The translations under genes and the position numbers were made by a program. From Alentia gelatinosa (lineage: Eukaryota; Annelida; Polychaeta; Phyllodocida; Polynoidae): DNA of 64,000 nt. Under the pieces are notes generated by a model. It was given only the letters and a program-made list of their open reading frames with translations, ran no database searches and was not told where the DNA came from. Shown in pieces: positions 1-64,000 of this stretch. Positions within the stretch are counted from its first letter, which is position 1. Every line of letters begins with the position of its first letter. Location: contig OX465580.1 in NCBI GenBank assembly GCA_950022655.1, positions 128,310,099 to 128,374,098 of the forward strand, given 5' to 3'.

Positions 1-188
1 GATAGCAGCTACTTAATCACCAAGACATCTATCCATCAACCCTGTGTCAACAGCTACCCTTTGCTTAACATTAGCCATATGTACCTAGTAAGTCCTGACG
101 TCCACCTACTTTGATAGCAATTTAAGACCTCCATATGCACTACAATGCATGATGTCAAAGATCGGGATCCTATTTATCTTAAAGGCAA
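1..188. other. Unassigned DNA
   Basis: No open frame, repeat boundary or RNA signature could be supported here. The sequence runs directly into a truncated TT1 element. Confidence 0.5.
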
Positions 189-288
189 AGGCCTGGCGTC
201 CACCTACTACGATAGAAATTTAGACCTCCCTATATGGCACCGATACAAAAAGCAAATATCAGAGATATATCGGGAAGGTGCAAAATCG
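189..288 (+). mobile_element. TT1 element, truncated left half
   Basis: It begins with the TT1 end GGCCTGGCGTCCACCTAC and follows the full copy at 529-811 through the word GGGAAGGTGCAAAATCG. It then switches abruptly to HP5 tail sequence at a shared ATCG. The missing right half makes it a relic, either broken by the HP5 sequence or joined to it by rearrangement. Confidence 0.75.
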
Positions 289-492
289 AGCTCTGACCCT
301 AAACTTCAATAGGTTTCTCAGTTTGTCTCACCCTTCACATTTACTAATGCGCTAACCTTTGTGACATAATCCCCCATTGATTTTCTTCTAAATACTCAAT
401 GGGCGTTGGATACGAGCTCCCAATGCTAAGTCTATGGGGGAAAATACCAGGGATGGGATAATACTGGGGAGAAAATACCAGGGGGTGAGTAA
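289..492 (+). mobile_element. HP5 element, tail fragment
   Basis: It matches the tails of the HP5 copies at 14527-14795 and 60731-60993, including AGCTCTGACC, the inner end TTTGTCTCACCC and the words GCTAACCTTTGTGACATAAT and AATGCTAAGTCTATGG. The outer end appears twice in tandem, around 455 and 482, suggesting local slippage. The hairpin half is absent. Confidence 0.65.
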
Positions 493-528
493 TGCTGGGT
501 AACGACTGGTCTGAAATCAGAGAGTTTA

Positions 529-811
529 GGCCTGGCGTCCACCTACTATGATAGGAATTTAGACCTACCGATATGGCACAGATACAAAAAGTAAATATCG
601 GGGACATATCGGGATGGTACAAAATCGTAGACATATGTCTAGACATGCCAATCCACCACACATTGTATGGTTTTTTTTATCGGTGTCTAATCGCAGAAAC
701 GTGGTCAACTGCCCGATATTAGGGGACCCTCCGACGAGATTTTGACTTTTGTATCGGGAGGTGCATCGTAGACCATATCAGAGCCATATCGTAGAAGTTG
801 GACGCAGAGTC
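529..811 (+). mobile_element. TT1 inverted-repeat element, full copy
   Basis: About 283 bp with terminal inverted repeats GGCCTGGCGTCCACCTAC and a decayed right end (GTAGAAGTTGGACGC). The flanks are TTA on the left and TAA on the right. The interior contains TCTAGACATGCCAATCCACC and CGCAGAAACGTGGTCAACTG, shared with all TT1 copies. It has no coding capacity and is non-autonomous. The 3-bp flank suggests PIF/Harbinger-type mobilisation; this is inference because no transposase is present. Confidence 0.8.
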
Positions 812-1006
812 TAAAAGGCGTATCCCACTATCACGATTTGAGCCTCCGACACACTACGATAGCCTTACGACAAGCGTTCCGATGAAAAAAATGAAATCTA
901 GACTCGTTCCTTCCGATAAAAATTTCATTTTTTCATCGGAACGCTTGTCGTAAGGCTATCGTAGTGTGTCGGAGGCTCAAATCGTGATAGTGGGATACCC
1001 CTTTTA
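812..1006. repeat. 195-bp near-perfect palindrome
   Basis: Arms of about 85 bp, starting TAAAAGGCGTATCCCACTAT and ending ATAGTGGGATACCCCTTTTA, are almost exact reverse complements around a short loop near 900-915. The left arm abuts the TT1 copy ending at 811. It is probably a foldback element flanked by TAA/TTA. The arms carry CACACTACGATAG, reminiscent of TT1 internal sequence. Confidence 0.85.
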
Positions 1007-1192
1007 CCCTCACCAACACCAATAGCCGATAAGTTACGGTTGGAAATGGCTAGGTCGTTTTCTATACATACTTACATCCATGAGGAGGCTGGGAACAACC
1101 TTCCCCTCCTAGAAGCACCATTCTCCCGGGGATTGTATGTGACCGGAGGGACGGGGTCTGGTAGATACAAAGGGGAGGAGTGGGGATGCTAA

Positions 1193-1474
1193 GGCCCGGC
1201 GTCCACCTACTACGATATGGCTCCGATATGGTCTACGATGCACCTCCCGATACAAAAACAAAATCGCGTCGGAATTTCCCCTAATATCGGGGCAGTTGAC
1301 CACGTTTCTGCGATTAGACAACGATAAAAACCCCATACAAAGTATGGTGGACTGGCATGTCTAGACATATGTCTACGATTTTGCACCTTCCCGATATGGC
1401 ACCGATTTTGACATTTTGTATCGGTGCCATATCGGGAGGTCTACGATTCTATCGTAGTAGGTGGACGCCGGGCC
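1193..1474 (-). mobile_element. TT1 inverted-repeat element, full copy
   Basis: Ends GGCCCGGCGTCCACCTACTA and its reverse complement, flanked by TAA (1190-1192) and TTA (1475-1477). It is inverted relative to the copy at 529. At 282 bp it keeps long, well-preserved terminal repeats and no open frame. Confidence 0.88.
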
Positions 1475-1693
1475 TTACAGACAACTGTGAATCTTAGCTA
1501 GGTGGACATATCCTGTCAGCAGTACGCATTGAGCGAAACAAGTTTTGATTTGTGATATTCAGGTAGGCCGACTGGCGATCAAATCTCACTTATGAAGTTC
1601 TCGGAAATTGGGGCCTTTCAGAATCAGAAATGGTCTTTGTGTTTTAGGGCAATATCACCGTATAAGCATGCCTGAAATACACCCTTAAACTAA

Positions 1694-1975
1694 GGTCCGG
1701 CGTCCACCTACTACGATGTGGCTCCGATATGGTCTACGATGCACCTTCCGATACAAAATCAAAATCGCGTCGGAAGGTCACCTAATATCGGGGCAATTGA
1801 CCACATTTCTGCGATTAGACACAGATAAAAACCCAATACAATGCATGGTGGATTGGCATGTCTAGACACATGTCTACGATTTTGCACCTTCCCGATATGG
1901 CACCGATTCTGACATTTTGTATCGGTGCCATATCGGGAGGTCTACGATTCTATCGTAGTAGGTGGACGCCGGGCC
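1694..1975 (-). mobile_element. TT1 inverted-repeat element, full copy
   Basis: 282 bp with GGTCCGGCGTCCACCTAC and its complement at the right end, flanked by a clean TAA duplication (1691-1693 and 1976-1978). Sequence is nearly the same as the copy at 1193-1474. Non-coding. Confidence 0.88.
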
Positions 1976-2017
1976 TAAGCGGTATATCCGAGCGTGTTCC
2001 ACGCTAAAATCTGAAAG

Positions 2018-2274
2018 AAATCTCAGTTACTGTTGAAGCTTGCTCTTAGAAGAAAACGTGTTTTCTCCCTCTTTTTTTCATAGCCCTAAAGTAGTTAAAG
2101 GATCAGTTCCTAGAGGCAGCCTTCAGATACCATTCAAAGAAGTCAAATCTCAGCTACTGTTGAAGCTTGCTCTTAGAAGAAAACGTGTTTTCTCCCTCTC
2201 TTTTTCAAAGCCCTGAAGTAGTCAAAGGAGCATTTCCTGTAGGCAGTCTTCAGATACCATTCAAAGAAGTCAAA
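2018..2274. repeat. Two-copy tandem duplication, 127-bp unit
   Basis: The block from CTCAGTTACTGTTGAAGC to CAAAGAAGTCAAAT is repeated once with an offset of 127 bp and roughly a dozen substitutions. Both units contain AGAAGAAAACGTGTTTTCTC. No open frame spans it. Confidence 0.8.
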
Positions 2275-2660
2275 TTCTTGTCAAATGCCTGGAACCACTC
2301 CACGGAGCGGAGGTGGGCCAAATGGTCATAAGAAGTCCACGTTTTATCCGCGAATAACACTGGCGAAAAACAGGATTTTATAATCGGAAAAGAATCTGCA
2401 TGTTGCCTGGACCTGATGTGGCTGAAAGTCGTCTGGTGTACGTCACTGGACTGTTTTCCCGCCGTTAGCTGTCAACAACTTATGACAGGTCCACGGCCGG
2501 TCTGGGAAACATCTCCCAGCACCAGCTTCAATTAAGACTGGCGCAGACACTCAGGCACGTGTCACCATTACCAACAGAACGGAACTGCTATTTCTTTTCT
2601 AATGTCGCACTGTTCCTCCGTGATATACTTATCACCTTCTACCTGTAGTTTGTGTAGCAG
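2275..2660. other. Unassigned DNA
   Basis: About 390 bp with no supported gene, repeat or RNA. Confidence 0.5.
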
Positions 2661-2664
2661 TTAT

Positions 2665-2730
2665 GGCCAGTTCACTCTGTGCGTGTTTAGGCATTAGGGT
2701 ACGCCCAGTCTCAGACTGGACGTACCCTAA
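2665..2730. mobile_element. TT6 fragment with a 37-bp mini-palindrome
   Basis: GGCCAGTTCACTCTGTGCG matches the terminal word of the TT6 element at 10148-10333. It is followed by a small palindrome, TTAGGGTACG...CGTACCCTAA (2694-2730). The last TAA also serves as the left target duplication of the adjoining TT5 element. Confidence 0.55.
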
Positions 2731-3205
2731 TGCCCCAGTCACACTGGCGTAAAATCTGGCGTTTCTTCTACGTATTTGAATTGTTGGGGACCACGTATTA
2801 AGGCCTACATCCACCAAAGTTGATAAATCCGTCCGTCAAAAAAAGTCGACTAAAGTTGACGGATTTCAGTATCCGTCAGCAGTGGAAGAGTAATTCTCCG
2901 TTGACGTTTCACTATTCCGTCGGGTAAACTTGTACGGATCCTTCATTCTCTCTTCCACCTAGCCAAAAAGTCTGCAATCCGTCAGCCTTTGTATATAATT
3001 AGCTGTACGGATTTTGGTGGAAGTCATTTTTTCCGTTCACCGTCCCTGTTTAGTCTGTGAAATACCAACGGAATACCCACAAATTTTAAATTCCAACGGA
3101 CGGATCCAATATCAAACCATGTTTGATATTTTTCCCCGTCAATGGATACCTACTCCGTCCGTCCAAAAATGCTATCTGCCCTCCCTGCCTGGGGGTCGTT
3201 GCATA

Positions 3206-4436
3206 AACAGGCCCGGTTTGGTCACGGGCCCGGTTTGATCCCGGGCTCGGTTTGGCCCGGGCCCGGGCGCACCGGCGCCCGGTTTGATCCCAGGCTGGTT
3301 TTGGCATTGGCCCGGTTTGATCCCGGCCCGGTTTGATCCCGGCCCGGTTTGATCCCGGCCCGGTTTGATCCCGGTTTGATCCCGGGTGCGGCCGGACCGG
3401 TTTGATCCCGGGCCGGGTTTGGTCCCGGGCCGGACCGGTTTGATCCCGGGCCGGACCGGTTTGATCCCGGGCCGGGTTTGGTCCCGGGCCGGGTTTGGTC
3501 CCGGGCCCGGTTTGGTCCCGGGCCCGGTTTGGTCCCGGGCCCGGTTTGGTCCCGGGCCCGGCTAGGTCACGGGCCCGGCTTGGTCACGGGCCCGGCTTGG
3601 TCACGGGCCCGTTTTGGTCACGGGCACGGTTTGGTCACGGGCACGGTTTGGTCACGGGCCCGGTTTGGTCACGGGCCCGGTTTGGTCACGGGCCCGGTTT
3701 GGTCACGGGCCCGGTTTGATCCCGCACCCGGGCCCGGTTTGATCCCGGCCCAGTTTGATCCCGGGCCCGGTTTGATCCCGGCCCGGTTTGATCCCGGCCC
3801 GGTTTGATCCCGGCCCGGTTTGATCCCGGCCCGGTTTGGTCCCGGGCCGGGTTTGGTCCAGGGCACCCGGGCCCGGTTTGATCCCGCACCCGGGCCCGGT
3901 TTGATCCCGGCCCAGTTTGATCCCGGGCCCGGTTTGATCCCGGCCCGGTTTGATCCCGGCCCGGTTTGATCCCGGGTGCGGCCGGACCGGTTTGATCCCG
4001 GTCCGGTTTGATCCCGGTCCGGTTTGATCCCGGTCCGGTTTGGTCCCGGGCCGGGTTTGGTCCCGGGCCGGGTTTGGTCCCGGGCCGGGTTTGGTCCCGG
4101 GCCCGGTTTGATCCCGGCCCGGTTTGATCCCGGCCCGGTTTGATCCCGGCCCGGTTTGATCCCGGCCCGGTTTGATCCCGGGTGCGGCCGGACCGGTTTG
4201 ATCCAGGTCCGGTTTGATCCCGGCCCGGTTTGATCCCGGCCCGGTTTGATCCCGGGCCGGGTTTGGTCCCGGGCCGGGTTTGGTCCCGGGCCGGGTTTGG
4301 TCCCGGGCCCGGTTTGATCCCGGCCCGGTTTGATCCCGGCCCGGTTTGATCCCGGGTGCGGCCGGACCGGTTTGATCCCGGTCCGGTTTGATCCCGGCCC
4401 GGCCGCACCCGGCCCGGCCGCACCCGGCCGGCTGCG
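3206..4436. repeat. Minisatellite 1: 16-17 bp unit GGTTTGATCCCGGCCC
   Basis: About 1.2 kb of tandem GGTTTGRTCCCGGGCCC-type units with variants (GGTTTGGTCACGGGCCC, GGTGCGGCCGGACC). Open frames up to 245 codons exist because the unit contains no stop codon in several frames. They encode only repeats of the type GPGSNRARDQT and are not genes. The units are the reverse complement of minisatellite 4. Confidence 0.95.
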
Positions 4437-4504
4437 GTTGGTTGATTGCAGGGTGGTCAGGTGGGTAGGTCAGCGGATGGGTCAGTTAACGGGTCGGTTA
4501 ACGG

Positions 4505-4637
4505 GTCGATCCCCGGGCCCGGTTGGATCCCCGGGCCCGGTTGGATCCCCGGGCCCGGTTGGATCCCCGGGCCCGGTTGGATCCCCGGGCCCGGTTGGAT
4601 CCCCGGGCCCGGTTCGATCACCGTGCCCGGGTTCGAT
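4505..4637. repeat. Minisatellite 2: 18-bp unit
   Basis: Six nearly identical tandem copies of GATCCCCGGGCCCGGTTG, followed by degraded copies. The uniformity implies recent expansion. The following word AAGAGGCAGACAGGAAGACA recurs in close form at the far side of the next array (5815-5834). Confidence 0.9.
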
Positions 4638-4668
4638 CCCTTCCAAGAGGCAGACAGGAAGACATGGA

Positions 4669-4934
4669 GTCAGGCATGGAGGCAGGCAGGCAGGCCGGCA
4701 GGCAGGCAGACAGGGAGGCAGGGAGGCAGTCAGGCAGGCATGCAGGCATGCAGGCAGGCAGGCAGGCAGGGTGGCAGTCAGGTAGGCATGCAGGCAGGCA
4801 GGGAGGCAGGTAGGCATGCATGCAGGCAGGCAGGCAGGCAGGGTGGCAGTCAGGTAGGCATGCAGGCAGGCAGGCAGGCAGGGTGGCAGTCAGGTAGGCA
4901 TGCAGGCAGGCAGGGAGGCAGGTAGGCATGCATG

Positions 4935-4983
<49 letters not shown>

Positions 4984-5362
4984 TGGCAGTCAGGTAGGCA
5001 TGCAGGCAGGCAGGCAGGCAGGCAGGGTGGCAGTCAGGTAGGTATGAAGGCAGGCAGGGAGGCATGCAGGAAGGCAGGCAGGCAGGCAGCCCGGCAGGCA
5101 GGCAGGCAGGCTGGCAGGGTGGCAGTAAGGTGGGCATGCAGGCAGGCAGGCAGGGTGGCATTCAGGTAGGCATGCAGGCAGGCAGGGAGGCAGGTAGGCA
5201 AGCAGGCAGGCAGGCAGGCAGGTAGGGTGGCAGTCAGGTAGGCATGCAGGCAGGCAGGCAGGCAGGCAGGGTGGCAGTCAGGTAGGCATGCAGGCAGGCA
5301 GGCAGGGTGGCAGGCAGGTAGGCATGCAGGCAGGCAGGCAGGGTGGCAGTCAGGTAGGCATG

Positions 5363-5411
<49 letters not shown>

Positions 5412-5796
5412 TTGCAGTCAGGTAGGCATGCAGGGATGCAGGGAGGCAGGGTGGCAGTCAGGTAGGCATGCAGTCAGGCAGGCAGGCAGGGTGGCAGTCA
5501 GGTAGGCATGCAGGGAGGCAGGCAGGCAGGGTGGCAGTCAGGTAGGCATGCAGGCATGCAGGCAGGCAGGCAGGCAGGGTGGCAGTCAGGTAGGCATGCA
5601 GGCAGGCAGGCAGGCAGGGTGGCAGTCAGGTAGGCATGCAGGCAGGCAGGCAGGCAGGCAGGGTGGTAGTCAGGTAGGCATGCAGGCAGGCAGGCAGGCA
5701 GGGTGGCAGTCAGGTAGGCATGCAGGCAGGCAGGCAGGCAGGCAGGGTGGCAGTCAGGTAGGCATGCAGGCATGCAGGCAGGCAGGCAGGCAGGCA
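4669..5796. repeat. Tetranucleotide array (GGCA)n with higher-order units
   Basis: About 1.1 kb of GGCA repeats interrupted regularly by GGGTGGCAGTCAGGTAGGCA and GCATGCAG, giving higher-order units of roughly 40-70 bp. Predicted proteins of the type GRQAGRQ or PACLPACL are translation artefacts. Confidence 0.95.
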
Positions 5797-5865
5797 CGCT
5801 GCCTCCTTCCCTCTAAGAGGCAGAAAGGGAGACATGGAGTCAGCTCTCCCTGCCTAGGGGGCGTT

Positions 5866-6955
5866 GCTCAAACCGGGCCGGGTGCGGCTGGGCCGGGGCT
5901 CAAACCGGGCAAGGCCGGGCCGGGCCGGGGCTCAAACCTGGCCTGGCCGGGTGCGGCCGGGCCTGGGGTCAAACAGGGTTGGGATCAAACCGGGCCGGGT
6001 CCGGTGTGGCCGGGCCGGCGCTCAAACCGGGCCGGGCCGGGTGCGGCTGGGCTGGGCCGGGGCTCAAACCGGGCCGGGCCGGGCCGGGGGTCAAACCGGG
6101 CCGGGCATCAAACCGGGCCAGGCGTCAAACCGGGCCGGGCCGGGCCGGGTGCGGCCGGGCCGGGTGCGGCCGGGCCGGGTGCGGCCGGGCCGGGTGCGGC
6201 CGGGCCGGGTGCGGCCGGGCCGGGTGCGGCCGGGCCGGGTGCGGCCGGGCCGGGTGATCAAAACCGGGGATCAAACCAGGGATCAAACCGCTCAAACCGG
6301 GCCGGGCAGGGTGCGACTGGGCCGGGGCTTAAACCGGGCCGGGCCGGGTGCGGCCGGGCCGGGCCGGGGCTCGAACCGGGCCGGGCCGGGTGCGGCCGGG
6401 CCGGGTGCGGCCGGGCCAGCGCTCAAACCGGGCCGGACCGGGCCCGGGATCAAACCGGGCCCGGGATCATACCGGGCCCGGGATCAAACCGGGCCCGGGA
6501 TCAAACCGGGCCCGGGATCAAACCGGGCCCGGGATCAAACCGGGCCCGGGATCAAACCGGGCCCGGGATCAAACCGGGCCCGGGATCAAACCGGGCCCGG
6601 GATCAAACCGGGCCCGGGATCAAACCGGGCCCGGGATCAAACCGGGCCCGGGATCAAACCGGGCCCGGGATTAAACCGGGCCCGGGATTAAACCGGGCCC
6701 GGGATTAAACCGGGCCGTGTCGGGTGCGGCCGGGCCGGGCCGTGTCGGGTGCGGCCGGGCCGGGCCGGGCCGGGCCGGGCCGGGTCGGGTGCGGCCGGGC
6801 CGGGTCGGGTGCGGCCGGGTCGGGCCGAGATCGAACCGGGCCGAGATCGAAGCGGGCCTGGGGTCGAACCGGGCCTGGGATCGGACCGGGCCCGGGATCA
6901 AACTGGGACCGGGTTGATCCCGGGATCAAACCGGGCCCGGGATCAAACGGGATCA
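5866..6955. repeat. Minisatellite 4: 17-bp unit GGGATCAAACCGGGCCC
   Basis: Tandem GGGATCAAACCGGGCCC-type units, the reverse complement of minisatellite 1, so the two arrays form inverted arms around the GGCA array. A homogeneous subarray of about eight 15-bp units (CGGGTGCGGCCGGGC) occupies about 6137-6256. Fifteen near-identical 17-bp units lie at about 6440-6690. Confidence 0.95.
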
Positions 6956-8553
6956 GTCAATCAATCGATCGATTGGTCATTGGGAAGGTTGATGGGTCAA
7001 TCTATCAGTGGGTCAATTGGTGGGTGGGTCAATCAGTCAGTGGGTCGATCGGTCAGTGGGTCAATCGGTCATTGGGAAGGTTGGTCAGTCGCTCAGTGGA
7101 TAGGTCAGTGGGTTGATTGGTCAGTGGGTCGATCGGTTGATGGGTTAGTCAGTCAGTGGGTGAATCAAGCAGTGGGTTAATTGGTCAGTGGGATGATCGG
7201 TCGCTTGGTCAATCAGTCAATGAGTCGAATGATCATTTGGTGGGTCAGTCGGTGAGTAAATCAATCTATGGGACGATCTGTCGTTGGGATGATTTGTTGG
7301 TGGCACAATCAGTCAGTTGGTCGAACAGTCAGTCAGTCCATCCATTAGTTATTGGTTGGGTCAGTGGATCGATCAGTCGATTGGTTGGTGGGTCATTGTG
7401 TTGGTGGGTTGATTTGTGGGTAGGCCAATTGGTCTGTGGGTCAATAGGTCAGTGGGTACAATCAGTCGGTGGGACAATCGGTCGGTTGGTCAATCTGTCA
7501 ATAAGTCGATAAATGGGTTGGTTGGTTGGTCGATGGGTCGAATGGTCAGTGGGTCGATCGGTTGATTGGTTGGTGGGTTGATCTGTCGGTGGGTCAATCA
7601 GTTGGTGGGTCAATCAGTCGGTGGGACAATCAGTCTATGGGAAGATCAGTCAAATAGTCGATCGATTGGTCATTGGGAAGGTCGGTGGGTCAATCTGTCA
7701 ATGGGTCGATTGGTGGGTTGGTCAATCAGTCAGTGGGTTGATCGGTATGTGGGTCGATCTGTCATTGGGAAGGTTGGTCAGTAGATGAGTTGATCAGTCA
7801 AATCGGGTAAATCAGTCAGTGGGTCAATCGATCGGTGGGTCAATTGGTCAGTGGGACAATCTGTCGGTTGGTTAATCAGTCAATGAGTCGATTGATTATT
7901 TGGTGGGTCAGTCGGTGGGTCAATCAGTCAATGGGATGATCGGTCAATAGGACGATCTGTCGGTGGGACGATCTGTCTGTGGGACGATCTGTCTGTGGGA
8001 CGATCTGTCTGTGGGACGATCTGTCTGTGGGACGATCTGTCGGTGGGACGATCTGTCGGTGGGACGATCTGTCGGTGGGACGATCTGTCGGTGGGACGAT
8101 CTGTCGGTGGGACGATCTGTCGGTGGGACGATCTGTCGGTGGGACGATCTGTCGGTGGGACGATCTGTCGATGGGACGATCGGTCAGTGGGACGATCGGT
8201 CAGTGGGGCGATTGGTCGGTGGCACAATCAGTCAGTTGGTCGATCCATCATTTATTGGTTGGGTCAGTGGGTTGATTAGTTGGTAGCAGGGTCAATCTGT
8301 AGGTGGGTCGATTAGTGGGTAGGCCGAGCGGTCGGTTGGTCAATAGGTCAGTGGGTCAATCAATAGGTGGTACAATCAGTCGGTAGGATGATCGGTAGGT
8401 TGGTCAATCGGTCAAAGCGTCAATGGTGGGTTGGTGAGTTGGTGGTTCGGTAGGTAAGTGGGTCGGTTTGTTGGTTGGTTGGTTTGAGGATGTGTGGGTG
8501 GATAGGTCGGGGGATGGGTCGGTGGGTGGGTCGGTAGGTCGGTGGATCGGATG
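6956..8553. repeat. Degenerate 4-bp register array with a homogeneous 16-bp core
   Basis: About 1.6 kb built from GTCA, GTGG, ATCG and similar 4-mers, as in GGTCAATCAGTCAGTGG. A core at about 7949-8169 consists of about 14 nearly identical 16-bp units, GGGACGATCTGTCGGT, with a few CTGT variants at one side. Open frames are artefacts of the period. Confidence 0.93.
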
Positions 8554-8555
8554 TT

Positions 8556-8735
8556 TGGTGGCAGGGAGGCAGGGAGGCAGGAAGGGAGGGGGGAGGCAGA
8601 GAGGCAGGCAGACGGGCAGGGAGGCAGGGAGGGAGGCAGGCAGGCAGGGGGACAGGGGGGAAGGAGGCAGGCAGGTAGGCAGGGAGGTGGGCAGGCAGGC
8701 AGGTAGGCAGGTAGGCAGGCAGGGAGACAGGGGTT
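8556..8735. repeat. (GGCAGGGA)n-type array
   Basis: About 180 bp of GGCAGG/GGGAGG tetranucleotide-derived repeat closing the TT9 satellite domain. It is related in composition to the GGCA array at 4669-5796. Unique CCGTC-rich sequence of TT9 follows immediately. Confidence 0.88.
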
Positions 8736-9180
8736 CCTTTCCGCTACAAATCCGTCGCTGACGACGGACGGGCTTCAATAATTTGACGGACGGATGGTTG
8801 GTGGAAGCTGGTTTAGCCGTCCGTAGGGTAACCGTCGACAAACATTCAGCCAATCCGTCGAATTTTGCGACGGACGGATTGATAATAGGCCGGACGGATT
8901 CATAACCAACTTTGGTGGATGTGGGGCTTTAGCTACGGATTTGGAACGTATTTGTTTGGTTTGCTTTAACCTTTTAGAACGCTTCTCAACGTTCATCAAC
9001 GTTTCTTTACGCTTTTGTTCGTATTGTGGCGTTTTTCGGCGCATTCCGACTTTCATTTACGCATCTCCGCGTTTTCCCGCGCATCGCCGCGCATTTGTAC
9101 ATTTCAGAATGCGTAGAAGAACGTAGACGTGCGTTCACGAAAAAACGCCGTTTTTTACGCCAGTGTGACTGGGGCATAAA

Positions 9181-9314
9181 ATGAATCCAGGCCCTTTGTC
9201 TGAGACAAATCCTGTTGAGATTCGGTACTGGAACACAATCTCCTCATGTGAATTACAGGGTTCCATTTTGCTGAGACAACTTTTTTCTCTTGCAATTGTC
9301 AGCGACAGTCACCC
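9181..9314 (+). mobile_element. TT2 element, internal fragment
   Basis: It contains TTTGTCTGAGACAAATCCTG, GAGATTCGGTACTGGAACAC and GGGTTCCATTTTGCTGAGAC, matching the left part of the full TT2 at 9489-10029. It stops where the 174-bp repeat begins. Confidence 0.8.
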
Positions 9315-9488
9315 CAGTGATTTACCAACCACACCACCCTCAACGAGGCATACCGTAGTGAGATGAATCCGGGCCCACGCATACGGCACACAGAGGCATG
9401 CCAGCCACATTGCAAATTACACTCACTCGGATCATCGGTCTAGTAGGAGGTGCTCACAGCTGTAGCACACTTGGTGTATTTCCACTTA
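9315..9488. repeat. 174-bp repeat, copy 1
   Basis: From CAGTGATTTACCAACCACAC to GTGTATTTCCACTTA. By eye it matches 29296-29469 at all but about four positions. It lies directly against a TT2 element, as copy 2 nearly does. Function unknown; it could be part of a longer transposon. Confidence 0.88.
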
Positions 9489-10029
9489 AGTGGGATTCAC
9501 ACGGTGGGATTCACGTACCTCACAGAGCGTTTGTCTGAGACAAATCCTGTTGAGATTCGATACTGGAACACAATCTCCTCAGCTGAATTGTATGGTTCCA
9601 TTTTGCTGAGACCAGTTTTTTTCTCATTGGAATTGTCGGGGACAATCGCCTCATACAAGGAACAGAATCTCATGAGATTTTGACTTTAAACAGGTTTAAA
9701 ATTTAGAGGTGCATTTTGGTGAGACAAATGTATTTCACACGTTCTCTCCCAATCTGTGCGTCTCAGTGGTCTCAAATAACACCTATTCACATGGGAAAGT
9801 ACCCTGAGTCGGCGACTGTGTACCCTGCATACCCTGTATAGGGGTGTAGGTGTGAGACTATGTACCTGCTAAGTCTTCCCATGTGAATTGAATCTGCCAT
9901 GTTACCCTGAGACTGTAGGACACCCCAATCTGTGAAACTTTATACACAGCTGGACGTAGTAGCCGACTGGTGCAAAGGTGTGAAGTACACTAGTCTCAGG
10001 TCCATTTGTCCCATCGTGTGAATCCCACT
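9489..10029 (+). mobile_element. TT2 inverted-repeat element, long form
   Basis: 541 bp, starting AGTGGGATTCACAC and ending GTGTGAATCCCACT, between exact TTA duplications (9486-9488, 10030-10032). Internal words include GAGACAAATCCTGTTGAGAT and CATGAGATTTTGACTT. It has an uninterrupted AAAATTTAGAGG at 9700-9708, the empty site for the nested copy at 29894. Non-coding. Confidence 0.9.
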
Positions 10030-10147
10030 TTAGGAGCACAATGCAGCAAAACGCACAGTGTGAACTGCAAATTTCCAGGTACGGCCAGTCTCAAACTGGC
10101 GGTACCTCCGATATGCGTTTTTGAATATCAAATATGTTTGATATTTA

Positions 10148-10333
10148 AGGCCAGTTCACACTGTGCGACTGGGGTTGGTGGGGGTGGGGGTGGGGTGGGG
10201 GGGGGGAGGGGTTGGGGGGTTGGTGGAGGTTTGCGAGCCGGTACCTTGTGCCCTGCGTTCCTTGCGCTTCGTTGCCTTGCGACTGGCGGTACCGGCTCTC
10301 AAGCCTCCCAAGTCGCACAGTGTAAACTGGCCT
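10148..10333 (+). mobile_element. TT6 inverted-repeat element
   Basis: About 186 bp with ends AGGCCAGTTCACACTGTGCG and the complement (CGCACAGTGTAAACTGGCCT), TTA on the left and CAA on the right. The interior holds a G-rich run and the inner palindrome GAGCCGGTACC...GGTACCGGCTC. Related TT6 end words also occur at 10049-10066. Confidence 0.75.
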
Positions 10334-11138
10334 CAAGAGAGAAAATAGTGGGGAGGCGAAAAAGAGTGAGGATGAATTCGTCAAGCGGGTGGGTGTCTTT
10401 TGGGTTACTTAGCATAAATGGATGGTGAATGAATCACTCTCCTCCCAGATCTTTCGCGGCGCTAGTGCTGACTAATCTCTGCCCAACCCAAAGCTTGTTC
10501 CCTGAGTATACACTAAAGACAGGGGAGACCAGCGAACATTTCAGATTCAAAACAAGGCAACTGTCATGTGTTAAAAACAAGTCAACCAACTCACATATCA
10601 TGATTATGGAAATATGGGAATTGTTAATGGAGCTTCACAGACAATCTGGTTGTATCTTTTTCAGACTTTCAGGGGAGGGGTTGGGGGGTTGGTGGAGGTT
10701 TGCGAGCCGGTACCTTGTGCCCTGCGTTCCTTGCGCTTCGTAGCCTTGCGACTGGCGGTACCGGCTCTCAAGCCTCCCAAGTCGCAGAGTGTAAACTGGC
10801 CTCAAGAGAGAAAATAGTGGGGAGGCGAAAAAGAGTGAGGATGAATTCGTCTAGCGGGTGGGTGTCTTTTGGGTTACTTAGCATAAATGAATGGTGAATG
10901 AATCACTCTCCTCCCAGATCTTTCGCGGCCCTAGTGCTGACTTATCTCTGCCCAACCCAAAGCTTGTTCCCTGAGTATACATTAAAGACAGGGGAGACCA
11001 GCGAACATTTCAGATTCATAACAAGGCAACTGTCATAAGTTAGATACAAGTCAACCAACTCACATATCATGATTATGGAAATATGGGAATTATTAATGGA
11101 GCTTCACAGACTATCCAGTTGTATCTTTTTCAGACTTA
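10199..11138. repeat. 469-bp direct duplication
   Basis: Positions from about 10199 repeat with an offset of 469 bp (for example GAGGGGTTGGGGGGTTGG at 10206 and 10675) and continue to TTTTTCAGACTT at about 10669 and 11138. The unit includes the right half of TT6, GAATTCGTC and ACTCTCCTCCCAGATCTTTC. Few differences are seen, so the duplication looks young. Confidence 0.88.
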
Positions 11139-11480
11139 AACCATTTTATAATATGAATCCACAGATGATTAGACTGCCCCATCAAGTGAGCACATGTGTT
11201 ATGTTTACAAACAAAACCCTGCAACACATAAAGTGCCTCCCACTGAAGAAAGTAATCCCTAGGGCTATGCCTGATTTGATATAACAAATAACAGAAATGA
11301 GTGTATATCATTTACCATATAAATATGTACATCTCTATTTACAAGTAAACCACAAAATACTCCCTAAAGCTCTAAGAATTTAGGATATTTTAAAAACTGG
11401 CGTATGGACTAGATTTGGGCCCAAACAGGCAGGTTGGGACAGTGATATAAGCGGCCACAGGAAGTAGAGCGCACGATCTC
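10430..11480 (+). repeat. Dispersed 1-kb repeat, copy 1
   Basis: Segments such as CACATATCATGATTATGG, GCTTCACAGAC, CCATTTTATAATATGAATCC, AGTGAGCACATGTGTTATGT and AGCGGCCACAGGAAGTAGAG reappear in the same order, reverse-complemented, at about 58480-59190. Its 5' part lies within the duplicated 469-bp unit. No protein similarity is recognised; an old retroposon or non-autonomous element is likely. Confidence 0.75.
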
Positions 11481-12131
11481 TGTTAGGAGAGTGTGAATGA
11501 ATATTAGAACGCAAGTAGTATAGAATTGACACTTTGAAGGTGGCACATTTAGATTGCCTCAGCGGATGCCCGACAAACAGGTAGTGATCGCAAACACATC
11601 TCAAATGATTAACCAGATATTGAAAGCATATTATACGGAGGAAGCGGCCCCTATTGTGTCCCAGGCTTTAGGCAAAGACAACACCTATTGTCTAGGTAGT
11701 TACGTTTTTCACACCTGTCATCTACTTAGTGGTTTTACTGCAGATCCCAGCGACCGTTAATGAGAAGGTGTTCATACATTGTAATATCTCAAAACACAAT
11801 TCATGAAGTGAAGTTCAATATATAGGTTTACCTACTAAAAAAACATGCATCAGGGAGTTGGTATCAGTTATTTCCGTATTATGAGCAGAGAACAAAACAG
11901 AAAGAATAAAGAATTAGAGTGAAAAAAACACACATAATAGGTTCACATATATTGAAGTGCATTATCAATTAACGCCAAAAGATGTCCAAAATACGGACTA
12001 GAGACACCAGGGTGTTAGAATGGAGCTACCTAGAATAAATATGTCTGGCACTAAGTAGTAGTAGGATTCACTACTGGTCCACAGCTTATAGTGCCACGTA
12101 TATTAAATGGGATTCCCACGTAGAGATTAAT
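11481..12131. other. Unassigned DNA
   Basis: About 650 bp of AT-rich sequence. The short open frame at 11554-11760 has no recognised domain and I do not call it a gene. Confidence 0.4.
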
Positions 12132-12412
12132 TTATCCTACCCCTCATATAAATCCCCATAGACTTAACATGGTGTGACTGTATGCCACGGTTATGGCATA
12201 AAATATTTATATGCCACTGGTAACATATGAAGTTAAAAATATGTAACAGGGTAGGATAAAATCTAAACATCACTCAATTTCATATAATTGTTTACATGCC
12301 ATTCGTTGTCTTCTGCTACAAATATCACTCAGCTCTGCTTCGTGATATCATTCCGCGAAGACAACTCATGCCATATAAACAATCATATGAAATTTCGTGA
12401 TGTTTCATGATA
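12132..12412 (-). mobile_element. HP1 element (tail then hairpin)
   Basis: The tail begins TTATCCTACCCC and closes with the inverted word GGGTAGGATAA at about 12250-12259, containing CATAGACTTAACATGG and the repeated word TGGCATA. A hairpin of about 135 bp follows, with arms CATCACTCAATTTCATAT and its near complement. The hairpin tip, read on the minus strand, is CACGAAGCAGAGCTGAGTG. Non-coding. Confidence 0.85.
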
Positions 12413-12518
12413 GTACCTAGAACGGGTGTACTTCACATCTCTTCCCCAGACTCATGTAATTCTGCTGTAGTACAAACGTCTCAGCGCAGGGTGCCATTTT
12501 AATAATCTCATGGATAAT

Positions 12519-12799
12519 ATCATGAAACATCACGAAATTTCATATGATTGTTTATATGACATGAGTTGTCTTCGCGGAATGATATCACGAAGCGGAGCTG
12601 AGTGATATCTGTAGCAGAAGACAACGAATGGCATGTAAACAATTATATGAAATTAAGTGATGTTTAGATTTTATTCTACCCTGTCATGCGTTTTTTACTT
12701 CATATGTCAAGAGTGGCATATACATATTTTATGGCATAACCGTGGCATACAGGCCCACCATGTTAAGTCTATGGAGGTTTATATGCGGGGTAGGATAAA
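12519..12799 (+). mobile_element. HP1 element (hairpin then tail)
   Basis: The hairpin has arms CATCACGAAATTTCATATG and its near complement, tip CACGAAGCGGAGCTGAGTG. The tail runs from ATTCTACCCTG to GGGGTAGGATAAA. It is inverted relative to the copy at 12132-12412, with a spacer of about 106 bp, so the pair forms a larger inverted repeat. Confidence 0.87.
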
Positions 12800-12859
12800 T
12801 GGCGTGATCCTACTTGCTGGCTACCTATGTTCTAGGTGAGATACTTCGTCAGCGGCTCA

Positions 12860-13083
12860 GCGGTGGGTGCTTCTGTCTCACCAAAATTTAAAATGAAATC
12901 TCTTGAGATTCTGTACCTCTTTGGGGGTAATTATCACCAACAATTGGAGGGAGAAAAACTGATCCCAGGGAAATGGACAATTCAGACAAGGAGAATGTGT
13001 TGTAGTACAGAATCTCAGCAGGATTTCTCTCGGGCACACGCCCTGTGAATTAGGTGAATCCCCTCATGTGAATTCCACTTTAA
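12860..13083 (-). mobile_element. TT2 element, partial copy
   Basis: It contains AGAATCTCAGCAGGATTTC and ends GTGAATTCCACTTTAAA, matching one half of TT2. The opposite end is missing near 12860. Confidence 0.65.
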
Positions 13084-13245
13084 ACCCATTACCTCTTAAT
13101 GAGTATTCATATAACACAATCCTTTTCACAGAGCCATTTGGTTGATCTTCTATTAATTACATAAACGTGCTTCTAACAGTGAGGAATACATCAGGGCGTC
13201 TTCCTACGTCCAATAGATTAAAGACGTTATCTCTAAAACAGCCTA

Positions 13246-13797
13246 CCGTAAAACCCCGGTTGTAAGCCGCCACGCACTTCAGCAAAATGCTCTAAGCCGA
13301 TTATGTGGGTATTTCAACTTAAGGAAAATCCCGGTTATAAGCCTATCTCCAACTTTGGGGGTCCTTATCCTCATTCCCCCAATAACCCCCCCCCCCCCCG
13401 ACCCTTACAACTTTTTTGATAGAATTTTCAGTTTCAATTAACTTTTGTATCAATATAGGATATCACATGGTATCTGAATGATTCACTTGTATATGAAGGT
13501 GAACGAGGCTAAGCAGAGACTCTTTAACCAACCAAGTTTTATCCAACCACGGAGAAATACAAGACCTCCATTGGAACGAAGAAATTACGCGAAATGTGGA
13601 AAAAAGAATTGACAATTGTATATCTCTGTTTTTGGTACTTCATGATTTGTACTGATTTTGGGGATTTTCAAAAATCAATTTTTGAAAGAAAAAAAAAACG
13701 GTTATAAGCCTACCCCCGGCTTTGGCAAAAATCCATATGCCGATTTTTTTTCTCAGAAATCTCTGAACAAAATCGGCTTATAAGCGGGATTTTACGG
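13246..13797. mobile_element. TA1 inverted-repeat element
   Basis: 552 bp with ends CCGTAAAACCCCGGTTGTAA and TAAGCGGGATTTTACGG, flanked by TA on both sides (13244-13245, 13798-13799). The words GTAAAACCCCG and GGCTTATAAGC are typical of TA-target pogo/Tc1-mariner-like non-autonomous elements (family knowledge; assignment is inference). It contains a poly-C run at about 13388-13399. Non-coding. Confidence 0.82.
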
Positions 13798-13799
13798 TA

Positions 13800-14133
13800 C
13801 ATCTAGGAGTCCGATAAGGTTTAATGAGATAAGGGATTTTAATAAATGCTGCATCCCATCAGACGAAAATTGGATACACTCTCACCGCGTGATTCATTCT
13901 CTGAGTCTGGTTTGAAGTTGGGAGGTTGCTGTTTGGGAAGCAGCCAGCAGCATGATTGGGTCATATCCCTGAAAGGGGTGAATCAGTCCACGTGAAATTG
14001 AAATTCACTGAACTCTGAAGTCGTTAGATCTACAGTTACATCACGTAAGAGCAGCCTCATTGTTCTCCGCCACACATGTAAATGAGCCGTCCTGAAGGAG
14101 GAGATACTCAAATGATGGACTATAGAGGAATCT
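13800..14133. other. Unassigned DNA
   Basis: No supported gene or repeat. Confidence 0.4.
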
Positions 14134-14165
14134 TATAAAAGTTTGGGTTCGAAACCCCTACTTCA
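14134..14165 (+). other. Pol III B-box-like word
   Basis: GGGTTCGAAACCCC looks like a tRNA T-arm and B box. No acceptable A box, anticodon arm or acceptor stem is visible upstream, so this is at most a remnant of a tRNA-derived SINE and may be chance. Confidence 0.25.
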
Positions 14166-14526
14166 TTCGTTTTAGTAGAGGAGCAAATGACCCAAAAATA
14201 ATGGGTCACAATGACACCCGAGAGTCTCCTGGCTGAAACTTGCCATGTTGGTCAATTTTTTAATTTTTTTTTATACTGTTTATTGGACGCAATTCAACAT
14301 ACAATGTTGGTTTTCAATCGCGACCACCTCTATGTCAGAATATTTTCTAAGTCTTACACAATTTCTCAATCATAAGAATTATGACCTCAGAATCTGAATC
14401 TGATGCTCATTTGTTCCACAAAGTGTAGCATCATGCTCGCGTCCATGGTAACAGAAGGAAAACATATTTTGATAATTACTGATGTATATTGTGATCCCTT
14501 TTTAAGGGCCTTTTGGGCACTTTGCT

Positions 14527-14795
14527 CCCCTACTATTTGAATCGCGTAGTAATTCACAAGGCCAAGCTGCGTGAATTACGTAGCGATTCAAACGAGATGG
14601 GATCGACCTCTGACCCTGAACTTGAATGGGTTACTGAATTCATCTCACCCTTTACATTGACTAATGGGCTAACATTTGTGACAAATGGGCTAACATTTGT
14701 GACATAATACCCCATTGAGTATCTAAAAAAAATACTTAACGGGTGTTAGATACCAATGTTAAGTCTATGGGGAAAAATACCAGGGGTGAGATAAA
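14527..14795 (+). mobile_element. HP5 element
   Basis: The hairpin has arms TATTTGAATCGCGTAGTAAT and the near complement, tip CACAAGGCCAAGCTGCGTG. The tail runs from TTCATCTCACCC to GGGGTGAGATAAA with CAATGTTAAGTCTATGG near its far end. The phrase GGGCTAACATTTGTGACA is tandemly duplicated in this copy. Non-coding. Confidence 0.82.
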
Positions 14796-14811
14796 GGACA
14801 AAACTCAAACA

Positions 14812-15518
14812 AGCAATTTATACACAATATTAACATGATTTCTATCTGAGTGACCGTATTCTCCGCGTAGTTGACGCGAAGTTAAACTCCCAGCGATAGC
14901 GATACAAGGAGAATACGGCCACACAGATCGAAATCATGGTAATATTGTATTTATCACCCACCTAGTGCGGAGTCTCCATGCTAAGCTTATGGAGCTTACA
15001 GATCTCTACTGAGTAGAATACGGACCTCCGGAAGCTTTTTGGCCACCTGACGGGCATTATAGGAACTAATTCATACAAACAAAGCATGGTGCTAGGGTCG
15101 ATTTTCTAATTATATACACGATTTTTTTCCTGATAATTACTTGAAAGGCGAGTAATAAATACAATATTACCATGATTTCGATCTTGTAGTTGACACTACG
15201 AAATACTCCTCGTTATCGCTCTAAGTATTACTATGCGTCAACTACGCGGAGAATACGGCCACTCAGATCGAAATCATGGTAAGATTGTGTATTTATAACT
15301 CACCTTTCGACTAATTATTAGGGAAACATATCTTGTTAATAATTAAAAATTCGATGTAAGCGCTGTGCATTGTTCATATAAATAGTTTCCACAATGCCAG
15401 TCAGGTGGCCGAAAAAGCCGTATTCTCCTAGTAAATACGGCTTTCCTTAGTTTACTTAGTAGCGATCTGGAGGCTCCATAGGCTTAGTATGGAGACTCCG
15501 TATCAGGTGGGTAATAAA
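14812..15518. mobile_element. HP7 composite: hairpin, tail, hairpin, tail
   Basis: A hairpin (about 14812-14946) abuts a tail whose ends are TTATCACCCACCT and GGCGAGTAATAAA. A second hairpin (about 15154-15290) follows, then a second tail from TTATAACTCACC to AGGTGGGTAATAAA. The two tails are inverted relative to each other around the second hairpin, giving a 571-bp foldback (14948-15518). CTCCATAGGCTTAGTATGG and its relative CCATGCTAAGCTTATGGAG mark both outer ends. Confidence 0.78.
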
Positions 15519-15667
15519 TGACAAGATGTACAAACTAAACGGACAATTAATCATTTATGCCAGGACAGTTTTTCTGTGGAATAGATGTCTTTTCAGATGC
15601 ACCTACAGTTTGGTAACTTCTGGATAATCTGTGTAACATACACTGCACCGTCATCGTGTTAACAGAG

Positions 15668-15770
15668 ATAGAATCAAGCTCTGATAGAAAAACTTGAATA
15701 GGTTTCTGAATATATCTCACCCCTCACATTGACTAATTGGCTAACATTTGTGACATAATCTGCACTATGT
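15668..15770 (+). mobile_element. HP5 element, fragment
   Basis: It matches the HP5 tail start (CAAGCTCTGATAGAAA, TATCTCACCCCTCACATT, GCTAACATTTGTGACATAAT). Both hairpin and far end are missing. Confidence 0.65.
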
Positions 15771-15817
15771 GTTTGTCCGAAATTAAGTCCATCCCCTGAC
15801 CTTTTGCCCTCTTATGG

Positions 15818-15922
15818 AGCGTTTCCACCTGGCGATTATGACCATCGATTATGACATTTAGCCCCGCCGACCGATTAGGTGATACTTTATGAGCAATAAT
15901 CACCAGGTGGAAATAAAAATGG
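15818..15922. mobile_element. TT10 short inverted-repeat element
   Basis: About 105 bp with ends GAGCGTTTCCACCTGGCGAT and the near complement ATCACCAGGTGGAAAT. A related right end with the same downstream words lies at 53715-53800. Boundary and target duplication are uncertain. Confidence 0.55.
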
Positions 15923-15945
15923 TCAACGACTCTCCTCTCCAATAT

Positions 15946-16215
15946 TATCATGAAATTTCATATGGTTGTTTATATGGCATGAGTTGTCTTCACGGAATGA
16001 TATCACGAAGCGGAGCTGAGTGATATCTGTAGCGGAAGACAACGAATGGCATGTAAACAATCATATGAAATTGATTGATGTTTAGATTTTATCCTACCCT
16101 CTCACATGTTTTTAACTCCATATGTCACCAGTGGCATATAAATATTTTATGGCATAACCGTGGCATACAGGCCCACCATGTTAAGTCTATGGAGATTTAT
16201 ATGAGGAGTAGGATA
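15946..16215 (+). mobile_element. HP1 element
   Basis: The hairpin tip CACGAAGCGGAGCTGAGTG is identical to that of 12519-12799. The tail runs from TTATCCTACCC to GGAGTAGGATAA and keeps GGCATAACCGTGGCATAC and CATGTTAAGTCTATGGAG. Non-coding. Confidence 0.86.
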
Positions 16216-16734
16216 ATAGGTAATATAGCACCACAATATTGAGCCATCTGATACCAATCTAACCCTACCTCCTTCCCCCCCGCATGACCCTTCTGAGTCG
16301 CGCGCTACCAAAAATACCTGGAAATGACACAAAACTGTTCCTAGCAATGATATCTCACATAGCAGTCGTTCTTATATCTTTACCAATTGCAATATAAGAA
16401 TGAATGACAATAGTGGCCCTTGTCAGAACAGCAAGACCTACAGGAGAATGTTTCGTTCTGACAGTATGGACCAGGACTTGATAAAACGTCATGTTTTTCA
16501 ACTGTTGGGTTTTATACCTGTCATTACTCCTAATGTTCATGGTTATTTGAAGTAACATATATGCTTGGACAGTATTTCTACTGTAACTCTTTCAAGACTT
16601 TCTCCTTGGTTTACTTCCTACTTTCCTGTCCCTGGCTAGCCTCCGATCACATTCCTTGCTTAATCTAAGCATAAATACCTCATGTAGAAGTCTACTTGAA
16701 AAAATAGTGAATACTGTCGCAGGCCAATACTGCC
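16216..16734. other. Unassigned DNA
   Basis: About 520 bp without a supported gene or repeat. Two short open frames on the minus strand have no recognisable features. Confidence 0.4.
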
Positions 16735-17480
16735 TCCCATAGTGCAAACTGCTCAGTTTGAAGCTAGGCTTACGCTTGCTGCCGCCAGAGATGCCGCTAG
16801 GGGTTGGCTGACCAGCCCTGTTACCGGCGTATTGTGGTCAGATCTTTGGGACACGCTGGGTACAATCGCCGGGCAAGGAACAAGCGACAGGGCGTTTTCA
16901 AGGCGTAGACTGGTACCCTGCCAGATAAGCAATAGGGCAAGTAAGGCCCAGCGAGAGCAACATGTGATCGACCTAGAACTTTCACTGGTACCCTGCCGAT
17001 TTATAATGGCAAGGAGAACCAGCACAACCTTTCTCCCTCACGATGTTCCCAAAATAACTAGTACTTGTCTATAAAGCACCATGATACAGAATGAAGTAAT
17101 ATCAACATTTCAAAAGATACTAGAACGTTTAAATGTGAAAATACATAACAGTTTTACCCACGCCCCCGAGTGAGTAAACCAGCGTAAAAATGGCGTCTGG
17201 TTCCCAAGATGCACCAGAAAATGGTGAGTGTTACCCATAATGCACAAAAAAATGGCGGGCGTTACCTAGCCTTATATGGGAGTGAGCACATAGGCCAGGC
17301 TTCCAGGCTAAGCTTGAACCATACGTTTGCTGCCGCCAGATATGCCGCTAGGGGGTTGGCTGGCCAGCCTTGTTACCAGCGTGTCGTGGTCAGATCTTTG
17401 GGACACGCTGGGTACAATCGGCGGGCAGGGAACCAGCGACAAGCCGGGTTCAAGGCGAGGCTTGAACGGAACGCCGCCGG
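16735..17480. repeat. Dispersed repeat with internal duplication, copy 1
   Basis: A block with TTTGCTGCCGCCAGA-type sequence, GCCGCTAGGGGGTTGGCTGG and GTCAGATCTTTGGGACACGC occurs at about 16768-16905 and again at about 17325-17460. The intervening part (CCAGCACAACCTTTCTCCC, ACTAGTACTTGTCTATAA) matches about 54650-54840, and AAAATGGCGGGCGTTACCT has a relative at 55260-55290. The 110-codon open frame at 16742 is inside this repeat and is not called a gene. Confidence 0.7.
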
Positions 17481-18493
17481 TTAAATGTCGTCTGCCAAAC
17501 TCCCTGATGGCGTCCGCGCCCACTGAGTCTGCGCTGTAAGGAGGACGGGTCAGAGGTCGGGGCCGCTGCCTTTTGAAGAGGAGAATATTTCATTGTCAGA
17601 GGCATTTGCGCACTTTCGATGGCTGTCGTCTGGCTTTTTGTAGCTGGACGACTCGGAGAGGCAAAAACCACGATAACCAAAGCACAAGCAGACCATAGAG
17701 GCCTTGGTTGTAGAAGGACGTCCATTTGCAGGCTGGCAGTTTGCTGGTATTAATGGGGAAGTGTTGGCAACAGTTAAATGAACAAGGGTCGTTTCATGAC
17801 AATTATACTCAGTCAACTGCAATAGAGGCTTTAACGACGTCCTTTCCGTCCTCTAACCGTTGAAGCAATGGCAGGTTATATTTCACCACTGGACATACTC
17901 GAGTTAAAGCCCCGTTCACACTATACTATATACCTACAAACAAAAGTGCCTTTATATAAGACAACATTTATCAAATCCTCTGTCTAGTCATGTCGTCGTG
18001 TTTTACTATTGATTTCTAAACTCGATGCTCACAGCTACATGTATCAATCTCCAAGTTAGTCCTAGAGTGGTGGAAACTTACTGTACTATACACCTATACC
18101 TCAAAATACTCCAAATACCAACCTCTGCTATGCAAATGGTAGCTGAGACGTACCACCATACTGTGCCGGTATGGCGCCATACCAGCTTACTTTGAAAGCT
18201 CGATCTCATTGATTAAGAAAATCAAGTGACCTATTTATGGCGTGATCAGAATTCAGACAAAAAAAATCAAACAGGAAATTAATAGATGATATTATGAGAA
18301 TATTAATACCAAAGAAATTGATTTTAAAACAGTTTAAATTTTATTTACGAAATCGCGGCTATGAACATCGTGTGTGGTGTGTAGCAGAAAACAACTTCCG
18401 CCCTCCCAAGCGAGTTTGATTTCCGTTTCGAAGTCGACTTATTTTGGTAAGTTTTTGAATATTTACAGATATTTAGAGGTGTATAGTACAAGT
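17481..18493. other. Unassigned DNA
   Basis: About 1 kb without a supported gene. A stretch around 18110-18210 (CCAAATACCAACCTCTGCTA, TTACTTTGAA) loosely resembles 58215-58310, suggesting an old dispersed repeat. Confidence 0.4.
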
Positions 18494-18636
18494 GAAACTT
18501 GTTAACCTAATCGGGACGGCTTATCGTACCTTGTTACTATCGGTATAATTATCGCATTCGCTCTGTGAGCTCATGCGATAATTACACCGATAGTAACGCG
18601 GTACGATAAGCCGTCCCGATTAGGTTAACTAGTTTC
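18494..18636. repeat. 143-bp near-perfect palindrome
   Basis: Arms start GAAACTTGTTAACCTAATC and end GATTAGGTTAACTAGTTTC. They remain complementary through CGGGACGGCTTATCGTACC and ATCGGT to a small central loop near 18565. It is probably a foldback element or a solitary hairpin of the HP type; no tail is recognised. Confidence 0.88.
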
Positions 18637-19001
18637 CCTAAAGTACTATATCATTTAAATTAACTTGTACCAGTTTAGAGGTGATGGTGTTGTATAGCTG
18701 ATAAGGTACATAAAGCTAATGGAAAGGCCCACGTGAAGAAAATTAGCCTCTTGTAAGGCTGACACGTTTTTGGCCACTTTATATGATGCAACAGCAAATG
18801 TACTACCTGTGATAAAACTGTTACTATACACAAAAGCATCAAAGAAAGTTTTGGAGGTCTTGCGACTAGCGATACCTGCCATGCTACTAGCAGTACCTAG
18901 CTTGTGCGTATCTCCGGTACTTCTATTTTCAAGTATGAACGGTTATATCTGTGAACCACTGCCCCTCACCGAGAAGTCATGCGACTAGTAGGGTAGAGTT
19001 A
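18637..19001. other. Unassigned DNA
   Basis: No supported gene. Words such as TGCGACTAGCGATACC recall the small hairpins at 20862-20965. Confidence 0.35.
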
Positions 19002-19308
19002 AGGCCCGTTTCCATTGGCCGACGAAGATTGCTTAGACCTTTTGAGTTACACAGAATGTCTGTCGGTGGTGCCACTGACTGTGCGTCGGTATAGAAAAAT
19101 CGCTGAGGGTAGTAGATTTCACTCAGTGACCAAGCTTTCACTCAGTGGTGGGTGGTGCCACATTGCATAATCTTAGCAGAAAAAGACGTGGGGCATTTCA
19201 CTATCTTGGTTGTTTCCATTGACCGATATTGGGTCCACAGTGCCAAAAGTCCCTCGGTGGTTCCTGACTGTAGATCGGTGACGGGAAATCGGCCAATGGA
19301 AACGGCCC
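19002..19308. mobile_element. TT8 inverted-repeat element
   Basis: 307 bp with ends AGGCCCGTTTCCATTGGCC and GGCCAATGGAAACGGCCC, flanked by TTA (18999-19001 and 19309-19311). The interior repeats CACTCAGTG and GATCGGTGAC-like words. Non-coding. Confidence 0.8.
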
Positions 19309-19373
19309 TTATACCGCTACATATTGTCGCTGACTTGCAGTAACAAACCTCTATCTGCACTGAGCTATGACAT

Positions 19374-19722
19374 GGGGGTTGGTCGGGTTAAATCACTTAC
19401 GGTATCTGCTGTGTGCACCTCGAACCAAATACTTTTTTCCATCTAAGTTCTGAAAGCCGCTCTTCCTACTAGGAAACATTATTAGCCTAACGAATTGCTA
19501 ATGAAAACTAGATTTACGTTCATTATATTTTCAAAAATATACACGAAAAGAAATATGAAAAAGTTAAATTGGGTTCGAGAGTAAAAATGACTCATTCTCA
19601 AAGCAGTACAGACAATCTGCGTGGAGAGTGACAAACACTTACAGCTACTGGTTAAAGGTGGCCACGGATTTAACCCGACCAGAGCTAACGCAGTGTAGCT
19701 CTGGCGGCCAGTGTAGTTTGAT
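19374..19722. repeat. Segment bounded by inverted 15-mers, with a dispersed 45-bp motif
   Basis: TGGTCGGGTTAAATC (19379-19393) and its exact complement GATTTAACCCGACCA (19668-19682) bracket about 290 bp. The same 15-mer recurs at about 52174-52188. The following block AGAGCTAACGCAGTGTAGCT reappears, slightly diverged, at about 41925-41962. The repeat is real; the element type is unknown. Confidence 0.6.
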
Positions 19723-19771
19723 ACCCAAATCGCACGAGACGAGGTACCGCTAGTCGCAACGGGGCGTACCT

Positions 19772-20326
19772 GGGCCCCGTTGCTCCTGTTTTTGTGGTAT
19801 CGCTAGCTATAATCGGATCGCAATTTTATTTTTACGATTACTTTAACCATCCGATTAAAAAAGCGTTGCTCCTGTTATATCGGATCGTATCCCTATATTC
19901 CCACGGTTTTGCGATGCGAAAGCGATACAACAATTCAGGGGCATATATTGAATGAGACAGGGGAAGATTCATTAGTTTTTTTAATTAAATACAGATGGCA
20001 CCAGAGTTAAAACTGATCTGACACCTGTTGGTGTGAATCGCCATTTTCTATAGGTAGAAGAACAAGGGGCGGGGGATCGTAGTGCCACCACCCATCGTTA
20101 TTCAGAATTTCAGACAAGGCAATCTCTAACCAAAGTAATGCGATCCGCAGACGATCCGCACTGGTGTGAGGGTCCGCGTAAAAGTATCGCTAAAAGCCGT
20201 ATTTTATGCGGCGATGCGCCTATGCGATTACGACACGATCCGCAAAATTTCAGGAGCAACGTTTAGGCCCTCGGATCGCTATTCTGCGATCCGCAACTCT
20301 GTCGTAATCCTGGAGCAACGGGGCCC
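19772..20326. mobile_element. FB2 inverted-repeat element, long copy
   Basis: About 555 bp with ends GGGCCCCGTTGCTCCTG and CTGGAGCAACGGGGCCC. The interior contains many ATCGGATCG, GCGATCCGC and GCGATACAA words, often inverted, so the single strand could fold extensively. Non-coding. Confidence 0.8.
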
Positions 20327-20330
20327 AGGC

Positions 20331-20578
20331 GGTCGTTGCTCCACGTTTTGCGGATCGCAGAATAGCGATCCGAAAGTGTTGATGCAGATTTTTTGCGGAT
20401 CGCATCACACCTATGTTGCTATGTATATCCAATTGAAAACCTAATGAACCTGTAACCTATGACACTGAAAATGCGCTGTTGTAAAATATAGCGATACAAC
20501 CTGAACTTAACGATACGACACGACACGATCCGATATTACCTGAGCAACGCTTTTCCCACATTTCTAGGAGCAACGACC
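20331..20578. mobile_element. FB2 inverted-repeat element, short copy
   Basis: About 248 bp with ends GGTCGTTGCTCCACGTTTTG and AGGAGCAACGACC, separated from the longer copy by only a few bases. A truncated relative is at 24011-24182, sharing GCGGATC-CAGAATAGCGATCCG words. Confidence 0.8.
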
Positions 20579-20609
20579 CCCTGGGAGCTGTTTCAAAACG
20601 TGGGTTTTA

Positions 20610-20844
20610 AAATGGGATTCACACGTTGGGATTCATGTACCTCATAGGGTGTATTTCTAAGACGAATCCTGCTGAGATTCTGTACTCGAACACAATTTCT
20701 GCGTCTAAATTATAAGGGTTCATTTCCCTGAGTCATGTTTTCCTCCCAGTAATTGTCAAAGACATTTCCCCCTAAAAAGGAACAAAATCGCATGAGATTT
20801 TGAGCCCTGTTAGGTACATGAATCCCATCGTGTGAATCCCATTT
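20610..20844. mobile_element. TT2 element, short form
   Basis: About 235 bp with ends AAATGGGATTCACACG and CGTGTGAATCCCATTT, flanked by TTA on the left and TAA on the right. The second inner end pair, GGGATTCATGTACCTCA and its complement, matches the nested short form at 29894-30118. Confidence 0.82.
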
Positions 20845-20861
20845 TAAGTCTATGGTTTTGG

Positions 20862-20965
20862 TAGGTACCCGGTACGCCTAGTTGCCGACTAGCGGGAAGC
20901 GCACCGTTCAAACTGTGCGCTAGTCGCTGACAGGTACCGCTAGTCACTGACTGAGGTACGCCTGT
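20862..20965. repeat. Cluster of small overlapping palindromes
   Basis: GCGCACCGTTCAAACTGTGCGC forms a compact hairpin, with GGTACCGCTAGTC and GGTACGCCTAGTTG words around it. The words recall the centre of TT6. Probably a decayed TT6-like element. Confidence 0.5.
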
Positions 20966-21372
20966 CGCACATATACATGTGGCCTGTTTTATAATAATCA
21001 AGGATGTATCGTAGGGCTGGACGATAAGATCTAGCTGAGGATAGAGGAGGTCTGGGACGATCCACGCCAAATATCGTTTCATAAATGAGATCCCTGGTGG
21101 ACAGTAAAAACCCTCTTGGAAATTGTCCTAAGTGTGTCACAGAAGTCTCTTAAGAATACGTCCCTCGAACCTAAGCCTGAGGCCCCATAGACATGGGAAA
21201 ATTTATTCAACAGGTTAAATGTCCTAGGAAGTGCTGAATAAACCTACGATTATCCAGCTCCTCTAGAACCTCTTTTCTTCCTTTAAATGATGCACATTCC
21301 TTTCTCTTCCACTATCACCCGCCATTTTGTTTAAAAAGAACCAACAATGAAAACAATTAGAATCACAACTTA
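20966..21372. other. Unassigned DNA
   Basis: About 400 bp with no supported feature. Confidence 0.4.
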
Positions 21373-21727
21373 GAGGGGGCGTCCACCAACCACGACAAGG
21401 CTGCGACACGCGCCGACAAGAAAGTTCCTATCGGCTCCTTGTCGCAGCCTTGTCGTGAGGAGGGGAGCTGTCGTGAGCCCTTGTCGCAGCCTGTCGGGAA
21501 GTGCACGCTCCACCTAAATATTCTATCGTAGACCTCTACGACACGCCACGACACGGCTCCAAAATCGAACATGTTCGATTTTGTCGTAACCTTGTCGGAA
21601 GGCCCCCGACAGGCCCCCGACAAGCTTCATGTCGCAGCCTACGAAAAGCCTTCCAATCGTAGAGCTGTCGTGGACCTTGTCGGAAAGCCGTTGTCGCAGC
21701 CTTGTCGTGGTTGGTGGACGCACCCCC
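21373..21727. mobile_element. TT3 inverted-repeat element
   Basis: 355 bp with ends GGGGGCGTCCACCAACCACG and CGTGGTTGGTGGACGC, flanked by TTA on both sides (21370-21372, 21728-21730). The interior is saturated with CTTGTCG and CGACAAG, many in inverted orientation. Non-coding. Confidence 0.87.
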
Positions 21728-21799
21728 TTATTATACTGTACTTTAAAAACAAGCTAATTGCATGACAGCTCTGGGTCTAGGAGTATGTTAGACGACTTA

Positions 21800-22022
21800 C
21801 CCGGCGTTCACACTAGACGATTATAAGCGGCGATTCTTGAATTTTTGCACCACCTGACGACTTCCAGCTATCAATCGATAGAAATCGGTAAATACAAAAA
21901 GAGTAAACGCATGAGGAAATTCTTGGGCCGATGATCATTGTGGCCGACATTACGTAATCGAGCACCACATGACGACTAGAGGCTAGACGATCTACAGTCG
22001 TCACGCTTTAGTAAACGCCAGG
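21800..22022. mobile_element. TT4 inverted-repeat element, short copy
   Basis: 223 bp with ends CCCGGCGTTCACACTAGACG and GTAAACGCCAGG, between exact TTA duplications (21797-21799, 22023-22025). Its ACGATTATAAGCGGCGATTC segment is shared with the longer TT4 copies. Non-coding. Confidence 0.85.
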
Positions 22023-22239
22023 TTAGGACAATTTGGAGGACAAAGGAGAGTTGTACGATACATTGATATAACGACATTTCAAAGGGTGCATGAGATTGTA
22101 TCCTTGAACTCTCCTAGCTCGAAGACCAAATGGATTATACAACGACATTGGCCCTAGGACGATCAGAGGACAATTTCTATGATTTATTCTGGATTATTAA
22201 ACGGGCCACTGGGTCTCATGAGGTGGATATTTCATCTAA

Positions 22240-22574
22240 TGCCCCAGTCACACTGGCGTAAATTTCGGCGTTTTTTCTACGTATTTGAAATGTTGGAGAC
22301 CACGTATTAGCTACGGATTTGGAACGTATTTGTTTGCTTTTCTTTAACGTTTTAGTACGCTTCTCAACGTTCATCAACGTTCATCAACGTTCATCAACGC
22401 TTATCTACGCTTCTGTACGCATTGTGGCGTTTTTCGGCGCATTCCGACTTTCCTTTACGCATCTCCGCGTATTGCGGCGTTTTGCGGCGTATTTTGAGAT
22501 TCCAAAATGTGTAGAAGAACGTAGACGTGCGTACACGGAAAAACGCCGTTTTTTACGCCAGTGTGACTGGGGCA
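22240..22574 (+). mobile_element. TT5 inverted-repeat element, intact copy
   Basis: 335 bp with ends TGCCCCAGTCACACTGGCGT and its complement, flanked by TAA and TTA. It runs uninterrupted through CACGTATTAGCTACGG at 22301-22316, the point where TT9 sits in the other copy, and so acts as an empty-site reference. CAACGTTCAT is repeated in tandem three times near 22365-22395. Confidence 0.9.
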
Positions 22575-22667
22575 TTACGAATGACCCTTGAATATATTCC
22601 AGCTTTCCTCCGTTCGATGTACTGCCTGAGAACTGCTTTACTTCTTTAATCTGGGATCAATGAATCT

Positions 22668-22886
22668 GGGGCCTGTTGAATAATCTAGGATCATACATGA
22701 AGACCCTTTTCTCTGCCTCGTACAATGGTTATCATTTAATAATATTTCAGTTTGTTCGCTTAGACAGTCTCAACCATCCATATGGTCATCTATAATTGTT
22801 GAATAAAGTCGGCCAACATCGTCCCTGGGTCTCTATGGCATACAGAAAAGTGTCTACACATACAATCCTAGATTATTATACGGGCC
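22668..22886 (+). mobile_element. FB3 inverted-repeat element
   Basis: 219 bp with ends GGGCCTGTTGAATAATCTAG and CTAGATTATTATACGGGCC. The interior holds TCGCTTAGACAGTCTCAACC and CGTCCCTGGGTCTC. Related copies are at 34234-34415, 49724-50250 (interrupted) and about 60140-60362. Confidence 0.8.
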
Positions 22887-24010
22887 ACTGTCTCATAGAA
22901 TGTAAGTCATTATCAAAAACACAATTATAGAAAGATATGATTGCAAATACAAAAACTACCCTCAACCGTGCTGCAATTAAAGAATATAACTCTGGAATAG
23001 GGCGTTGCAGCACCTTACGAAAAAGAATGATCTACTGAACACTTTACTGCTCATGCACTGCGTAGACATGGATCAAAGCCTACTAGAGATAAGAGGACAT
23101 ATTGCACAATCCTATAATAATGTCTGATTGCTACTATTATTATAACATGAACCATGGGAGGGAAGGGGATTGAAGCGAGAAAATCACTGTTATTGTGAAA
23201 TGTGATGTCTCTGAATAGATCTGATGACAATATGCTCATTTGTCATCAATGAGCACTTGCTCCACTGATGATAACATAGATTATCTCATGATAAAGCACC
23301 TCTATGATTACAAATGGAGACCCATATACTTTACCTGCCAGAGCATGCAGAATGATTCATATTAGCATGGTCAGCATATACCTTTGTCAAGAGACACAAT
23401 ATGTCTTCTCCAACCAAGGATCATATCAGGGAGTGGTATTATACACATACTAGGCACTGCACTGATTGGACTCACAAACCATATACTACTATTCTACATC
23501 TATATATTACGTGGGTAGGGAACGATATATCTAGTTACAAATTGATGCGATTTATCAATATACTTGTATGTATGGGGATATTTCACTGACAGGTTCCCTG
23601 GGACAAAGAGGGCATAAATCTCATTAATCTGACGGCAATATTAGGTACTGGGGGGTAGAGGAGGTATCGGGTTCTACATTCGTTTATTAACCTGGGGGCG
23701 TATAGAAGAGAGACATCCAGTAGCGAAAATACCATTTTTATTTATGAAAGTATTTAAAAAAAAGAAATACAGTAAAATGCTCCTTTTGAGCATTGTGTGG
23801 GCATATAATAGTGGATAATTTGTGAGTGGGCATATAATAGTGCGATTTGATGAAAATAACTGTCGTATTTTCACCTCATGTACAGTAATTTGTGACTCGT
23901 AATTTCTCGAAACTAATATCCTTTTTTACCAATATTTTATTATGGACGCGCCATCGATGCTGTCGCACCGAATCACTTGGAAAGAGTGATTTAGTTCTAT
24001 GCCCGGTCAT
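22887..24010. other. Unassigned AT-rich DNA
   Basis: About 1.1 kb with only short open frames and no supported gene or repeat boundary. A T-rich/A-rich run lies near 23755. Confidence 0.4.
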
Positions 24011-24182
24011 TGGACCCCCTGAGGGTCGTTGCTCCACGTTTTGCGGATCACAGAATAGCGATCCGAGGTTGAAATCATTGCTTCAGATTTTTTTGCGGAT
24101 CTCATCATAATTATGTCGCTATCTATATTCAATTAAAAATCTAATGAACCTTTCACATATGACACGAAATTAATTGTTGTAA
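24011..24182 (+). mobile_element. FB2 element, truncated
   Basis: It starts GGTCGTTGCTCCACGTTTTG and follows the FB2 copy at 20331 for about 170 bp to a point where TA2-like sequence begins. The right end is missing. Confidence 0.75.
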
Positions 24183-24864
24183 GCTTAAGCGGGGTGCCCC
24201 TTAAGCGGGGTTTTCAGTCTACCAATGGTTATACAATAGAGGATACCTACATAAATAAAGGAAACGATGGTTTTTAGGTTAAAAGGTGTATTAATAACAC
24301 ATTAATAAGCAAATAAATGGAAAAGAAATATAAAGAAATATAAATGTACACAAAATTTAAAATAAATAACTAATACATGTATTTGCAGCATACAACAGTA
24401 GAAACCTGTAAGCGGGCCTCTTACCCACCACCTTCCGTTGGCGCGAAAATCAGTGGTGCTTTGAGCGACTCACTGTGAGCCGCCCAGAGCCGCAAGGGCT
24501 CACTGAATACCGTGCCTTCAAAGCCCCCTTGCCCGCCCTGAACCGCCCACCGCTAACCTGTAAGCGGGCCTCTAACCCCCTACCTTCAACGGGCGCAAAT
24601 ATCACTCATACTAATACATGTACCCACTCACTGTAGCCCGCCCAGAGCCGCTAGAGATGTAGGGTTACTATTGAAACAACACACTCCGGCTGCTCGGGAA
24701 AAACTGTCCCTAAAGCGGGGTGGCCCCTAAAGCGGGGTGCTCCCTTAAGCGGGATGACCCCTTAAGCGCTGTTAAAATAGACACTTAATAGACGGACAAA
24801 TTTCTGTTCCGAGCAAATTGTCCCCTTATTAAGCAGGGTGTCCCGGAAGCGGGGTTTTACTGTA
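24183..24864. mobile_element. TA2 element cluster
   Basis: AAGCGGGG motifs occur at 24188, 24202, 24715, 24730 and 24847. The segment ends GCGGGGTTTTACTGTA, the complement of TACAGTAAAACCCCGC, which also starts the copy at 26061. The centre has two AACCTGTAAGCGGGCCTC units (about 24405 and 24555). TA-target pogo-like ends are inferred. Boundaries are partly rearranged. Confidence 0.6.
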
Positions 24865-25144
24865 TTTATCAGGTACAGCCACAGTATACCTGTCATCGTA
24901 GTAATTTGGTATGGCCATAAATACAACATGGATAGGAGTAGGCGGTATACATACGACATAAAGCCACAGGTATATGATAATGATAATAATAATAATGATG
25001 GATATCCTATAAGTATATATGTGTCCCGCCTGTGGTCTGCTGGGGTGGACAGCAATTACCAATCTGTTCACCCTCTTGGTCGCTTTGCCTCCTGTGGTGC
25101 AGACCAGATATGCTTGCATGCAAGCATAACTAAAGTGACTGGGG

Positions 25145-25310
25145 TGGGGAGTTGACTCAGTGGTAAAGAGCACTGGACTTGTTGGACTTTGTTGAAATAA
25201 GTCCCACTTTTCTCCAGCACCCTCAGCAGTGGTAGATTTACTGCTTTATCAAAGGCAAATCCTTCTCATACCATGTCTATGTGGTGTGGGACATAAAAGA
25301 CTTACATAAA
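25145..25310 (+). mobile_element. tRNA-derived SINE-like unit
   Basis: GAGTTGACTCAGTGGTAAAG resembles a pol III A box in a tRNA-like head. A degraded B-box position follows (TTGAAATAAGTCC), then TGGTGTGGGACATAAAAGAC, a phrase like those seen in animal tRNA-SINE bodies (from memory of such families, not searched). No target duplication or poly-A tail is clear. Confidence 0.4.
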
Positions 25311-25493
25311 AGAAATCTCACCTCAGAAATTGTGTAGGGGTGAGATTTCTACCTGAAACCCACTTAGAGATTCGGTCACACCCTAAGTAAGTCTAATTGA
25401 ACAAATTTGACGTTAAACTACCCAAACAAACAAATTTCTGCCTCCGTTCATTTACTGACCACAGAACGTCAAAATGATAATTGAATATGTCTA

Positions 25494-25640
25494 TTTTTTT
25501 TTTTTTTTTTTTTTTTCATTTTTATCCTGGAGGTAACTGTTAGGGACCTGCAGTCCCTATCTACCACAGGCTCCAGCTGTTAACTATTGTTTAGTAGTCA
25601 AATGTAGAGAGAATGAAATTTCGACCTCTTCATACATAAT
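25494..25640 (-). mobile_element. Poly-T tract with possible reverse-oriented retroposon 3' end
   Basis: A run of about 22 T (25494-25516) is followed by CATTTTTATCCTGGAGG. A similar layout occurs near 42716-42755 (TTTTATTTATACTGGAGG) and 57617-57655 (TTTTTATTCTGGA). Three T-rich tracts next to the word TTTAT-CTGGA suggest antisense insertions of a poly-A retroposon, but the bodies do not align obviously. Confidence 0.35.
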
Positions 25641-26060
25641 AGAAAAGCCATTAACAGTTCAAAGAGGATAGAATAGATATCTCTAACATTTATCATTTGA
25701 CTCATCTTACACATGGTGGCTTACTAATACGCAAGAATTGAAACAGTCTACCTGTTTGCCTATTGACCGTATTAAAACATTTGCCAATGAATGTGCTCTG
25801 ACCTTTGCATTTTCATTATCAATTTACCCTGCCCTTTGCAAAGGGGAAGGTAATTAGTACCTGCTGCTATACTATTCCCAATTTGAGCTTGTGTCTACCT
25901 CGGCTACTATGTATCAGCAGAGAATGTGACATTTATTATTTCTTCCTTGGCATTTCATCTGGAATGTTGCAGAAATGGGATTCCTGATAAGATTTGCCTC
26001 TTCTTGGGAGACACAAACTGATTGTCCCACAATAACTCTAGCATGCTGCTGTATCAAGCT
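25641..26060. other. Unassigned DNA
   Basis: No supported gene or repeat over about 420 bp. Confidence 0.4.
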
Positions 26061-26580
26061 ACAGTAAAACCCCGCCTAGCGGACACCCGGCGTAAGGAGT
26101 CACCCTGCGTTAACGGACAGTTTGGCTTCGAACGGAAATTGTTTCCTCTTTCAGGCACCTGTTTCACTAGCTTCGTGACTTTAGGCCTAGACAGACATCA
26201 ACGGGGCACCAACAGTGCAAGCAACAGCGGTAAAAGTCTAGCAAATATCAGAGGGTTGGAGTGGCCAATCTTCTTCATATTTGGAACGATTATAGGTTAT
26301 ATGTATCCCCTACCCGCGTCAAAGTTTCATCGCTTAATTCATACGGGAAGTCAGTGAAATTCCGCGTGTCATCGATTGCAGTCTTGTGATTTGTCCGTAT
26401 GGTGTCACAGACGCCATCTAGACATGTCACGAAACTACTGAAACAGGTCCCTGATGTTTATTTAAACCTGGTGTAAGGGGCCATCCTGCGTAAGCGAATA
26501 CCCCACATAAGCGGACAGTTATTAAGCCCTTTAACTCAGTGTAAACGGACACTTCAGAGGGACACCTTATCTTGATTGCT
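26061..26580 (+). mobile_element. TA2 element interrupted by FB1
   Basis: The left part begins TACAGTAAAACCCCGCC with GCGGACACC and TAACGGACAG. After the FB1 insertion the same vocabulary resumes (GTGTAAGGGGCCATCCTGCG, AAGCGGACAG, AACGGACACTTC). The far TACTGTA-type end is not seen, so the right boundary is approximate. Confidence 0.65.
26154..26451. mobile_element. FB1 inverted-repeat element, copy 1
   Basis: About 298 bp with ends resembling GGGACCTGTTTCAGTAG and CTACTGAAACAGGTCCC; the left end here is slightly diverged. The interior has TAGACAGACATCAACG and CGCCATCTAGACATGTCACG, shared with 37902-38176 and 59363-59662. It lies inside TA2. Confidence 0.82.
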
Positions 26581-26731
26581 TGTTTATGGTGTGTATGTGA
26601 GGCGGGTAGACTGGTGTCTAGACAATCAGACACTAGGCAACGGCCTCCGTAGGTTCATGTAGGCGTGAGGAAGGTGTCTGTGGGATGATTTGTGAGTATG
26701 TGAGTGAAGATTGTAGAACTAGCAATACTAT

Positions 26732-27043
26732 GAAGAAACCAAACAAGAGTTAGTCGTGTTGTTGTTTATCCCACGACGGCAAGATCGCGTATTACTGCGC
26801 GAGGCAAAGCCGAGAGCAGTAATATGTGATCTTACCGGAGTGCGATGAACAATAACACTGCTAATTCGAGTTTGGTTAAGAATTTATCCTACCCCGCCCG
26901 TCTAAATTACTTCTACATTAACAAATGACGTCATTTGTCAAGTGTATCCCACTAGAGCGATATTTTTCATTTTTCTGAACTCCAGACCTAATACAGTGAC
27001 CCAATGTTAAGCCTATGGAGTTTTTTATTAGGGGTAGGATAAA
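26732..27043 (+). mobile_element. HP2 element
   Basis: The hairpin has arms GAAACCAAACAAGAGTTAG and its near complement, tip GCGCGAGGCAAAGCCGAGAGC. The tail runs from TTTATCCTACCCCG to GGGGTAGGATAAA and contains AATGACGTCATTTGTC (a CRE-like palindrome) and CAATGTTAAGCCTATGGAG. Non-coding. Confidence 0.9.
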
Positions 27044-28209
27044 GGTGTTTCCGTTCAGCGCCGCCTACCAGTGCATTGTCTAGTTAGGCCGCTGCTAGCA
27101 AACATGACTGAGTTTGGCCTAGCACCTATTGCGATGCACTGCAATCACACCCAGAGTTTGAATGGTGGGTCTGTCTAAAAGGCTTCTTTTTTAAAGATAT
27201 GACAGCTAGAACAAGCTAGGAAATTGTATTAATGAGTCTCGTCTGTCCAAACGTTAGAATTGATAGTTATCTTAGTTTTCCCTTAGTTAAAGGCTCTAGT
27301 CTCTCCAATATGTTATTGTGCCTCCAGTTTCAGTGTCCCTTTGTTATCTAAGCTATATGTAAAGTATCATTGAGTTGATGGGCATGCATGACACACCAAA
27401 TTGGAGCTGGAATACCAAAGATTACGATGTAATCTGTACTTTCTCTTGAACTAATATATAAATGGGTATTATAGATGTATTACGCTCATACACAGTCACT
27501 TAATATATCGAATACCTTAGATGTTTGTTTGGCTTCAGGCATTGCGTAGCCACGAAGATAAGGCGCGAAACCAGCCTGTGGAAAAAAAGAGTCTATTCGA
27601 TCTCCCCTTTTCTCAGTTCCCGGCAAATGCGTTTGCCGGTATTTAGTCACCAAGCACATTTGTTAGGAGTAATCGAGTACTATACTTGTAGATATGTGTA
27701 TGGAGAGTGATAGGGCAGTTACAATATGGCGGGCTGGGGTGATGGATACAGGAAAGTGAGGCAGCTGGTCAACACTGCCCGGATACTGAGCCTGAGACAA
27801 TGTTAATAGTAGTGAAATAGTGAGACAGAGTAGGTGGATTTAGGCCGCAAAGTATGACAGATGCTCAGTAAATGGAAGAAAACCCCCGCCCGTTCATGTG
27901 ATTATATCTTGGGCAGCCCTGTGATTTGTGAATGTGTTGGTACCTATACCAGGTGGAGGTATATGATACGAAGGTGGCCTTTCAATAGGAATTGGTATGG
28001 GGTGAGATCTTAAGACAAAAAGCGATTTTAAATGAACGACCAGGATCCTTGAAAAGTCATCTGTAGATAGGTTACGGTTAGTGTGTGTAGCACGCTTAAA
28101 AAGGCCTTTAACCTAGAATTGCTCAAGATTATGAACATTCATTAAATGATTAAACAAAATCAGAATTAAGTTCATTATAGTATGTATCCTTATCAGACTG
28201 GCCCAAGAA
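27044..28209. other. Unassigned AT-rich DNA
   Basis: About 1.2 kb of apparently single-copy sequence. Open frames are short and lack recognisable domains. Confidence 0.4.
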
Positions 28210-28210
28210 T

Positions 28211-28677
28211 AACTGGACCGATTGCGCCACGGACTGACGACACCTCTTTGGACCGATGGCAATATTTTCCCTAGACCGATGGCACCACTACCTAGACTGA
28301 TGGCACCACTCACTTAGACTGATGGCACCACCCACTAAATCACTACTCTTTATGATATTGTTGCTTTAACCTTATCACTTTTTCAATTATTAATCCCTAG
28401 TGTCCGAATTAATAATCCTCATCTAAACTCAGGCACTGGCACCGGCCCACTCGGCCCCAGCAACGCCCCACTCAGCGCTGGCACCAACCCCATCGGTGTC
28501 AGCGGTGACTATCGCATATTACATATTGTATAAATCAGGTGGTGCCTTTGCCTAGGTAAAAAACTGAGGTGGTGCCATCAGTCTAGGCAAGTAGTGCTAT
28601 TATTCCAAGTGCTGGTGCCATCAGTCCAGGTAAAACTGAAAAGAGGTGCCATCAGTCCGGGTGCCATCGGTCCAGTT
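28211..28677. mobile_element. TA3 inverted-repeat element
   Basis: 467 bp with ends AACTGGACCGAT and ATCGGTCCAGTT next to TA flanks. Subterminal tandem units of about 20-25 bp, GACTGATGGCACCAC, lie at both sides in inverted orientation. A relic with more such units is at 54850-55090. Confidence 0.75.
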
Positions 28678-28696
28678 ACCGACCCATGTATTACGA

Positions 28697-29128
28697 TTTA
28701 TCTCTCCTCGGTATTTTTCTACATAGGCTTAACTTTAGGAACTCGTACTCCATGGCCATGAAGGTCTTGTACCCAATACTCAATGGCTATTGGGTGATTC
28801 ATTTTATCCATAAATAATGTTATGCGGGAGGGTGGTTGTGGCCAACTAGATTCTAGGTCAACTTTCGACTGTAGAACCGTCCCAAGGCGTTATAAATATT
28901 ATGTAAGGAGGTCAGGGTCAAGGTCGGGGTTTGCTGCGAATATAGTCATTGGCTACTAAGTCTACTCTATTCCTTATATGGCAGTTAGTATAATGGGACA
29001 ACTCCATGTAGACGGGGTTTGCAATCCACCTCATTTGACCACAGAGTAATTCACTCAGATTCGCTTCGTGAATTACTCTGCAGTTAAACTCGGTGTAGTA
29101 CGGACCAAGCTATTTTCATCTCATGGGT
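28697..29128 (-). mobile_element. HP6 element with an internal insertion
   Basis: The tail end TTATCTCTCC with CATAGGCTTAACTTTAGG and AATGGCTATTGGGTGATTCA matches the complement of the HP6 copy at 55605-55886. The hairpin lies at about 28985-29128, tip (minus strand) CACGAAGCGAATCTGAGTG. About 120 bp of unrelated sequence separates tail and hairpin. Confidence 0.7.
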
Positions 29129-29295
29129 TTACTTCTAATTATCACACCTGTAAGTAAGGTGCACGGGGAGGGGTAAGGCAGGCGGTGGCAGTGGAGATAA
29201 ACAGGGAGGGGTAGGATACAGGGACTGAGGCCAGTCTATCAATAACCTCTCCTGAGTCTATGCATCGTATCTGAGCGTATCCCACCCTTGACCTG

Positions 29296-29469
29296 CAGTG
29301 ATTTACCAACCACACCACCCTCAACGAGGCATACCGTAGTGAGATGAATCCGGGCCCACGCATAGAGCACACAGAGGCATGCCAGCCACATTGCAAATTA
29401 CACTCACTCGGATCATCGGTCCAGTAGGAGGGGCTCACAGCTGTAGCACACTTGGTGTATTTCCACTTA
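29296..29469. repeat. 174-bp repeat, copy 2
   Basis: About 98% identical by eye to 9315-9488 (differences near GCATAGAGCAC and GGTCCAGTAGGAGGGG). A TT2 element starts 215 bp downstream. Confidence 0.88.
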
Positions 29470-29683
29470 AAGGGCAAAATCCACCAGGCCGATTTCTCAC
29501 CCGATCAATTGTTCCTGGGCCCTTAAGAGGAAGCTCACGTATTGTAATTTATTTAATTCTGATAATAATAGTTGAATAAATGACCATTTTCGAAGATTTG
29601 AGAAATTCTAAGGCATCCGATAATAATTGGCGATTTTCTGGCTACGGAATTGGCTACCGTCGGTCCAGTGGAACACCCCCTTA

Positions 29684-30444
29684 AATGGGGTTCACACGGT
29701 GGGATTCACGTACCTCACAGGCCGTTTGTCTGAGACAAATCCTGTTGAGATTCGGTACTGGAACACAATCTCCTCGTTTGAATGACAGGGTTCCACTTTG
29801 CTGACTTTTTTCCTGTGCAATTGTCGGCGACAATCACCCCTAACAAGGTACGGAATCTCATGAGATTTTGACTTTTAACAGGTTTAAAATTTAAGTGGAA
29901 TTCACACGATAGGATTCATGTACCTCACAGGGCTCAAAATCGCATGCGATTTTGTTCCTTTTTTGGGGGAAATGTCTTACTGGGAGGAAAATATGTCTCA
30001 GGGAAATGAATCCCTATAATTTAGTCAAAGAAATTGTGTTCGAGTACAGAATCTCAGCAGGATTTGTCATAGAAAAACACCCTGTGAGGTACATAAATCC
30101 CATTGTGTGAATCCCACTTTAGAGGGGCATTTTGGTGAGACAATGTACTTCACATGTTCTCCCCCAATCTGTCAGTCTCAGTGGTCCCAAATTACACCTA
30201 TTCACATGGGAAAGTAGCCTGAGTTGGCGACTGTGTACCCTGTGTACTCTGTGTAGGGGTGTAGAGGTGAGACAATGTACCTGTTAATTCTTCCCATGTG
30301 AATTCAATCCACCAAGTTACCCTGAGACTGTAGAACACCCCAATCTGTGAAACATTGTACCCAGCTAGAAATAGTAGCCGACTGGTGCAAAGGTGTGAAG
30401 TACACCAGTCTCAGGTCCATTTGTCCCATCGTGTGAATCCCACT
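29684..30444 (+). mobile_element. TT2 element, long form, interrupted by a short TT2
   Basis: It starts AATGGGGTTCACACGG and ends GTGTGAATCCCACT, flanked by TTA (29681-29683, 30445-30447). Without the nested copy it is about 533 bp, matching the 541-bp copy at 9489-10029. Non-coding. Confidence 0.9.
29894..30118. mobile_element. TT2 element, short form, nested
   Basis: 225 bp from AGTGGAATTCACACG to GTGTGAATCCCACT with exact TTA duplications at 29891-29893 and 30119-30121. The uninterrupted relative has a single TTA at 9703-9705. It carries the inner palindrome AAAATCGCATGCGATTTTG. Confidence 0.92.
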
Positions 30445-30760
30445 TTAAGTCCTATGCATATCTACCGATTAGGGGTTGAACAATTAGTTCCCAAATTGTA
30501 TAGTTGTCAGTGAACTTGTTGCAGGCAAATTATGTAACCGATGTGGGCCATCTCAACGGAGGGGGGGGGGGGGGGTATTTCCAATGTTCCGTTTTCTCCG
30601 ACTGGATTTATCAACATGTTGATTAACTTTTGGTCGGGGATTTAGGAACATAGAACGACAACTTGTCTGCGACAAAAGAACATCTTAAGGTGGGGAGGTC
30701 ACTAATTGTTGGCTGACCCTTGCCTAATTGGCCCACTTCTACTGACTAGGGCCGACTCCG
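30445..30760. other. Unassigned DNA with a poly-G run
   Basis: A 15-base G run lies at 30561-30575. The rest shows no supported feature. Confidence 0.4.
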
Positions 30761-30763
30761 TAA

Positions 30764-31045
30764 GGCCCGGCGTCCACCTACTACGATAGAATCGTAGACC
30801 TCCCGATATGGCACCGATACAAAATGTCAAAATCGGTGCCATATCGGGAAGGTGCAAAATCGTAGACACATGTCTAGACAAGCCAATACACCATGCGTTA
30901 TATGGGGTTTTTATCGGTGTCTAATCGCAGAAACGTGGTCTACTGCCCTGATATCAGGTAACCTTCCGACGCGATTTTGATTTTTTATCGGGAGGTGCAT
31001 CGTAGACCATATCGGTGCCATATCGTAGTAGGTGGACGCCGGGCC
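30764..31045 (+). mobile_element. TT1 inverted-repeat element, full copy
   Basis: 282 bp with ends GGCCCGGCGTCCACCTACTA and its complement, flanked by TAA (30761-30763) and TTA (31046-31048). Same interior as the copies at 1193 and 1694 but inverted, about 29 kb away from them. Confidence 0.88.
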
Positions 31046-31579
31046 TTAGGATGCCACGCCTGAGACAAACTACCGCTTCTTTGTCGCCGACAAAGGTACA
31101 TCAATATTCCGAAATCGGTAGATATGCATTGGTTCCTTTCGTACAGATAAATTTGCCAGCCGTGTACTAGCACGACATATCCTTTTTTTTATCAGAAATC
31201 CGTAAGTGGAAATAAAAAAAGCTAAATGTTGATCCTTGTTGCAATTCATGCCTTTTTTGGCCGACCGACAGATTTGTCGTTGATGAATTCAATACAGGTT
31301 TTGTCGGGGATGAATTGGATCTAGTCGGTTGGTGATGAGGACTAAAAGTAAGTTGGCATGTGGAAATTGAATACGGATATTCAAAGTCACCGATTGTGGG
31401 TTCGGATTTGTACTGCCCATACCCTTTCCCTCTATTTGCAGTTTTTGAACGGGCGGGTTCCAAATATCACCGAACATCTTGTCAGCAAGGAGAGCACCTT
31501 TGATACGGCTAAGCCCGACTATTATTCGGACAATTTGCCCTGAAACCATGTAATTTTCCTGAAAATTGAATATGATGAT

Positions 31580-31980
31580 CTTAAAGTGTTATAGAATACA
31601 TTTCTAATTCAAAAAGTGGGGGTCACAGGGCTAGTGTTCTATATCTAGAGATTGATATCATAAAAGAATATAGAGAGATTTGAAAAAGTTGAATTTCACA
31701 TAGTAAATCCGATGTAATTGTAAAGAAACTCATAGGGAATATAGCAAATATGGAGTACTATAGATTTAAGTTTTTTAAACTCTAGATGACCGTCCAATTT
31801 TTTTTAGAGAGATTTGAAGAAAACATATTTTTCAGTATATTTTCTTATGTAAATCAAGCAAACGATGATAATCCTATTGTATCTATTTCTTAGGTTAATG
31901 CCATATTCCATCCATTTCGGATTAGAATAACGATATGGTTTGGACTGATAATTATCAATATTTGAAAAAAAAAACCATTA
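31580..31980. repeat. Old dispersed repeat, copy 1
   Basis: AGTGTTATAGAATACATTTC and TATTTTTCAGTATATTTTCT correspond in order to AGTGTTATAAAACACATTGG and TATTTTTCAGTGCATTTTCT at 49378-49605. CAATATTTGAAAAA and CAGCATTTGAAAAACACC close both. Strongly diverged. Confidence 0.45.
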
Positions 31981-32477
31981 TATGTAGCCACTGTGAATTG
32001 TAGAATATGCCTGTAATGACAGCAGATATGTGTTCTGGTCTATGCTACATTAGAGAGTGCCCGGTTGTGTCATTTCCGCTCCAGTCGCCCTGTCTGTCGA
32101 TGCTGTATTTTATATCTCTCGGATGTGTGCCTGTTGCATATCCATCATTAGCTAATTACCAAACCAATTAAACCCGGCATATTAACACTCGTAGGAACTA
32201 CGTGCGCCTGTATGAGCATAGTGGAAGTGATAACAGCTTTAATGGGTACCTCGCTATCTATACATGTATCCATAGTGTGAAATTGTATTTAGTCAAATCA
32301 ACATTATATGTTCACCTTAATGTAATGGGATAAAAACCTGATGCCCTATAGAAATGTACAGCTGAATTCATAAGCATATCAGATCCGCCAGCGGGTTTTA
32401 TAATAAATACAGCTCATTTTGTTATCTTTGCTCCATAATTCAATTTCAGCACATGTCTTCATCCCCTGTAGTGCTAT
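31981..32477. other. Unassigned DNA
   Basis: No supported gene or repeat over about 500 bp. Confidence 0.4.
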
Positions 32478-32789
32478 GGAGAAACCAAACAAGAGTTAGT
32501 CTTGTTGTTGTTTATCGCACGACGGCAAGATCGCGTATTACTGCGCGAGGTGAAGCTGAGAGCAGTAATACGCGATCTTGCCAGTGTGCGATGAACAATA
32601 ACACGACTAACTCGAGTTTGGTTTAGAATTTATCCTACCCCGCCCGTCTAAATTACTTCTACATTAACAAATGACGTCATTTGTCAAGTGTATCCCACTA
32701 GAGCGATATTTTTCATTTTTCTGAACTCCAGATTGAATACAGTGACCCAATGTTAAGCCTGTGGAGTTTTTTATTAGGGGTAGGATAAA
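32478..32789 (+). mobile_element. HP2 element
   Basis: Very similar to 26732-27043 over its whole length, tip GCGCGAGGTGAAGCTGAGAG. The tail runs from TTTATCCTACCCCG to GGGGTAGGATAAA and includes AATGACGTCATTTGTC. The 70-codon open frame on the minus strand across it is not a gene. Confidence 0.9.
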
Positions 32790-33134
32790 TATGATCATCC
32801 ATCGCCGGTTTGACATGCGACTTTCCTTCCTTGAAAAGATAAAAGCTAAATAAAAAAGATAAATATTAATTTTCATAACAAATTAGTTATATAGATTGGC
32901 ATATTCAATAATAGAACAACTTGTCAAGCATAGAATGCGTAGTTTGTACTGAGAGTTCCTATTTACTGAAGTTCCCATTCTTCCTTTACATCTGAAACCT
33001 CATTCTAAAAGAATAGCATTTCCCTTTCTTGTCCTAAAACCTGTTTCCAGCTTACATGCCTTTTTTCTCCCTTCCATTGTTTTTTGTTTAGGTATATTGA
33101 TAAATATCAAATTTTGTATTTCTTACTTTAGCTT
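32790..33134. other. Unassigned DNA
   Basis: AT-rich, no supported feature. Confidence 0.4.
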
Positions 33135-33409
33135 CATATGAAGAGACGTCACGAGTTTGACTCTGAGTTTATTTATGTTACGCATTTTGTTGCCTCCGTA
33201 ATTTCACGAGTGGAAAACAAGTGACATTACGAAGCCAACAAAATGAGTGACATAAACAAACTCAAACTCAAACGAGTGGCGTCTAGATTTTATCCTACCC
33301 CGTTTCCACATATTTTCAGCATTCAAAAGTAGTGACATAAAAACACACACCTGTGACATAAAGAAATCCCATGTTAAGCCTATGGAGTCTTTTATTAGGG
33401 GTAGGATAA
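33135..33409 (+). mobile_element. HP3 element
   Basis: The hairpin has arms GACGTCACGAGTTTGACTC and its near complement, tip CACGAGTGGAAAACAAGTG. The tail runs from TTTATCCTACCCCG to GGGGTAGGATAA with CATGTTAAGCCTATGGAG. The inverted relative is at 39266-39552. Confidence 0.87.
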
Positions 33410-33720
33410 TGTCCTTTAACCGCGGACCATGATTCTCAGTATCACCTACAGAATCAGCATTTGTTCTTAAAATCATCTACATATAATTACAGCATAAAAT
33501 CATGTATTCACATATTCTTTTGCTTTCCTTTGCTCACGATGTATTATATACGTAATTTCTGATGACCAAATCATGAAAAAAGTGATCCTTGCAGAACCTG
33601 CATGCAAAATAAATACCTTTTTGTGTTACTAAAAAAAACAGAATATGTAAATGTCAGATCACTGATACAGATAGTGACAATTTCCGACATCATTTTCTAT
33701 GAGCAGGAAACCAAACGTAC

Positions 33721-33950
33721 CAGTGTTGTTCTGTGATGTATCTAAGCGCTCTGTACGGCTCTGGTCGTATTATCCTCGCCCGGGGCCCGGATATTACTCC
33801 GCCAGCCGGCCCTCGGGCAACCTCAGACTGCATGACACACATGTTAGTCTTGGCACTACATGGTTTGCTGCCCTCGCACAATTTGCCGGCACAGGCCATG
33901 GCGTCAGAGGTGAATTTCCCACAATGGTAGAGCAGGCCGACATGGGAACC
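33721..33950 (-). CDS. Candidate internal exon, unknown protein
   Basis: Read on the minus strand, CAG at 33953-33951 precedes a GC-richer open segment that ends before GTACGT (33720-33715), a plausible acceptor and donor. The frame stays open for about 77 codons and beyond both splice sites (127 codons in total). It includes a cysteine-rich stretch (CAGKLCEGSKPCSAKTNMC) followed by RGPAGG and an Arg/Pro-rich segment. I recognise no family. The other strand is also open in two frames, which weakens the case; composition contrast with the AT-rich flanks and splice-like borders support it. Confidence 0.35.
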
Positions 33951-34105
33951 CTGTATATATATAATATTTATGAGCCAATGAATAAATAGTATAGTATAAT
34001 TGATATACAAGAATAGACACAAAGACGTAGGAGCAGCTCGGGCCCCGAAGTGAATTGATTGAGAGGAGCTCATTGGCTAAATTTATATATACATAAATAC
34101 GATTA

Positions 34106-34112
<7 letters not shown>

Positions 34113-34179
<67 letters not shown>
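34113..34179. repeat. (TA)n microsatellite
   Basis: About 33 uninterrupted TA dinucleotides. Confidence 0.98.
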
Positions 34180-34183
<4 letters not shown>

Positions 34184-34233
34184 CGCTAGCATCCATTAGA
34201 AAAACGGTAGGTCCGCTTTGTAAATATAAATCA

Positions 34234-34415
34234 GGGACCTGTTGAATAATCTAGGCTTGTACATGAAGGTTTATCATCTAATGATATTTAAGCTCGTTCG
34301 TTAAGACAGTCTTAGCCATCCATAACGTCGGCCAAATTGACACACATCATCCCTGGGTCTCCTTAGCGTGCAAAAAAGTGTCTTCATGTAGGAGCCTAGG
34401 TCATTCAAAAGGCCC
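34234..34415 (+). mobile_element. FB3 element
   Basis: Ends GGGACCTGTTGAATAATCTA and CCTAGGTCATTCAAAAGGCCC, interior words TTCGTTAAGACAGTCTTAGC and ATCCCTGGGTCTCC as in 22668-22886. About 180 bp, non-coding. Confidence 0.75.
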
Positions 34416-34526
34416 GAGCTCCCATTCAATTCCCAGCAGGTCATAGACTGGTTCCCTGTCCAAAGAAATGATAGGACAGGTAGAGGGATATCCTGAGCGA
34501 CCTTGAACTTTGCAAATCAAGGCGCT

Positions 34527-34565
34527 CTCTCTCTCTCCCTCTCTCTCTCTCTCTCTCCCTCTCTC

Positions 34566-34623
<58 letters not shown>

Positions 34624-34635
34624 TCTCTCTCTCCA

Positions 34636-34680
<45 letters not shown>

Positions 34681-34691
34681 CTCTCTCTCTC
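34527..34691. repeat. (CT)n microsatellite with CCCT interruptions
   Basis: About 165 bp of CT dinucleotides broken by CCCT and single substitutions. Both strands give long open frames (SLSLSL or REREREM types) that are artefacts. Confidence 0.97.
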
Positions 34692-34953
34692 ATGAGATGC
34701 CACAAATAACATATTTAGATTAGTTTAAAATCTACAAATATTCCTGCTTGTAATAGAGGACACTCATACCATCTGTAATATTCCACCCTGCTACAAACTC
34801 CTACACTCTCATTCTCACCAGGTCGGCACTTGGCAGATGGCAAGTGCCTCTAACAGATACAGAACCTATTCCTTGTGACACCCAAGAGAGGATTCAATCA
34901 GACATACAATATGTAGAAATAGGCAATTGCAGTGAGCCCTGCTCTTATCTAAT
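34692..34953. other. Unassigned DNA
   Basis: No supported feature. Confidence 0.35.
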
Positions 34954-35052
34954 CTAGGCTCGCCCTGTGACTGGGCTCAGTTCGGGTAACACAACTAGAT
35001 TCTGACCCTCGTCGGGAGCTAGGCCTGTCCTAAGGATATTATCAGCCCATAC

Positions 35053-35093
35053 TACGTCACTGTGACGTAATGCAATATTGGGCATGCGCATCG
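35053..35093. promoter_or_regulatory. Promoter-like cluster: inverted CRE pair and NRF1-like site
   Basis: TACGTCACTGTGACGTAA (35053-35070) holds two inverted TGACGTAA/TACGTCA half-sites of the CREB/ATF type. Fourteen bases on, GGGCATGCGCATCGG contains TGCGCATGC, the core of the NRF1 consensus. The surrounding 200 bp is less AT-rich than its flanks and has an open minus-strand frame (34954-35160). Candidate exons lie 1.1 kb to the left (minus strand) and 4 kb to the right (plus strand), so it could serve either. Purely motif-based. Confidence 0.4.
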
Positions 35094-35164
35094 GGTATTG
35101 TCTGCGCCAGGCAGGTCCGGTAAAGGATACACCAACCAACGTAAGGTCCAGACAGAACATGCAT

Positions 35165-36297
35165 TATGGGTTAGTCATAAACCTATGGGTGACAAGCATA
35201 CTTTCAAAATAATTCCTTGGGTGTCAGGTATCTTCCTACGTCAATGAACCTTTTAACCATCATGTACCATGTATAATAATGTTTTATTTTTCCTTAATCT
35301 CAAGTCATTTATAATGGGTACAGTAAGGACTGCTGATTGGAATATAGTTATTAGGCACCTATAATATAGAGGACTGAATCCATAAATGATAAAAAAAAGA
35401 AACTTAAAAAAAAGAGAAGTGGTGGCAACTAAATATATAGATAGTCAGGGACAGCGATGAAGAACTTTGAGTAATATCAATACTTAAATAAATTATAAAA
35501 TTAATTAAAATATAAAAAGAATCATGGGAACGATGAAGCAGACCACAAGGTAATGCAATCATTTTTGGTGATTAACAGAATTATTCATATGAAGACGTGT
35601 AAATTCTGAAATGGCTGATGGAAACTGAAATAGACGCTTGCTACCAAGAAAAAAGAGAGAAAAAAGAGAGAACTTTCTAACTATATGACAATGTCTATTC
35701 AGCATCTTCTTTTTTTGATGACAGTACAGTTTCTGCTTGGAAAATGAAATGGAACGGGATTACTGAGATATCTCTCCTGCCATCATCGGTTTTCTGTGGA
35801 TGCTGTATACAATTGAACCTATGTGCCCTTCCTTACTCTACTCTATATGAACTGTGTCAAACTCTATTGATTGTGCACCCTTTTCAACTCTACTGTATGC
35901 ATAATATCCATACACTCCTGGCATGGAATATTGTAAAGTCCCCCCAAAGGCTGCATTTGAATAAGTGAAGCGACAGCATCGTGTATATGTAATATTCGTA
36001 CCATATACGTCTATGTATCTATCATCTATCTCACTGTGAATGCCAGTGTGCCTGGCATTGTGGTGCCATCCTGTATTTCACAGTTGAATACAGCTCCATG
36101 CTATAATCGTGACGTGCCAGGAACCTGACGTTTATCATAAAACACTGATCTACTGATAGAATGTCTTTATGTGCCCCATTCCACCATCGCTTACCCTCAC
36201 ACTGTTGGATAATAGTGTCACAGTTATGTTTCAAGAGATCCGAACTGAATTTTGTCCACGTATATCCGACATAAAGAGTGGTCGCCCCAGCCCCTGA
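35165..36297. other. Unassigned AT-rich DNA
   Basis: About 1.1 kb with A-rich runs near 35390-35420 and 35645-35670. No supported gene. Confidence 0.4.
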
Positions 36298-36670
36298 CCC
36301 GGCGTTTACACTAGACGATTATAGGCGGCGATTCTTGAACCTGACGACTTTCAGCCGTAAAAGTCTAGATATCGTCTAATGTAAGCGCTAAGCCCGTGGC
36401 GACTGCAGATCGTCTGGTTACGTCTGATTACGCAATAAGGCACCACCTCACGACTATTAGACACGCTCTGACCCCGGCGACTATTTTAAGCCGGTTTGAA
36501 ATAGTCGTCTACATAGGTGGTGATTCTGGGAAAAGCCATAGTCGTCAGTATAAACGCTCAGGTGAATTCTGACGTCAACGACTTTTGCTGTGGTCATTGC
36601 CACTGCCTGACGACTATTGGCTGACGATCTACAGTCGTCACATATTTAGTTGTCTAGTGTAAACGCCGGG
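36298..36670 (+). mobile_element. TT4 inverted-repeat element, long copy
   Basis: 373 bp with ends CCCGGCGTTTACACTAGACG and CTAGTGTAAACGCCGGG, TGA on the left and TAA on the right. The interior is dense with CGACTATT and GATCGTC words. It is the uninterrupted reference for the nested TT4 at 37638-38827. Confidence 0.86.
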
Positions 36671-36694
36671 TAAGTCCGTACTTTACGAATGGCT

Positions 36695-37342
36695 CCTTGC
36701 TGGGATTCATGTAACTCACAGGGAATTTGTCTGAGACAAATCCTGCTGAGATTCTGTTCTTGGACATAATCTCCTCGTCTAAAGTGGGATTCACACAATG
36801 GGATTCACATATCTCACAGGTTGCTTGTCTGAGACAGATCCTGCTGAGATTCTGAACACAATCTCCTCGTCTGAATTGTAGGGTTCCATTTCCCTGAGAC
36901 ATGTTTTTTCCCCCTGCAATTATTGGCTACATTTACCCAAAACAAGGAACAGAATCTCATGCTATTTTGAACCCTGTGAGGTACATGAATCCCGCCATAT
37001 GAATTCCACTTAACAAGATACAGAATCCCATGAGATGTTGATTTCAAACATGTTTAAAATCTATAGGGTCATTTTAGTGAGACAAATGAACCTGCTGCAG
37101 AGTCCCGACTAAGAACCTGCCCTAGCAGATAGGAGGCCAGCAAGCATGATTACATGTTTGTGACACCCCTCACATCAAGGGTACTTGTGTCCTAGGGTGA
37201 CTGGGAATATGTACCAGGTGGGTCCTTCCATGTGATTCAAAATCGCCATTTTTCCTTGAGACTGACAAACGCACATTAACATGAGATTTTTGCACCAAAG
37301 GTGTGAAACGCAGGTATATTCTCTCTATGTGTGAATCACATT
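36695..37342 (+). mobile_element. TT2 fragment followed by a TT2 long copy
   Basis: 36695-36781 is a left-part fragment (GAGACAAATCCTGCTGAGAT). 36782-37342 is a full-length copy starting AAAGTGGGATTCACAC and ending GTGTGAATCACATTT. The interior includes a short-form-like half ending GAATTCCACTT near 37012. Non-coding. Confidence 0.78.
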
Positions 37343-37901
37343 TAACCATGCACGACTTTAGAAAAATCATATTTATTCTAACCGACTACTCTACGGCAGA
37401 GGATGACCCGGTGCTTATATAGTTATGGGATACTCATGAGTATGCGTCCTTAACTTGATGGTAAATGAAAAGAGTAAGGGGCCATCCATAAAGTACGTAT
37501 GCAGAACTTCTGGAATTTTGGAACCCCCACCCCCTCCCAATCTTGTACGCAATAAAAGAAAGAGGGAGCATACGCAAAATTCCTTAAGTTTTGGATCCCC
37601 CCCGTTGATGCGTACAAACCTTCTGGATGACCCCTATCTCCGTGTTTACACTAGACGACTAAATACGTGGCGACTGTAGATCGTCAGCCAATAGTCGTCA
37701 GGCGGTGGAAACGTCCACCGCAAAAGTCATCGACGTCAGAACTTACCCGAGCGTTCACACTGACGACTTTGAGTTTTCATAGAATCGCCGCCTATGTAGA
37801 CGACTAATTCAAAACGGCTTGAAATAATCACCGGGGTCAGAGCATGTCTAATAGTCGTGAGGTGGTGCTTTATTGCGTAATCACATGTAATCAGACGATC
37901 T

Positions 37902-38176
37902 GGGACCTGTTTTAGTAGGCTCGTGACATTAGACCAACAGTGCAAGCAACAGCGGAAAAAGACTAGCAAATATCAGAAAATTGGAGTGCCCAATCTTCTA
38001 CATATTTGGAACGATTATAGGTTATATGTATCCCCTACTCATGTTAAAGTGTCATTGCTTAATTCTTAAAAGAAGTGAGTGAAACTCTGCGTGTCATCGA
38101 TTGCAATCTTGTGATCTGTCCGTATGGTGTCACAAACGCCATCTAGACATGTCATGAAACTACTGAAACAGGTCCC
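37902..38176. mobile_element. FB1 inverted-repeat element, copy 2
   Basis: 275 bp with ends GGGACCTGTTTTAGTAGGC and CTACTGAAACAGGTCCC, inside TT4. Nearly the same as copy 1 except for a short internal deletion near the left end. Confidence 0.88.
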
Positions 38177-38206
38177 TTCAGTCGTCCGCTCTTGGCGTTT
38201 ACATTA

Positions 38207-38745
38207 AATGGGATTCACACAGTGGGATCCATGTACCTCACAAAGTGTTTGTCTGAGACAAATCCTGTTGAGATTTGGTACTGGAACACAATCTCCTCGT
38301 GTGAAATGACAGGGTTCCATTTTGCTGAGACAACTTTTTTCCCTTGTAATTGTCGGCGACAATCACCCATAACAAGGAACAGAATCTCATGAGATTTTGA
38401 CTTAACATGTTTAAAATCTATAGGGGCATTTTGGTTAGACAAATGGACCTGCTGCGACCATGTACCTGCCCTAGCCAATAGGAGTCCAGCAAGCATAATT
38501 ACATGTTTGTAACACCATTCACATCAAGGGTAATTGAGTCCCAAGGTGAGTGGTCAATGTGACTATGTTTGATATTTTGTATCAGGTGTGTCCTCCAATG
38601 TGAATAAAATTCGCCATTTTTCCTTGAGACTGATAAAAGTACTTAGCCATGAGAATTTTTACCAAACGAGAATTGTCTGAGACTAGAGAAAAAGTGTGAA
38701 GTACACCAGTCTTAGGTACATGAGTCTCTTCGTGTGAATCCCACT
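38207..38745. mobile_element. TT2 inverted-repeat element, long form
   Basis: 539 bp from AATGGGATTCACACAG to CGTGTGAATCCCACT inside TT4, with TTA on the left (38204-38206) and a mutated right flank (CCA). Same internal order as 9489-10029. Confidence 0.87.
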
Positions 38746-39081
38746 CCAGAAGATTTCTAGACTTATACGGCTGAAAGTCGTCAGGTTCAAGAATCGCCGC
38801 CTATAATCGTCTAGTGTAAACGCCGGGTAAGAAAGTCCGTGTTTCACCAATTTGGGGGTTTTAAGGAACTATACCTTACACTCAATTCATATTGCACTTG
38901 GTAAGTTGGTAAATACTTGTTCACAGTTAACAGTGTTGAAGAATGCGTTCCATTTCCTGACCGGCCTTAATACTGTACTCCATGTATTAGCTATCAAGTT
39001 AATTGAATTGCTGCTGCCAAGATGTTAACTCTGTGTAGATTTGATCATCTTAAATGAATTTCACGTATTTTCTGTTCTCAG

Positions 39082-39184
39082 GTGGTGGTGATTATCCTGA
39101 TTGGCTGGTTACTGGAGTACCACTGTTTGAGACATGATGGCCCCGTGAAGACAAGGATCAGGGTATGGATGAGAGGACCAAGAT
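39082..39184 (+). CDS. Candidate exon with a membrane segment
   Basis: A pyrimidine-rich acceptor (GTATTTTCTGTTCTCAG, ending 39081) precedes an open frame starting GTG GTG GTG. The frame reads VVVIILIGWLLEYHC, a likely membrane-spanning segment, then LRHDGPVKTRIR, a basic cytosolic-type stretch. GTGAGT at 39185-39190 is a good donor; GGTATGG at 39162-39168 is an alternative. I recognise no family. The combination of acceptor, hydrophobic then basic coding, and donor makes it one of the better host exon candidates; it would be on the plus strand like 48425-48546. Confidence 0.45.
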
Positions 39185-39265
39185 GTGAGTTCTGCTCTGT
39201 GATCTTTATATCTTCATTGTTGGTTTTATGGTGTCGCTTCTACTGCACAAAAAGTATATATATAT

Positions 39266-39552
39266 TTATCTTACCCCTAATAAAAAAAAAGCCATAGGCT
39301 TAACATGGGATTTTTTTTATGTCACGGTTAGTGACATAAAGTGTTGTTTATGCCACTACTTTCTGATACTGAAAAAATATGGAAACGGGGTAGGATAAAA
39401 TCTAGACGCCACTCGTTTGAGTTTGAGCTTATTTATGCCACTCATTTTGTTGGCTCCGTAATGACACTCGTCTTCGACTCGTGAAATTACGGGGCCAACA
39501 AAATGCGTGGCATAAATAAACTCAGACTTAAACTCGTGACGTCTCTTCATAT
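39266..39552 (-). mobile_element. HP3 element (tail then hairpin)
   Basis: The tail starts TTATCTTACCCC, with CATAGGCTTAACATGGG, and closes with GGGGTAGGATAAA at about 39389-39401. The hairpin follows, tip on the minus strand CACGAGTCGAAGACGAGTG. It is the inverted counterpart of 33135-33409. Confidence 0.86.
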
Positions 39553-42500
39553 TATTACCCATCGATTACGGAGTCTCCATAGGAAATGTATAGGGCACCT
39601 AGAATTACCTACCCGGAGATTCTGGCATGTCAGAATCTCCTGCTGGAGATTCCGGAAAAATAGTCCTGTCCATAATGAGGTTGAATCATCATGTACTTTG
39701 AAATAAGTTTATTCAATGCTAATTATTTAGAATCAATCATAATAATCCCATTTACCATCAGAAATCACTGTCACAACACACTTTGCATGCTAAAAGTACA
39801 GGTTAATAGCGAACTATATTATTGGTGTAAGTCTAAACCGAATTACTGCCACCCTTGAGAGCACAATAAGTATATATATATAATATATACATACATACAC
39901 ACACATACAATGTATAAACTAGTAAAGAAATATACCTTCCTGTATTCTTTTGATACATCTTGAAATCATCACCTAAACTACAAACTTGTTTTTTTCCCAG
40001 TATTCTAACTTTTATTATTTTAATCAGCTAGTGTGTTTCACATTTGCATAACTGTATCTTCATACATTTATAATGAGTCACGTTATTGAAACACTCTAGA
40101 TTCGCTAAGCCTTCATACCCTTCATAGATGCTCCTGCAAATTGTCGCGATCCTATGTATAGCTATGGTGCCAGCTACTAAGAATGTGGATCATTTTCTCA
40201 GTAAGATAATATATTAGTAATTCTGTGAATAGACTTCTATTCCACATGATATTGTGAATTATTATGCCAAATATAAATAATGGCTCAGGATATGCAATAC
40301 TGTGTCCCAACAAAACAGATAATCTTCAGGGGCATGTGCTGAAAAACGCTTTGACAGCCCTTTTCACACCAGACTAACAGGAGCATGAAATTTCTCAACA
40401 TGTCAGGTGTCTCTCAAAAATGGACCAATGACATACCATGATACATTATGCAGTAGATGGTGGTTGCTCAGAATTTAGCAAGCAGGGTAGTCAACCAGGC
40501 TAAAGTAGACGTAGGACAACAAGTTTATTTTCTGTACATTCTAAGCGTCAGCACATAAGACTTATTTTTTTTGGAATTAATATAGTATTCATATAGATAT
40601 CATATTTGTGTTATTTCAGTTTAAGAGCGGAATTTACATTTATTTATCCATCACAGATTGAAGCATGACTTCAATGACAGAGATTGTGGCCCTAGAACAA
40701 GTATTGCCTGATCTCCGAAATAAGCCCAGCAGTACTCCGATTGATTCGGTTATTTAAAACATAATTCAGATTTCATGTTTGGTGGATAACATGGTTTGGC
40801 TTCTATGATGGTGAAATACAGCGTCGAGTCTCAATAGGAAACCGATACTTCATACAGGGAACCAATGAGTGATCTTTTTTTAAAACCAAACCAAACCCCC
40901 CTCAATTGAAACAATGATCAGAGAGCAAACACATTGACCGATGGAGACTTGACATTCTGACATTCAAAAACCTTGATGAAAGCAAAACCTAATCCGAAAC
41001 GTTGGTTTCATTAATAACTGATGTGCGGGTGTACTTTAATGAAAACCTAACCCAAACAAAGTTGGTGGCAATGGGCTAGTGGTTGTTTCGTGTATGGATA
41101 TGAAAGTACAAATTTACATTTTAGTATCATGTAGACAGTTTTTCTTGCCTTTTAGTTTCATTCAACTAAACATTGTGCCCTCCTCTTAATCATTTAGGGA
41201 GAATTTGGTTGAATATAGTGTAGTGGGGCGGGGATCCAGTGCTCAGTGTTTTGTCCATTCCTCAGAAGGTGGTGCGGAGAGCCGATCCTAGATTTGCCGC
41301 CACCTCTATCTACACTACGTTCCAACTAAGAGGTTGGTAACGTTAAACCATGGACGTGTCCACGGATTCTCACTCTCAAACCAAACAATTTTGTTATACA
41401 TGGACTTTGATATTCCAAATACTTGCAAAACAATATCTATATGTTAATAAATTGATAAAGAACCTTATCTCTGTGGCAATTTTCAAAAAATACACATTAA
41501 AAGATGAGAACATGGAAAAGTGACTTCTAGGGTAAGAATGAGGGTCATGGCAGGGTCAATAGAGTGTGGGAGGGCTTTCACTCACCTAGCTGATCTTCCT
41601 ACTACCAGAGATAGAATCTCTGCTGGAAGAGTGAATTGTTCTGCCAGCAGATCTTTTGTCTTGGTAATCTCTTTCACAAGAGGCTATTGTCGTGGTTGGA
41701 GATTGTAGTACTCTCAAAGCCCCTTGTCCATGTTATGCTACGAGATATTTGTCTCAAGCTCTCCGAGAGTGGTCGGACCACAGAGTAAAAATAGATACAC
41801 AGAGTAAAAATAGATACCAACCCCTAACAAACCTCCCAAATAGCTAAAGTGAAGTTCCTTTACCCACTGCAATGGCATGAGATACCCACTAGCCATGTCA
41901 AGGCCCCTGTCAATTTAACGTGACCAGAGCTAACGTAGTGTAGCTCGGGTGGCCAGTGTAAGCCGATCCTTGCTGTGTAGTGATTCCGGGCAACGCCGCA
42001 CATGAAAGTGGTGTGGCGGGGGCTGGGATTACGTAACGCTGGGTATGTATACTCAGCCTTCACAGTGAGTCGGCAGGCTGTCCTCACGTGTCTCTCCACA
42101 AGAGCAGACCCTTGGGCCCTACCTTGGCAGGCTGGTTCTCGGAACTTTCCTGGTGGTTAGGCGAGTCTTTCAGATAAACCTCTCCAGCGTTACCTAGCAC
42201 GCCATGCTGGGGTACTGTACTTGTGGGAGTGATCTGTAAAGATCACCTTGGAAAGTAGCAAATAAACATCTCATTTATTTAAAGGCGTGGAGTTGTGTTT
42301 AGATTAGCTCATACTTTCCCAAATCCAAACCGACCTACTTATAGTACATAGGGTGGGACATCGCCGGGAACTAGTGTTCCAGAGGTAGACCTTCCGACGT
42401 TAAGCTAGGCGGCGACCCCCACAATAGGAACCCATGAAAATGAACTGGTACTGACATATCCCATATAGCTGTTAAAATGTATTAAAAAACTAGAGGATGG

Positions 42501-44035
42501 ACATGTTAGTTTAATGAAAGGAAAATGATGATACTTCGATTTATGCGAATTTGATTCCTCTTGCCTTCTATATTGGGGTCAGGGTCCCATGCCTACCTGT
42601 TCATCTACCCCACCCCTCCTTACCGGAATCATTTCCTGTTTTAGGCGTTAGAGATAGGCTAGGCTTATAGGACACAGAGTGATTGCTTGATTGCTAGATC
42701 CGGCCATCACTCCTGAATTTTTATTTTTTAAAGCTTTTATTTATACTGGAGGAAGGGTTAGGCGAACTAGCACCTATCTTCCACCCTCTCCAGTTTTGTT
42801 CTGCTTTGGTATGTCCTTGCCCATCTAGTGGGCCTACATGACGAGGTTTACACAATAAGATAATGTTAAGTACGATTTTGTATCACAACAGGGGTAAAAC
42901 AATACATTTCCCAACAATTGAGATACGATTGAGGTAACAAGTTCCCATTTGAGCAAGATTTAGGATTTGACTAGGGTATACATTCCATGGTGATAATCTA
43001 ACTAGAGTTGCTACGATATATTTGTGTTAACTCAGAGTAGGCAATTTCGGCCCCGTTAGACGAAATTGTAAGATAGCACCTCTGTAGTCGGGGGACAACC
43101 ACTATTTTCTGCTGTCAAAATCTATAGACTTCTCTATACTCGTGAGGCAAGACTGAAACCCTTTTATGGCATACCAAAAAAAAGGTTTTGATAAGATCCA
43201 TTGATAACTGGACCCACCACCTTGTGTTCTGTTTGGCATCGGGGGGCAAGATGACACCCCGATGGCAAGTAGCTATGTGCCCTATATAAGGCAGATAAGA
43301 AATGTTCACCTGGTACTACTAATCACCCCTCCAAGCCTGTGTTCTCCTCTACTGGAGATTAAGAGCATATGTTCTTTACTACTGAAATAGTTAAGGTATA
43401 TGCACCTAATAGGTCTGATTACTACGATGCAGTAATTCAAATATCTAGTATCTAATACATGTTTTTTTTATCACACCTTGTGCAACAGCTTTTTCTTCTG
43501 ATCGGGACATGGAAGGTACATGACGGATGTATTTTGTCAATTCTTTTAGATATTCTTCTTTTCTCTGGATGAAAATGAGAAAAAGTGAGTGATAAAAGCT
43601 ACTATCACGAATCTAGCCTTTCTCACATGTATGTGTATAGAGCCTTCTATTTGAGAACACACATGTTTTCTGGTTTTCATATCTAAGTCATCTTGCTCTG
43701 GGATGAGTGTAAAGAGACAAGAAACTCATGGTAAAACTTTGAAAGTCGGTTGAATTTCGTAAGAACAAAGAGCCACAGTAGAGCTTTTGTCCCGTGAATG
43801 GAGGGTGCCATCTCGCATATGCACTTTCAGCCATATCTGGTGACTGCTTCATGTATTAGCAATTGCTCAGTCCCCTATAGCCTAGGGCAGAATTGTGTCC
43901 TCTCTTTGTGAATGTCCATAATGAAAGAACACGTCTACTTACAGCGCCTCTCCAGACAGTGTAGATCCATATTATAATGACTGACGTCTGGTTAATAGAA
44001 AACATAAATGTCTATTCTTCGTATCAAGATAACGA
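39553..44035. other. Long AT-rich stretch, mostly single-copy-looking
   Basis: About 4.5 kb with no supported gene. It contains short TA/CATA repeats at 39870-39905, an isolated segment like an HP7 end near 39565 (GGAGTCTCCATAGG), the 45-bp motif at about 41925-41962 also seen at 19680, and a T-rich tract with TTTATACTGGAGG at 42716-42755. Open frames are all under 80 codons. Confidence 0.45.
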
Positions 44036-44332
44036 AGTCATACTATCGTAAAACTGGATGAGTTTTAATCTTGTCCACCATATACCACGACTGGAGTTTG
44101 GCATAGTGAAAGCCTCGTCAGGAGCCAAAATCCCAGGAGTGGAATGCGGTGCCCAAGATTAACACGAATCAGGTTCTGATTTTGTCCTACCCCGTCTCCT
44201 CGATTTTGGAATATTACGTGATACAAATTCTGTTTGCCACTAGTGGCATATAAAACTCCGTATGCCAGTCAGCGTGGCATACGGAAACTCAATGTTAAGC
44301 CTATGGGATTCTATATTAGGGGTAGGATAAAT
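44036..44332 (+). mobile_element. HP4 element, copy 1
   Basis: An imperfect hairpin (TTTAATCTTGTCCACC against GGTGCCCAAGATTAA) is followed by a tail from TTGTCCTACCCCG to GGGGTAGGATAAA with the repeated word GCATAC and CAATGTTAAGCCTATGGG. The hairpin apex here is shortened relative to copy 2. Confidence 0.75.
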
Positions 44333-44359
44333 AACTGTCTCTTCTTCTTATCATGATAA

Positions 44360-44777
44360 CGTAGTCACAATATCGTAGAACTGGATGAATTTTAATCTTG
44401 GCCACCATATGCCACGACTGGAGTTTGAAATAGTGATTTCACGAGGTGAAGCCTCGTGAAGTCAGGGGCTAAAATTCCAGGAGTAGAATGCGGTGCCCAA
44501 GATTAAAACAAATCAGGTTCTGATTTTATCCTGTGGCATACGGTGTGGCATACGGAAACTCAATGTTAAGCCTATGGATTTCCTTGTGTGTCATTTAACT
44601 TTTTTGACAATATTCACTTTTTCTGTTTTTATTTTAGACTGAATTACCCTACTGAACTGTCTTATTTCATGTAGGTGGTCTATACTAGTGGCATATAGAA
44701 TTCCGTATGCCAGTCAGTGTGACATACGGAAACTCAATGTTAAGCCTATGGGATTTTATATTAGGAGTAGAATAATA
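44360..44777 (+). mobile_element. HP4 element, copy 2, rearranged
   Basis: Its hairpin, tip CACGAGGTGAAGCCTCGTG, starts with an offset of about 327 bp from copy 1, and flanking words are also shared, so the two look tandemly duplicated. The tail is broken: part of it (to about 44577), then about 100 bp matching the LINE relic, then a second tail ending GGAGTAGAATAA. Confidence 0.72.
44577..44680 (-). mobile_element. LINE fragment inside HP4
   Basis: GTGTGTCATTTAACTTTTTT and ATATTC-CTTTTTCTG resemble 45638-45720 of the LINE relic below at about 85-90% by eye. A small piece of the retroelement, or of the same source, lies in the HP4 tail. Confidence 0.65.
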
Positions 44778-45108
44778 TCTAGATTCCCTTTCTCCAGGCC
44801 CCACTATTTGTCTGTCAGGGGTGACTCCAACATGCCTCCTGAGGGAGAGGTGTGGACATCGAGCGTTGGCGATACCCTCCAACTTAAATATTTTTTACTA
44901 GCTTTATCATCACTCTCATGGATATGAGTTTTTCAGTCACAATCTCGATCTCTTACATATGCATCGAATCACGTATCATATCTTCTTGAAAAATAAAAGA
45001 AAGAAAACAGTAGGGTAAACAAGAAAGTAAGTAAATGGTAAGTTGGTAATATTGATTATTATCCAAAATATTAGTATTTTCCAATATATCATAAATAAAT
45101 GTGTGTTA

Positions 45109-46119
45109 TCACTTTTTAAGAATCTTGCTTGGCAAGTTTAATAATGAGATGTGCCTAGAGTTATCTTTCTTTTGCGAATTTCCACTTTTTGGTATAGGTA
45201 CCACTTTTGCATTCTTCCAATTATTTGGAAAGTATTCTTCTTCTACTGAAATATTTACCTAGATAGGTGAATTGACAGATTACACTCTTTATATTTTCTA
45301 TAATTAACTTTGCATCAACATCTTCAATTCCACTTGCCTTATTCGGATCTGTTGACTATAAGTTATCCGAAACATCTAACATGGTATATTCTATTAAAAA
45401 AATCCTAGTCAATTCCTTTCTTTATTTTCGTTGGGTTTCGCACAATTCTTTGAATAGTCAATCCCATTCATTTTATTCAAATGTTCTTGCCCGATGGTTG
45501 CGGAGAATCTGCTTTAAACATTTGGTATATCTTTTGTCTGTATTCGTCTCCCATCTTCTATTAACTCACAAGGTAAAGATTCATTCTCTGGTTGCAATAA
45601 ACTATTAATGACGGCCAAAAACTTCCTAGGATTTCTTTGTGTGTCATTTAACTTTTTTTTACAATATTCTCTTTTTTCTGTTTTATTTCATACTGAATTT
45701 CCCGAGTGAACTGATTTCATATCGAATTTCAGTTCCTTTACAAGGTTTCTCTTGTGTGTAATCAAATTGTGCAACTGCCTCGACATCCAGGTGGGTTTCT
45801 GATCTAAAGAATTTATTTCCTTTATCGGACAATATTCCTTTAGATATGCTCGCACATGCCATACAAATTCTCTCCACAGCTCATCCATATTTCTACAGTT
45901 ATGATAAGTTTGCCAATTTATCAAAATCCAGGTTTTTTTATACGAGCTGCCTTTAAAGGTAACTTGTGTCCTTTTCCGTTCACGTTTTTTTCTTACTACC
46001 AAAGTTGGGTGATGGTCACTTATACATTCACTAAGGACTTCCACACGACTTACGGGGTATTTAAGGGATCTATAATCGTCTCCCCCTGTATAGTCGAGTA
46101 ATGTCGTTGATAAGCTGCT
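45109..46119 (-). pseudogene. Non-LTR retrotransposon (LINE) relic, endonuclease end and partial RT
   Basis: On the minus strand, an open stretch just below 46119 contains SDHHPTLV (about 46020-45997), the conserved end of an APE-type endonuclease. A linker with a Trp-rich segment and the phrase TWMSRQLHNLI follows. Beyond the stop near 45688, NPRKFW, then DPNKASG (near 45340), then NAKVVPIPKSGN and SLLNLPSK are recognisable early reverse-transcriptase words, in shifted frames. The catalytic YADD region is not seen. The clade cannot be fixed; a CR1/L2/Jockey-like layout is possible. Stops and frameshifts mean it is inactive. Confidence 0.85.
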
Positions 46120-47397
46120 TTAATCCAGTAACTTGACAAATATTTTCCAGACCAAGATATAATATTAATGGGTGGTGTAACCATCAGACGGGATTATAGC
46201 TGTATATTTGTAACCAGGTTCTAACACCAGGGGGCGCCTGTGTATTCCACAGCCTGACTCCCTCACTTCCGCCTTTCCAGACCTTCTTCTCCAGCCATTG
46301 TGAACTTCTCAGCTGGAAAATCTTTTGTTTTATTTTTATTCAGAGTAAAGTGAGCAAGTACAACTCAACAACTTCCCAGATTTGGTTTGGTGATTGGGTT
46401 TATTGGTGCAGCTGGTACAACGTTTCGGCGAAGAATTGCCTTTCATTTTCTTTAATTCTTATGTTATTTTCAATAAATGGGGTGTTCATTCATCACTTTA
46501 AAATCCCACTCAATTGTTACTCAGTTTGTGTTCATCCGTAATCACCAAATATTCGGTATTCAGTCTACATTACCTGTCCTACAGTACCCGCCGTAAGACA
46601 TGGTGACCACAGGAAGGCTAGGTTGGCCACCACCTCCGTCTCCGACTTAGAGGTTATTTAGGTCCGATCGCCTTCTAGACCAAGAGCTCGATACAAACAT
46701 CTCAACACTTTTGGATATCGCGAAATATAAAATGATTACTCACTATAATACATTATTAGCTTAGATTAGCATAGTCTCACTTCCTGGCCTCGTCATCAAA
46801 ACACTATAAAATATAAGTGATAACATGAATAAGGGTCTTCGAGAGTACTGTCATCTCCAACTACACCAAAACATCTACTGGAAGTTAGGTAAAGTATTCA
46901 CCCCTGATCTCCATTCAGGGGTGAACAGCTGTCCTATGTTATTAGGCGAGGCTCTTTGCAGTTAGGGAACCAGCGAAGAAGACTGAACAAAATGGCTGGA
47001 CCTGAGAACCAGCCAAGCTTCACTGGAAAATTACGTCTAAATACACAGTTATAACATAAGACACAGCTGTTATGAAGGTTGGCAAAGACAAGTGGGTATA
47101 TATTTATCGATTCGATTTTTTTGAGCGCGGGAAATCGCGCTCATATACGTCATCTAGAGGTTAGAGTGCTCACACAGGCTTTCAGCTTACTGCAAAGAAT
47201 CTAACCCTTCACTATCAATGTTTCACTATAAATGCCTGGTTAAATGAGCAGGGGTCCAGTATCAAGCCTTTCCATACCCCCTGCCCTACTACTGACTTGG
47301 TTCCTTTTAATAGAACTTTCATGACTGGGTGACTGTGAACGTGTGTGAAAATCAACTGAAATTACATATCAACAAGGTGTATAATACTCAAGATGAA
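46120..47397. other. Unassigned DNA
   Basis: About 1.3 kb. A pyrimidine-rich tract ending TTTATTTTTATTCAG at 46342 precedes a 63-codon frame that I could not support as an exon. No clear repeat was found. Confidence 0.35.
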
Positions 47398-47793
47398 AAC
47401 CAGGATTCTATGAATGGTTTAAGATCAAACTGACAGATGACAAATATGTTAGTAGGAGGATTACCAAGAGCATGATTAGTACTCCAAATGAAGTACCCTC
47501 AAGCCAATTAAACATGAGTGCATCAAGCGCTAAGGGCTATCAGAGAGCGAACTGAGTGGCATAGCTGACCCATTAGCCAGAGAAGTAGGGCAGTTGACCT
47601 GCTGTAATAAATTCAGTCATATCCATGACAAGTTGAATGGGATCTGTGCTATGCTAGACCAGGCACAAGTCAAAATCAAAAACGTTAGCCAACAAATGAC
47701 AAACATCTCAAAAGAAATATGATACATCAGATATGATATAGTAAAACGTTTACATGATATACTTAAAAAGAAACTTAATGATGTTCAGTAGAT
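47398..47793 (+). pseudogene. Decayed coding sequence of unknown origin
   Basis: Three neighbouring plus-strand segments in different frames read like degraded protein: one with WFKIKLTDDKYVSRRI and TPNEVPSS, one with SGIADPLAREVGQ and QAQVKIKNVSQQM, and a short one with RLHDILKKKLNDVQ. Each is ended by a stop or frameshift. The helical, Gln/Lys-rich character suggests a coiled-coil-like protein. Family not recognised; a retroelement remnant or a host pseudogene are both possible. Confidence 0.4.
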
Positions 47794-47852
47794 TTAGGAT
47801 ACACCTATTTTGATTAGGTAACCAGTTGCCATCTGTTCACACATGTAGATTT

Positions 47853-48158
47853 CTATACCATACTACATATTCCTGTTGATGATACTTGAGAACAACTCTT
47901 AAATCCATTCCCTGGGTTTATTGAAACATTCTTGATACGTTCAAATACAAATGGCTTACTGATAAAAAAATTCCTATGATATTCTCTAACCTTTATTTGA
48001 TGAGATCTTGGTACATACCGCGAACTTCCATTATAAATGGAAATACCATTTGCTCCTAGTTCATATATGTCAGAGTGTGCGCAGTATGAAATGACGACTC
48101 TGGTGGAGGGCTCTATGGCAGAGGAACCCGGCCCTGTATGGGACAGGGCCGGGTACAC
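47853..48158 (-). CDS. Open frame, possible exon or pseudogene fragment
   Basis: A 101-codon minus-strand frame in AT-rich DNA. Its last 70 codons have natural-looking composition (IYELGANGISIYNGSS, KVREYHRNFFISKPF) and end at a stop near 47853. No domain, signal or splice pair could be assigned. The first 25 codons overlap a GC palindrome (CCGGCCCTGT...ACAGGGCCGG at 48129-48153) and may not belong. It faces the decayed sequence just to its left. Confidence 0.3.
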   Translation of the reverse strand: MYPALSHTGPGSSAIEPSTRVVISYCAHSDIYELGANGISIYNGSSRYVPRSHQIKVREYHRNFFISKPFVFERIKNVSINPGNGFKSCSQVSSTGICSMV

Positions 48159-48424
48159 TGGCTAACGGGAAGAATGGTTCACTCTTCCAGCAGGGATTCT
48201 GATTCTGGCAGTTTTTAGAGAAACATCCTAATAAACTATCTTCTATCCTTTGAGAGGTTGCCATTACTTACTGCAAATCAGCAGGGATCCATCACACCTT
48301 GCTGTCGCTTGGCGTTACCTGTCCCATTGCTAATTGGGACAGGGAACCAGTTTGATGTCAGTATGCTCTGGGGGCCAGTGTAGCGGAGGGCTCTCGTGTG
48401 GCTTATTTACCTGTTTCCCCACAG

Positions 48425-48546
48425 AGGATGTTGCATGTCACTGGGTGGGCGTGAAGGTCCGTGTCTCCGCTAACACCTATAATGAGGCTGTGTACCTGTC
48501 GGCGACTGGACATGCTGTCTCTATCATGACCCTCACTCACCCCTAG
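48425..48546 (+). CDS. Candidate terminal exon, unknown protein
   Basis: A textbook acceptor (TTTACCTGTTTCCCCACAG, ending 48424) is followed by an open frame, entered after two bases, of about 40 codons ending in TAG at 48544-48546. The peptide contains DVACHWVGVKVRVSAN and AVYLSATGHAV. Third-position G/C preference contrasts with the AT-rich surroundings. Family not recognised. It could be the last exon of a plus-strand gene that may include 39082-39184, but nothing links them beyond strand. Confidence 0.45.
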
Positions 48547-48915
48547 CCTCCTCTTACCTGTTAGCCTCTCTGTGATGGGAAACGCTCGCCCACATTTTTA
48601 CTTGCAATTAGCGTTCATAGAAGTTGGGCGTTTGGTTTTTATGTTGGGCATATATATATATACCTGTTGCGGCTGCGATCTGAACCTAGAGATGTGTTTT
48701 TTCTTTTAGATTTGATTACTCAAAATTGGCAATATTTGGATACCTACTCCCCAAACCTTCTGGTCTCTTTCTGGGGTCGCCCGAAGTTTTCTTTCATGCT
48801 GAAAGTGTAAATATGTTGTTTAGCCACTAGCCTTTTTCTTATATGAATACATATGCTATCAACTGTGAATATATATATATAATCTTGCCGGAAACAGGTT
48901 AGTTAACTTATAAGT
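48547..48915. other. Unassigned DNA
   Basis: Possible 3' flank of the candidate exon. Short TA runs occur at 48650-48661 and 48870-48881. No polyadenylation signal was confidently placed. Confidence 0.35.
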
Positions 48916-49194
48916 ATGACAGGAGTCGCAATCTATCACCAAAAATTATCCTTCGGATTAGGAAATTATCTAAGTATCAATAAGCCTGATGTAATATTTT
49001 CTTGCCCAACACGTGTCTTGGGAGACACCGAGCTGCCTGATTTTTGGGTTGCCAGGCAGGGTTGGTGTCTTTTTACCTACTATCTACCAGTATCTGACCG
49101 ACTTTTTGATGTCTTTACGTCGGTATATGTAAATTCGGATTGTTTACAGTCTCCAAGGAATCATGACACCTGGAGCTGCGTGGAAATAGGCTGA
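48916..49194 (+). CDS. Unsupported 92-codon open frame
   Basis: Starts at an ATG and ends at TGA, with FSCPTRVLGDTELPDFWV and DRLFDVFTSVYVNSD. It contains the near-palindrome around GGAGACACC...GGTGTCT (about 49020-49070), which hints at a mobile element rather than a gene. No domain recognised. Confidence 0.2.
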   Translation: MTGVAIYHQKLSFGLGNYLSINKPDVIFSCPTRVLGDTELPDFWVARQGWCLFTYYLPVSDRLFDVFTSVYVNSDCLQSPRNHDTWSCVEIG

Positions 49195-49364
49195 TTGGTA
49201 GCCTACCGTTAACCTCCAGTATTAATAAAAAGTTTTAAAAAAAATTTACTGAATGTCCCTGCTAAGATGAAAAAAACTTGGACTTTGCACCCCTTGCCAG
49301 TGAGTAGCAACATGTGGCATTGAAGGCATATCAGACAATTTACCTTGAAAATTGGAACACTTTA

Positions 49365-49712
49365 TGATCTCCGAGTGTTATAAAACACATTGGTAATTTC
49401 AAAAATGTAGTTCACCAATCTAGTTATTTTATTAACAGAATAATAGAGGCATTCTAAAATGTTGCTTTTCACAGAGTAAACCCCATGTCATTTTTTCACA
49501 GAATGTTATAAATGCATATCATTATACATTCAAGTTTTTAGAAATGACAAGTCCCCGTCCTTGTTTTTAGAAAATTTGTTGAAATCTATATTTTTCAGTG
49601 CATTTTCTATGTAATTCAGTCAAATATGAAATAGATTGGATTGATTTACCTCATTGGTCAAAGTCCCGGATTTAATGGATGATTGCCAGCATTTGAAAAA
49701 CACCAGGTAGTG
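49365..49712. repeat. Old dispersed repeat, copy 2
   Basis: Diverged relative of 31580-31980, with the same order of TTATAAAACACATT, TATATTTTTCAGTG, CATTTTCTATGTAA and CATTTGAAAAACACC words. Confidence 0.45.
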
Positions 49713-49723
49713 TCACTTACAAT

Positions 49724-50250
49724 GAGACCCAGGGATAATGTGGAACAACTTTATTATCCATCGTATACAAAGCCCCCATTGAAAATGTATGGGGATTCAG
49801 TAAACTACGACCCATTGTATAACACCTGTCAGATACCATAACTGTGGTATACGGATTCAAACCTGTGGTATACGGCCTCAAAACCATGGTATACGGGGAA
49901 AATAGCCCCTTTGTGCTGTAGAGCAAAGAAATAGTCCCTGTTGTTATACCCGCTAATATGGCAATTACTGGGTTTAATTCATACGAAAAGATGGATAATA
50001 AATACAACAAACGATGGTTATGTGGACAGGCGGCTCTGTCAACCACTCGAGGTTGACGTCGTAATACACTCGCTAGCGCTCGTGTATTACTACGCGTCAA
50101 CCTCTCGTGGTTTACAACCGCCTGTCCATAAAACCATCGATTATTGTTTATTTATTCAGCACCTATAGACAACCTATCACGGCTCGGGCTGTCTAAGCGA
50201 ACGAGCTTGAATATTATTAGAAGATAACCCCTGTACAAGGTCTCCTTGTA
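49724..50250 (-). mobile_element. FB3 element interrupted by HP8
   Basis: GAGACCCAGGGATAATGT (from 49724) and, after HP8, GACAACCTATCACGG and TAAGCGAACGAGCTTGAATA are the complement of the middle of FB3 (22668-22886). The uninterrupted FB3 reads through this site as GACTTTATTCAAC. The outer ends of this copy are degraded. Confidence 0.72.
49750..50156 (-). mobile_element. HP8 element (tail then hairpin)
   Basis: The tail is bounded by TTTATTATCCATC (49750) and GATGGATAATAAA (about 49989-50001), with three GTGGTATACGG-type words. The hairpin of about 150 bp (arms ACAGGCGG...CCGCCTGT, GAGGTTGACG...CGTCAACC) has the tip CACTCGCTAGCGCTCGTG. It is inserted in FB3. The 127-codon minus-strand open frame across the tail is not a gene. 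Confidence 0.85.
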
Positions 50251-50312
50251 CCTTGTACTTTCGTCAGCAAACTTCATTCACAGGTCCCAGACTCGTTGTT
50301 ATAATCCCCTAT

Positions 50313-50794
50313 AGGGCTGATTCCACCAGCACGATGGATTTGTCATGATGTATCTTGATATATCTTGTAATATCTTACAGTGTCGCCATATGTCTGACCT
50401 CCTTTGTCAAAAAACGTAGCCGTGCGGTGTCGGGTCTATGTTTTGGTGCTCCACCACCGCGACATATCGCGACAAATAGGCACACGATCACTCAAACCTA
50501 GCCCGACTGAGCACAACACCCAAATCGTGACCAATCACGCTATATCTTGTGTGTCGGTGGAATCAGCACTTTAGTCTTGTAGTGTCTTGCAGAATCGCGA
50601 TATGTCGTACCCCCGTTTTCACAAAACGTAGCCGTGCGGTGTCGGGTGTATGTGTATGGTCCACCACCGTGACACCTCAAGACACATCGCGACAAATAGG
50701 CTCGCGATTATTCAAAACTAGCCCGACTTAGCAAGACACCGAAATCGTGGCTAATCTCGCTAGATCTTGTGTGTTGGTGGAATCACCACTTACT
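50313..50794. mobile_element. TT7 element with duplicated interior
   Basis: The ends GGGCTGATTCCACCAGCACG and GGTGGAATCAGCACT delimit a first unit of about 258 bp. A second unit repeats most of the interior with an offset of about 212 bp (CGTAGCCGTGCGGTGTCGGG occurs at 50414 and 50626) and ends GGTGGAATCACCACT. Non-coding. Confidence 0.78.
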
Positions 50795-51101
50795 TTGTCC
50801 CAACCGAATTATGTTCAATAAACAAATGTAGAAAAAAAGAGAAAGTATGTGACTGAACCATACCAATCTCCTCAGTCCTATTTCCATTGGCCATGACTGA
50901 TATATAGTCACGAAATACCGACGGACCTTTACCATTGTTGAAGCAGAGTGAAAATAGGCTATTAGGAGAGCACAGAAAATCTACACCGTTTTGTCGGCGA
51001 ATGGAAAGGGTCTTCAGTGGGAACAGGGTGGAGACAGTAGTGGCCCATGCATTTAGAGGGTAATATTTCCAGCACAAGACGCCAGGGGGCTCCACCTTCA
51101 A
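50795..51101 (-). CDS. Candidate exon, 103-codon open frame
   Basis: The minus-strand frame from 51101 contains VLCWKYYPLNAWATT, LFPLKTLSIRRQNGVDF and FNNGKGPSVFRDYISVM, with protein-like composition and G/C third positions. GATTGGTATGG near 50862 could be a donor. No clean acceptor is seen, and an overlapping second frame is also open. No family recognised. Confidence 0.3.
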
Positions 51102-51238
51102 CGGCTATCTGGTAGTCCACCTTCACAGAACGCTCATGAGTACACTGGCAACCAGAGCTATACAGAATTAGGGGTTGGTTGCCAAACTAGCTCATGGGTA
51201 GCTGCCAGTATCCCATTGACAGGACCCGGAGCGAGGAA

Positions 51239-51517
51239 TATCAAGAAACGTCACGAAATTTCATACAATTATTTATATGGCATGAGTTGTATTCGCGGAA
51301 ATATCACGAAGCAGGGCTGAGTGATATCTGTAGTGGAAGACAACGAACGCCATGTAAACAATTGTATGAAATTAAGTGACTTTTAGATTTTATCCTACCC
51401 GGTAACATGTTTTTAACTTCATATTTCACCTGTGGCATATAAATTTTATATGGCATAACCGTGGCATACAGTCACTCCATGTTAAGTCTATGGAGATTTA
51501 TATGAGGGGTAGGATAG
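51239..51517 (+). mobile_element. HP1 element
   Basis: The hairpin has arms GTCACGAAATTTCATACAAT and its near complement, tip CACGAAGCAGGGCTGAGTG. The tail runs from TTATCCTACCCG to GGGGTAGGATA, with CATGTTAAGTCTATGGAG. Non-coding. Confidence 0.86.
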
Positions 51518-52220
51518 CCCTATTCTCCATTGTGTGACCCTCTCGTATAATAGCCACACTATAACTCACTGGCGATGAACAAAACTTTAGGGTTTAGATC
51601 AGTTATGGTTGAATAACATAAAGTGAGGCTAATTCTGAGAAAATTGATAATTTTAGAACATTTATGCAATGTCACATCATTACTAGTGGTATACATACAC
51701 ACAGTACACAGTATTCTCGCTAGGTGGCTTCATTGAGATTATAGGAATGTATGGGTTGCATTGATGTACGTCTTTAGCACGGGAGGCAGGCCAGTGGATT
51801 CTCAAGGCTCTAGGCCTAGTTCGTTAAGAATTCTTCTCAATAGAGCGTAGTGCGAGTACAGAATAAGACTTAGAGAATGTGAGATCTTATGAGAGGGGTG
51901 GTTAGATAAGCGGCCGCTTTGACCCAGTAGCAGTACCTGTGTGTTACTCTCCTACCAGATCTTTCATGCTGTTTGGAGAGTGTGTTTAGTCATAACCTCG
52001 AAGGCAATTTACCTTGTACTGTATTTTGTAGAATAAAACCATCATAAAGCCAGAATTAATTATCAATTTGCTACGCTATGAGTTATACTAGTATTTCTGC
52101 TTTTGGAGCCTACATAAAACAACACTAGTTGATTTTAAGCGCACCCCGAGTGAACCCATGTGGGATTTAACCCGACCAACCGCTATATTTCAGACAGGGG
52201 TCGGTTGCCAAACTATTGTA
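51518..52220. other. Unassigned DNA
   Basis: About 700 bp without a supported gene. GATTTAACCCGACCA (about 52174) is shared with 19668. Confidence 0.4.
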
Positions 52221-52598
52221 TACTTAGATAGTAAACTATGGCTTTGTGGACAGGCAGTCTAAACCACGATAGGTTGACGTGTAGTAATACGCGAGCGCTT
52301 TGTTTACAGAGCCACCTGTTCACAAAATCATCATTTGTCGTATTTATTATCCATCTTTTTGAATAAATCAAACCCAGTTATTGCCATATTATAGGGAATA
52401 ATGATAGGGACTATTTCTTTGCTCTGTAGCACAAAGGGATTATTTTCCCGTATTCCATGACTTTGAGGCTGTATGCCACAGATTTAAATCCGTATACCAC
52501 AGTTATGGTATCTGACAGGTTTTATATAATTGGTCTTGGTTTATTGAGTCCCTATACATTTTCAATGGGGAATTTGTATACGATGGATGATGAAATAT
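52221..52598 (+). mobile_element. HP8 element (hairpin then tail)
   Basis: The hairpin is partly decayed (TTTGTGGACAGGCAG against CCACCTGTTCACAAA, tip region TAATACGCGAGCGC). The tail runs from TTTATTATCCATC to CGATGGATGATGAAATA. It is inverted relative to 49750-50156, about 2 kb away. Confidence 0.8.
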
Positions 52599-53166
52599 TA
52601 AATCTGTGAGGGTTCTCTACTATATGGAACCAGGTTTTGAATATGTATTATCAAATTACACTTATGTGAAATTATTCATTTGTTATCACGTATTGATCTC
52701 TCACCAGGATAGTACAGATGATTTTCTTTCCGTTCTCTTTTGAGATGACCGTTTTCCCATTATCATAGGAAATCCTTGTTTTCAATTTCAATTTATATAT
52801 TTCTTCTTTTGTAGAACAAAGAAAGACTAAATTAGGCTTTATTCACAGCAATAAAGAGAAGTTCAAACCCCCAGACATACCCCAGCACCATTCCGTAGCT
52901 AGTAACGATGTATTTTAATGTTTTCTCAGTTTCTAAGACAGTAAATTGCACATTAAAAATATCTCCTTTTTTCATGACCTCAACTGAATCGATGCCTCTT
53001 TTTGTTCTTGTGTTCACATTATCCCTCATGATATGTGTCTGTGTAAATCAGGATGCCCAGTATTTTATAGTGTGACCTGAATATGTAACCCCTCATGATG
53101 GCCCTGTTCATTGTGATTATTCCTATGTACCTATGAGCGAACAACCTATGATTACTTAACGCTGTT
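52599..53166. other. Unassigned DNA
   Basis: No supported gene over about 570 bp. One 65-codon minus-strand frame has no features. Confidence 0.4.
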
Positions 53167-53465
53167 GGGGGTGGAATAACTTTTGTTTACTGCCCAGGTT
53201 GAAGTTACTGCCCAGTTTGACGTTTACTGCCCAGGTTGACGTTTACTGCACAGGTTGACATTCAGAGATATTCGGTTTTATCGATATTAGCCGACAATTG
53301 AAGTTATATAGGAATAGGGAAACCACGTACCAGTGGAAATAAGTCAGAGTTACTCGGTAAGGCTTGGAAAAATTACTGCCCGCGGCTATGCCTTGGGCAG
53401 TAATTTTTTCAAGCCTTACCTCGTAACTTTGACTTATTCCCACCGGAACATAGTTTCCCTCTATT
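53167..53465. repeat. Tandem repeat next to a 153-bp hairpin
   Basis: Four tandem units of about 19-24 bp, TTTACTGCCCAGGTTGACG, cover 53189-53262. A near-perfect hairpin at 53313-53465 follows, with arms AATAGGGAAACC, AAGTCAGAGTTACTCGGTAA and their complements, tip CCCGCGGCTATGCCTTGGG. GGGGTGGAATAA at 53167 and TTATTCACC at the right resemble HP tail ends, so it may be a ninth HP family. Confidence 0.75.
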
Positions 53466-54479
53466 ATTCACCACTGGGTGGCGATTTTCCATATGGTTGA
53501 GTTATGTTCGCACCAATGAGAGTATACAAAAGACATCGCAGCAGAGTTACACAATCACCCACGCTACATTTACTCATATAGAGATTATCGTACCTGGTCT
53601 TCAGGAGTGCACCTAATCAACATTCACGCGTTACACAGTTCTCCGGATCTTGTTTGATATTTCCTAATTATGTAAAGGGAAAATCCTGGTCCTATATCCT
53701 ATCTATTCCAAAACATTGTGCGATCATGCAACAAATTTAGAACAATAATCATCAGGTGGAAACAGAAATGGTCACTGATTTTCTCTCCTGCCTTATGAAA
53801 TATGGTACCAACGACTGACTTCTGCATCCATCAACCAAATTAAAGCACATTTAATTAATCAGTGATGCTCTGCCTTTTGCCTCCAAGAGTCAGTAAGCGG
53901 CCATCACATTTTTGCAGTGCAGTTCACCGAGTATGAACCACCAACCCTTCACATGGAGCACCATCAACCAACTTGTGTAATGTGAAAATTATCGGTGTGT
54001 TTTTATTCGACAGGTGGAAAAGTTGCATTTAATAGTGTGAGTGAGTGGAGACCGAGGCGGAAGCTAATCTAACCTGGGCTCAGATATACTAGGAGCAAAT
54101 TGTGTGTTCATCATTGATGAATGAGCGTGCACTTATTAATGAATAACAATAAAAAGGTTTGGGTCACATTCAGTCAATGGATACTTTTCTATAACCCACT
54201 TACATTCAGTCAACTTGCCATTTCTGCAACTGCCTGAGTCTAGGATCCAAACATATCAAGTACCAGTTGGTCAATGAGGTATTTCAGTCTTGAATGATTG
54301 GTCATGGTCAGCTGGGCATGCCTCTAAACCCAGAGACACTGGCCCTCTGCTCCTTTCCCAATATCACAGTGGACAGCACGCACATAGTGAAAGGATAGTT
54401 TTCATGCAACACGCTGGAAGTCTATGTCACCAGTCTAATCTCTAGGCGATGTATGTATATGTGCAAGCACGCTCTAACA
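53466..54479. other. Unassigned DNA with a TT10 right-end fragment
   Basis: 53715-53800 matches the right side of TT10 (ACAATAATCATCAGGTGGAA, then GGTCACTGATTTTCTCTCC). The remainder shows no supported gene. Confidence 0.45.
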
Positions 54480-55350
54480 AGCAGCTCACAGAATCTCTGC
54501 TTGGAGAGTGAATCCGGAGCACTGTTTCTGTGGCTATTGCAATCTGGCACGTAAACTGGCTCCTTCGCCAAATGAAATATGGGACAGGTAACGCCTTCCT
54601 ACGTAATACTTTAAACTTTCGCTGGTTTCCCGCTTATGTGCAGATGCAAGGATAACCAGCACAACCTCTCTCCCCCATTAGGTTCCCCAAATAACTTACT
54701 ATTACTTGTTTATAATGTACACTGATATAGAATAAAGTAGTATCAACCTTTTAAAAGATAAAAGGATACCTTATTAGAATGTTTCTTTAAGAAATATAAC
54801 AGATTTCGCCACGCCCTCTAGCATAAACATGGAGGCATTGCCCATAGGTAACTGGACCGATAGCAGCACGGACCGATAGCACCTGGACTGATGGGACCTC
54901 TTTTCAGTGACACCTGGACTGATGGCACCCGTGCCTGGACTGATGGCACCACTTGCCTAGACTGATGGCACCACTTGCCTGGACTGATGGCACCACTTGC
55001 CTAGACGGATGGCACCACTTGCCTAGACGGATGGCACCACTTGCCTAGACTGATCATCAGTCTGATGGCAGCACCTCACTTTTTTACCTGGACTTATTGG
55101 CAACTCTTGATTTATGTGTTTAAATGGTAAATATCTCCCATATGGTTAAATATATATGCCCATAATTCATTTAAAGTTAAAGTGTGGGTATGGCCAGCCG
55201 TGTAGCCGGCCGGGACCGCGGGTGGCCGGCCGGGACCCCAGGCGGTACCCATAGTGCACCAAAAGATGGCTGGCGTTACCTGGCCTATAATTTGAGTAAG
55301 CAAATAGCCCAGGCTTCCAGGCTATGCCTCTGCGGCTACTGCAATCTGGC
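54480..55350. repeat. Dispersed repeat copy 2 with an inserted TA3 relic
   Basis: About 54620-54845 matches 16985-17215 (ACCAGCACAACCTCTCTCCC, TTACTATTACTTGTTTATAA, CACGCCCTC). 55237-55350 resumes the match (AAAAGATGGCTGGCGTTACC, CCAGGCTTCCAGGCTA). Between them, 54850-55090 is a TA3 relic: ACTGGACCGATAGCAGCACG, then about six tandem units of CTAGACTGATGGCACCACTT. Confidence 0.68.
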
Positions 55351-55604
55351 ACGTTGTCACTTATAGTAAATCGTATTTACTGCCAACCGTCATCTCCCTC
55401 ACTCATTGATCTCGGCATCCCGTCTCGTCTAATAACATCAACCCTGACGTGGTGAGACCGTCGTAAACTGACCACGTGGTACACCGTATCCCCGCAGAGC
55501 AAATGGTTTCTGACAACAGGCAGCTCGGTAATCTCATCTCATATGGATTTCTTTGTTCTATCAATGTGACTCATCAGTCTTAAAATGATAGAGTTAGATG
55601 GAGA

Positions 55605-55886
55605 CTCACGAGATGAATATAACTTGGTCCGTACTCCAACGAATTGGACCGCGGAGTAATTCAAGAATCGAAGCTGAGTGAATTACTCTGCGGTCAAATG
55701 AGGTGGAGTGCAGACCTAGTTATTTTCATCGAGTGGGTTTCTGATTTCATTTCACCCCGTATAACATTATGAATTGATAAAATGAATCACCCAATTAGCC
55801 ATTGAGTATCGGGTACACTACCTTCACGGCTGTGGAATATGAGTTTCAAATGTTAAATCTATGGAGAAAAATACTGGGGTAAGATA
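55605..55886 (+). mobile_element. HP6 element
   Basis: The hairpin (CTTGGTCCGTACTCCA...TGGAGTGCAGACCTAG) has inner arms GACCGCGGAGTAATTCA and their complement, tip CAAGAATCGAAGCTGAGTG. The tail runs from TTTCATTTCACCCCG to GGGGTAAGATAA, with CAAATGTTAAATCTATGGAG. Non-coding. Confidence 0.84.
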
Positions 55887-56128
55887 ATTTTCGATATGTG
55901 CAACCTTTAGGTCTGTTTCTATCTGCTGAATTTTGGCTTCCGATGAATTTGTGGGCCACCACCGACAGATTCATGTTTGGTATACAGTGAAGTTGGTACC
56001 GTGGAAATTCGGTACCGGTGAAATCGATACCATCCGAATTCGGTACTGGTGAAATAGATACCTCTGCGGTCGTGGGCTATGTCGCCCGTGTGGCGGTCGA
56101 GTCGGCCGTTTTTGGTGTGGCAGTGTTA

Positions 56129-56552
56129 AGGCAGGCGTTCACCAACCACGACAAGGCTACGACAAGAGAAAGTTCCTATCGGCGACTTGTCGCAGCCTTG
56201 TCGTGAGAAGGGGGGCTTTACGACAGCGTTGTCGGGGCGTGTTCTAGACGTTGCTGGTTTCCGTAAAAAAGGCGTCCACTACGACAGTGATATCGAGGAA
56301 ACCACAACACTCCACGACAAGGGTCCAGTCGTGGCAAAAATCGAACATGTTCATAACCTTGTCGGAAGGCCCCCGACAGGCCCCCGACAAGCTTCCAGTC
56401 GCAGCCTGCTGTTGCCTTGTCATAGACTCTTGTCGGGAACTAGGTTCTACCAACCACGACAAGGCTAGGACAAGCCTTCCAATCGTAGGCCTGTCGTGGA
56501 CCTTGTCAGAAAGCCATTGTCGTAGCCTTGTCGTGGTTGGTGGACACCCCCC
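56129..56552. mobile_element. TT3 inverted-repeat element
   Basis: 424 bp with ends GGCGTTCACCAACCACGAC and GTCGTGGTTGGTGGACACC, between exact TTA duplications (56126-56128, 56553-56555). The interior is dominated by CTTGTCG/CGACAAG. Open frames of about 100 codons on both strands are artefacts of this repetitive interior. Confidence 0.87.
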
Positions 56553-56555
56553 TTA

Positions 56556-56880
56556 AGGGTTATGGTTAGGCTAGGGCAGGATTAGGGTTAGGGTTAGGGT
56601 TAGGGTTGGGTCAGGGTCAGGGTCAGGGTTAGGATGAGGGTCAGTGTAAGGGTCAAGATCAGGATTAAGGTTAGGGTCAGTGTGAGGGTCAGGACCAGGG
56701 TTAGGGTAGGGTCATGGCTAGGGTCAGGGTTAGAGTTATAGGATGAGGGTAGAGTCAAGGTAAGGGTCAAGGTAGGATTAGGGTCAGGGTTCAGGTTAGG
56801 GTAAGGGTATGGTCAGAGTTAGGGTTAGGATTAGGGTTAAGGTTAGGGTAGGGTAAAGGTTAGGGTTAGGGTTATGGTAG
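56556..56880. repeat. Interstitial telomere-like tract (TTAGGG)n, degenerate
   Basis: Perfect TTAGGG runs at about 56585-56608 pass into variants GTCAGGG, TAGGGTAGGG and AAGGTTAGGG over about 325 bp. A further scatter lies at 57018-57065. TTAGGG is the ancestral animal telomere repeat, so this is an internal relic or array rather than a chromosome end. It begins within a few bases of the TT3 right end. Confidence 0.88.
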
Positions 56881-57456
56881 ACTTGCTCAAGTCTTTGATT
56901 ATGGACATTCATATTCAAAATAATTAATAGATTTGAAATAAAGTATTTTGCAGTGTCCTCAAGGAGCGGTGAGGTAGGTGGAAGGGTCACCATAGGATGC
57001 AGGGACTGGAGCCAGTCTAGGGTAAGGGTTATAGGATGAAGGTAAGGTAGGATTTGGGTTAGAGTTATTTATTTCAGTTGGTAGTTCTAATTGACTGGGT
57101 CTGTGTATGCAGGTCAGGTTAAAAGGAAGTCTCAAAATGTTTGTGCTGAATAATTTTAGAAAGGGCGGGCTGGCTGACAGGTCAGCGGGTACACGTGTGG
57201 TCAGGTGGCCGGCCGGGACCCCGGGCGGTACCGAAATCACCCGTTTCACGGACCGAACCCGGAGCGGTAGCGAATTGACCTGCGGACCGAATCTGCTTTG
57301 GTATCGAGTCCACTAGTATTCTTAATTTGGTTTCGGAAATCGGCAAGTGTAAACAGAAAATAGAAATTAATTCCGGTCAATTCAACAAGGTTTGCTTCTT
57401 CTGGGAATTGAGTTCAGCAAGATTGATTAAAGTCCGTCGGCAGGTGGAAACAGATC

Positions 57457-58479
57457 ATCGACAAACGAAATAGGCCTTTCCCTTGTGCTGTTCCTTGATA
57501 CAAAAATACCCACTGGTATTAAAATGTTCTACTTAGTGCGCCGAGGGGGTTGGGGTAAGGATGAGAAGGTAGAACAACCGTAAGGGTTGAAAAACACATG
57601 CCAATTTAGGATAGATTTTTTTTTTTTTTTTTAGATCAAATTTTTATTCTGGATATGACAAGGCAAATTATGCCTGTTTTCTGTCAGTACCAGCAGGAAT
57701 AAGCTTCGATTGATACATTATTTTTGGGCTGTATGCGTAAAGATAGCTAACTAACTAATACTAGTACAAGTAGTAAGTAGATACTATGACCTTCAACTTA
57801 ATCAACAAATGGCCATTTTGATCTTTCATAGTACAATCGATACATGCGAGTTATGATTATGTGATTAATTTTTGGCGAGTACATATGAACGCTGTGATAT
57901 CACAGTTGTTGGAACATGGTATAATTTGAACGATACACAAGTAATATGATATCGGTATATAAACACATTTTCTAAATATAGAAAGCAGGCAAGAAACATA
58001 TATCTATTCATAAATATCCTAAAATAACATACTATACAATTATTACAGACAAATACAATAACAACCATGAGAAGCCAAGCGTAGACCCATTATAGACTGG
58101 GTATCCCATAACTCGTTTCGCTTATTTTATAACATAAAATAGATGAATGTCCCTCTACTATGGGCATGGAGGAAAACGCGCATGAAATTATCATAAACAT
58201 ATGTATGTTACACAACCACAAATACCAACTTCTGCTACGGAATTAGTAATAATTATATGCCACCATTGTACTGTAGTATATGAAACGTATCGACATACTT
58301 TGAATGAATATAGTTGTGATTATGAGACGTTTTATCGGAAGAAAAATGCGGTACCTGAGTATGTATAACAATAAGGTAAATACACTTGATTGAAATACTA
58401 ACTGCCAAGGATTTTTTATCTTTCTTTGATGCGATTAAAGGAGTGATTAGTGAATAGTTCATCTCCTCTTGTCAGTGCC
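57457..58479. other. Unassigned AT-rich DNA with a poly-T tract
   Basis: A T run at about 57618-57632 is followed by TTTTTATTCTGGA, as at 25494 and 42716. The rest, about 1 kb, has no supported gene. Confidence 0.4.
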
Positions 58480-59190
58480 ACCCACGACCGTTCTCAGATT
58501 GGGAATGGTTGATAGAGGTGGTGTATAGGGATTTCAACAGATTTCTACTCCAGATGGCGTGACAATCGATATACAAAACGGAAGCATCAAGAACCACTCT
58601 CCCAGCAGAGATCCTGCGCTCTACTTCCTGTGGTCGCTTGTATCTCTGCCCCAACTAGCCTCTTTGGGCTAAAATCTGGCCCATACGCCAGTTTCTTAAA
58701 TATCCTAAATTCTAAGGGCTTTTGGGGGTATTTTGTGTTCTACTTGTAAATAGCGATGAACCTATTTATATGGTAAATAAAATACTCTCATTCCCGTTAT
58801 CATTTATTTCAAACCAGACACAGTCTCTGGGATTACTTTCTACAGTGGAAAGCACCTCATGTGTTGCAGGGTTTTGTTTGGAAACATAACACATGTGCTC
58901 ACTTGAGGGGGCAGTCTAAGCAACTGTGGATTCACATTATAAAATGGTTTAATTCTGAAAAAGAAACAGTTGGATTGTCTGTGAAGCTCCTTTAACAATT
59001 CCCATAATTCCATACTCATGATATGTGAGTTGTTTGACTTGTACAACTTTTGACAGTTGCCTTGTTTTGAATCTGAAATGTTCGCTGGTCTCCCCTGTCC
59101 TTAGTGGATACCAAAGGAACAGGCTTTGGGCTGAGGCAGAGACTAAGCCAGCGCTAGCGCCGCCAAAGATCTGGGGGGAGAGTGATCAAG
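58480..59190 (-). repeat. Dispersed 1-kb repeat, copy 2
   Basis: Reverse-complement counterpart of 10430-11480: GAAGCTCCTTTAACAATTCC, CATGATATGTGAGTTG, GTTCGCTGGTCTCCCCTGTC, CACATGTGCTCACTTGAGG and CTACTTCCTGTGGTCGC are all present in the matching order. It lacks the 469-bp duplication. Confidence 0.77.
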
Positions 59191-59362
59191 AACGCCATCC
59201 ACCTTTTCCACACTCACGCCATCTTGTATTGACCGTCAAAGTAGGTCACATCGACCATATTTAAGTTCTATGAGCCACTTCAAATATATCTTGGGCACAT
59301 GACGGTCATAGCGTAACTTGGGTTTCGCCCCCGCCTTCAAACTTCGATGCAAAGCCTCTCCC

Positions 59363-59662
59363 GGGACCTGTTTCAGTAGTTTTGTGACATGTCTAGATGG
59401 CGTCTGTGACACCATAGGGACAGATCACAAGATTGCAATCGATGACACGCGGAGTTTCACTCACTTCTCGTAGGAATTAAGCAATGACACTTTAACATGA
59501 GTAGGAGATACATATAACCTATAATCGTTCCAAATATGAAGAAGATTGGGCACTCCGATTTTCTGATATTTGCTAGTCTTTTTTCCGCTGTTGCTTGCAC
59601 TGTTGGTGCCGCTGTTGATGTCTGTCTAGGCCTAATGTCACAAGCCTACTGAAACAGGTCCC
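59363..59662. mobile_element. FB1 inverted-repeat element, copy 3
   Basis: 300 bp with ends GGGACCTGTTTCAGTAG and CTACTGAAACAGGTCCC. The interior (ATGTCTAGATGGCGTCTGTG, TAGACAGACATCAACA on the complement) matches the two other copies in inverted orientation. Non-coding. Confidence 0.88.
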
Positions 59663-60119
59663 TGTTGTTAGTTTTGGGATTCCCCACCTCCCTGTCCGTA
59701 TTAGGCCAGCTGTTTAGTGTCACTCTAATAATGACACAGTAGCGCCACCGATGTAGGAATCAGGATGTCCGATTTCTTTGGTCCGCCAGTCTTCGTTCGT
59801 TCACATTAATGTAAAATAAATTCTTAATACACAGATAACAGCGTGTAGTTATTACGCGACTTACACCAGTAGGTATATAGGAATAGGAAGTAATGGTATG
59901 TATAAAAATGGAACTCCAAAGGTGGACAATTAAAAAGTGTCAAGTCAGTGGGTCTGTGCTTAACCCATTTGGCAGGCGCCCAATCAGCTTGTTCTACACC
60001 CTCTTTCCCAGCCTGTCAACATGGGGCTGCGAGTTCTCAACCCATAAAAGCCCATCTCCCAAACAACACACCTCACTATCTCCCGTCACTGATCAGTGAA
60101 CCAGCCACACTCAGCAGTA
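59663..60119. other. Unassigned DNA
   Basis: About 450 bp; the open frames at 59893-60166 lack features and run into a poly-G tract (60120-60136). Confidence 0.4.
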
Positions 60120-60139
60120 GGGGGGGGGGGGGGGGGCGG

Positions 60140-60362
60140 CATGGGAGGGGCCCTGTAAAACTGTGATACTGGACCCTTTTTCTGTTAGGCCATAGAAAGC
60201 GAGGGACGATGAGGGTCAACTTTATTCAACACTTATGGACGACCTTATGGATGTCTGATACTGTCTTAGTAAACAAACTTAAATATTACCAAACGATAAC
60301 CCTTGTACGAAGGTATGAACAAGTGTCTTTATGTAAGATCCTAGATAATTCAGTGGCTCCCA
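60140..60362 (-). mobile_element. FB3 element, diverged copy
   Basis: ACTTTATTCAACACTTATGG, AACGATAACCCTTGTACGAA and ATGTAAGATCCTAGATAATT are diverged complements of FB3 words in the matching order. The ends are weak. Confidence 0.5.
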
Positions 60363-60730
60363 GGTATTATGTACCTTCTATATCAACATATTGAACACTG
60401 GTGTAAAGTTCTGGACTCTGCATCCCTATGATGACCAATTATATTGGTTTCTAAGTGAAGGGATTAGTCATCTAAATTGTCTGTATTCAGTAGTGCCAAA
60501 ATGACTGCATTAAGACAGTTGTCATTTTGTAGCAGATTCTCACTGTCTTGTTATTGACCGTACAGCGTCCATGTAATGAATGGCATGTTTACCCTCATTA
60601 TCAATTGCTCTAGTTCCCGGTTTAGCCACACGGTGGCAGGATGCTCTAACATGACACCTGAGTTGTTAGTGACATATGCGAGAGACCGCAACAAGACTAT
60701 AGAGGAAACCCATGAAAGTTTAGGGTCTGA
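60363..60730. other. Unassigned DNA
   Basis: No supported feature over about 370 bp. Confidence 0.4.
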
Positions 60731-60993
60731 GCTCGTATCCCATCGAGTTTGAATCACCTAGTAATTCACAAGGCGAAGCCACGTGAATTACTATGTGATT
60801 CAAATGAGATGGGATCGAGCTCTGACCAAAAACTTGAATGGGTTTCTGAATTTATCTCACCCTTAACATTGACTAATGAGCTAACATTTGTGACATTATC
60901 GCCCATTGGATATATTTCTTAAATATCTAATGGGCGTTAGATACGAGTTCCCAATGTTAAGTCTATGGAGAAAAAATATTTGGGGTGAGATAA
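60731..60993 (+). mobile_element. HP5 element
   Basis: The hairpin has arms ATCCCATCGAGTTTGAATCA and its near complement, tip CACAAGGCGAAGCCACGTG. The tail runs from TTTATCTCACCC to GGGGTGAGATAA, with CAATGTTAAGTCTATGGAG. The most complete HP5 copy in the window. Non-coding. Confidence 0.87.
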
Positions 60994-61193
60994 TGGTCAA
61001 TCCTCATTGGCTGTGGCTTCAAGAGCTAATCACTGTCCAAAGCTTGCAAGCTCACCCTATAGCAAGATGCCACCTGCTGTCTTTATAAAAACCGAAAAAT
61101 CTGTCATTAAATGCAGTTGGGTTCTTGACTCATAGCAGTAGCTCATACATCTGAGTTAGAGTCCTTACTCCCTTACTCTTATACTGGAGACAC

Positions 61194-61400
61194 ACCAAGC
61201 GATAAACGCAGCACTTTCCGGAATCGCCAACACAAAATGATGAGTATATGAGCTATAATTTCATATTTCACCTGACTATTGCCTATGATACGCTAAAGTA
61301 TTGGTGGGAGATATTACTATGAAATAGTATCGCACATACATGCTATTTCATGTTGTCAATTCCGGAGATCGCTGCCGTTTCTCGCTTGGTGTATCCCCAG
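61194..61400. mobile_element. FB4 inverted-repeat element
   Basis: About 207 bp with ends CTGGAGACACACCAAGCGA and TCGCTTGGTGTATCCCCAG. Inner complementarity continues through TCCGGAATCGCC and its near match. The single-copy family assignment is by inverted ends only. Non-coding. Confidence 0.7.
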
Positions 61401-61591
61401 CTTGAAGGTCTACCCCTAGCTACTCTAGGCCTCTATGTTTTACACAGGTTTACGTCAAGGAAACATGGCAATTTTACGATAGGTATGGAGGTACTTCTAC
61501 GCTCATATGGAAAACCTTCAAGACAGGTTGCATTCTGGTCGTCTTTCATACAGATCTCTGCTGGTATGCAATCACATAAGTATTAGGGTTA

Positions 61592-62038
61592 AGGCGGGCG
61601 TCCACTAACCACGCCAAGGCTACGACAAGTGCCGACAAGAAAGTTCCAATAAGCGCTTGTTGCAGCCTTGTCGTAAGAAGGGGGGGGGGGGGTCTGCGAC
61701 AGTGGTGTCGGGGCGTGTCGTAGACGTCGCTGGTTGCCGTAAAAAGGCGTCCATGGTACCGACACACTACGACAGTGATATCGAGGAAACCACAACACTC
61801 CACGACAAAGGTCTAGTCGTGGCAAAAATCGGACATGTTCGATATTGTCGTAGCCTTGTCGGAAGGCCCCCGACAAGCTTCCAGTCGCAGCCTGTCGTGG
61901 CCTTGTCGTAGACTCTTGTCGGGAACTAGGGTCCACCAACCGCAACAAGGCTACGACACGCTTTCCAATCGTAGGCCTGTCATGGACCTTGTCGGAAGGC
62001 CATTGTCGTAGCCTTGTCGTGGTTGGTGGACGCCCCCC
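61592..62038. mobile_element. TT3 inverted-repeat element
   Basis: 447 bp with ends AGGCGGGCGTCCACTAACCA and GGTTGGTGGACGCCCCCC, TTA on the left (61589-61591) and TTG on the right. A 14-base G run at 61679-61692 replaces a shorter G tract seen in the other copies. Non-coding. Confidence 0.85.
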
Positions 62039-62783
62039 TTGAGACTATAATAAAGCATCGCTTGACAAAAACTTCCCTGGATTCTTATGGCTGGTCATAT
62101 GTATGTGTATGGAAAGGTATATGGATGTAGAAATATAGGGATAAACAACTGGAAGTATGCAGGTAGGGAACAAAGAAACACATTCAGAAAAGTCCATATG
62201 ACATATGAGAAGAAACAAAATGCGGGTGACAGATTTGTAAATGCTGCTCCAATTCCCATCCCATCACCCAGTAGACCGATCCTACCTGTACCCTACTCAT
62301 GATTGAGACCTACGGTAATTATAGGTTCAGAGATGGTAGTTGTAGGTAAAGACTTGTACCCACTGCGCTCCCGATACACCCCGATGGGCCTTATGATTGA
62401 CTTTCTGATTCAAAATTACAAATTTGATTCATTGGCTTTTATGTTTGGTATTTCTAATCATAGTGTATTTGGATGTCTATGGGGGCTAATGGGAGGCAGT
62501 GGGTGAGGAGTTTAACATTCTTTGGATATATCCTTGAATGTCTGGAGACCTTTTAAACCTTTCTTTAAGGTACACCAGCAAGACAAACATTAGTTTTCTA
62601 CCAATTTTCTTGTGTCATTTTTTTTTTACATTAGATACAAAATAATTGACTTCCATTTGAAACTGGGAATAATTCGGGAGGTATATATCTAGGTCTTTAC
62701 TGTACAATAAAGAAGAAATTACTTTATGGACCTACTTACTGATCACCACTGAAGTTTATGAACGTTTATTTTTCTATCAAATA
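62039..62783. other. Unassigned DNA
   Basis: About 745 bp. Two adjoining plus-strand frames of about 70 codons (62087-62302, 62303-62506) have no recognisable domain or splice context. Confidence 0.35.
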
Positions 62784-63096
62784 CTTTATTCTACCCCTAA
62801 TAAAAAACTCCATAGGCTTAACATTGGGTCACTGTATTCAGTCTGGAGTTCAGAAAAATGAAAAATATCGCTCTAGTGGGATACACTTGACAAATGACGT
62901 CATTTGTTAATGTAGAAGTAATTTAGACGGGCGGGGTAGGATAAATTCTAAACCAAACTCGAGTTAGTCGTGTTATTGTTCATCGCACTTCAGCAAGATC
63001 GTGTATTACTGCTCTTGGCTTGGCCTCGCGCAGTAATATGTGATCTTGCCGTCGTGCGATAAACAACAACACAACTAACTCTTGTTTGGTTTCTCC
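62784..63096 (-). mobile_element. HP2 element (tail then hairpin)
   Basis: It starts TTTATTCTACCCC, with CATAGGCTTAACATTGGG and AATGACGTCATTTGTT. The inner end is GGGGTAGGATAAA at about 62932-62944. The hairpin is at 62950-63096, tip on the minus strand GCGCGAGGCCAAGCCAAGAGC. Same family as 26732 and 32478, inverted. Confidence 0.9.
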
Positions 63097-63407
63097 ATAT
63101 CATTTGCGTCTGTATGATGTACAGTTCTTACAGTGAAGCCTAAACATATTAGCTTATATGTTATAAGCGAATTATTGAACTATCAAAGTTTACCTTGATC
63201 CAGAACGACCTTACACCTCATCCCATCTCTCATCCTTCTTTCATGTCTTTTTTTTCTGCGCTCCTATATAATTCATTCTAGACATGATTGATACAGAGTG
63301 GTTTCCCCAATGCTAATTATGGATGATTATCAGGAGGAATGTATACGATGATTGCCTATCGCCTAATCTTAAAACGAATGATTAAAATTTTTTTTTTTAT
63401 TATACAG
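63097..63407. other. Unassigned DNA
   Basis: About 310 bp, no supported gene. It ends in a T-rich tract that could serve as a polypyrimidine tract for the next feature. Confidence 0.4.
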
Positions 63408-63514
63408 AGACATTCTGCTGGGTGGCAGGTCTTGTGTGTCTCGCTCTAACAGTAGTACATATTGTGGTCATTATAACAATTTTGCACAGTCATAGGTTGA
63501 TAGGTGAAATATGA
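63408..63514 (+). CDS. Candidate exon with a membrane segment
   Basis: A T-rich tract and ACAG (ending 63407) precede a plus-strand frame, entered after two bases, of 34 codons to TGA at 63512-63514. It includes WVAGLVCLALTVVHIVV, a strongly hydrophobic stretch, then HSHRL. The shape is of a last membrane helix and short tail, or of an exon ending earlier at a GGTGAAAT donor near 63502. No family recognised. Hydrophobicity may be coincidental in T-rich DNA. Confidence 0.35.
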
Positions 63515-64000
63515 GTTGATGATATGAGATGAAGAACACATAATGTACTTAACCATTTCAGAGCTCAGTCCAATTGCCTGAGATATATATCTCTTAGCAT
63601 CCTAATACAAGTTCATAAAAATAAAGACCCTAATTGCCTGTTTTAGACATATGTGTCCTGGACAGTCCATGGATCACTGCGTCATACCGCAGTGGTCGGG
63701 GCAGTCCCCCCCCCCCCCCCCCCCCCCCACCTCAGTACTGATGTCCATATCAGCTCCTTTAATAGTCTCCTGCGTATTTATAAACCACATGCAGACCCTG
63801 TAAAGTGGGTTTCCTTTCACCACGACCGTTAGACTGTACCACCTTATCTGCAATGGATTCAGGTAGGACCCTATGTCTTTTCATACCCGGTAGCTCTATC
63901 GATTTATGAATAGCTGAAGCTGTTAACTGAAGAATGGTGGAGCTTAGATATTAGTAATTGTATTACAATGCACGGTAAAGAGACGAGAAGTACAGCCAAG
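63515..64000. other. Unassigned DNA with a 23-base poly-C run
   Basis: The C run is at 63706-63728; long mononucleotide runs are prone to length error. No other feature is supported to the window end. Confidence 0.5.

What the first reader, a model, noticed from the sequence alone, without database searches (positions are those of the whole stretch)
12132..63096. A modular family of hairpin-plus-tail elements (HP1-HP8), about 20 copies
Eight sequence families share one plan: a hairpin of about 110-160 bp next to a tail of about 120-250 bp whose two ends are short inverted words (TTATCCTACCCC/GGGGTAGGATAA in HP1-4, TTATCTCACCC in HP5, TTTCACCCC/GGGGTAAGATAA in HP6, TTATCACCCACC in HP7, TTTATTATCCATC in HP8). 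The hairpin always lies outside the same tail end. Arms and tail interiors do not align between families. Asymmetric inverted ends with a hairpin at one terminus is the layout described for Helentron/HINE non-autonomous rolling-circle elements. The hairpins here are far larger than the short terminal hairpins of those elements, so a distinct lineage is possible.
Basis: partly seen in the sequence, partly recalled or inferred. Interest (0 to 1): 0.85.

Follow-up and report, generated by a model that had tools for sequence, protein, structure and literature searches.

The report
Hairpin-ended Crypton transposons without genes
The hairpin-plus-tail repeats are thousands of small mobile elements that appear to be moved by a tyrosine recombinase (a Crypton), and their two ends look like the halves of one long DNA hairpin, which suggests an animal transposon that may recombine somewhat as bacterial integron cassettes do.

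Summary
In detail: hairpin-plus-tail elements occur about 20 times in the window and thousands of times in the 1.23-Gb genome (4076 exact places for one tail pattern, 0 in the control). The Helentron reading fails. The genome search gave one Helitron Rep domain, without these ends, but 719 candidate Crypton (DUF3504) tyrosine-recombinase domains, of which 150 were scored and passed. YR-encoding Cryptons carry the same plan: TTAT...ACCC at the 5' end, its inverted copy near the 3' end, then a long hairpin. The hairpin of one such gene family (five copies, each 896-897 bp downstream of a recombinase domain) is homologous to two of the window's three HP2 hairpins. Empty sites show precise insertion 5' of DTAY without target duplication. 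Joining the two ends, as in a circle, makes one hairpin: 12-bp duplex, 5x7-nt loop, long stem, and often an apex of tandem G.A mismatches around a GNA triloop. The element's TTAT stays on the 5' side in 62 of 64 ends outside arrays, whereas the base after the 3' end varies. That points to exchange of a single strand, as at integron attC sites. Crypton membership is strong; the folded-site mechanism is inferred.

The parts
12132..12412 (+). HP1 element, 5' TTATCCTACCCC to 3' CATGATA|GTAC
   Evidence: empty sites in related repeats
12518..12798 (-). HP1 element, inverted relative to the previous one
15946..16216 (-). HP1 element, outer hairpin arm partly deleted
51239..51517 (-). HP1 element (5' end reads CTAT)
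26729..27042 (-). HP2 element; hairpin homologous to the hairpin of a YR-encoding Crypton (L041)
32475..32788 (-). HP2 element; hairpin homologous to L041; 3' ATIR plus hairpin (32475-32641) has 1687 candidate copies genome-wide
62786..63099 (+). HP2 element
33137..33409 (-). HP3 element
39266..39551 (+). HP3 element; 3' end flush against a TTATTACCC (HP7-type) 5' end at 39552
44044..44330 (-). HP4 element (copy J of a duplicated pair)
44371..44775 (-). HP4 element with an internal insertion (copy K)
60698..60993 (-). HP5 element (TTATCTCACCCC ends)
285..461 (-). HP5 fragment
14118..14794 (-). HP5 copy, interrupted (outer end at 14118, 5' end at 14794)
15665..15760 (-). HP5 fragment
55594..55887 (-). 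HP6 element
28698..29138 (+). HP6 element with an insertion of about 150 bp between tail and hairpin
14820..14950 (+). HP7 hairpin whose 3' end (ATTGTAT) is flush against the next 5' end
14951..15292 (+). HP7 element (5' TTATCACCCACC, 3' GTGTAT), followed flush by TTATAACTCACC
49751..50151 (+). HP8 element (5' TTATTATCCATC; 3' GATGGATAATAA, then hairpin)
52217..52385 (-). HP8 fragment
53290..53520 (-). Region with a hairpin of the TTATTATATACC-end group (91% identical over 176 bp to L001 2527-2702)

Best explanation
HP1-HP8 are non-autonomous members of the Crypton superfamily, mobilised in trans by DUF3504 tyrosine recombinases (YR) encoded by larger copies with the same kind of ends. Shown: elements start 5'-TTATC..., carry the inverse of that start just before a long hairpin, end 7 nt beyond the hairpin, and insert without duplication just 5' of DTAY; YR-encoding Cryptons in the same genome share this plan. 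Inferred: the element moves as a circle in which the two ends meet. There the 3' inverted repeat, hairpin and 5' inverted repeat form one folded recombination site: a 12-bp duplex (YR arm 1), a 5x7-nt spacer, largely unpaired, and the hairpin base (YR arm 2). Its apex has tandem G.A mismatches and a GNA triloop on the strand 5'-GGGGTAGGATAA|TATCAAG...-3'. The YR cuts that strand after ...ATAA, cuts the target after a matching RTAH, and exchanges one strand only; replication then completes insertion. Because the element's own 5' end reads TTAT, it is itself a target, so later elements land flush head to tail. Confidence: Crypton membership about 0.93; folded, single-strand-exchange mechanism about 0.55.
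For: No-duplication empty sites: six clear pre-insertion paralogues, a seventh weaker. Target: -1 T32 A10 of 48; +1 T23 G13 A7 C0, +2 T37, +3 A36, +4 T33 C7 of 43. PF12012: 719 first-look candidates, 150 scored, all 150 over cut-off, 0 of 14 control genomes; PF12012 and PF00589 confirmed on L038 and L040. L038/L039: 3.35-kb Crypton, 94% identical over 3368 bp, TTATTATATACCC / GGGTATATAATAA then hairpin then CTCTAA, in L038 inserted in a satellite whose empty unit is GGTATTACTAG. L041: 3' GGGGGTGGGATAA, hairpin and CATTTAA of a second Crypton family; its five best genome hits lie 896-897 bp downstream of five YR domains; its hairpin matches two of three HP2 copies in the window (73% over 137 bp, E 1.3e-13; 71%, E 2e-9) and copies of a fifth TTATCCTACCCC family at 75-82%. 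For the L038 hairpin, 6 of the 40 scored best copies lie 0.7-1.9 kb downstream of a listed YR domain, same strand. Apex GA/GA in 31 of 40 structures of that shape found blind, L038 among such cases. Reconstituted end junction folds as predicted; in HP2 the TNC strand gives 12 bp, 5x7 loop, stem. Single strand: 5' tetranucleotide TTAT 70 of 72, or 62 of 64 without array units, while +1 is non-T in 20 of 43.
Against: No YR-encoding element with exactly TTATCCTACCCC ends was retrieved; the nearest 3' end is GGGGGTGGGATAA, and its 5' end was not read. HP1 and HP3-HP8 are tied to Cryptons by plan, target and apex, not by demonstrated homology to a YR-encoding copy. One YR locus (L040) showed no such hairpin in the 4 kb read and was not followed to its ends. 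Two listed YR domains with 358-359-aa frames (C6:64591736, C9:31539215) had no L041-type hairpin among the 40 scored. By a fixed 5/7-nt rule only 35 of 68 elements show DTAY (background 3.5%), partly from hairpin-alignment slips. 17 of 73 hairpins lack the apex match, and L039's own apex is fully paired. Strand stability favours the GNA strand in 52 of 68 related, so not independent, copies; for HP3 at 39266 the other strand is slightly more stable. In integrons the variable top of attC had no role in strand choice in vivo (PMC2727003, abstract and passages), so the apex need not matter in that way. No circle or single strand was observed.
Confidence: 0.8

Rival explanations
1. Helentron/Helitron2 non-autonomous (HINE) elements: rolling-circle transposition by a Rep-helicase from asymmetric inverted repeats and a 3' hairpin.
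For: Inverted repeat at the 5' end, its partner immediately upstream of the 3' hairpin, 5' T and no target duplication are the Helitron2 description (PMC3627910, passages; PMC5148889, passages).
Against: One Helitron_like_N match in 1.23 Gb (3 first-look candidates), without the 5' motif, apex or paired ends in 10 kb; target not TT; hairpin about 140 nt, not a 20-30 bp 3' region; the same kind of ends flank YR genes.
Confidence: 0.04
2. Non-autonomous Cryptons that integrate by ordinary double-stranded tyrosine recombination with exchange of both strands; the hairpin is an accessory or binding array.
For: YR partners; TTAT and DTAT look like a short overlap, and fungal Cryptons carry 4-6 bp terminal direct repeats (PMC3212892, passages).
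Against: Two-strand exchange with a mismatched overlap should leave the host base at the 5' end in a share of copies; expected about 15 of 64 with a non-T first base, seen 1. A spacer-like 7-mer precedes TTAT in 4 of 72 rows, each time at the end of another element's hairpin arm. Mismatch-repair bias could mimic this.
Confidence: 0.38
3. Two independent elements: a short tail MITE with 12-bp inverted ends, and a hairpin repeat that lies beside it by chance or insertion preference.
For: The tail alone has matching inverted ends; L009 4890 is a tail without a hairpin beside it.
Against: Hairpin on the same side with a 5-nt junction in most copies seen; empty sites lack tail and hairpin together; the 40 scored best copies of the HP2 3' ATIR plus hairpin span the whole unit.
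Confidence: 0.02

Closest known systems
Animal Cryptons (CryptonA/CryptonI) and their non-autonomous derivatives
   Same: DUF3504-type tyrosine recombinase; non-autonomous copies more numerous than autonomous ones (PMC3212892, passages read).
   Different: Those passages report no terminal repeats found in animal Cryptons; here there are asymmetric inverted repeats, a long 3' hairpin with a structural apex, and a W|DTAY target.
Integron cassette attC sites with IntI
   Same: Tyrosine recombinase; folded site of duplex, unpaired central spacer, stem and variable top; one strand exchanged (PMC2727003, abstract and passages read). A GAA triplet in the top of one attC affected integrase binding in vitro, as cited there.
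   Different: No attI platform or integron integrase; genomic target is only 4-5 bp; single-strand substrate is inferred here, tested there; in vivo the attC top had no role in strand choice. Works like, not a member.
Helitron2 / Helentron / HINE
   Same: Asymmetric terminal inverted repeats, 3' hairpin, no target duplication in most (PMC3627910, PMC4067079, passages).
   Different: Rep-helicase enzyme, TT or TTTT|T/C target, short hairpin; none fits here.
Strand-biased circularising integrative elements (SEs) of Gammaproteobacteria
   Different: Bacterial, median 15.7 kb, four core genes; no long terminal hairpin mentioned in the abstract.

Membership tests
Crypton superfamily | Larger element encodes a DUF3504/phage-integrase-type tyrosine recombinase as its recombinase | tested here: met
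   L038, L040: PF12012 and PF00589 over cut-off. R, HxxR and Y motifs seen by eye in the translations; R-H-R-Y is named in PMC3212892.
Crypton superfamily | HP elements share ends or terminal sequence with YR-encoding copies | tested here: met
   Two of three window HP2 hairpins, and copies of a further TTATCCTACCCC family, homologous to the L041 Crypton hairpin. For HP1 and HP3-HP8 only plan, apex and target are shared.
Crypton superfamily | No target site duplication | tested here: met
   Six clear empty sites and the L038 satellite site.
Crypton superfamily | Short terminal direct repeats as crossover substrate (fungal Cryptons) | tested here: inconclusive
   TTAT at the 5' end and DTAT after the 3' end look like a 3-4 bp repeat, but the first base differs in 20 of 43.
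Crypton superfamily | Circular intermediate | not testable with these tools
   Needs DNA from the organism.
Helentron/HINE | Rep-helicase autonomous partner with the same ends | tested here: not met
   One PF14214 match; in the 10 kb around it no 5' motif, no apex, only scattered two-mismatch words.
Helentron/HINE | Insertion in a TT dinucleotide | tested here: not met
   W|DTAY; +1 is G or A in 20 of 43.
Helentron/HINE | Asymmetric inverted repeats with 3' hairpin | tested here: met
   but the hairpin is about 140 nt.
Helentron/HINE (Helitron2) | 5' hairpin involving the 5' inverted repeat | not tested
   Only looked at by eye: CCTA/TAGG could pair in some families, not in others.
Integron attC (works-like comparison) | Site folds as two duplex arms around an unpaired spacer | tested here: met
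   Predicted folds of four reconstituted junctions: clean 12 bp, 5x7 loop and stem on the TNC strand of HP2 and HP3; some spacer pairing in HP1, in L038 and on the GNA strands.
Integron attC (works-like comparison) | Exchange of one strand only | tested here: inconclusive
   Junction statistics point to it; not shown biochemically.
Integron attC (works-like comparison) | IntI integrase and attI platform | tested here: not met
   Recombinase is DUF3504; the solved integron integrase IntI4 is only a weak sequence match (E 0.002). An attI platform was not searched for.

The most novel reading that the evidence does not exclude
Animal Cryptons are integron-like in mechanism: the circular intermediate folds one strand into a long hairpin whose duplex arms, 5x7-nt spacer and G.A/GNA apex form the recombinase site, and integration is a single-strand exchange into a 4-5 bp genomic target. 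This would be a eukaryotic transposon class that uses folded single-stranded recombination sites.
Probability: 0.5. Interest if true: 0.92.

Novelty: new variant of a known kind. Interest (0 to 1): 0.8.

Why it matters
The survey read here calls Crypton boundaries difficult to characterise and found no terminal repeats in animal Cryptons. Exact ends, a target rule and a structural site would turn an unclear transposon class into one that can be annotated and tested. The layout can pass for Helitron2, so some hairpin repeats filed as Helentron-like in animals may be Cryptons. If the folded-site mechanism holds, a bacterial integron principle also operates in animal genomes.

Tried and rejected
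Helentron partner: PF14214 gave one locus and PIF1 (PF05970) nine matches. The C7 locus shows no such ends in 10 kb; one helicase fragment (L033) has a complete short HP4 copy about 1 kb away, which carries no helicase. Tc1/mariner-like TA duplication and a TTAT duplication were considered from the ends and rejected by the empty sites. A viral-contig scan for CCATAGRCTTAACATKGG found nothing. tRNA and Rfam (gathering threshold) scans of the window found nothing. L036 and L037 gave only weak scattered words, and L040 no hairpin in the stretch read. Using for the 5' tetranucleotide (60 of 60) was dropped because those rows had been selected for TTAT; one search does not select on it, and removes 8 array rows (L007, L018). 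The flush count of 8 of 67 (random 87 of 20000) includes two rows that I judge to be opposite-strand readings of tandem pairs, so about 6 are real. Apex flips: 5 rows flagged, of which I judge two genuine (L022, L023), the rest elements read in reverse. One search counts the nested L007 pair twice. Output was cut; one search reprinted at most five spanning hits per element.
Full report
WHAT IS THERE. The word TTATCCTACCCC is far above chance (34 against 6.6 expected). Orienting the elements tail to hairpin gives one plan: 5'-TTATCCTACCCC ... CCATAGRCTTAACAT ... GGGGTAGGATAA - 5 nt - hairpin of about 140 nt - 7 nt (such as CTTGATA, CTCCATA, CTACTAA) -3'. One tail pattern alone has 4076 places in the genome and none in the reversed control. 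I fetched 24 stretches (L001-L024) around copies on C1, the first ones listed; with the window this is 276.5 kb, with 52 tails.

ENDS AND TARGET. Of 52 tails, 43 had a recognisable 3' end; nine did not. Upstream of TTATCC: T32 A10 G3 C3 of 48 oriented. Downstream of the 3' end: +1 T23 G13 A7 C0; +2 T37 C4 G2; +3 A36 C7; +4 T33 C7 A2 G1 of 43. Joined flanks were compared with the fetched DNA: six elements (L006_4951, L010_7659, L014_4917, L017_5020, L021_8495, W_12132) have paralogues without the element and with no base lost or duplicated at the junction, for example CTGTT|GTATTAATG; a seventh (L010_6921) is weaker. So the element inserts precisely between W and DTAY, without target duplication. 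The TT rule of Helentrons is not met.

FAMILIES. A wider search that fixed only the outer tetranucleotides (TNAT start, ATNA before the hairpin) took 423 hairpins and asked for a matching inverted word upstream: 113 had one, 108 after merging. The same plan appears with ends TTATCCTACCCC, TTATCTCACCCC, TTATTATATACC, TTATTATCCATC, TTATTATCCACC and TTATTACCCACC. Some of the 108 rows are chance or tandem-repeat rows; a filtered set of 68 was used later. HP1 and HP3 align end to end at 59-66%, so those families are related.

APEX. Hairpin arms differ between families, but the tip is widely shared: 56 of 73 hairpins lie within 8 mismatches of TCACTCGGCTTCGCCTCGTGA, 17 do not; 2 of 73 shuffled do. 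Read on the other strand it is stem-GA-stem-GNA-stem-GA-stem. A blind search for any tip with a triloop, 3-4 bp, an unpaired 2x2 loop and an 8-bp stem found 80 strand-wise cases, that is 40 structures; 31 of the 40 are GA/GA. Many are related copies. That tandem G.A pairs and GNA loops are unusually stable in DNA is recalled knowledge.

THE PARTNER. Helitron_like_N (PF14214) gives one match in the genome, and the 10 kb around it hold no 5' motif and no apex. Crypton DUF3504 (PF12012) gives 719 first-look candidates; the 150 scored all pass the cut-off, and none of 14 control genomes does. Two copies of one family were fetched: L038 and L039 are 94% identical over 3368 bp. The element runs 835-4188 in L038: 5' TTATTATATACCC, recombinase gene, GGGTATATAATAA, a hairpin, then CTCTAA. 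It sits in a satellite whose empty unit reads GGTATTACTAG, so it inserted at GGTA|TTAC; L039's flanks read ACA and ATAC. L038's apex is CCT-GA-GCTC-GTA-GAGC-GA-AGG; L039's apex is fully paired. PF12012 and PF00589 are confirmed on L038 and L040. That L038-type copies are autonomous is inferred from their open recombinase frames.

DIRECT LINK TO THE WINDOW. The 3' end of a second Crypton family (L041) reads GGGGGTGGGATAA-ATACG-hairpin-CATTTAA|TTAT. Its hairpin aligns at 75-82% with five copies of a further TTATCCTACCCC family (my label HP9: in L009, L014, L017, L021, L022) and with two of the window's three HP2 copies: 26895-26761 at 73% over 137 bp, E 1.3e-13, and 32641-32507 at 71%, E 2e-9. 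Across the genome it has 1492 candidates, 40 scored; the five best (98-100%) lie 896-897 bp downstream of five recombinase domains listed (C12:44369758, C8:7327221, C12:41924300, C1:87129879, C8:40625604). Two other listed domains with 358-359-aa frames (C6:64591736, C9:31539215) had none among the 40 scored. For the L038 hairpin, 644 candidates, 40 scored, six lie on the same strand 0.7-1.9 kb downstream of listed domains, three of them at 1518-1525 bp; L039's own hairpin was not among the 40, so the cap hides others. The HP2 3' unit has 1687 candidates; the 40 scored best copies are 96-100% identical and span the whole unit, which fits recent spread.

HOW IT PROBABLY WORKS. In a circle the two ends meet: GGGGTAGGATAA-AATCT-[hairpin]-CTTGATA|TTATCCTACCCC. 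The asymmetric inverted repeats are then the base of the same hairpin. Predicted DNA folds of four such junctions show this plan, cleanest on one strand of HP2 and HP3 (12 bp, 5x7 loop, stem), with some spacer pairing in HP1, L038 and the other strands. Arms of 11-13 bp and a spacer of 6-8 bp are the usual tyrosine-recombinase site (PMC3212892, passages). The integron attC site has the same logic, recombines one strand only and depends on its unpaired spacer; its variable top, however, had no role in strand choice in vivo (PMC2727003, abstract and passages). The junctions fit one-strand exchange: the element's TTAT is kept at the 5' end in 70 of 72 rows, or 62 of 64 after dropping array units, while +1 after the 3' end is non-T in 20 of 43; random segregation of a two-strand product would put a non-T host base at the 5' end in about 15 of 64, and one (CTAT) was seen. 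The G.A strand is predicted to be the more stable in 52 of 68 related copies, by 2.3 kcal/mol on average over the 68. The element's own TTAT explains elements lying flush head to tail (about 6 of 67, against 0.4% at random positions).

WHAT IS NOT SHOWN. No circle, no single strand and no enzyme activity. No YR-encoding element with exactly the HP1-4 ends was read in full. HP1 and HP3-HP8 are linked by plan, target and apex only. The 5' end of the L041 element was not read.

LITERATURE. Ten searches of the open-access library were made. Those naming Crypton (58, 72, 79, 81, 87) listed no title or abstract start describing hairpin ends or a folded recombination site for Cryptons; one search listed 12 of 72 papers. 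Papers seen: passages of PMC5148889, PMC3627910, PMC4067079, PMC3212892 and PMC2727003, and the abstract of PMC10214605. Repbase reports and most subscription journals are not held, so prior description there cannot be excluded.

Noticed in passing
window 56556-56878: Interstitial telomere-like array of degenerate AGGGTT repeats.
   Followed up: no
window 3210-8731: Long GC-rich tandem arrays (17-bp ACCGGGCCCGGGATCAA-type units, GGCA arrays), unlike most of the window.
   Followed up: no
window 18482-18650: 169-bp hairpin, 87% self-complementary, with no relative in the DNA held and no convincing inverted-repeat partner.
   Followed up: partly
L007 about 8670-9540: The first 62 bp of the HP1 5' end (inverted repeat plus CCATAGACTTAACAT) repeated head to tail as a satellite-like array, followed by one tail and a damaged hairpin.
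   Followed up: partly
L023 4873 and L022 224 (both in minus-strand reading): Hairpin apex inverted relative to sister copies while the outer arms keep their orientation, a flip-flop of the tip.
   Followed up: partly
window 44004-44775: Two HP4 elements plus about 40 bp of shared flank look like a head-to-tail segmental duplication, not a flush insertion.
   Followed up: partly
G000 C7:36809911-36825621: Helitron helicase pieces at two places on C7 about 13 kb apart, one next to the only PF14214 match found in the genome.
   Followed up: partly
window 45688-46119: 143-aa open frame resembling a fragment of a non-LTR retrotransposon (recalled resemblance, not searched).
   Followed up: no
L002 2839-3128 and L022 2157: Units beginning TTACTATATACCC, in L002 repeated at about 42-bp spacing, resembling a Crypton 5' end turned into a short satellite.
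   Followed up: no
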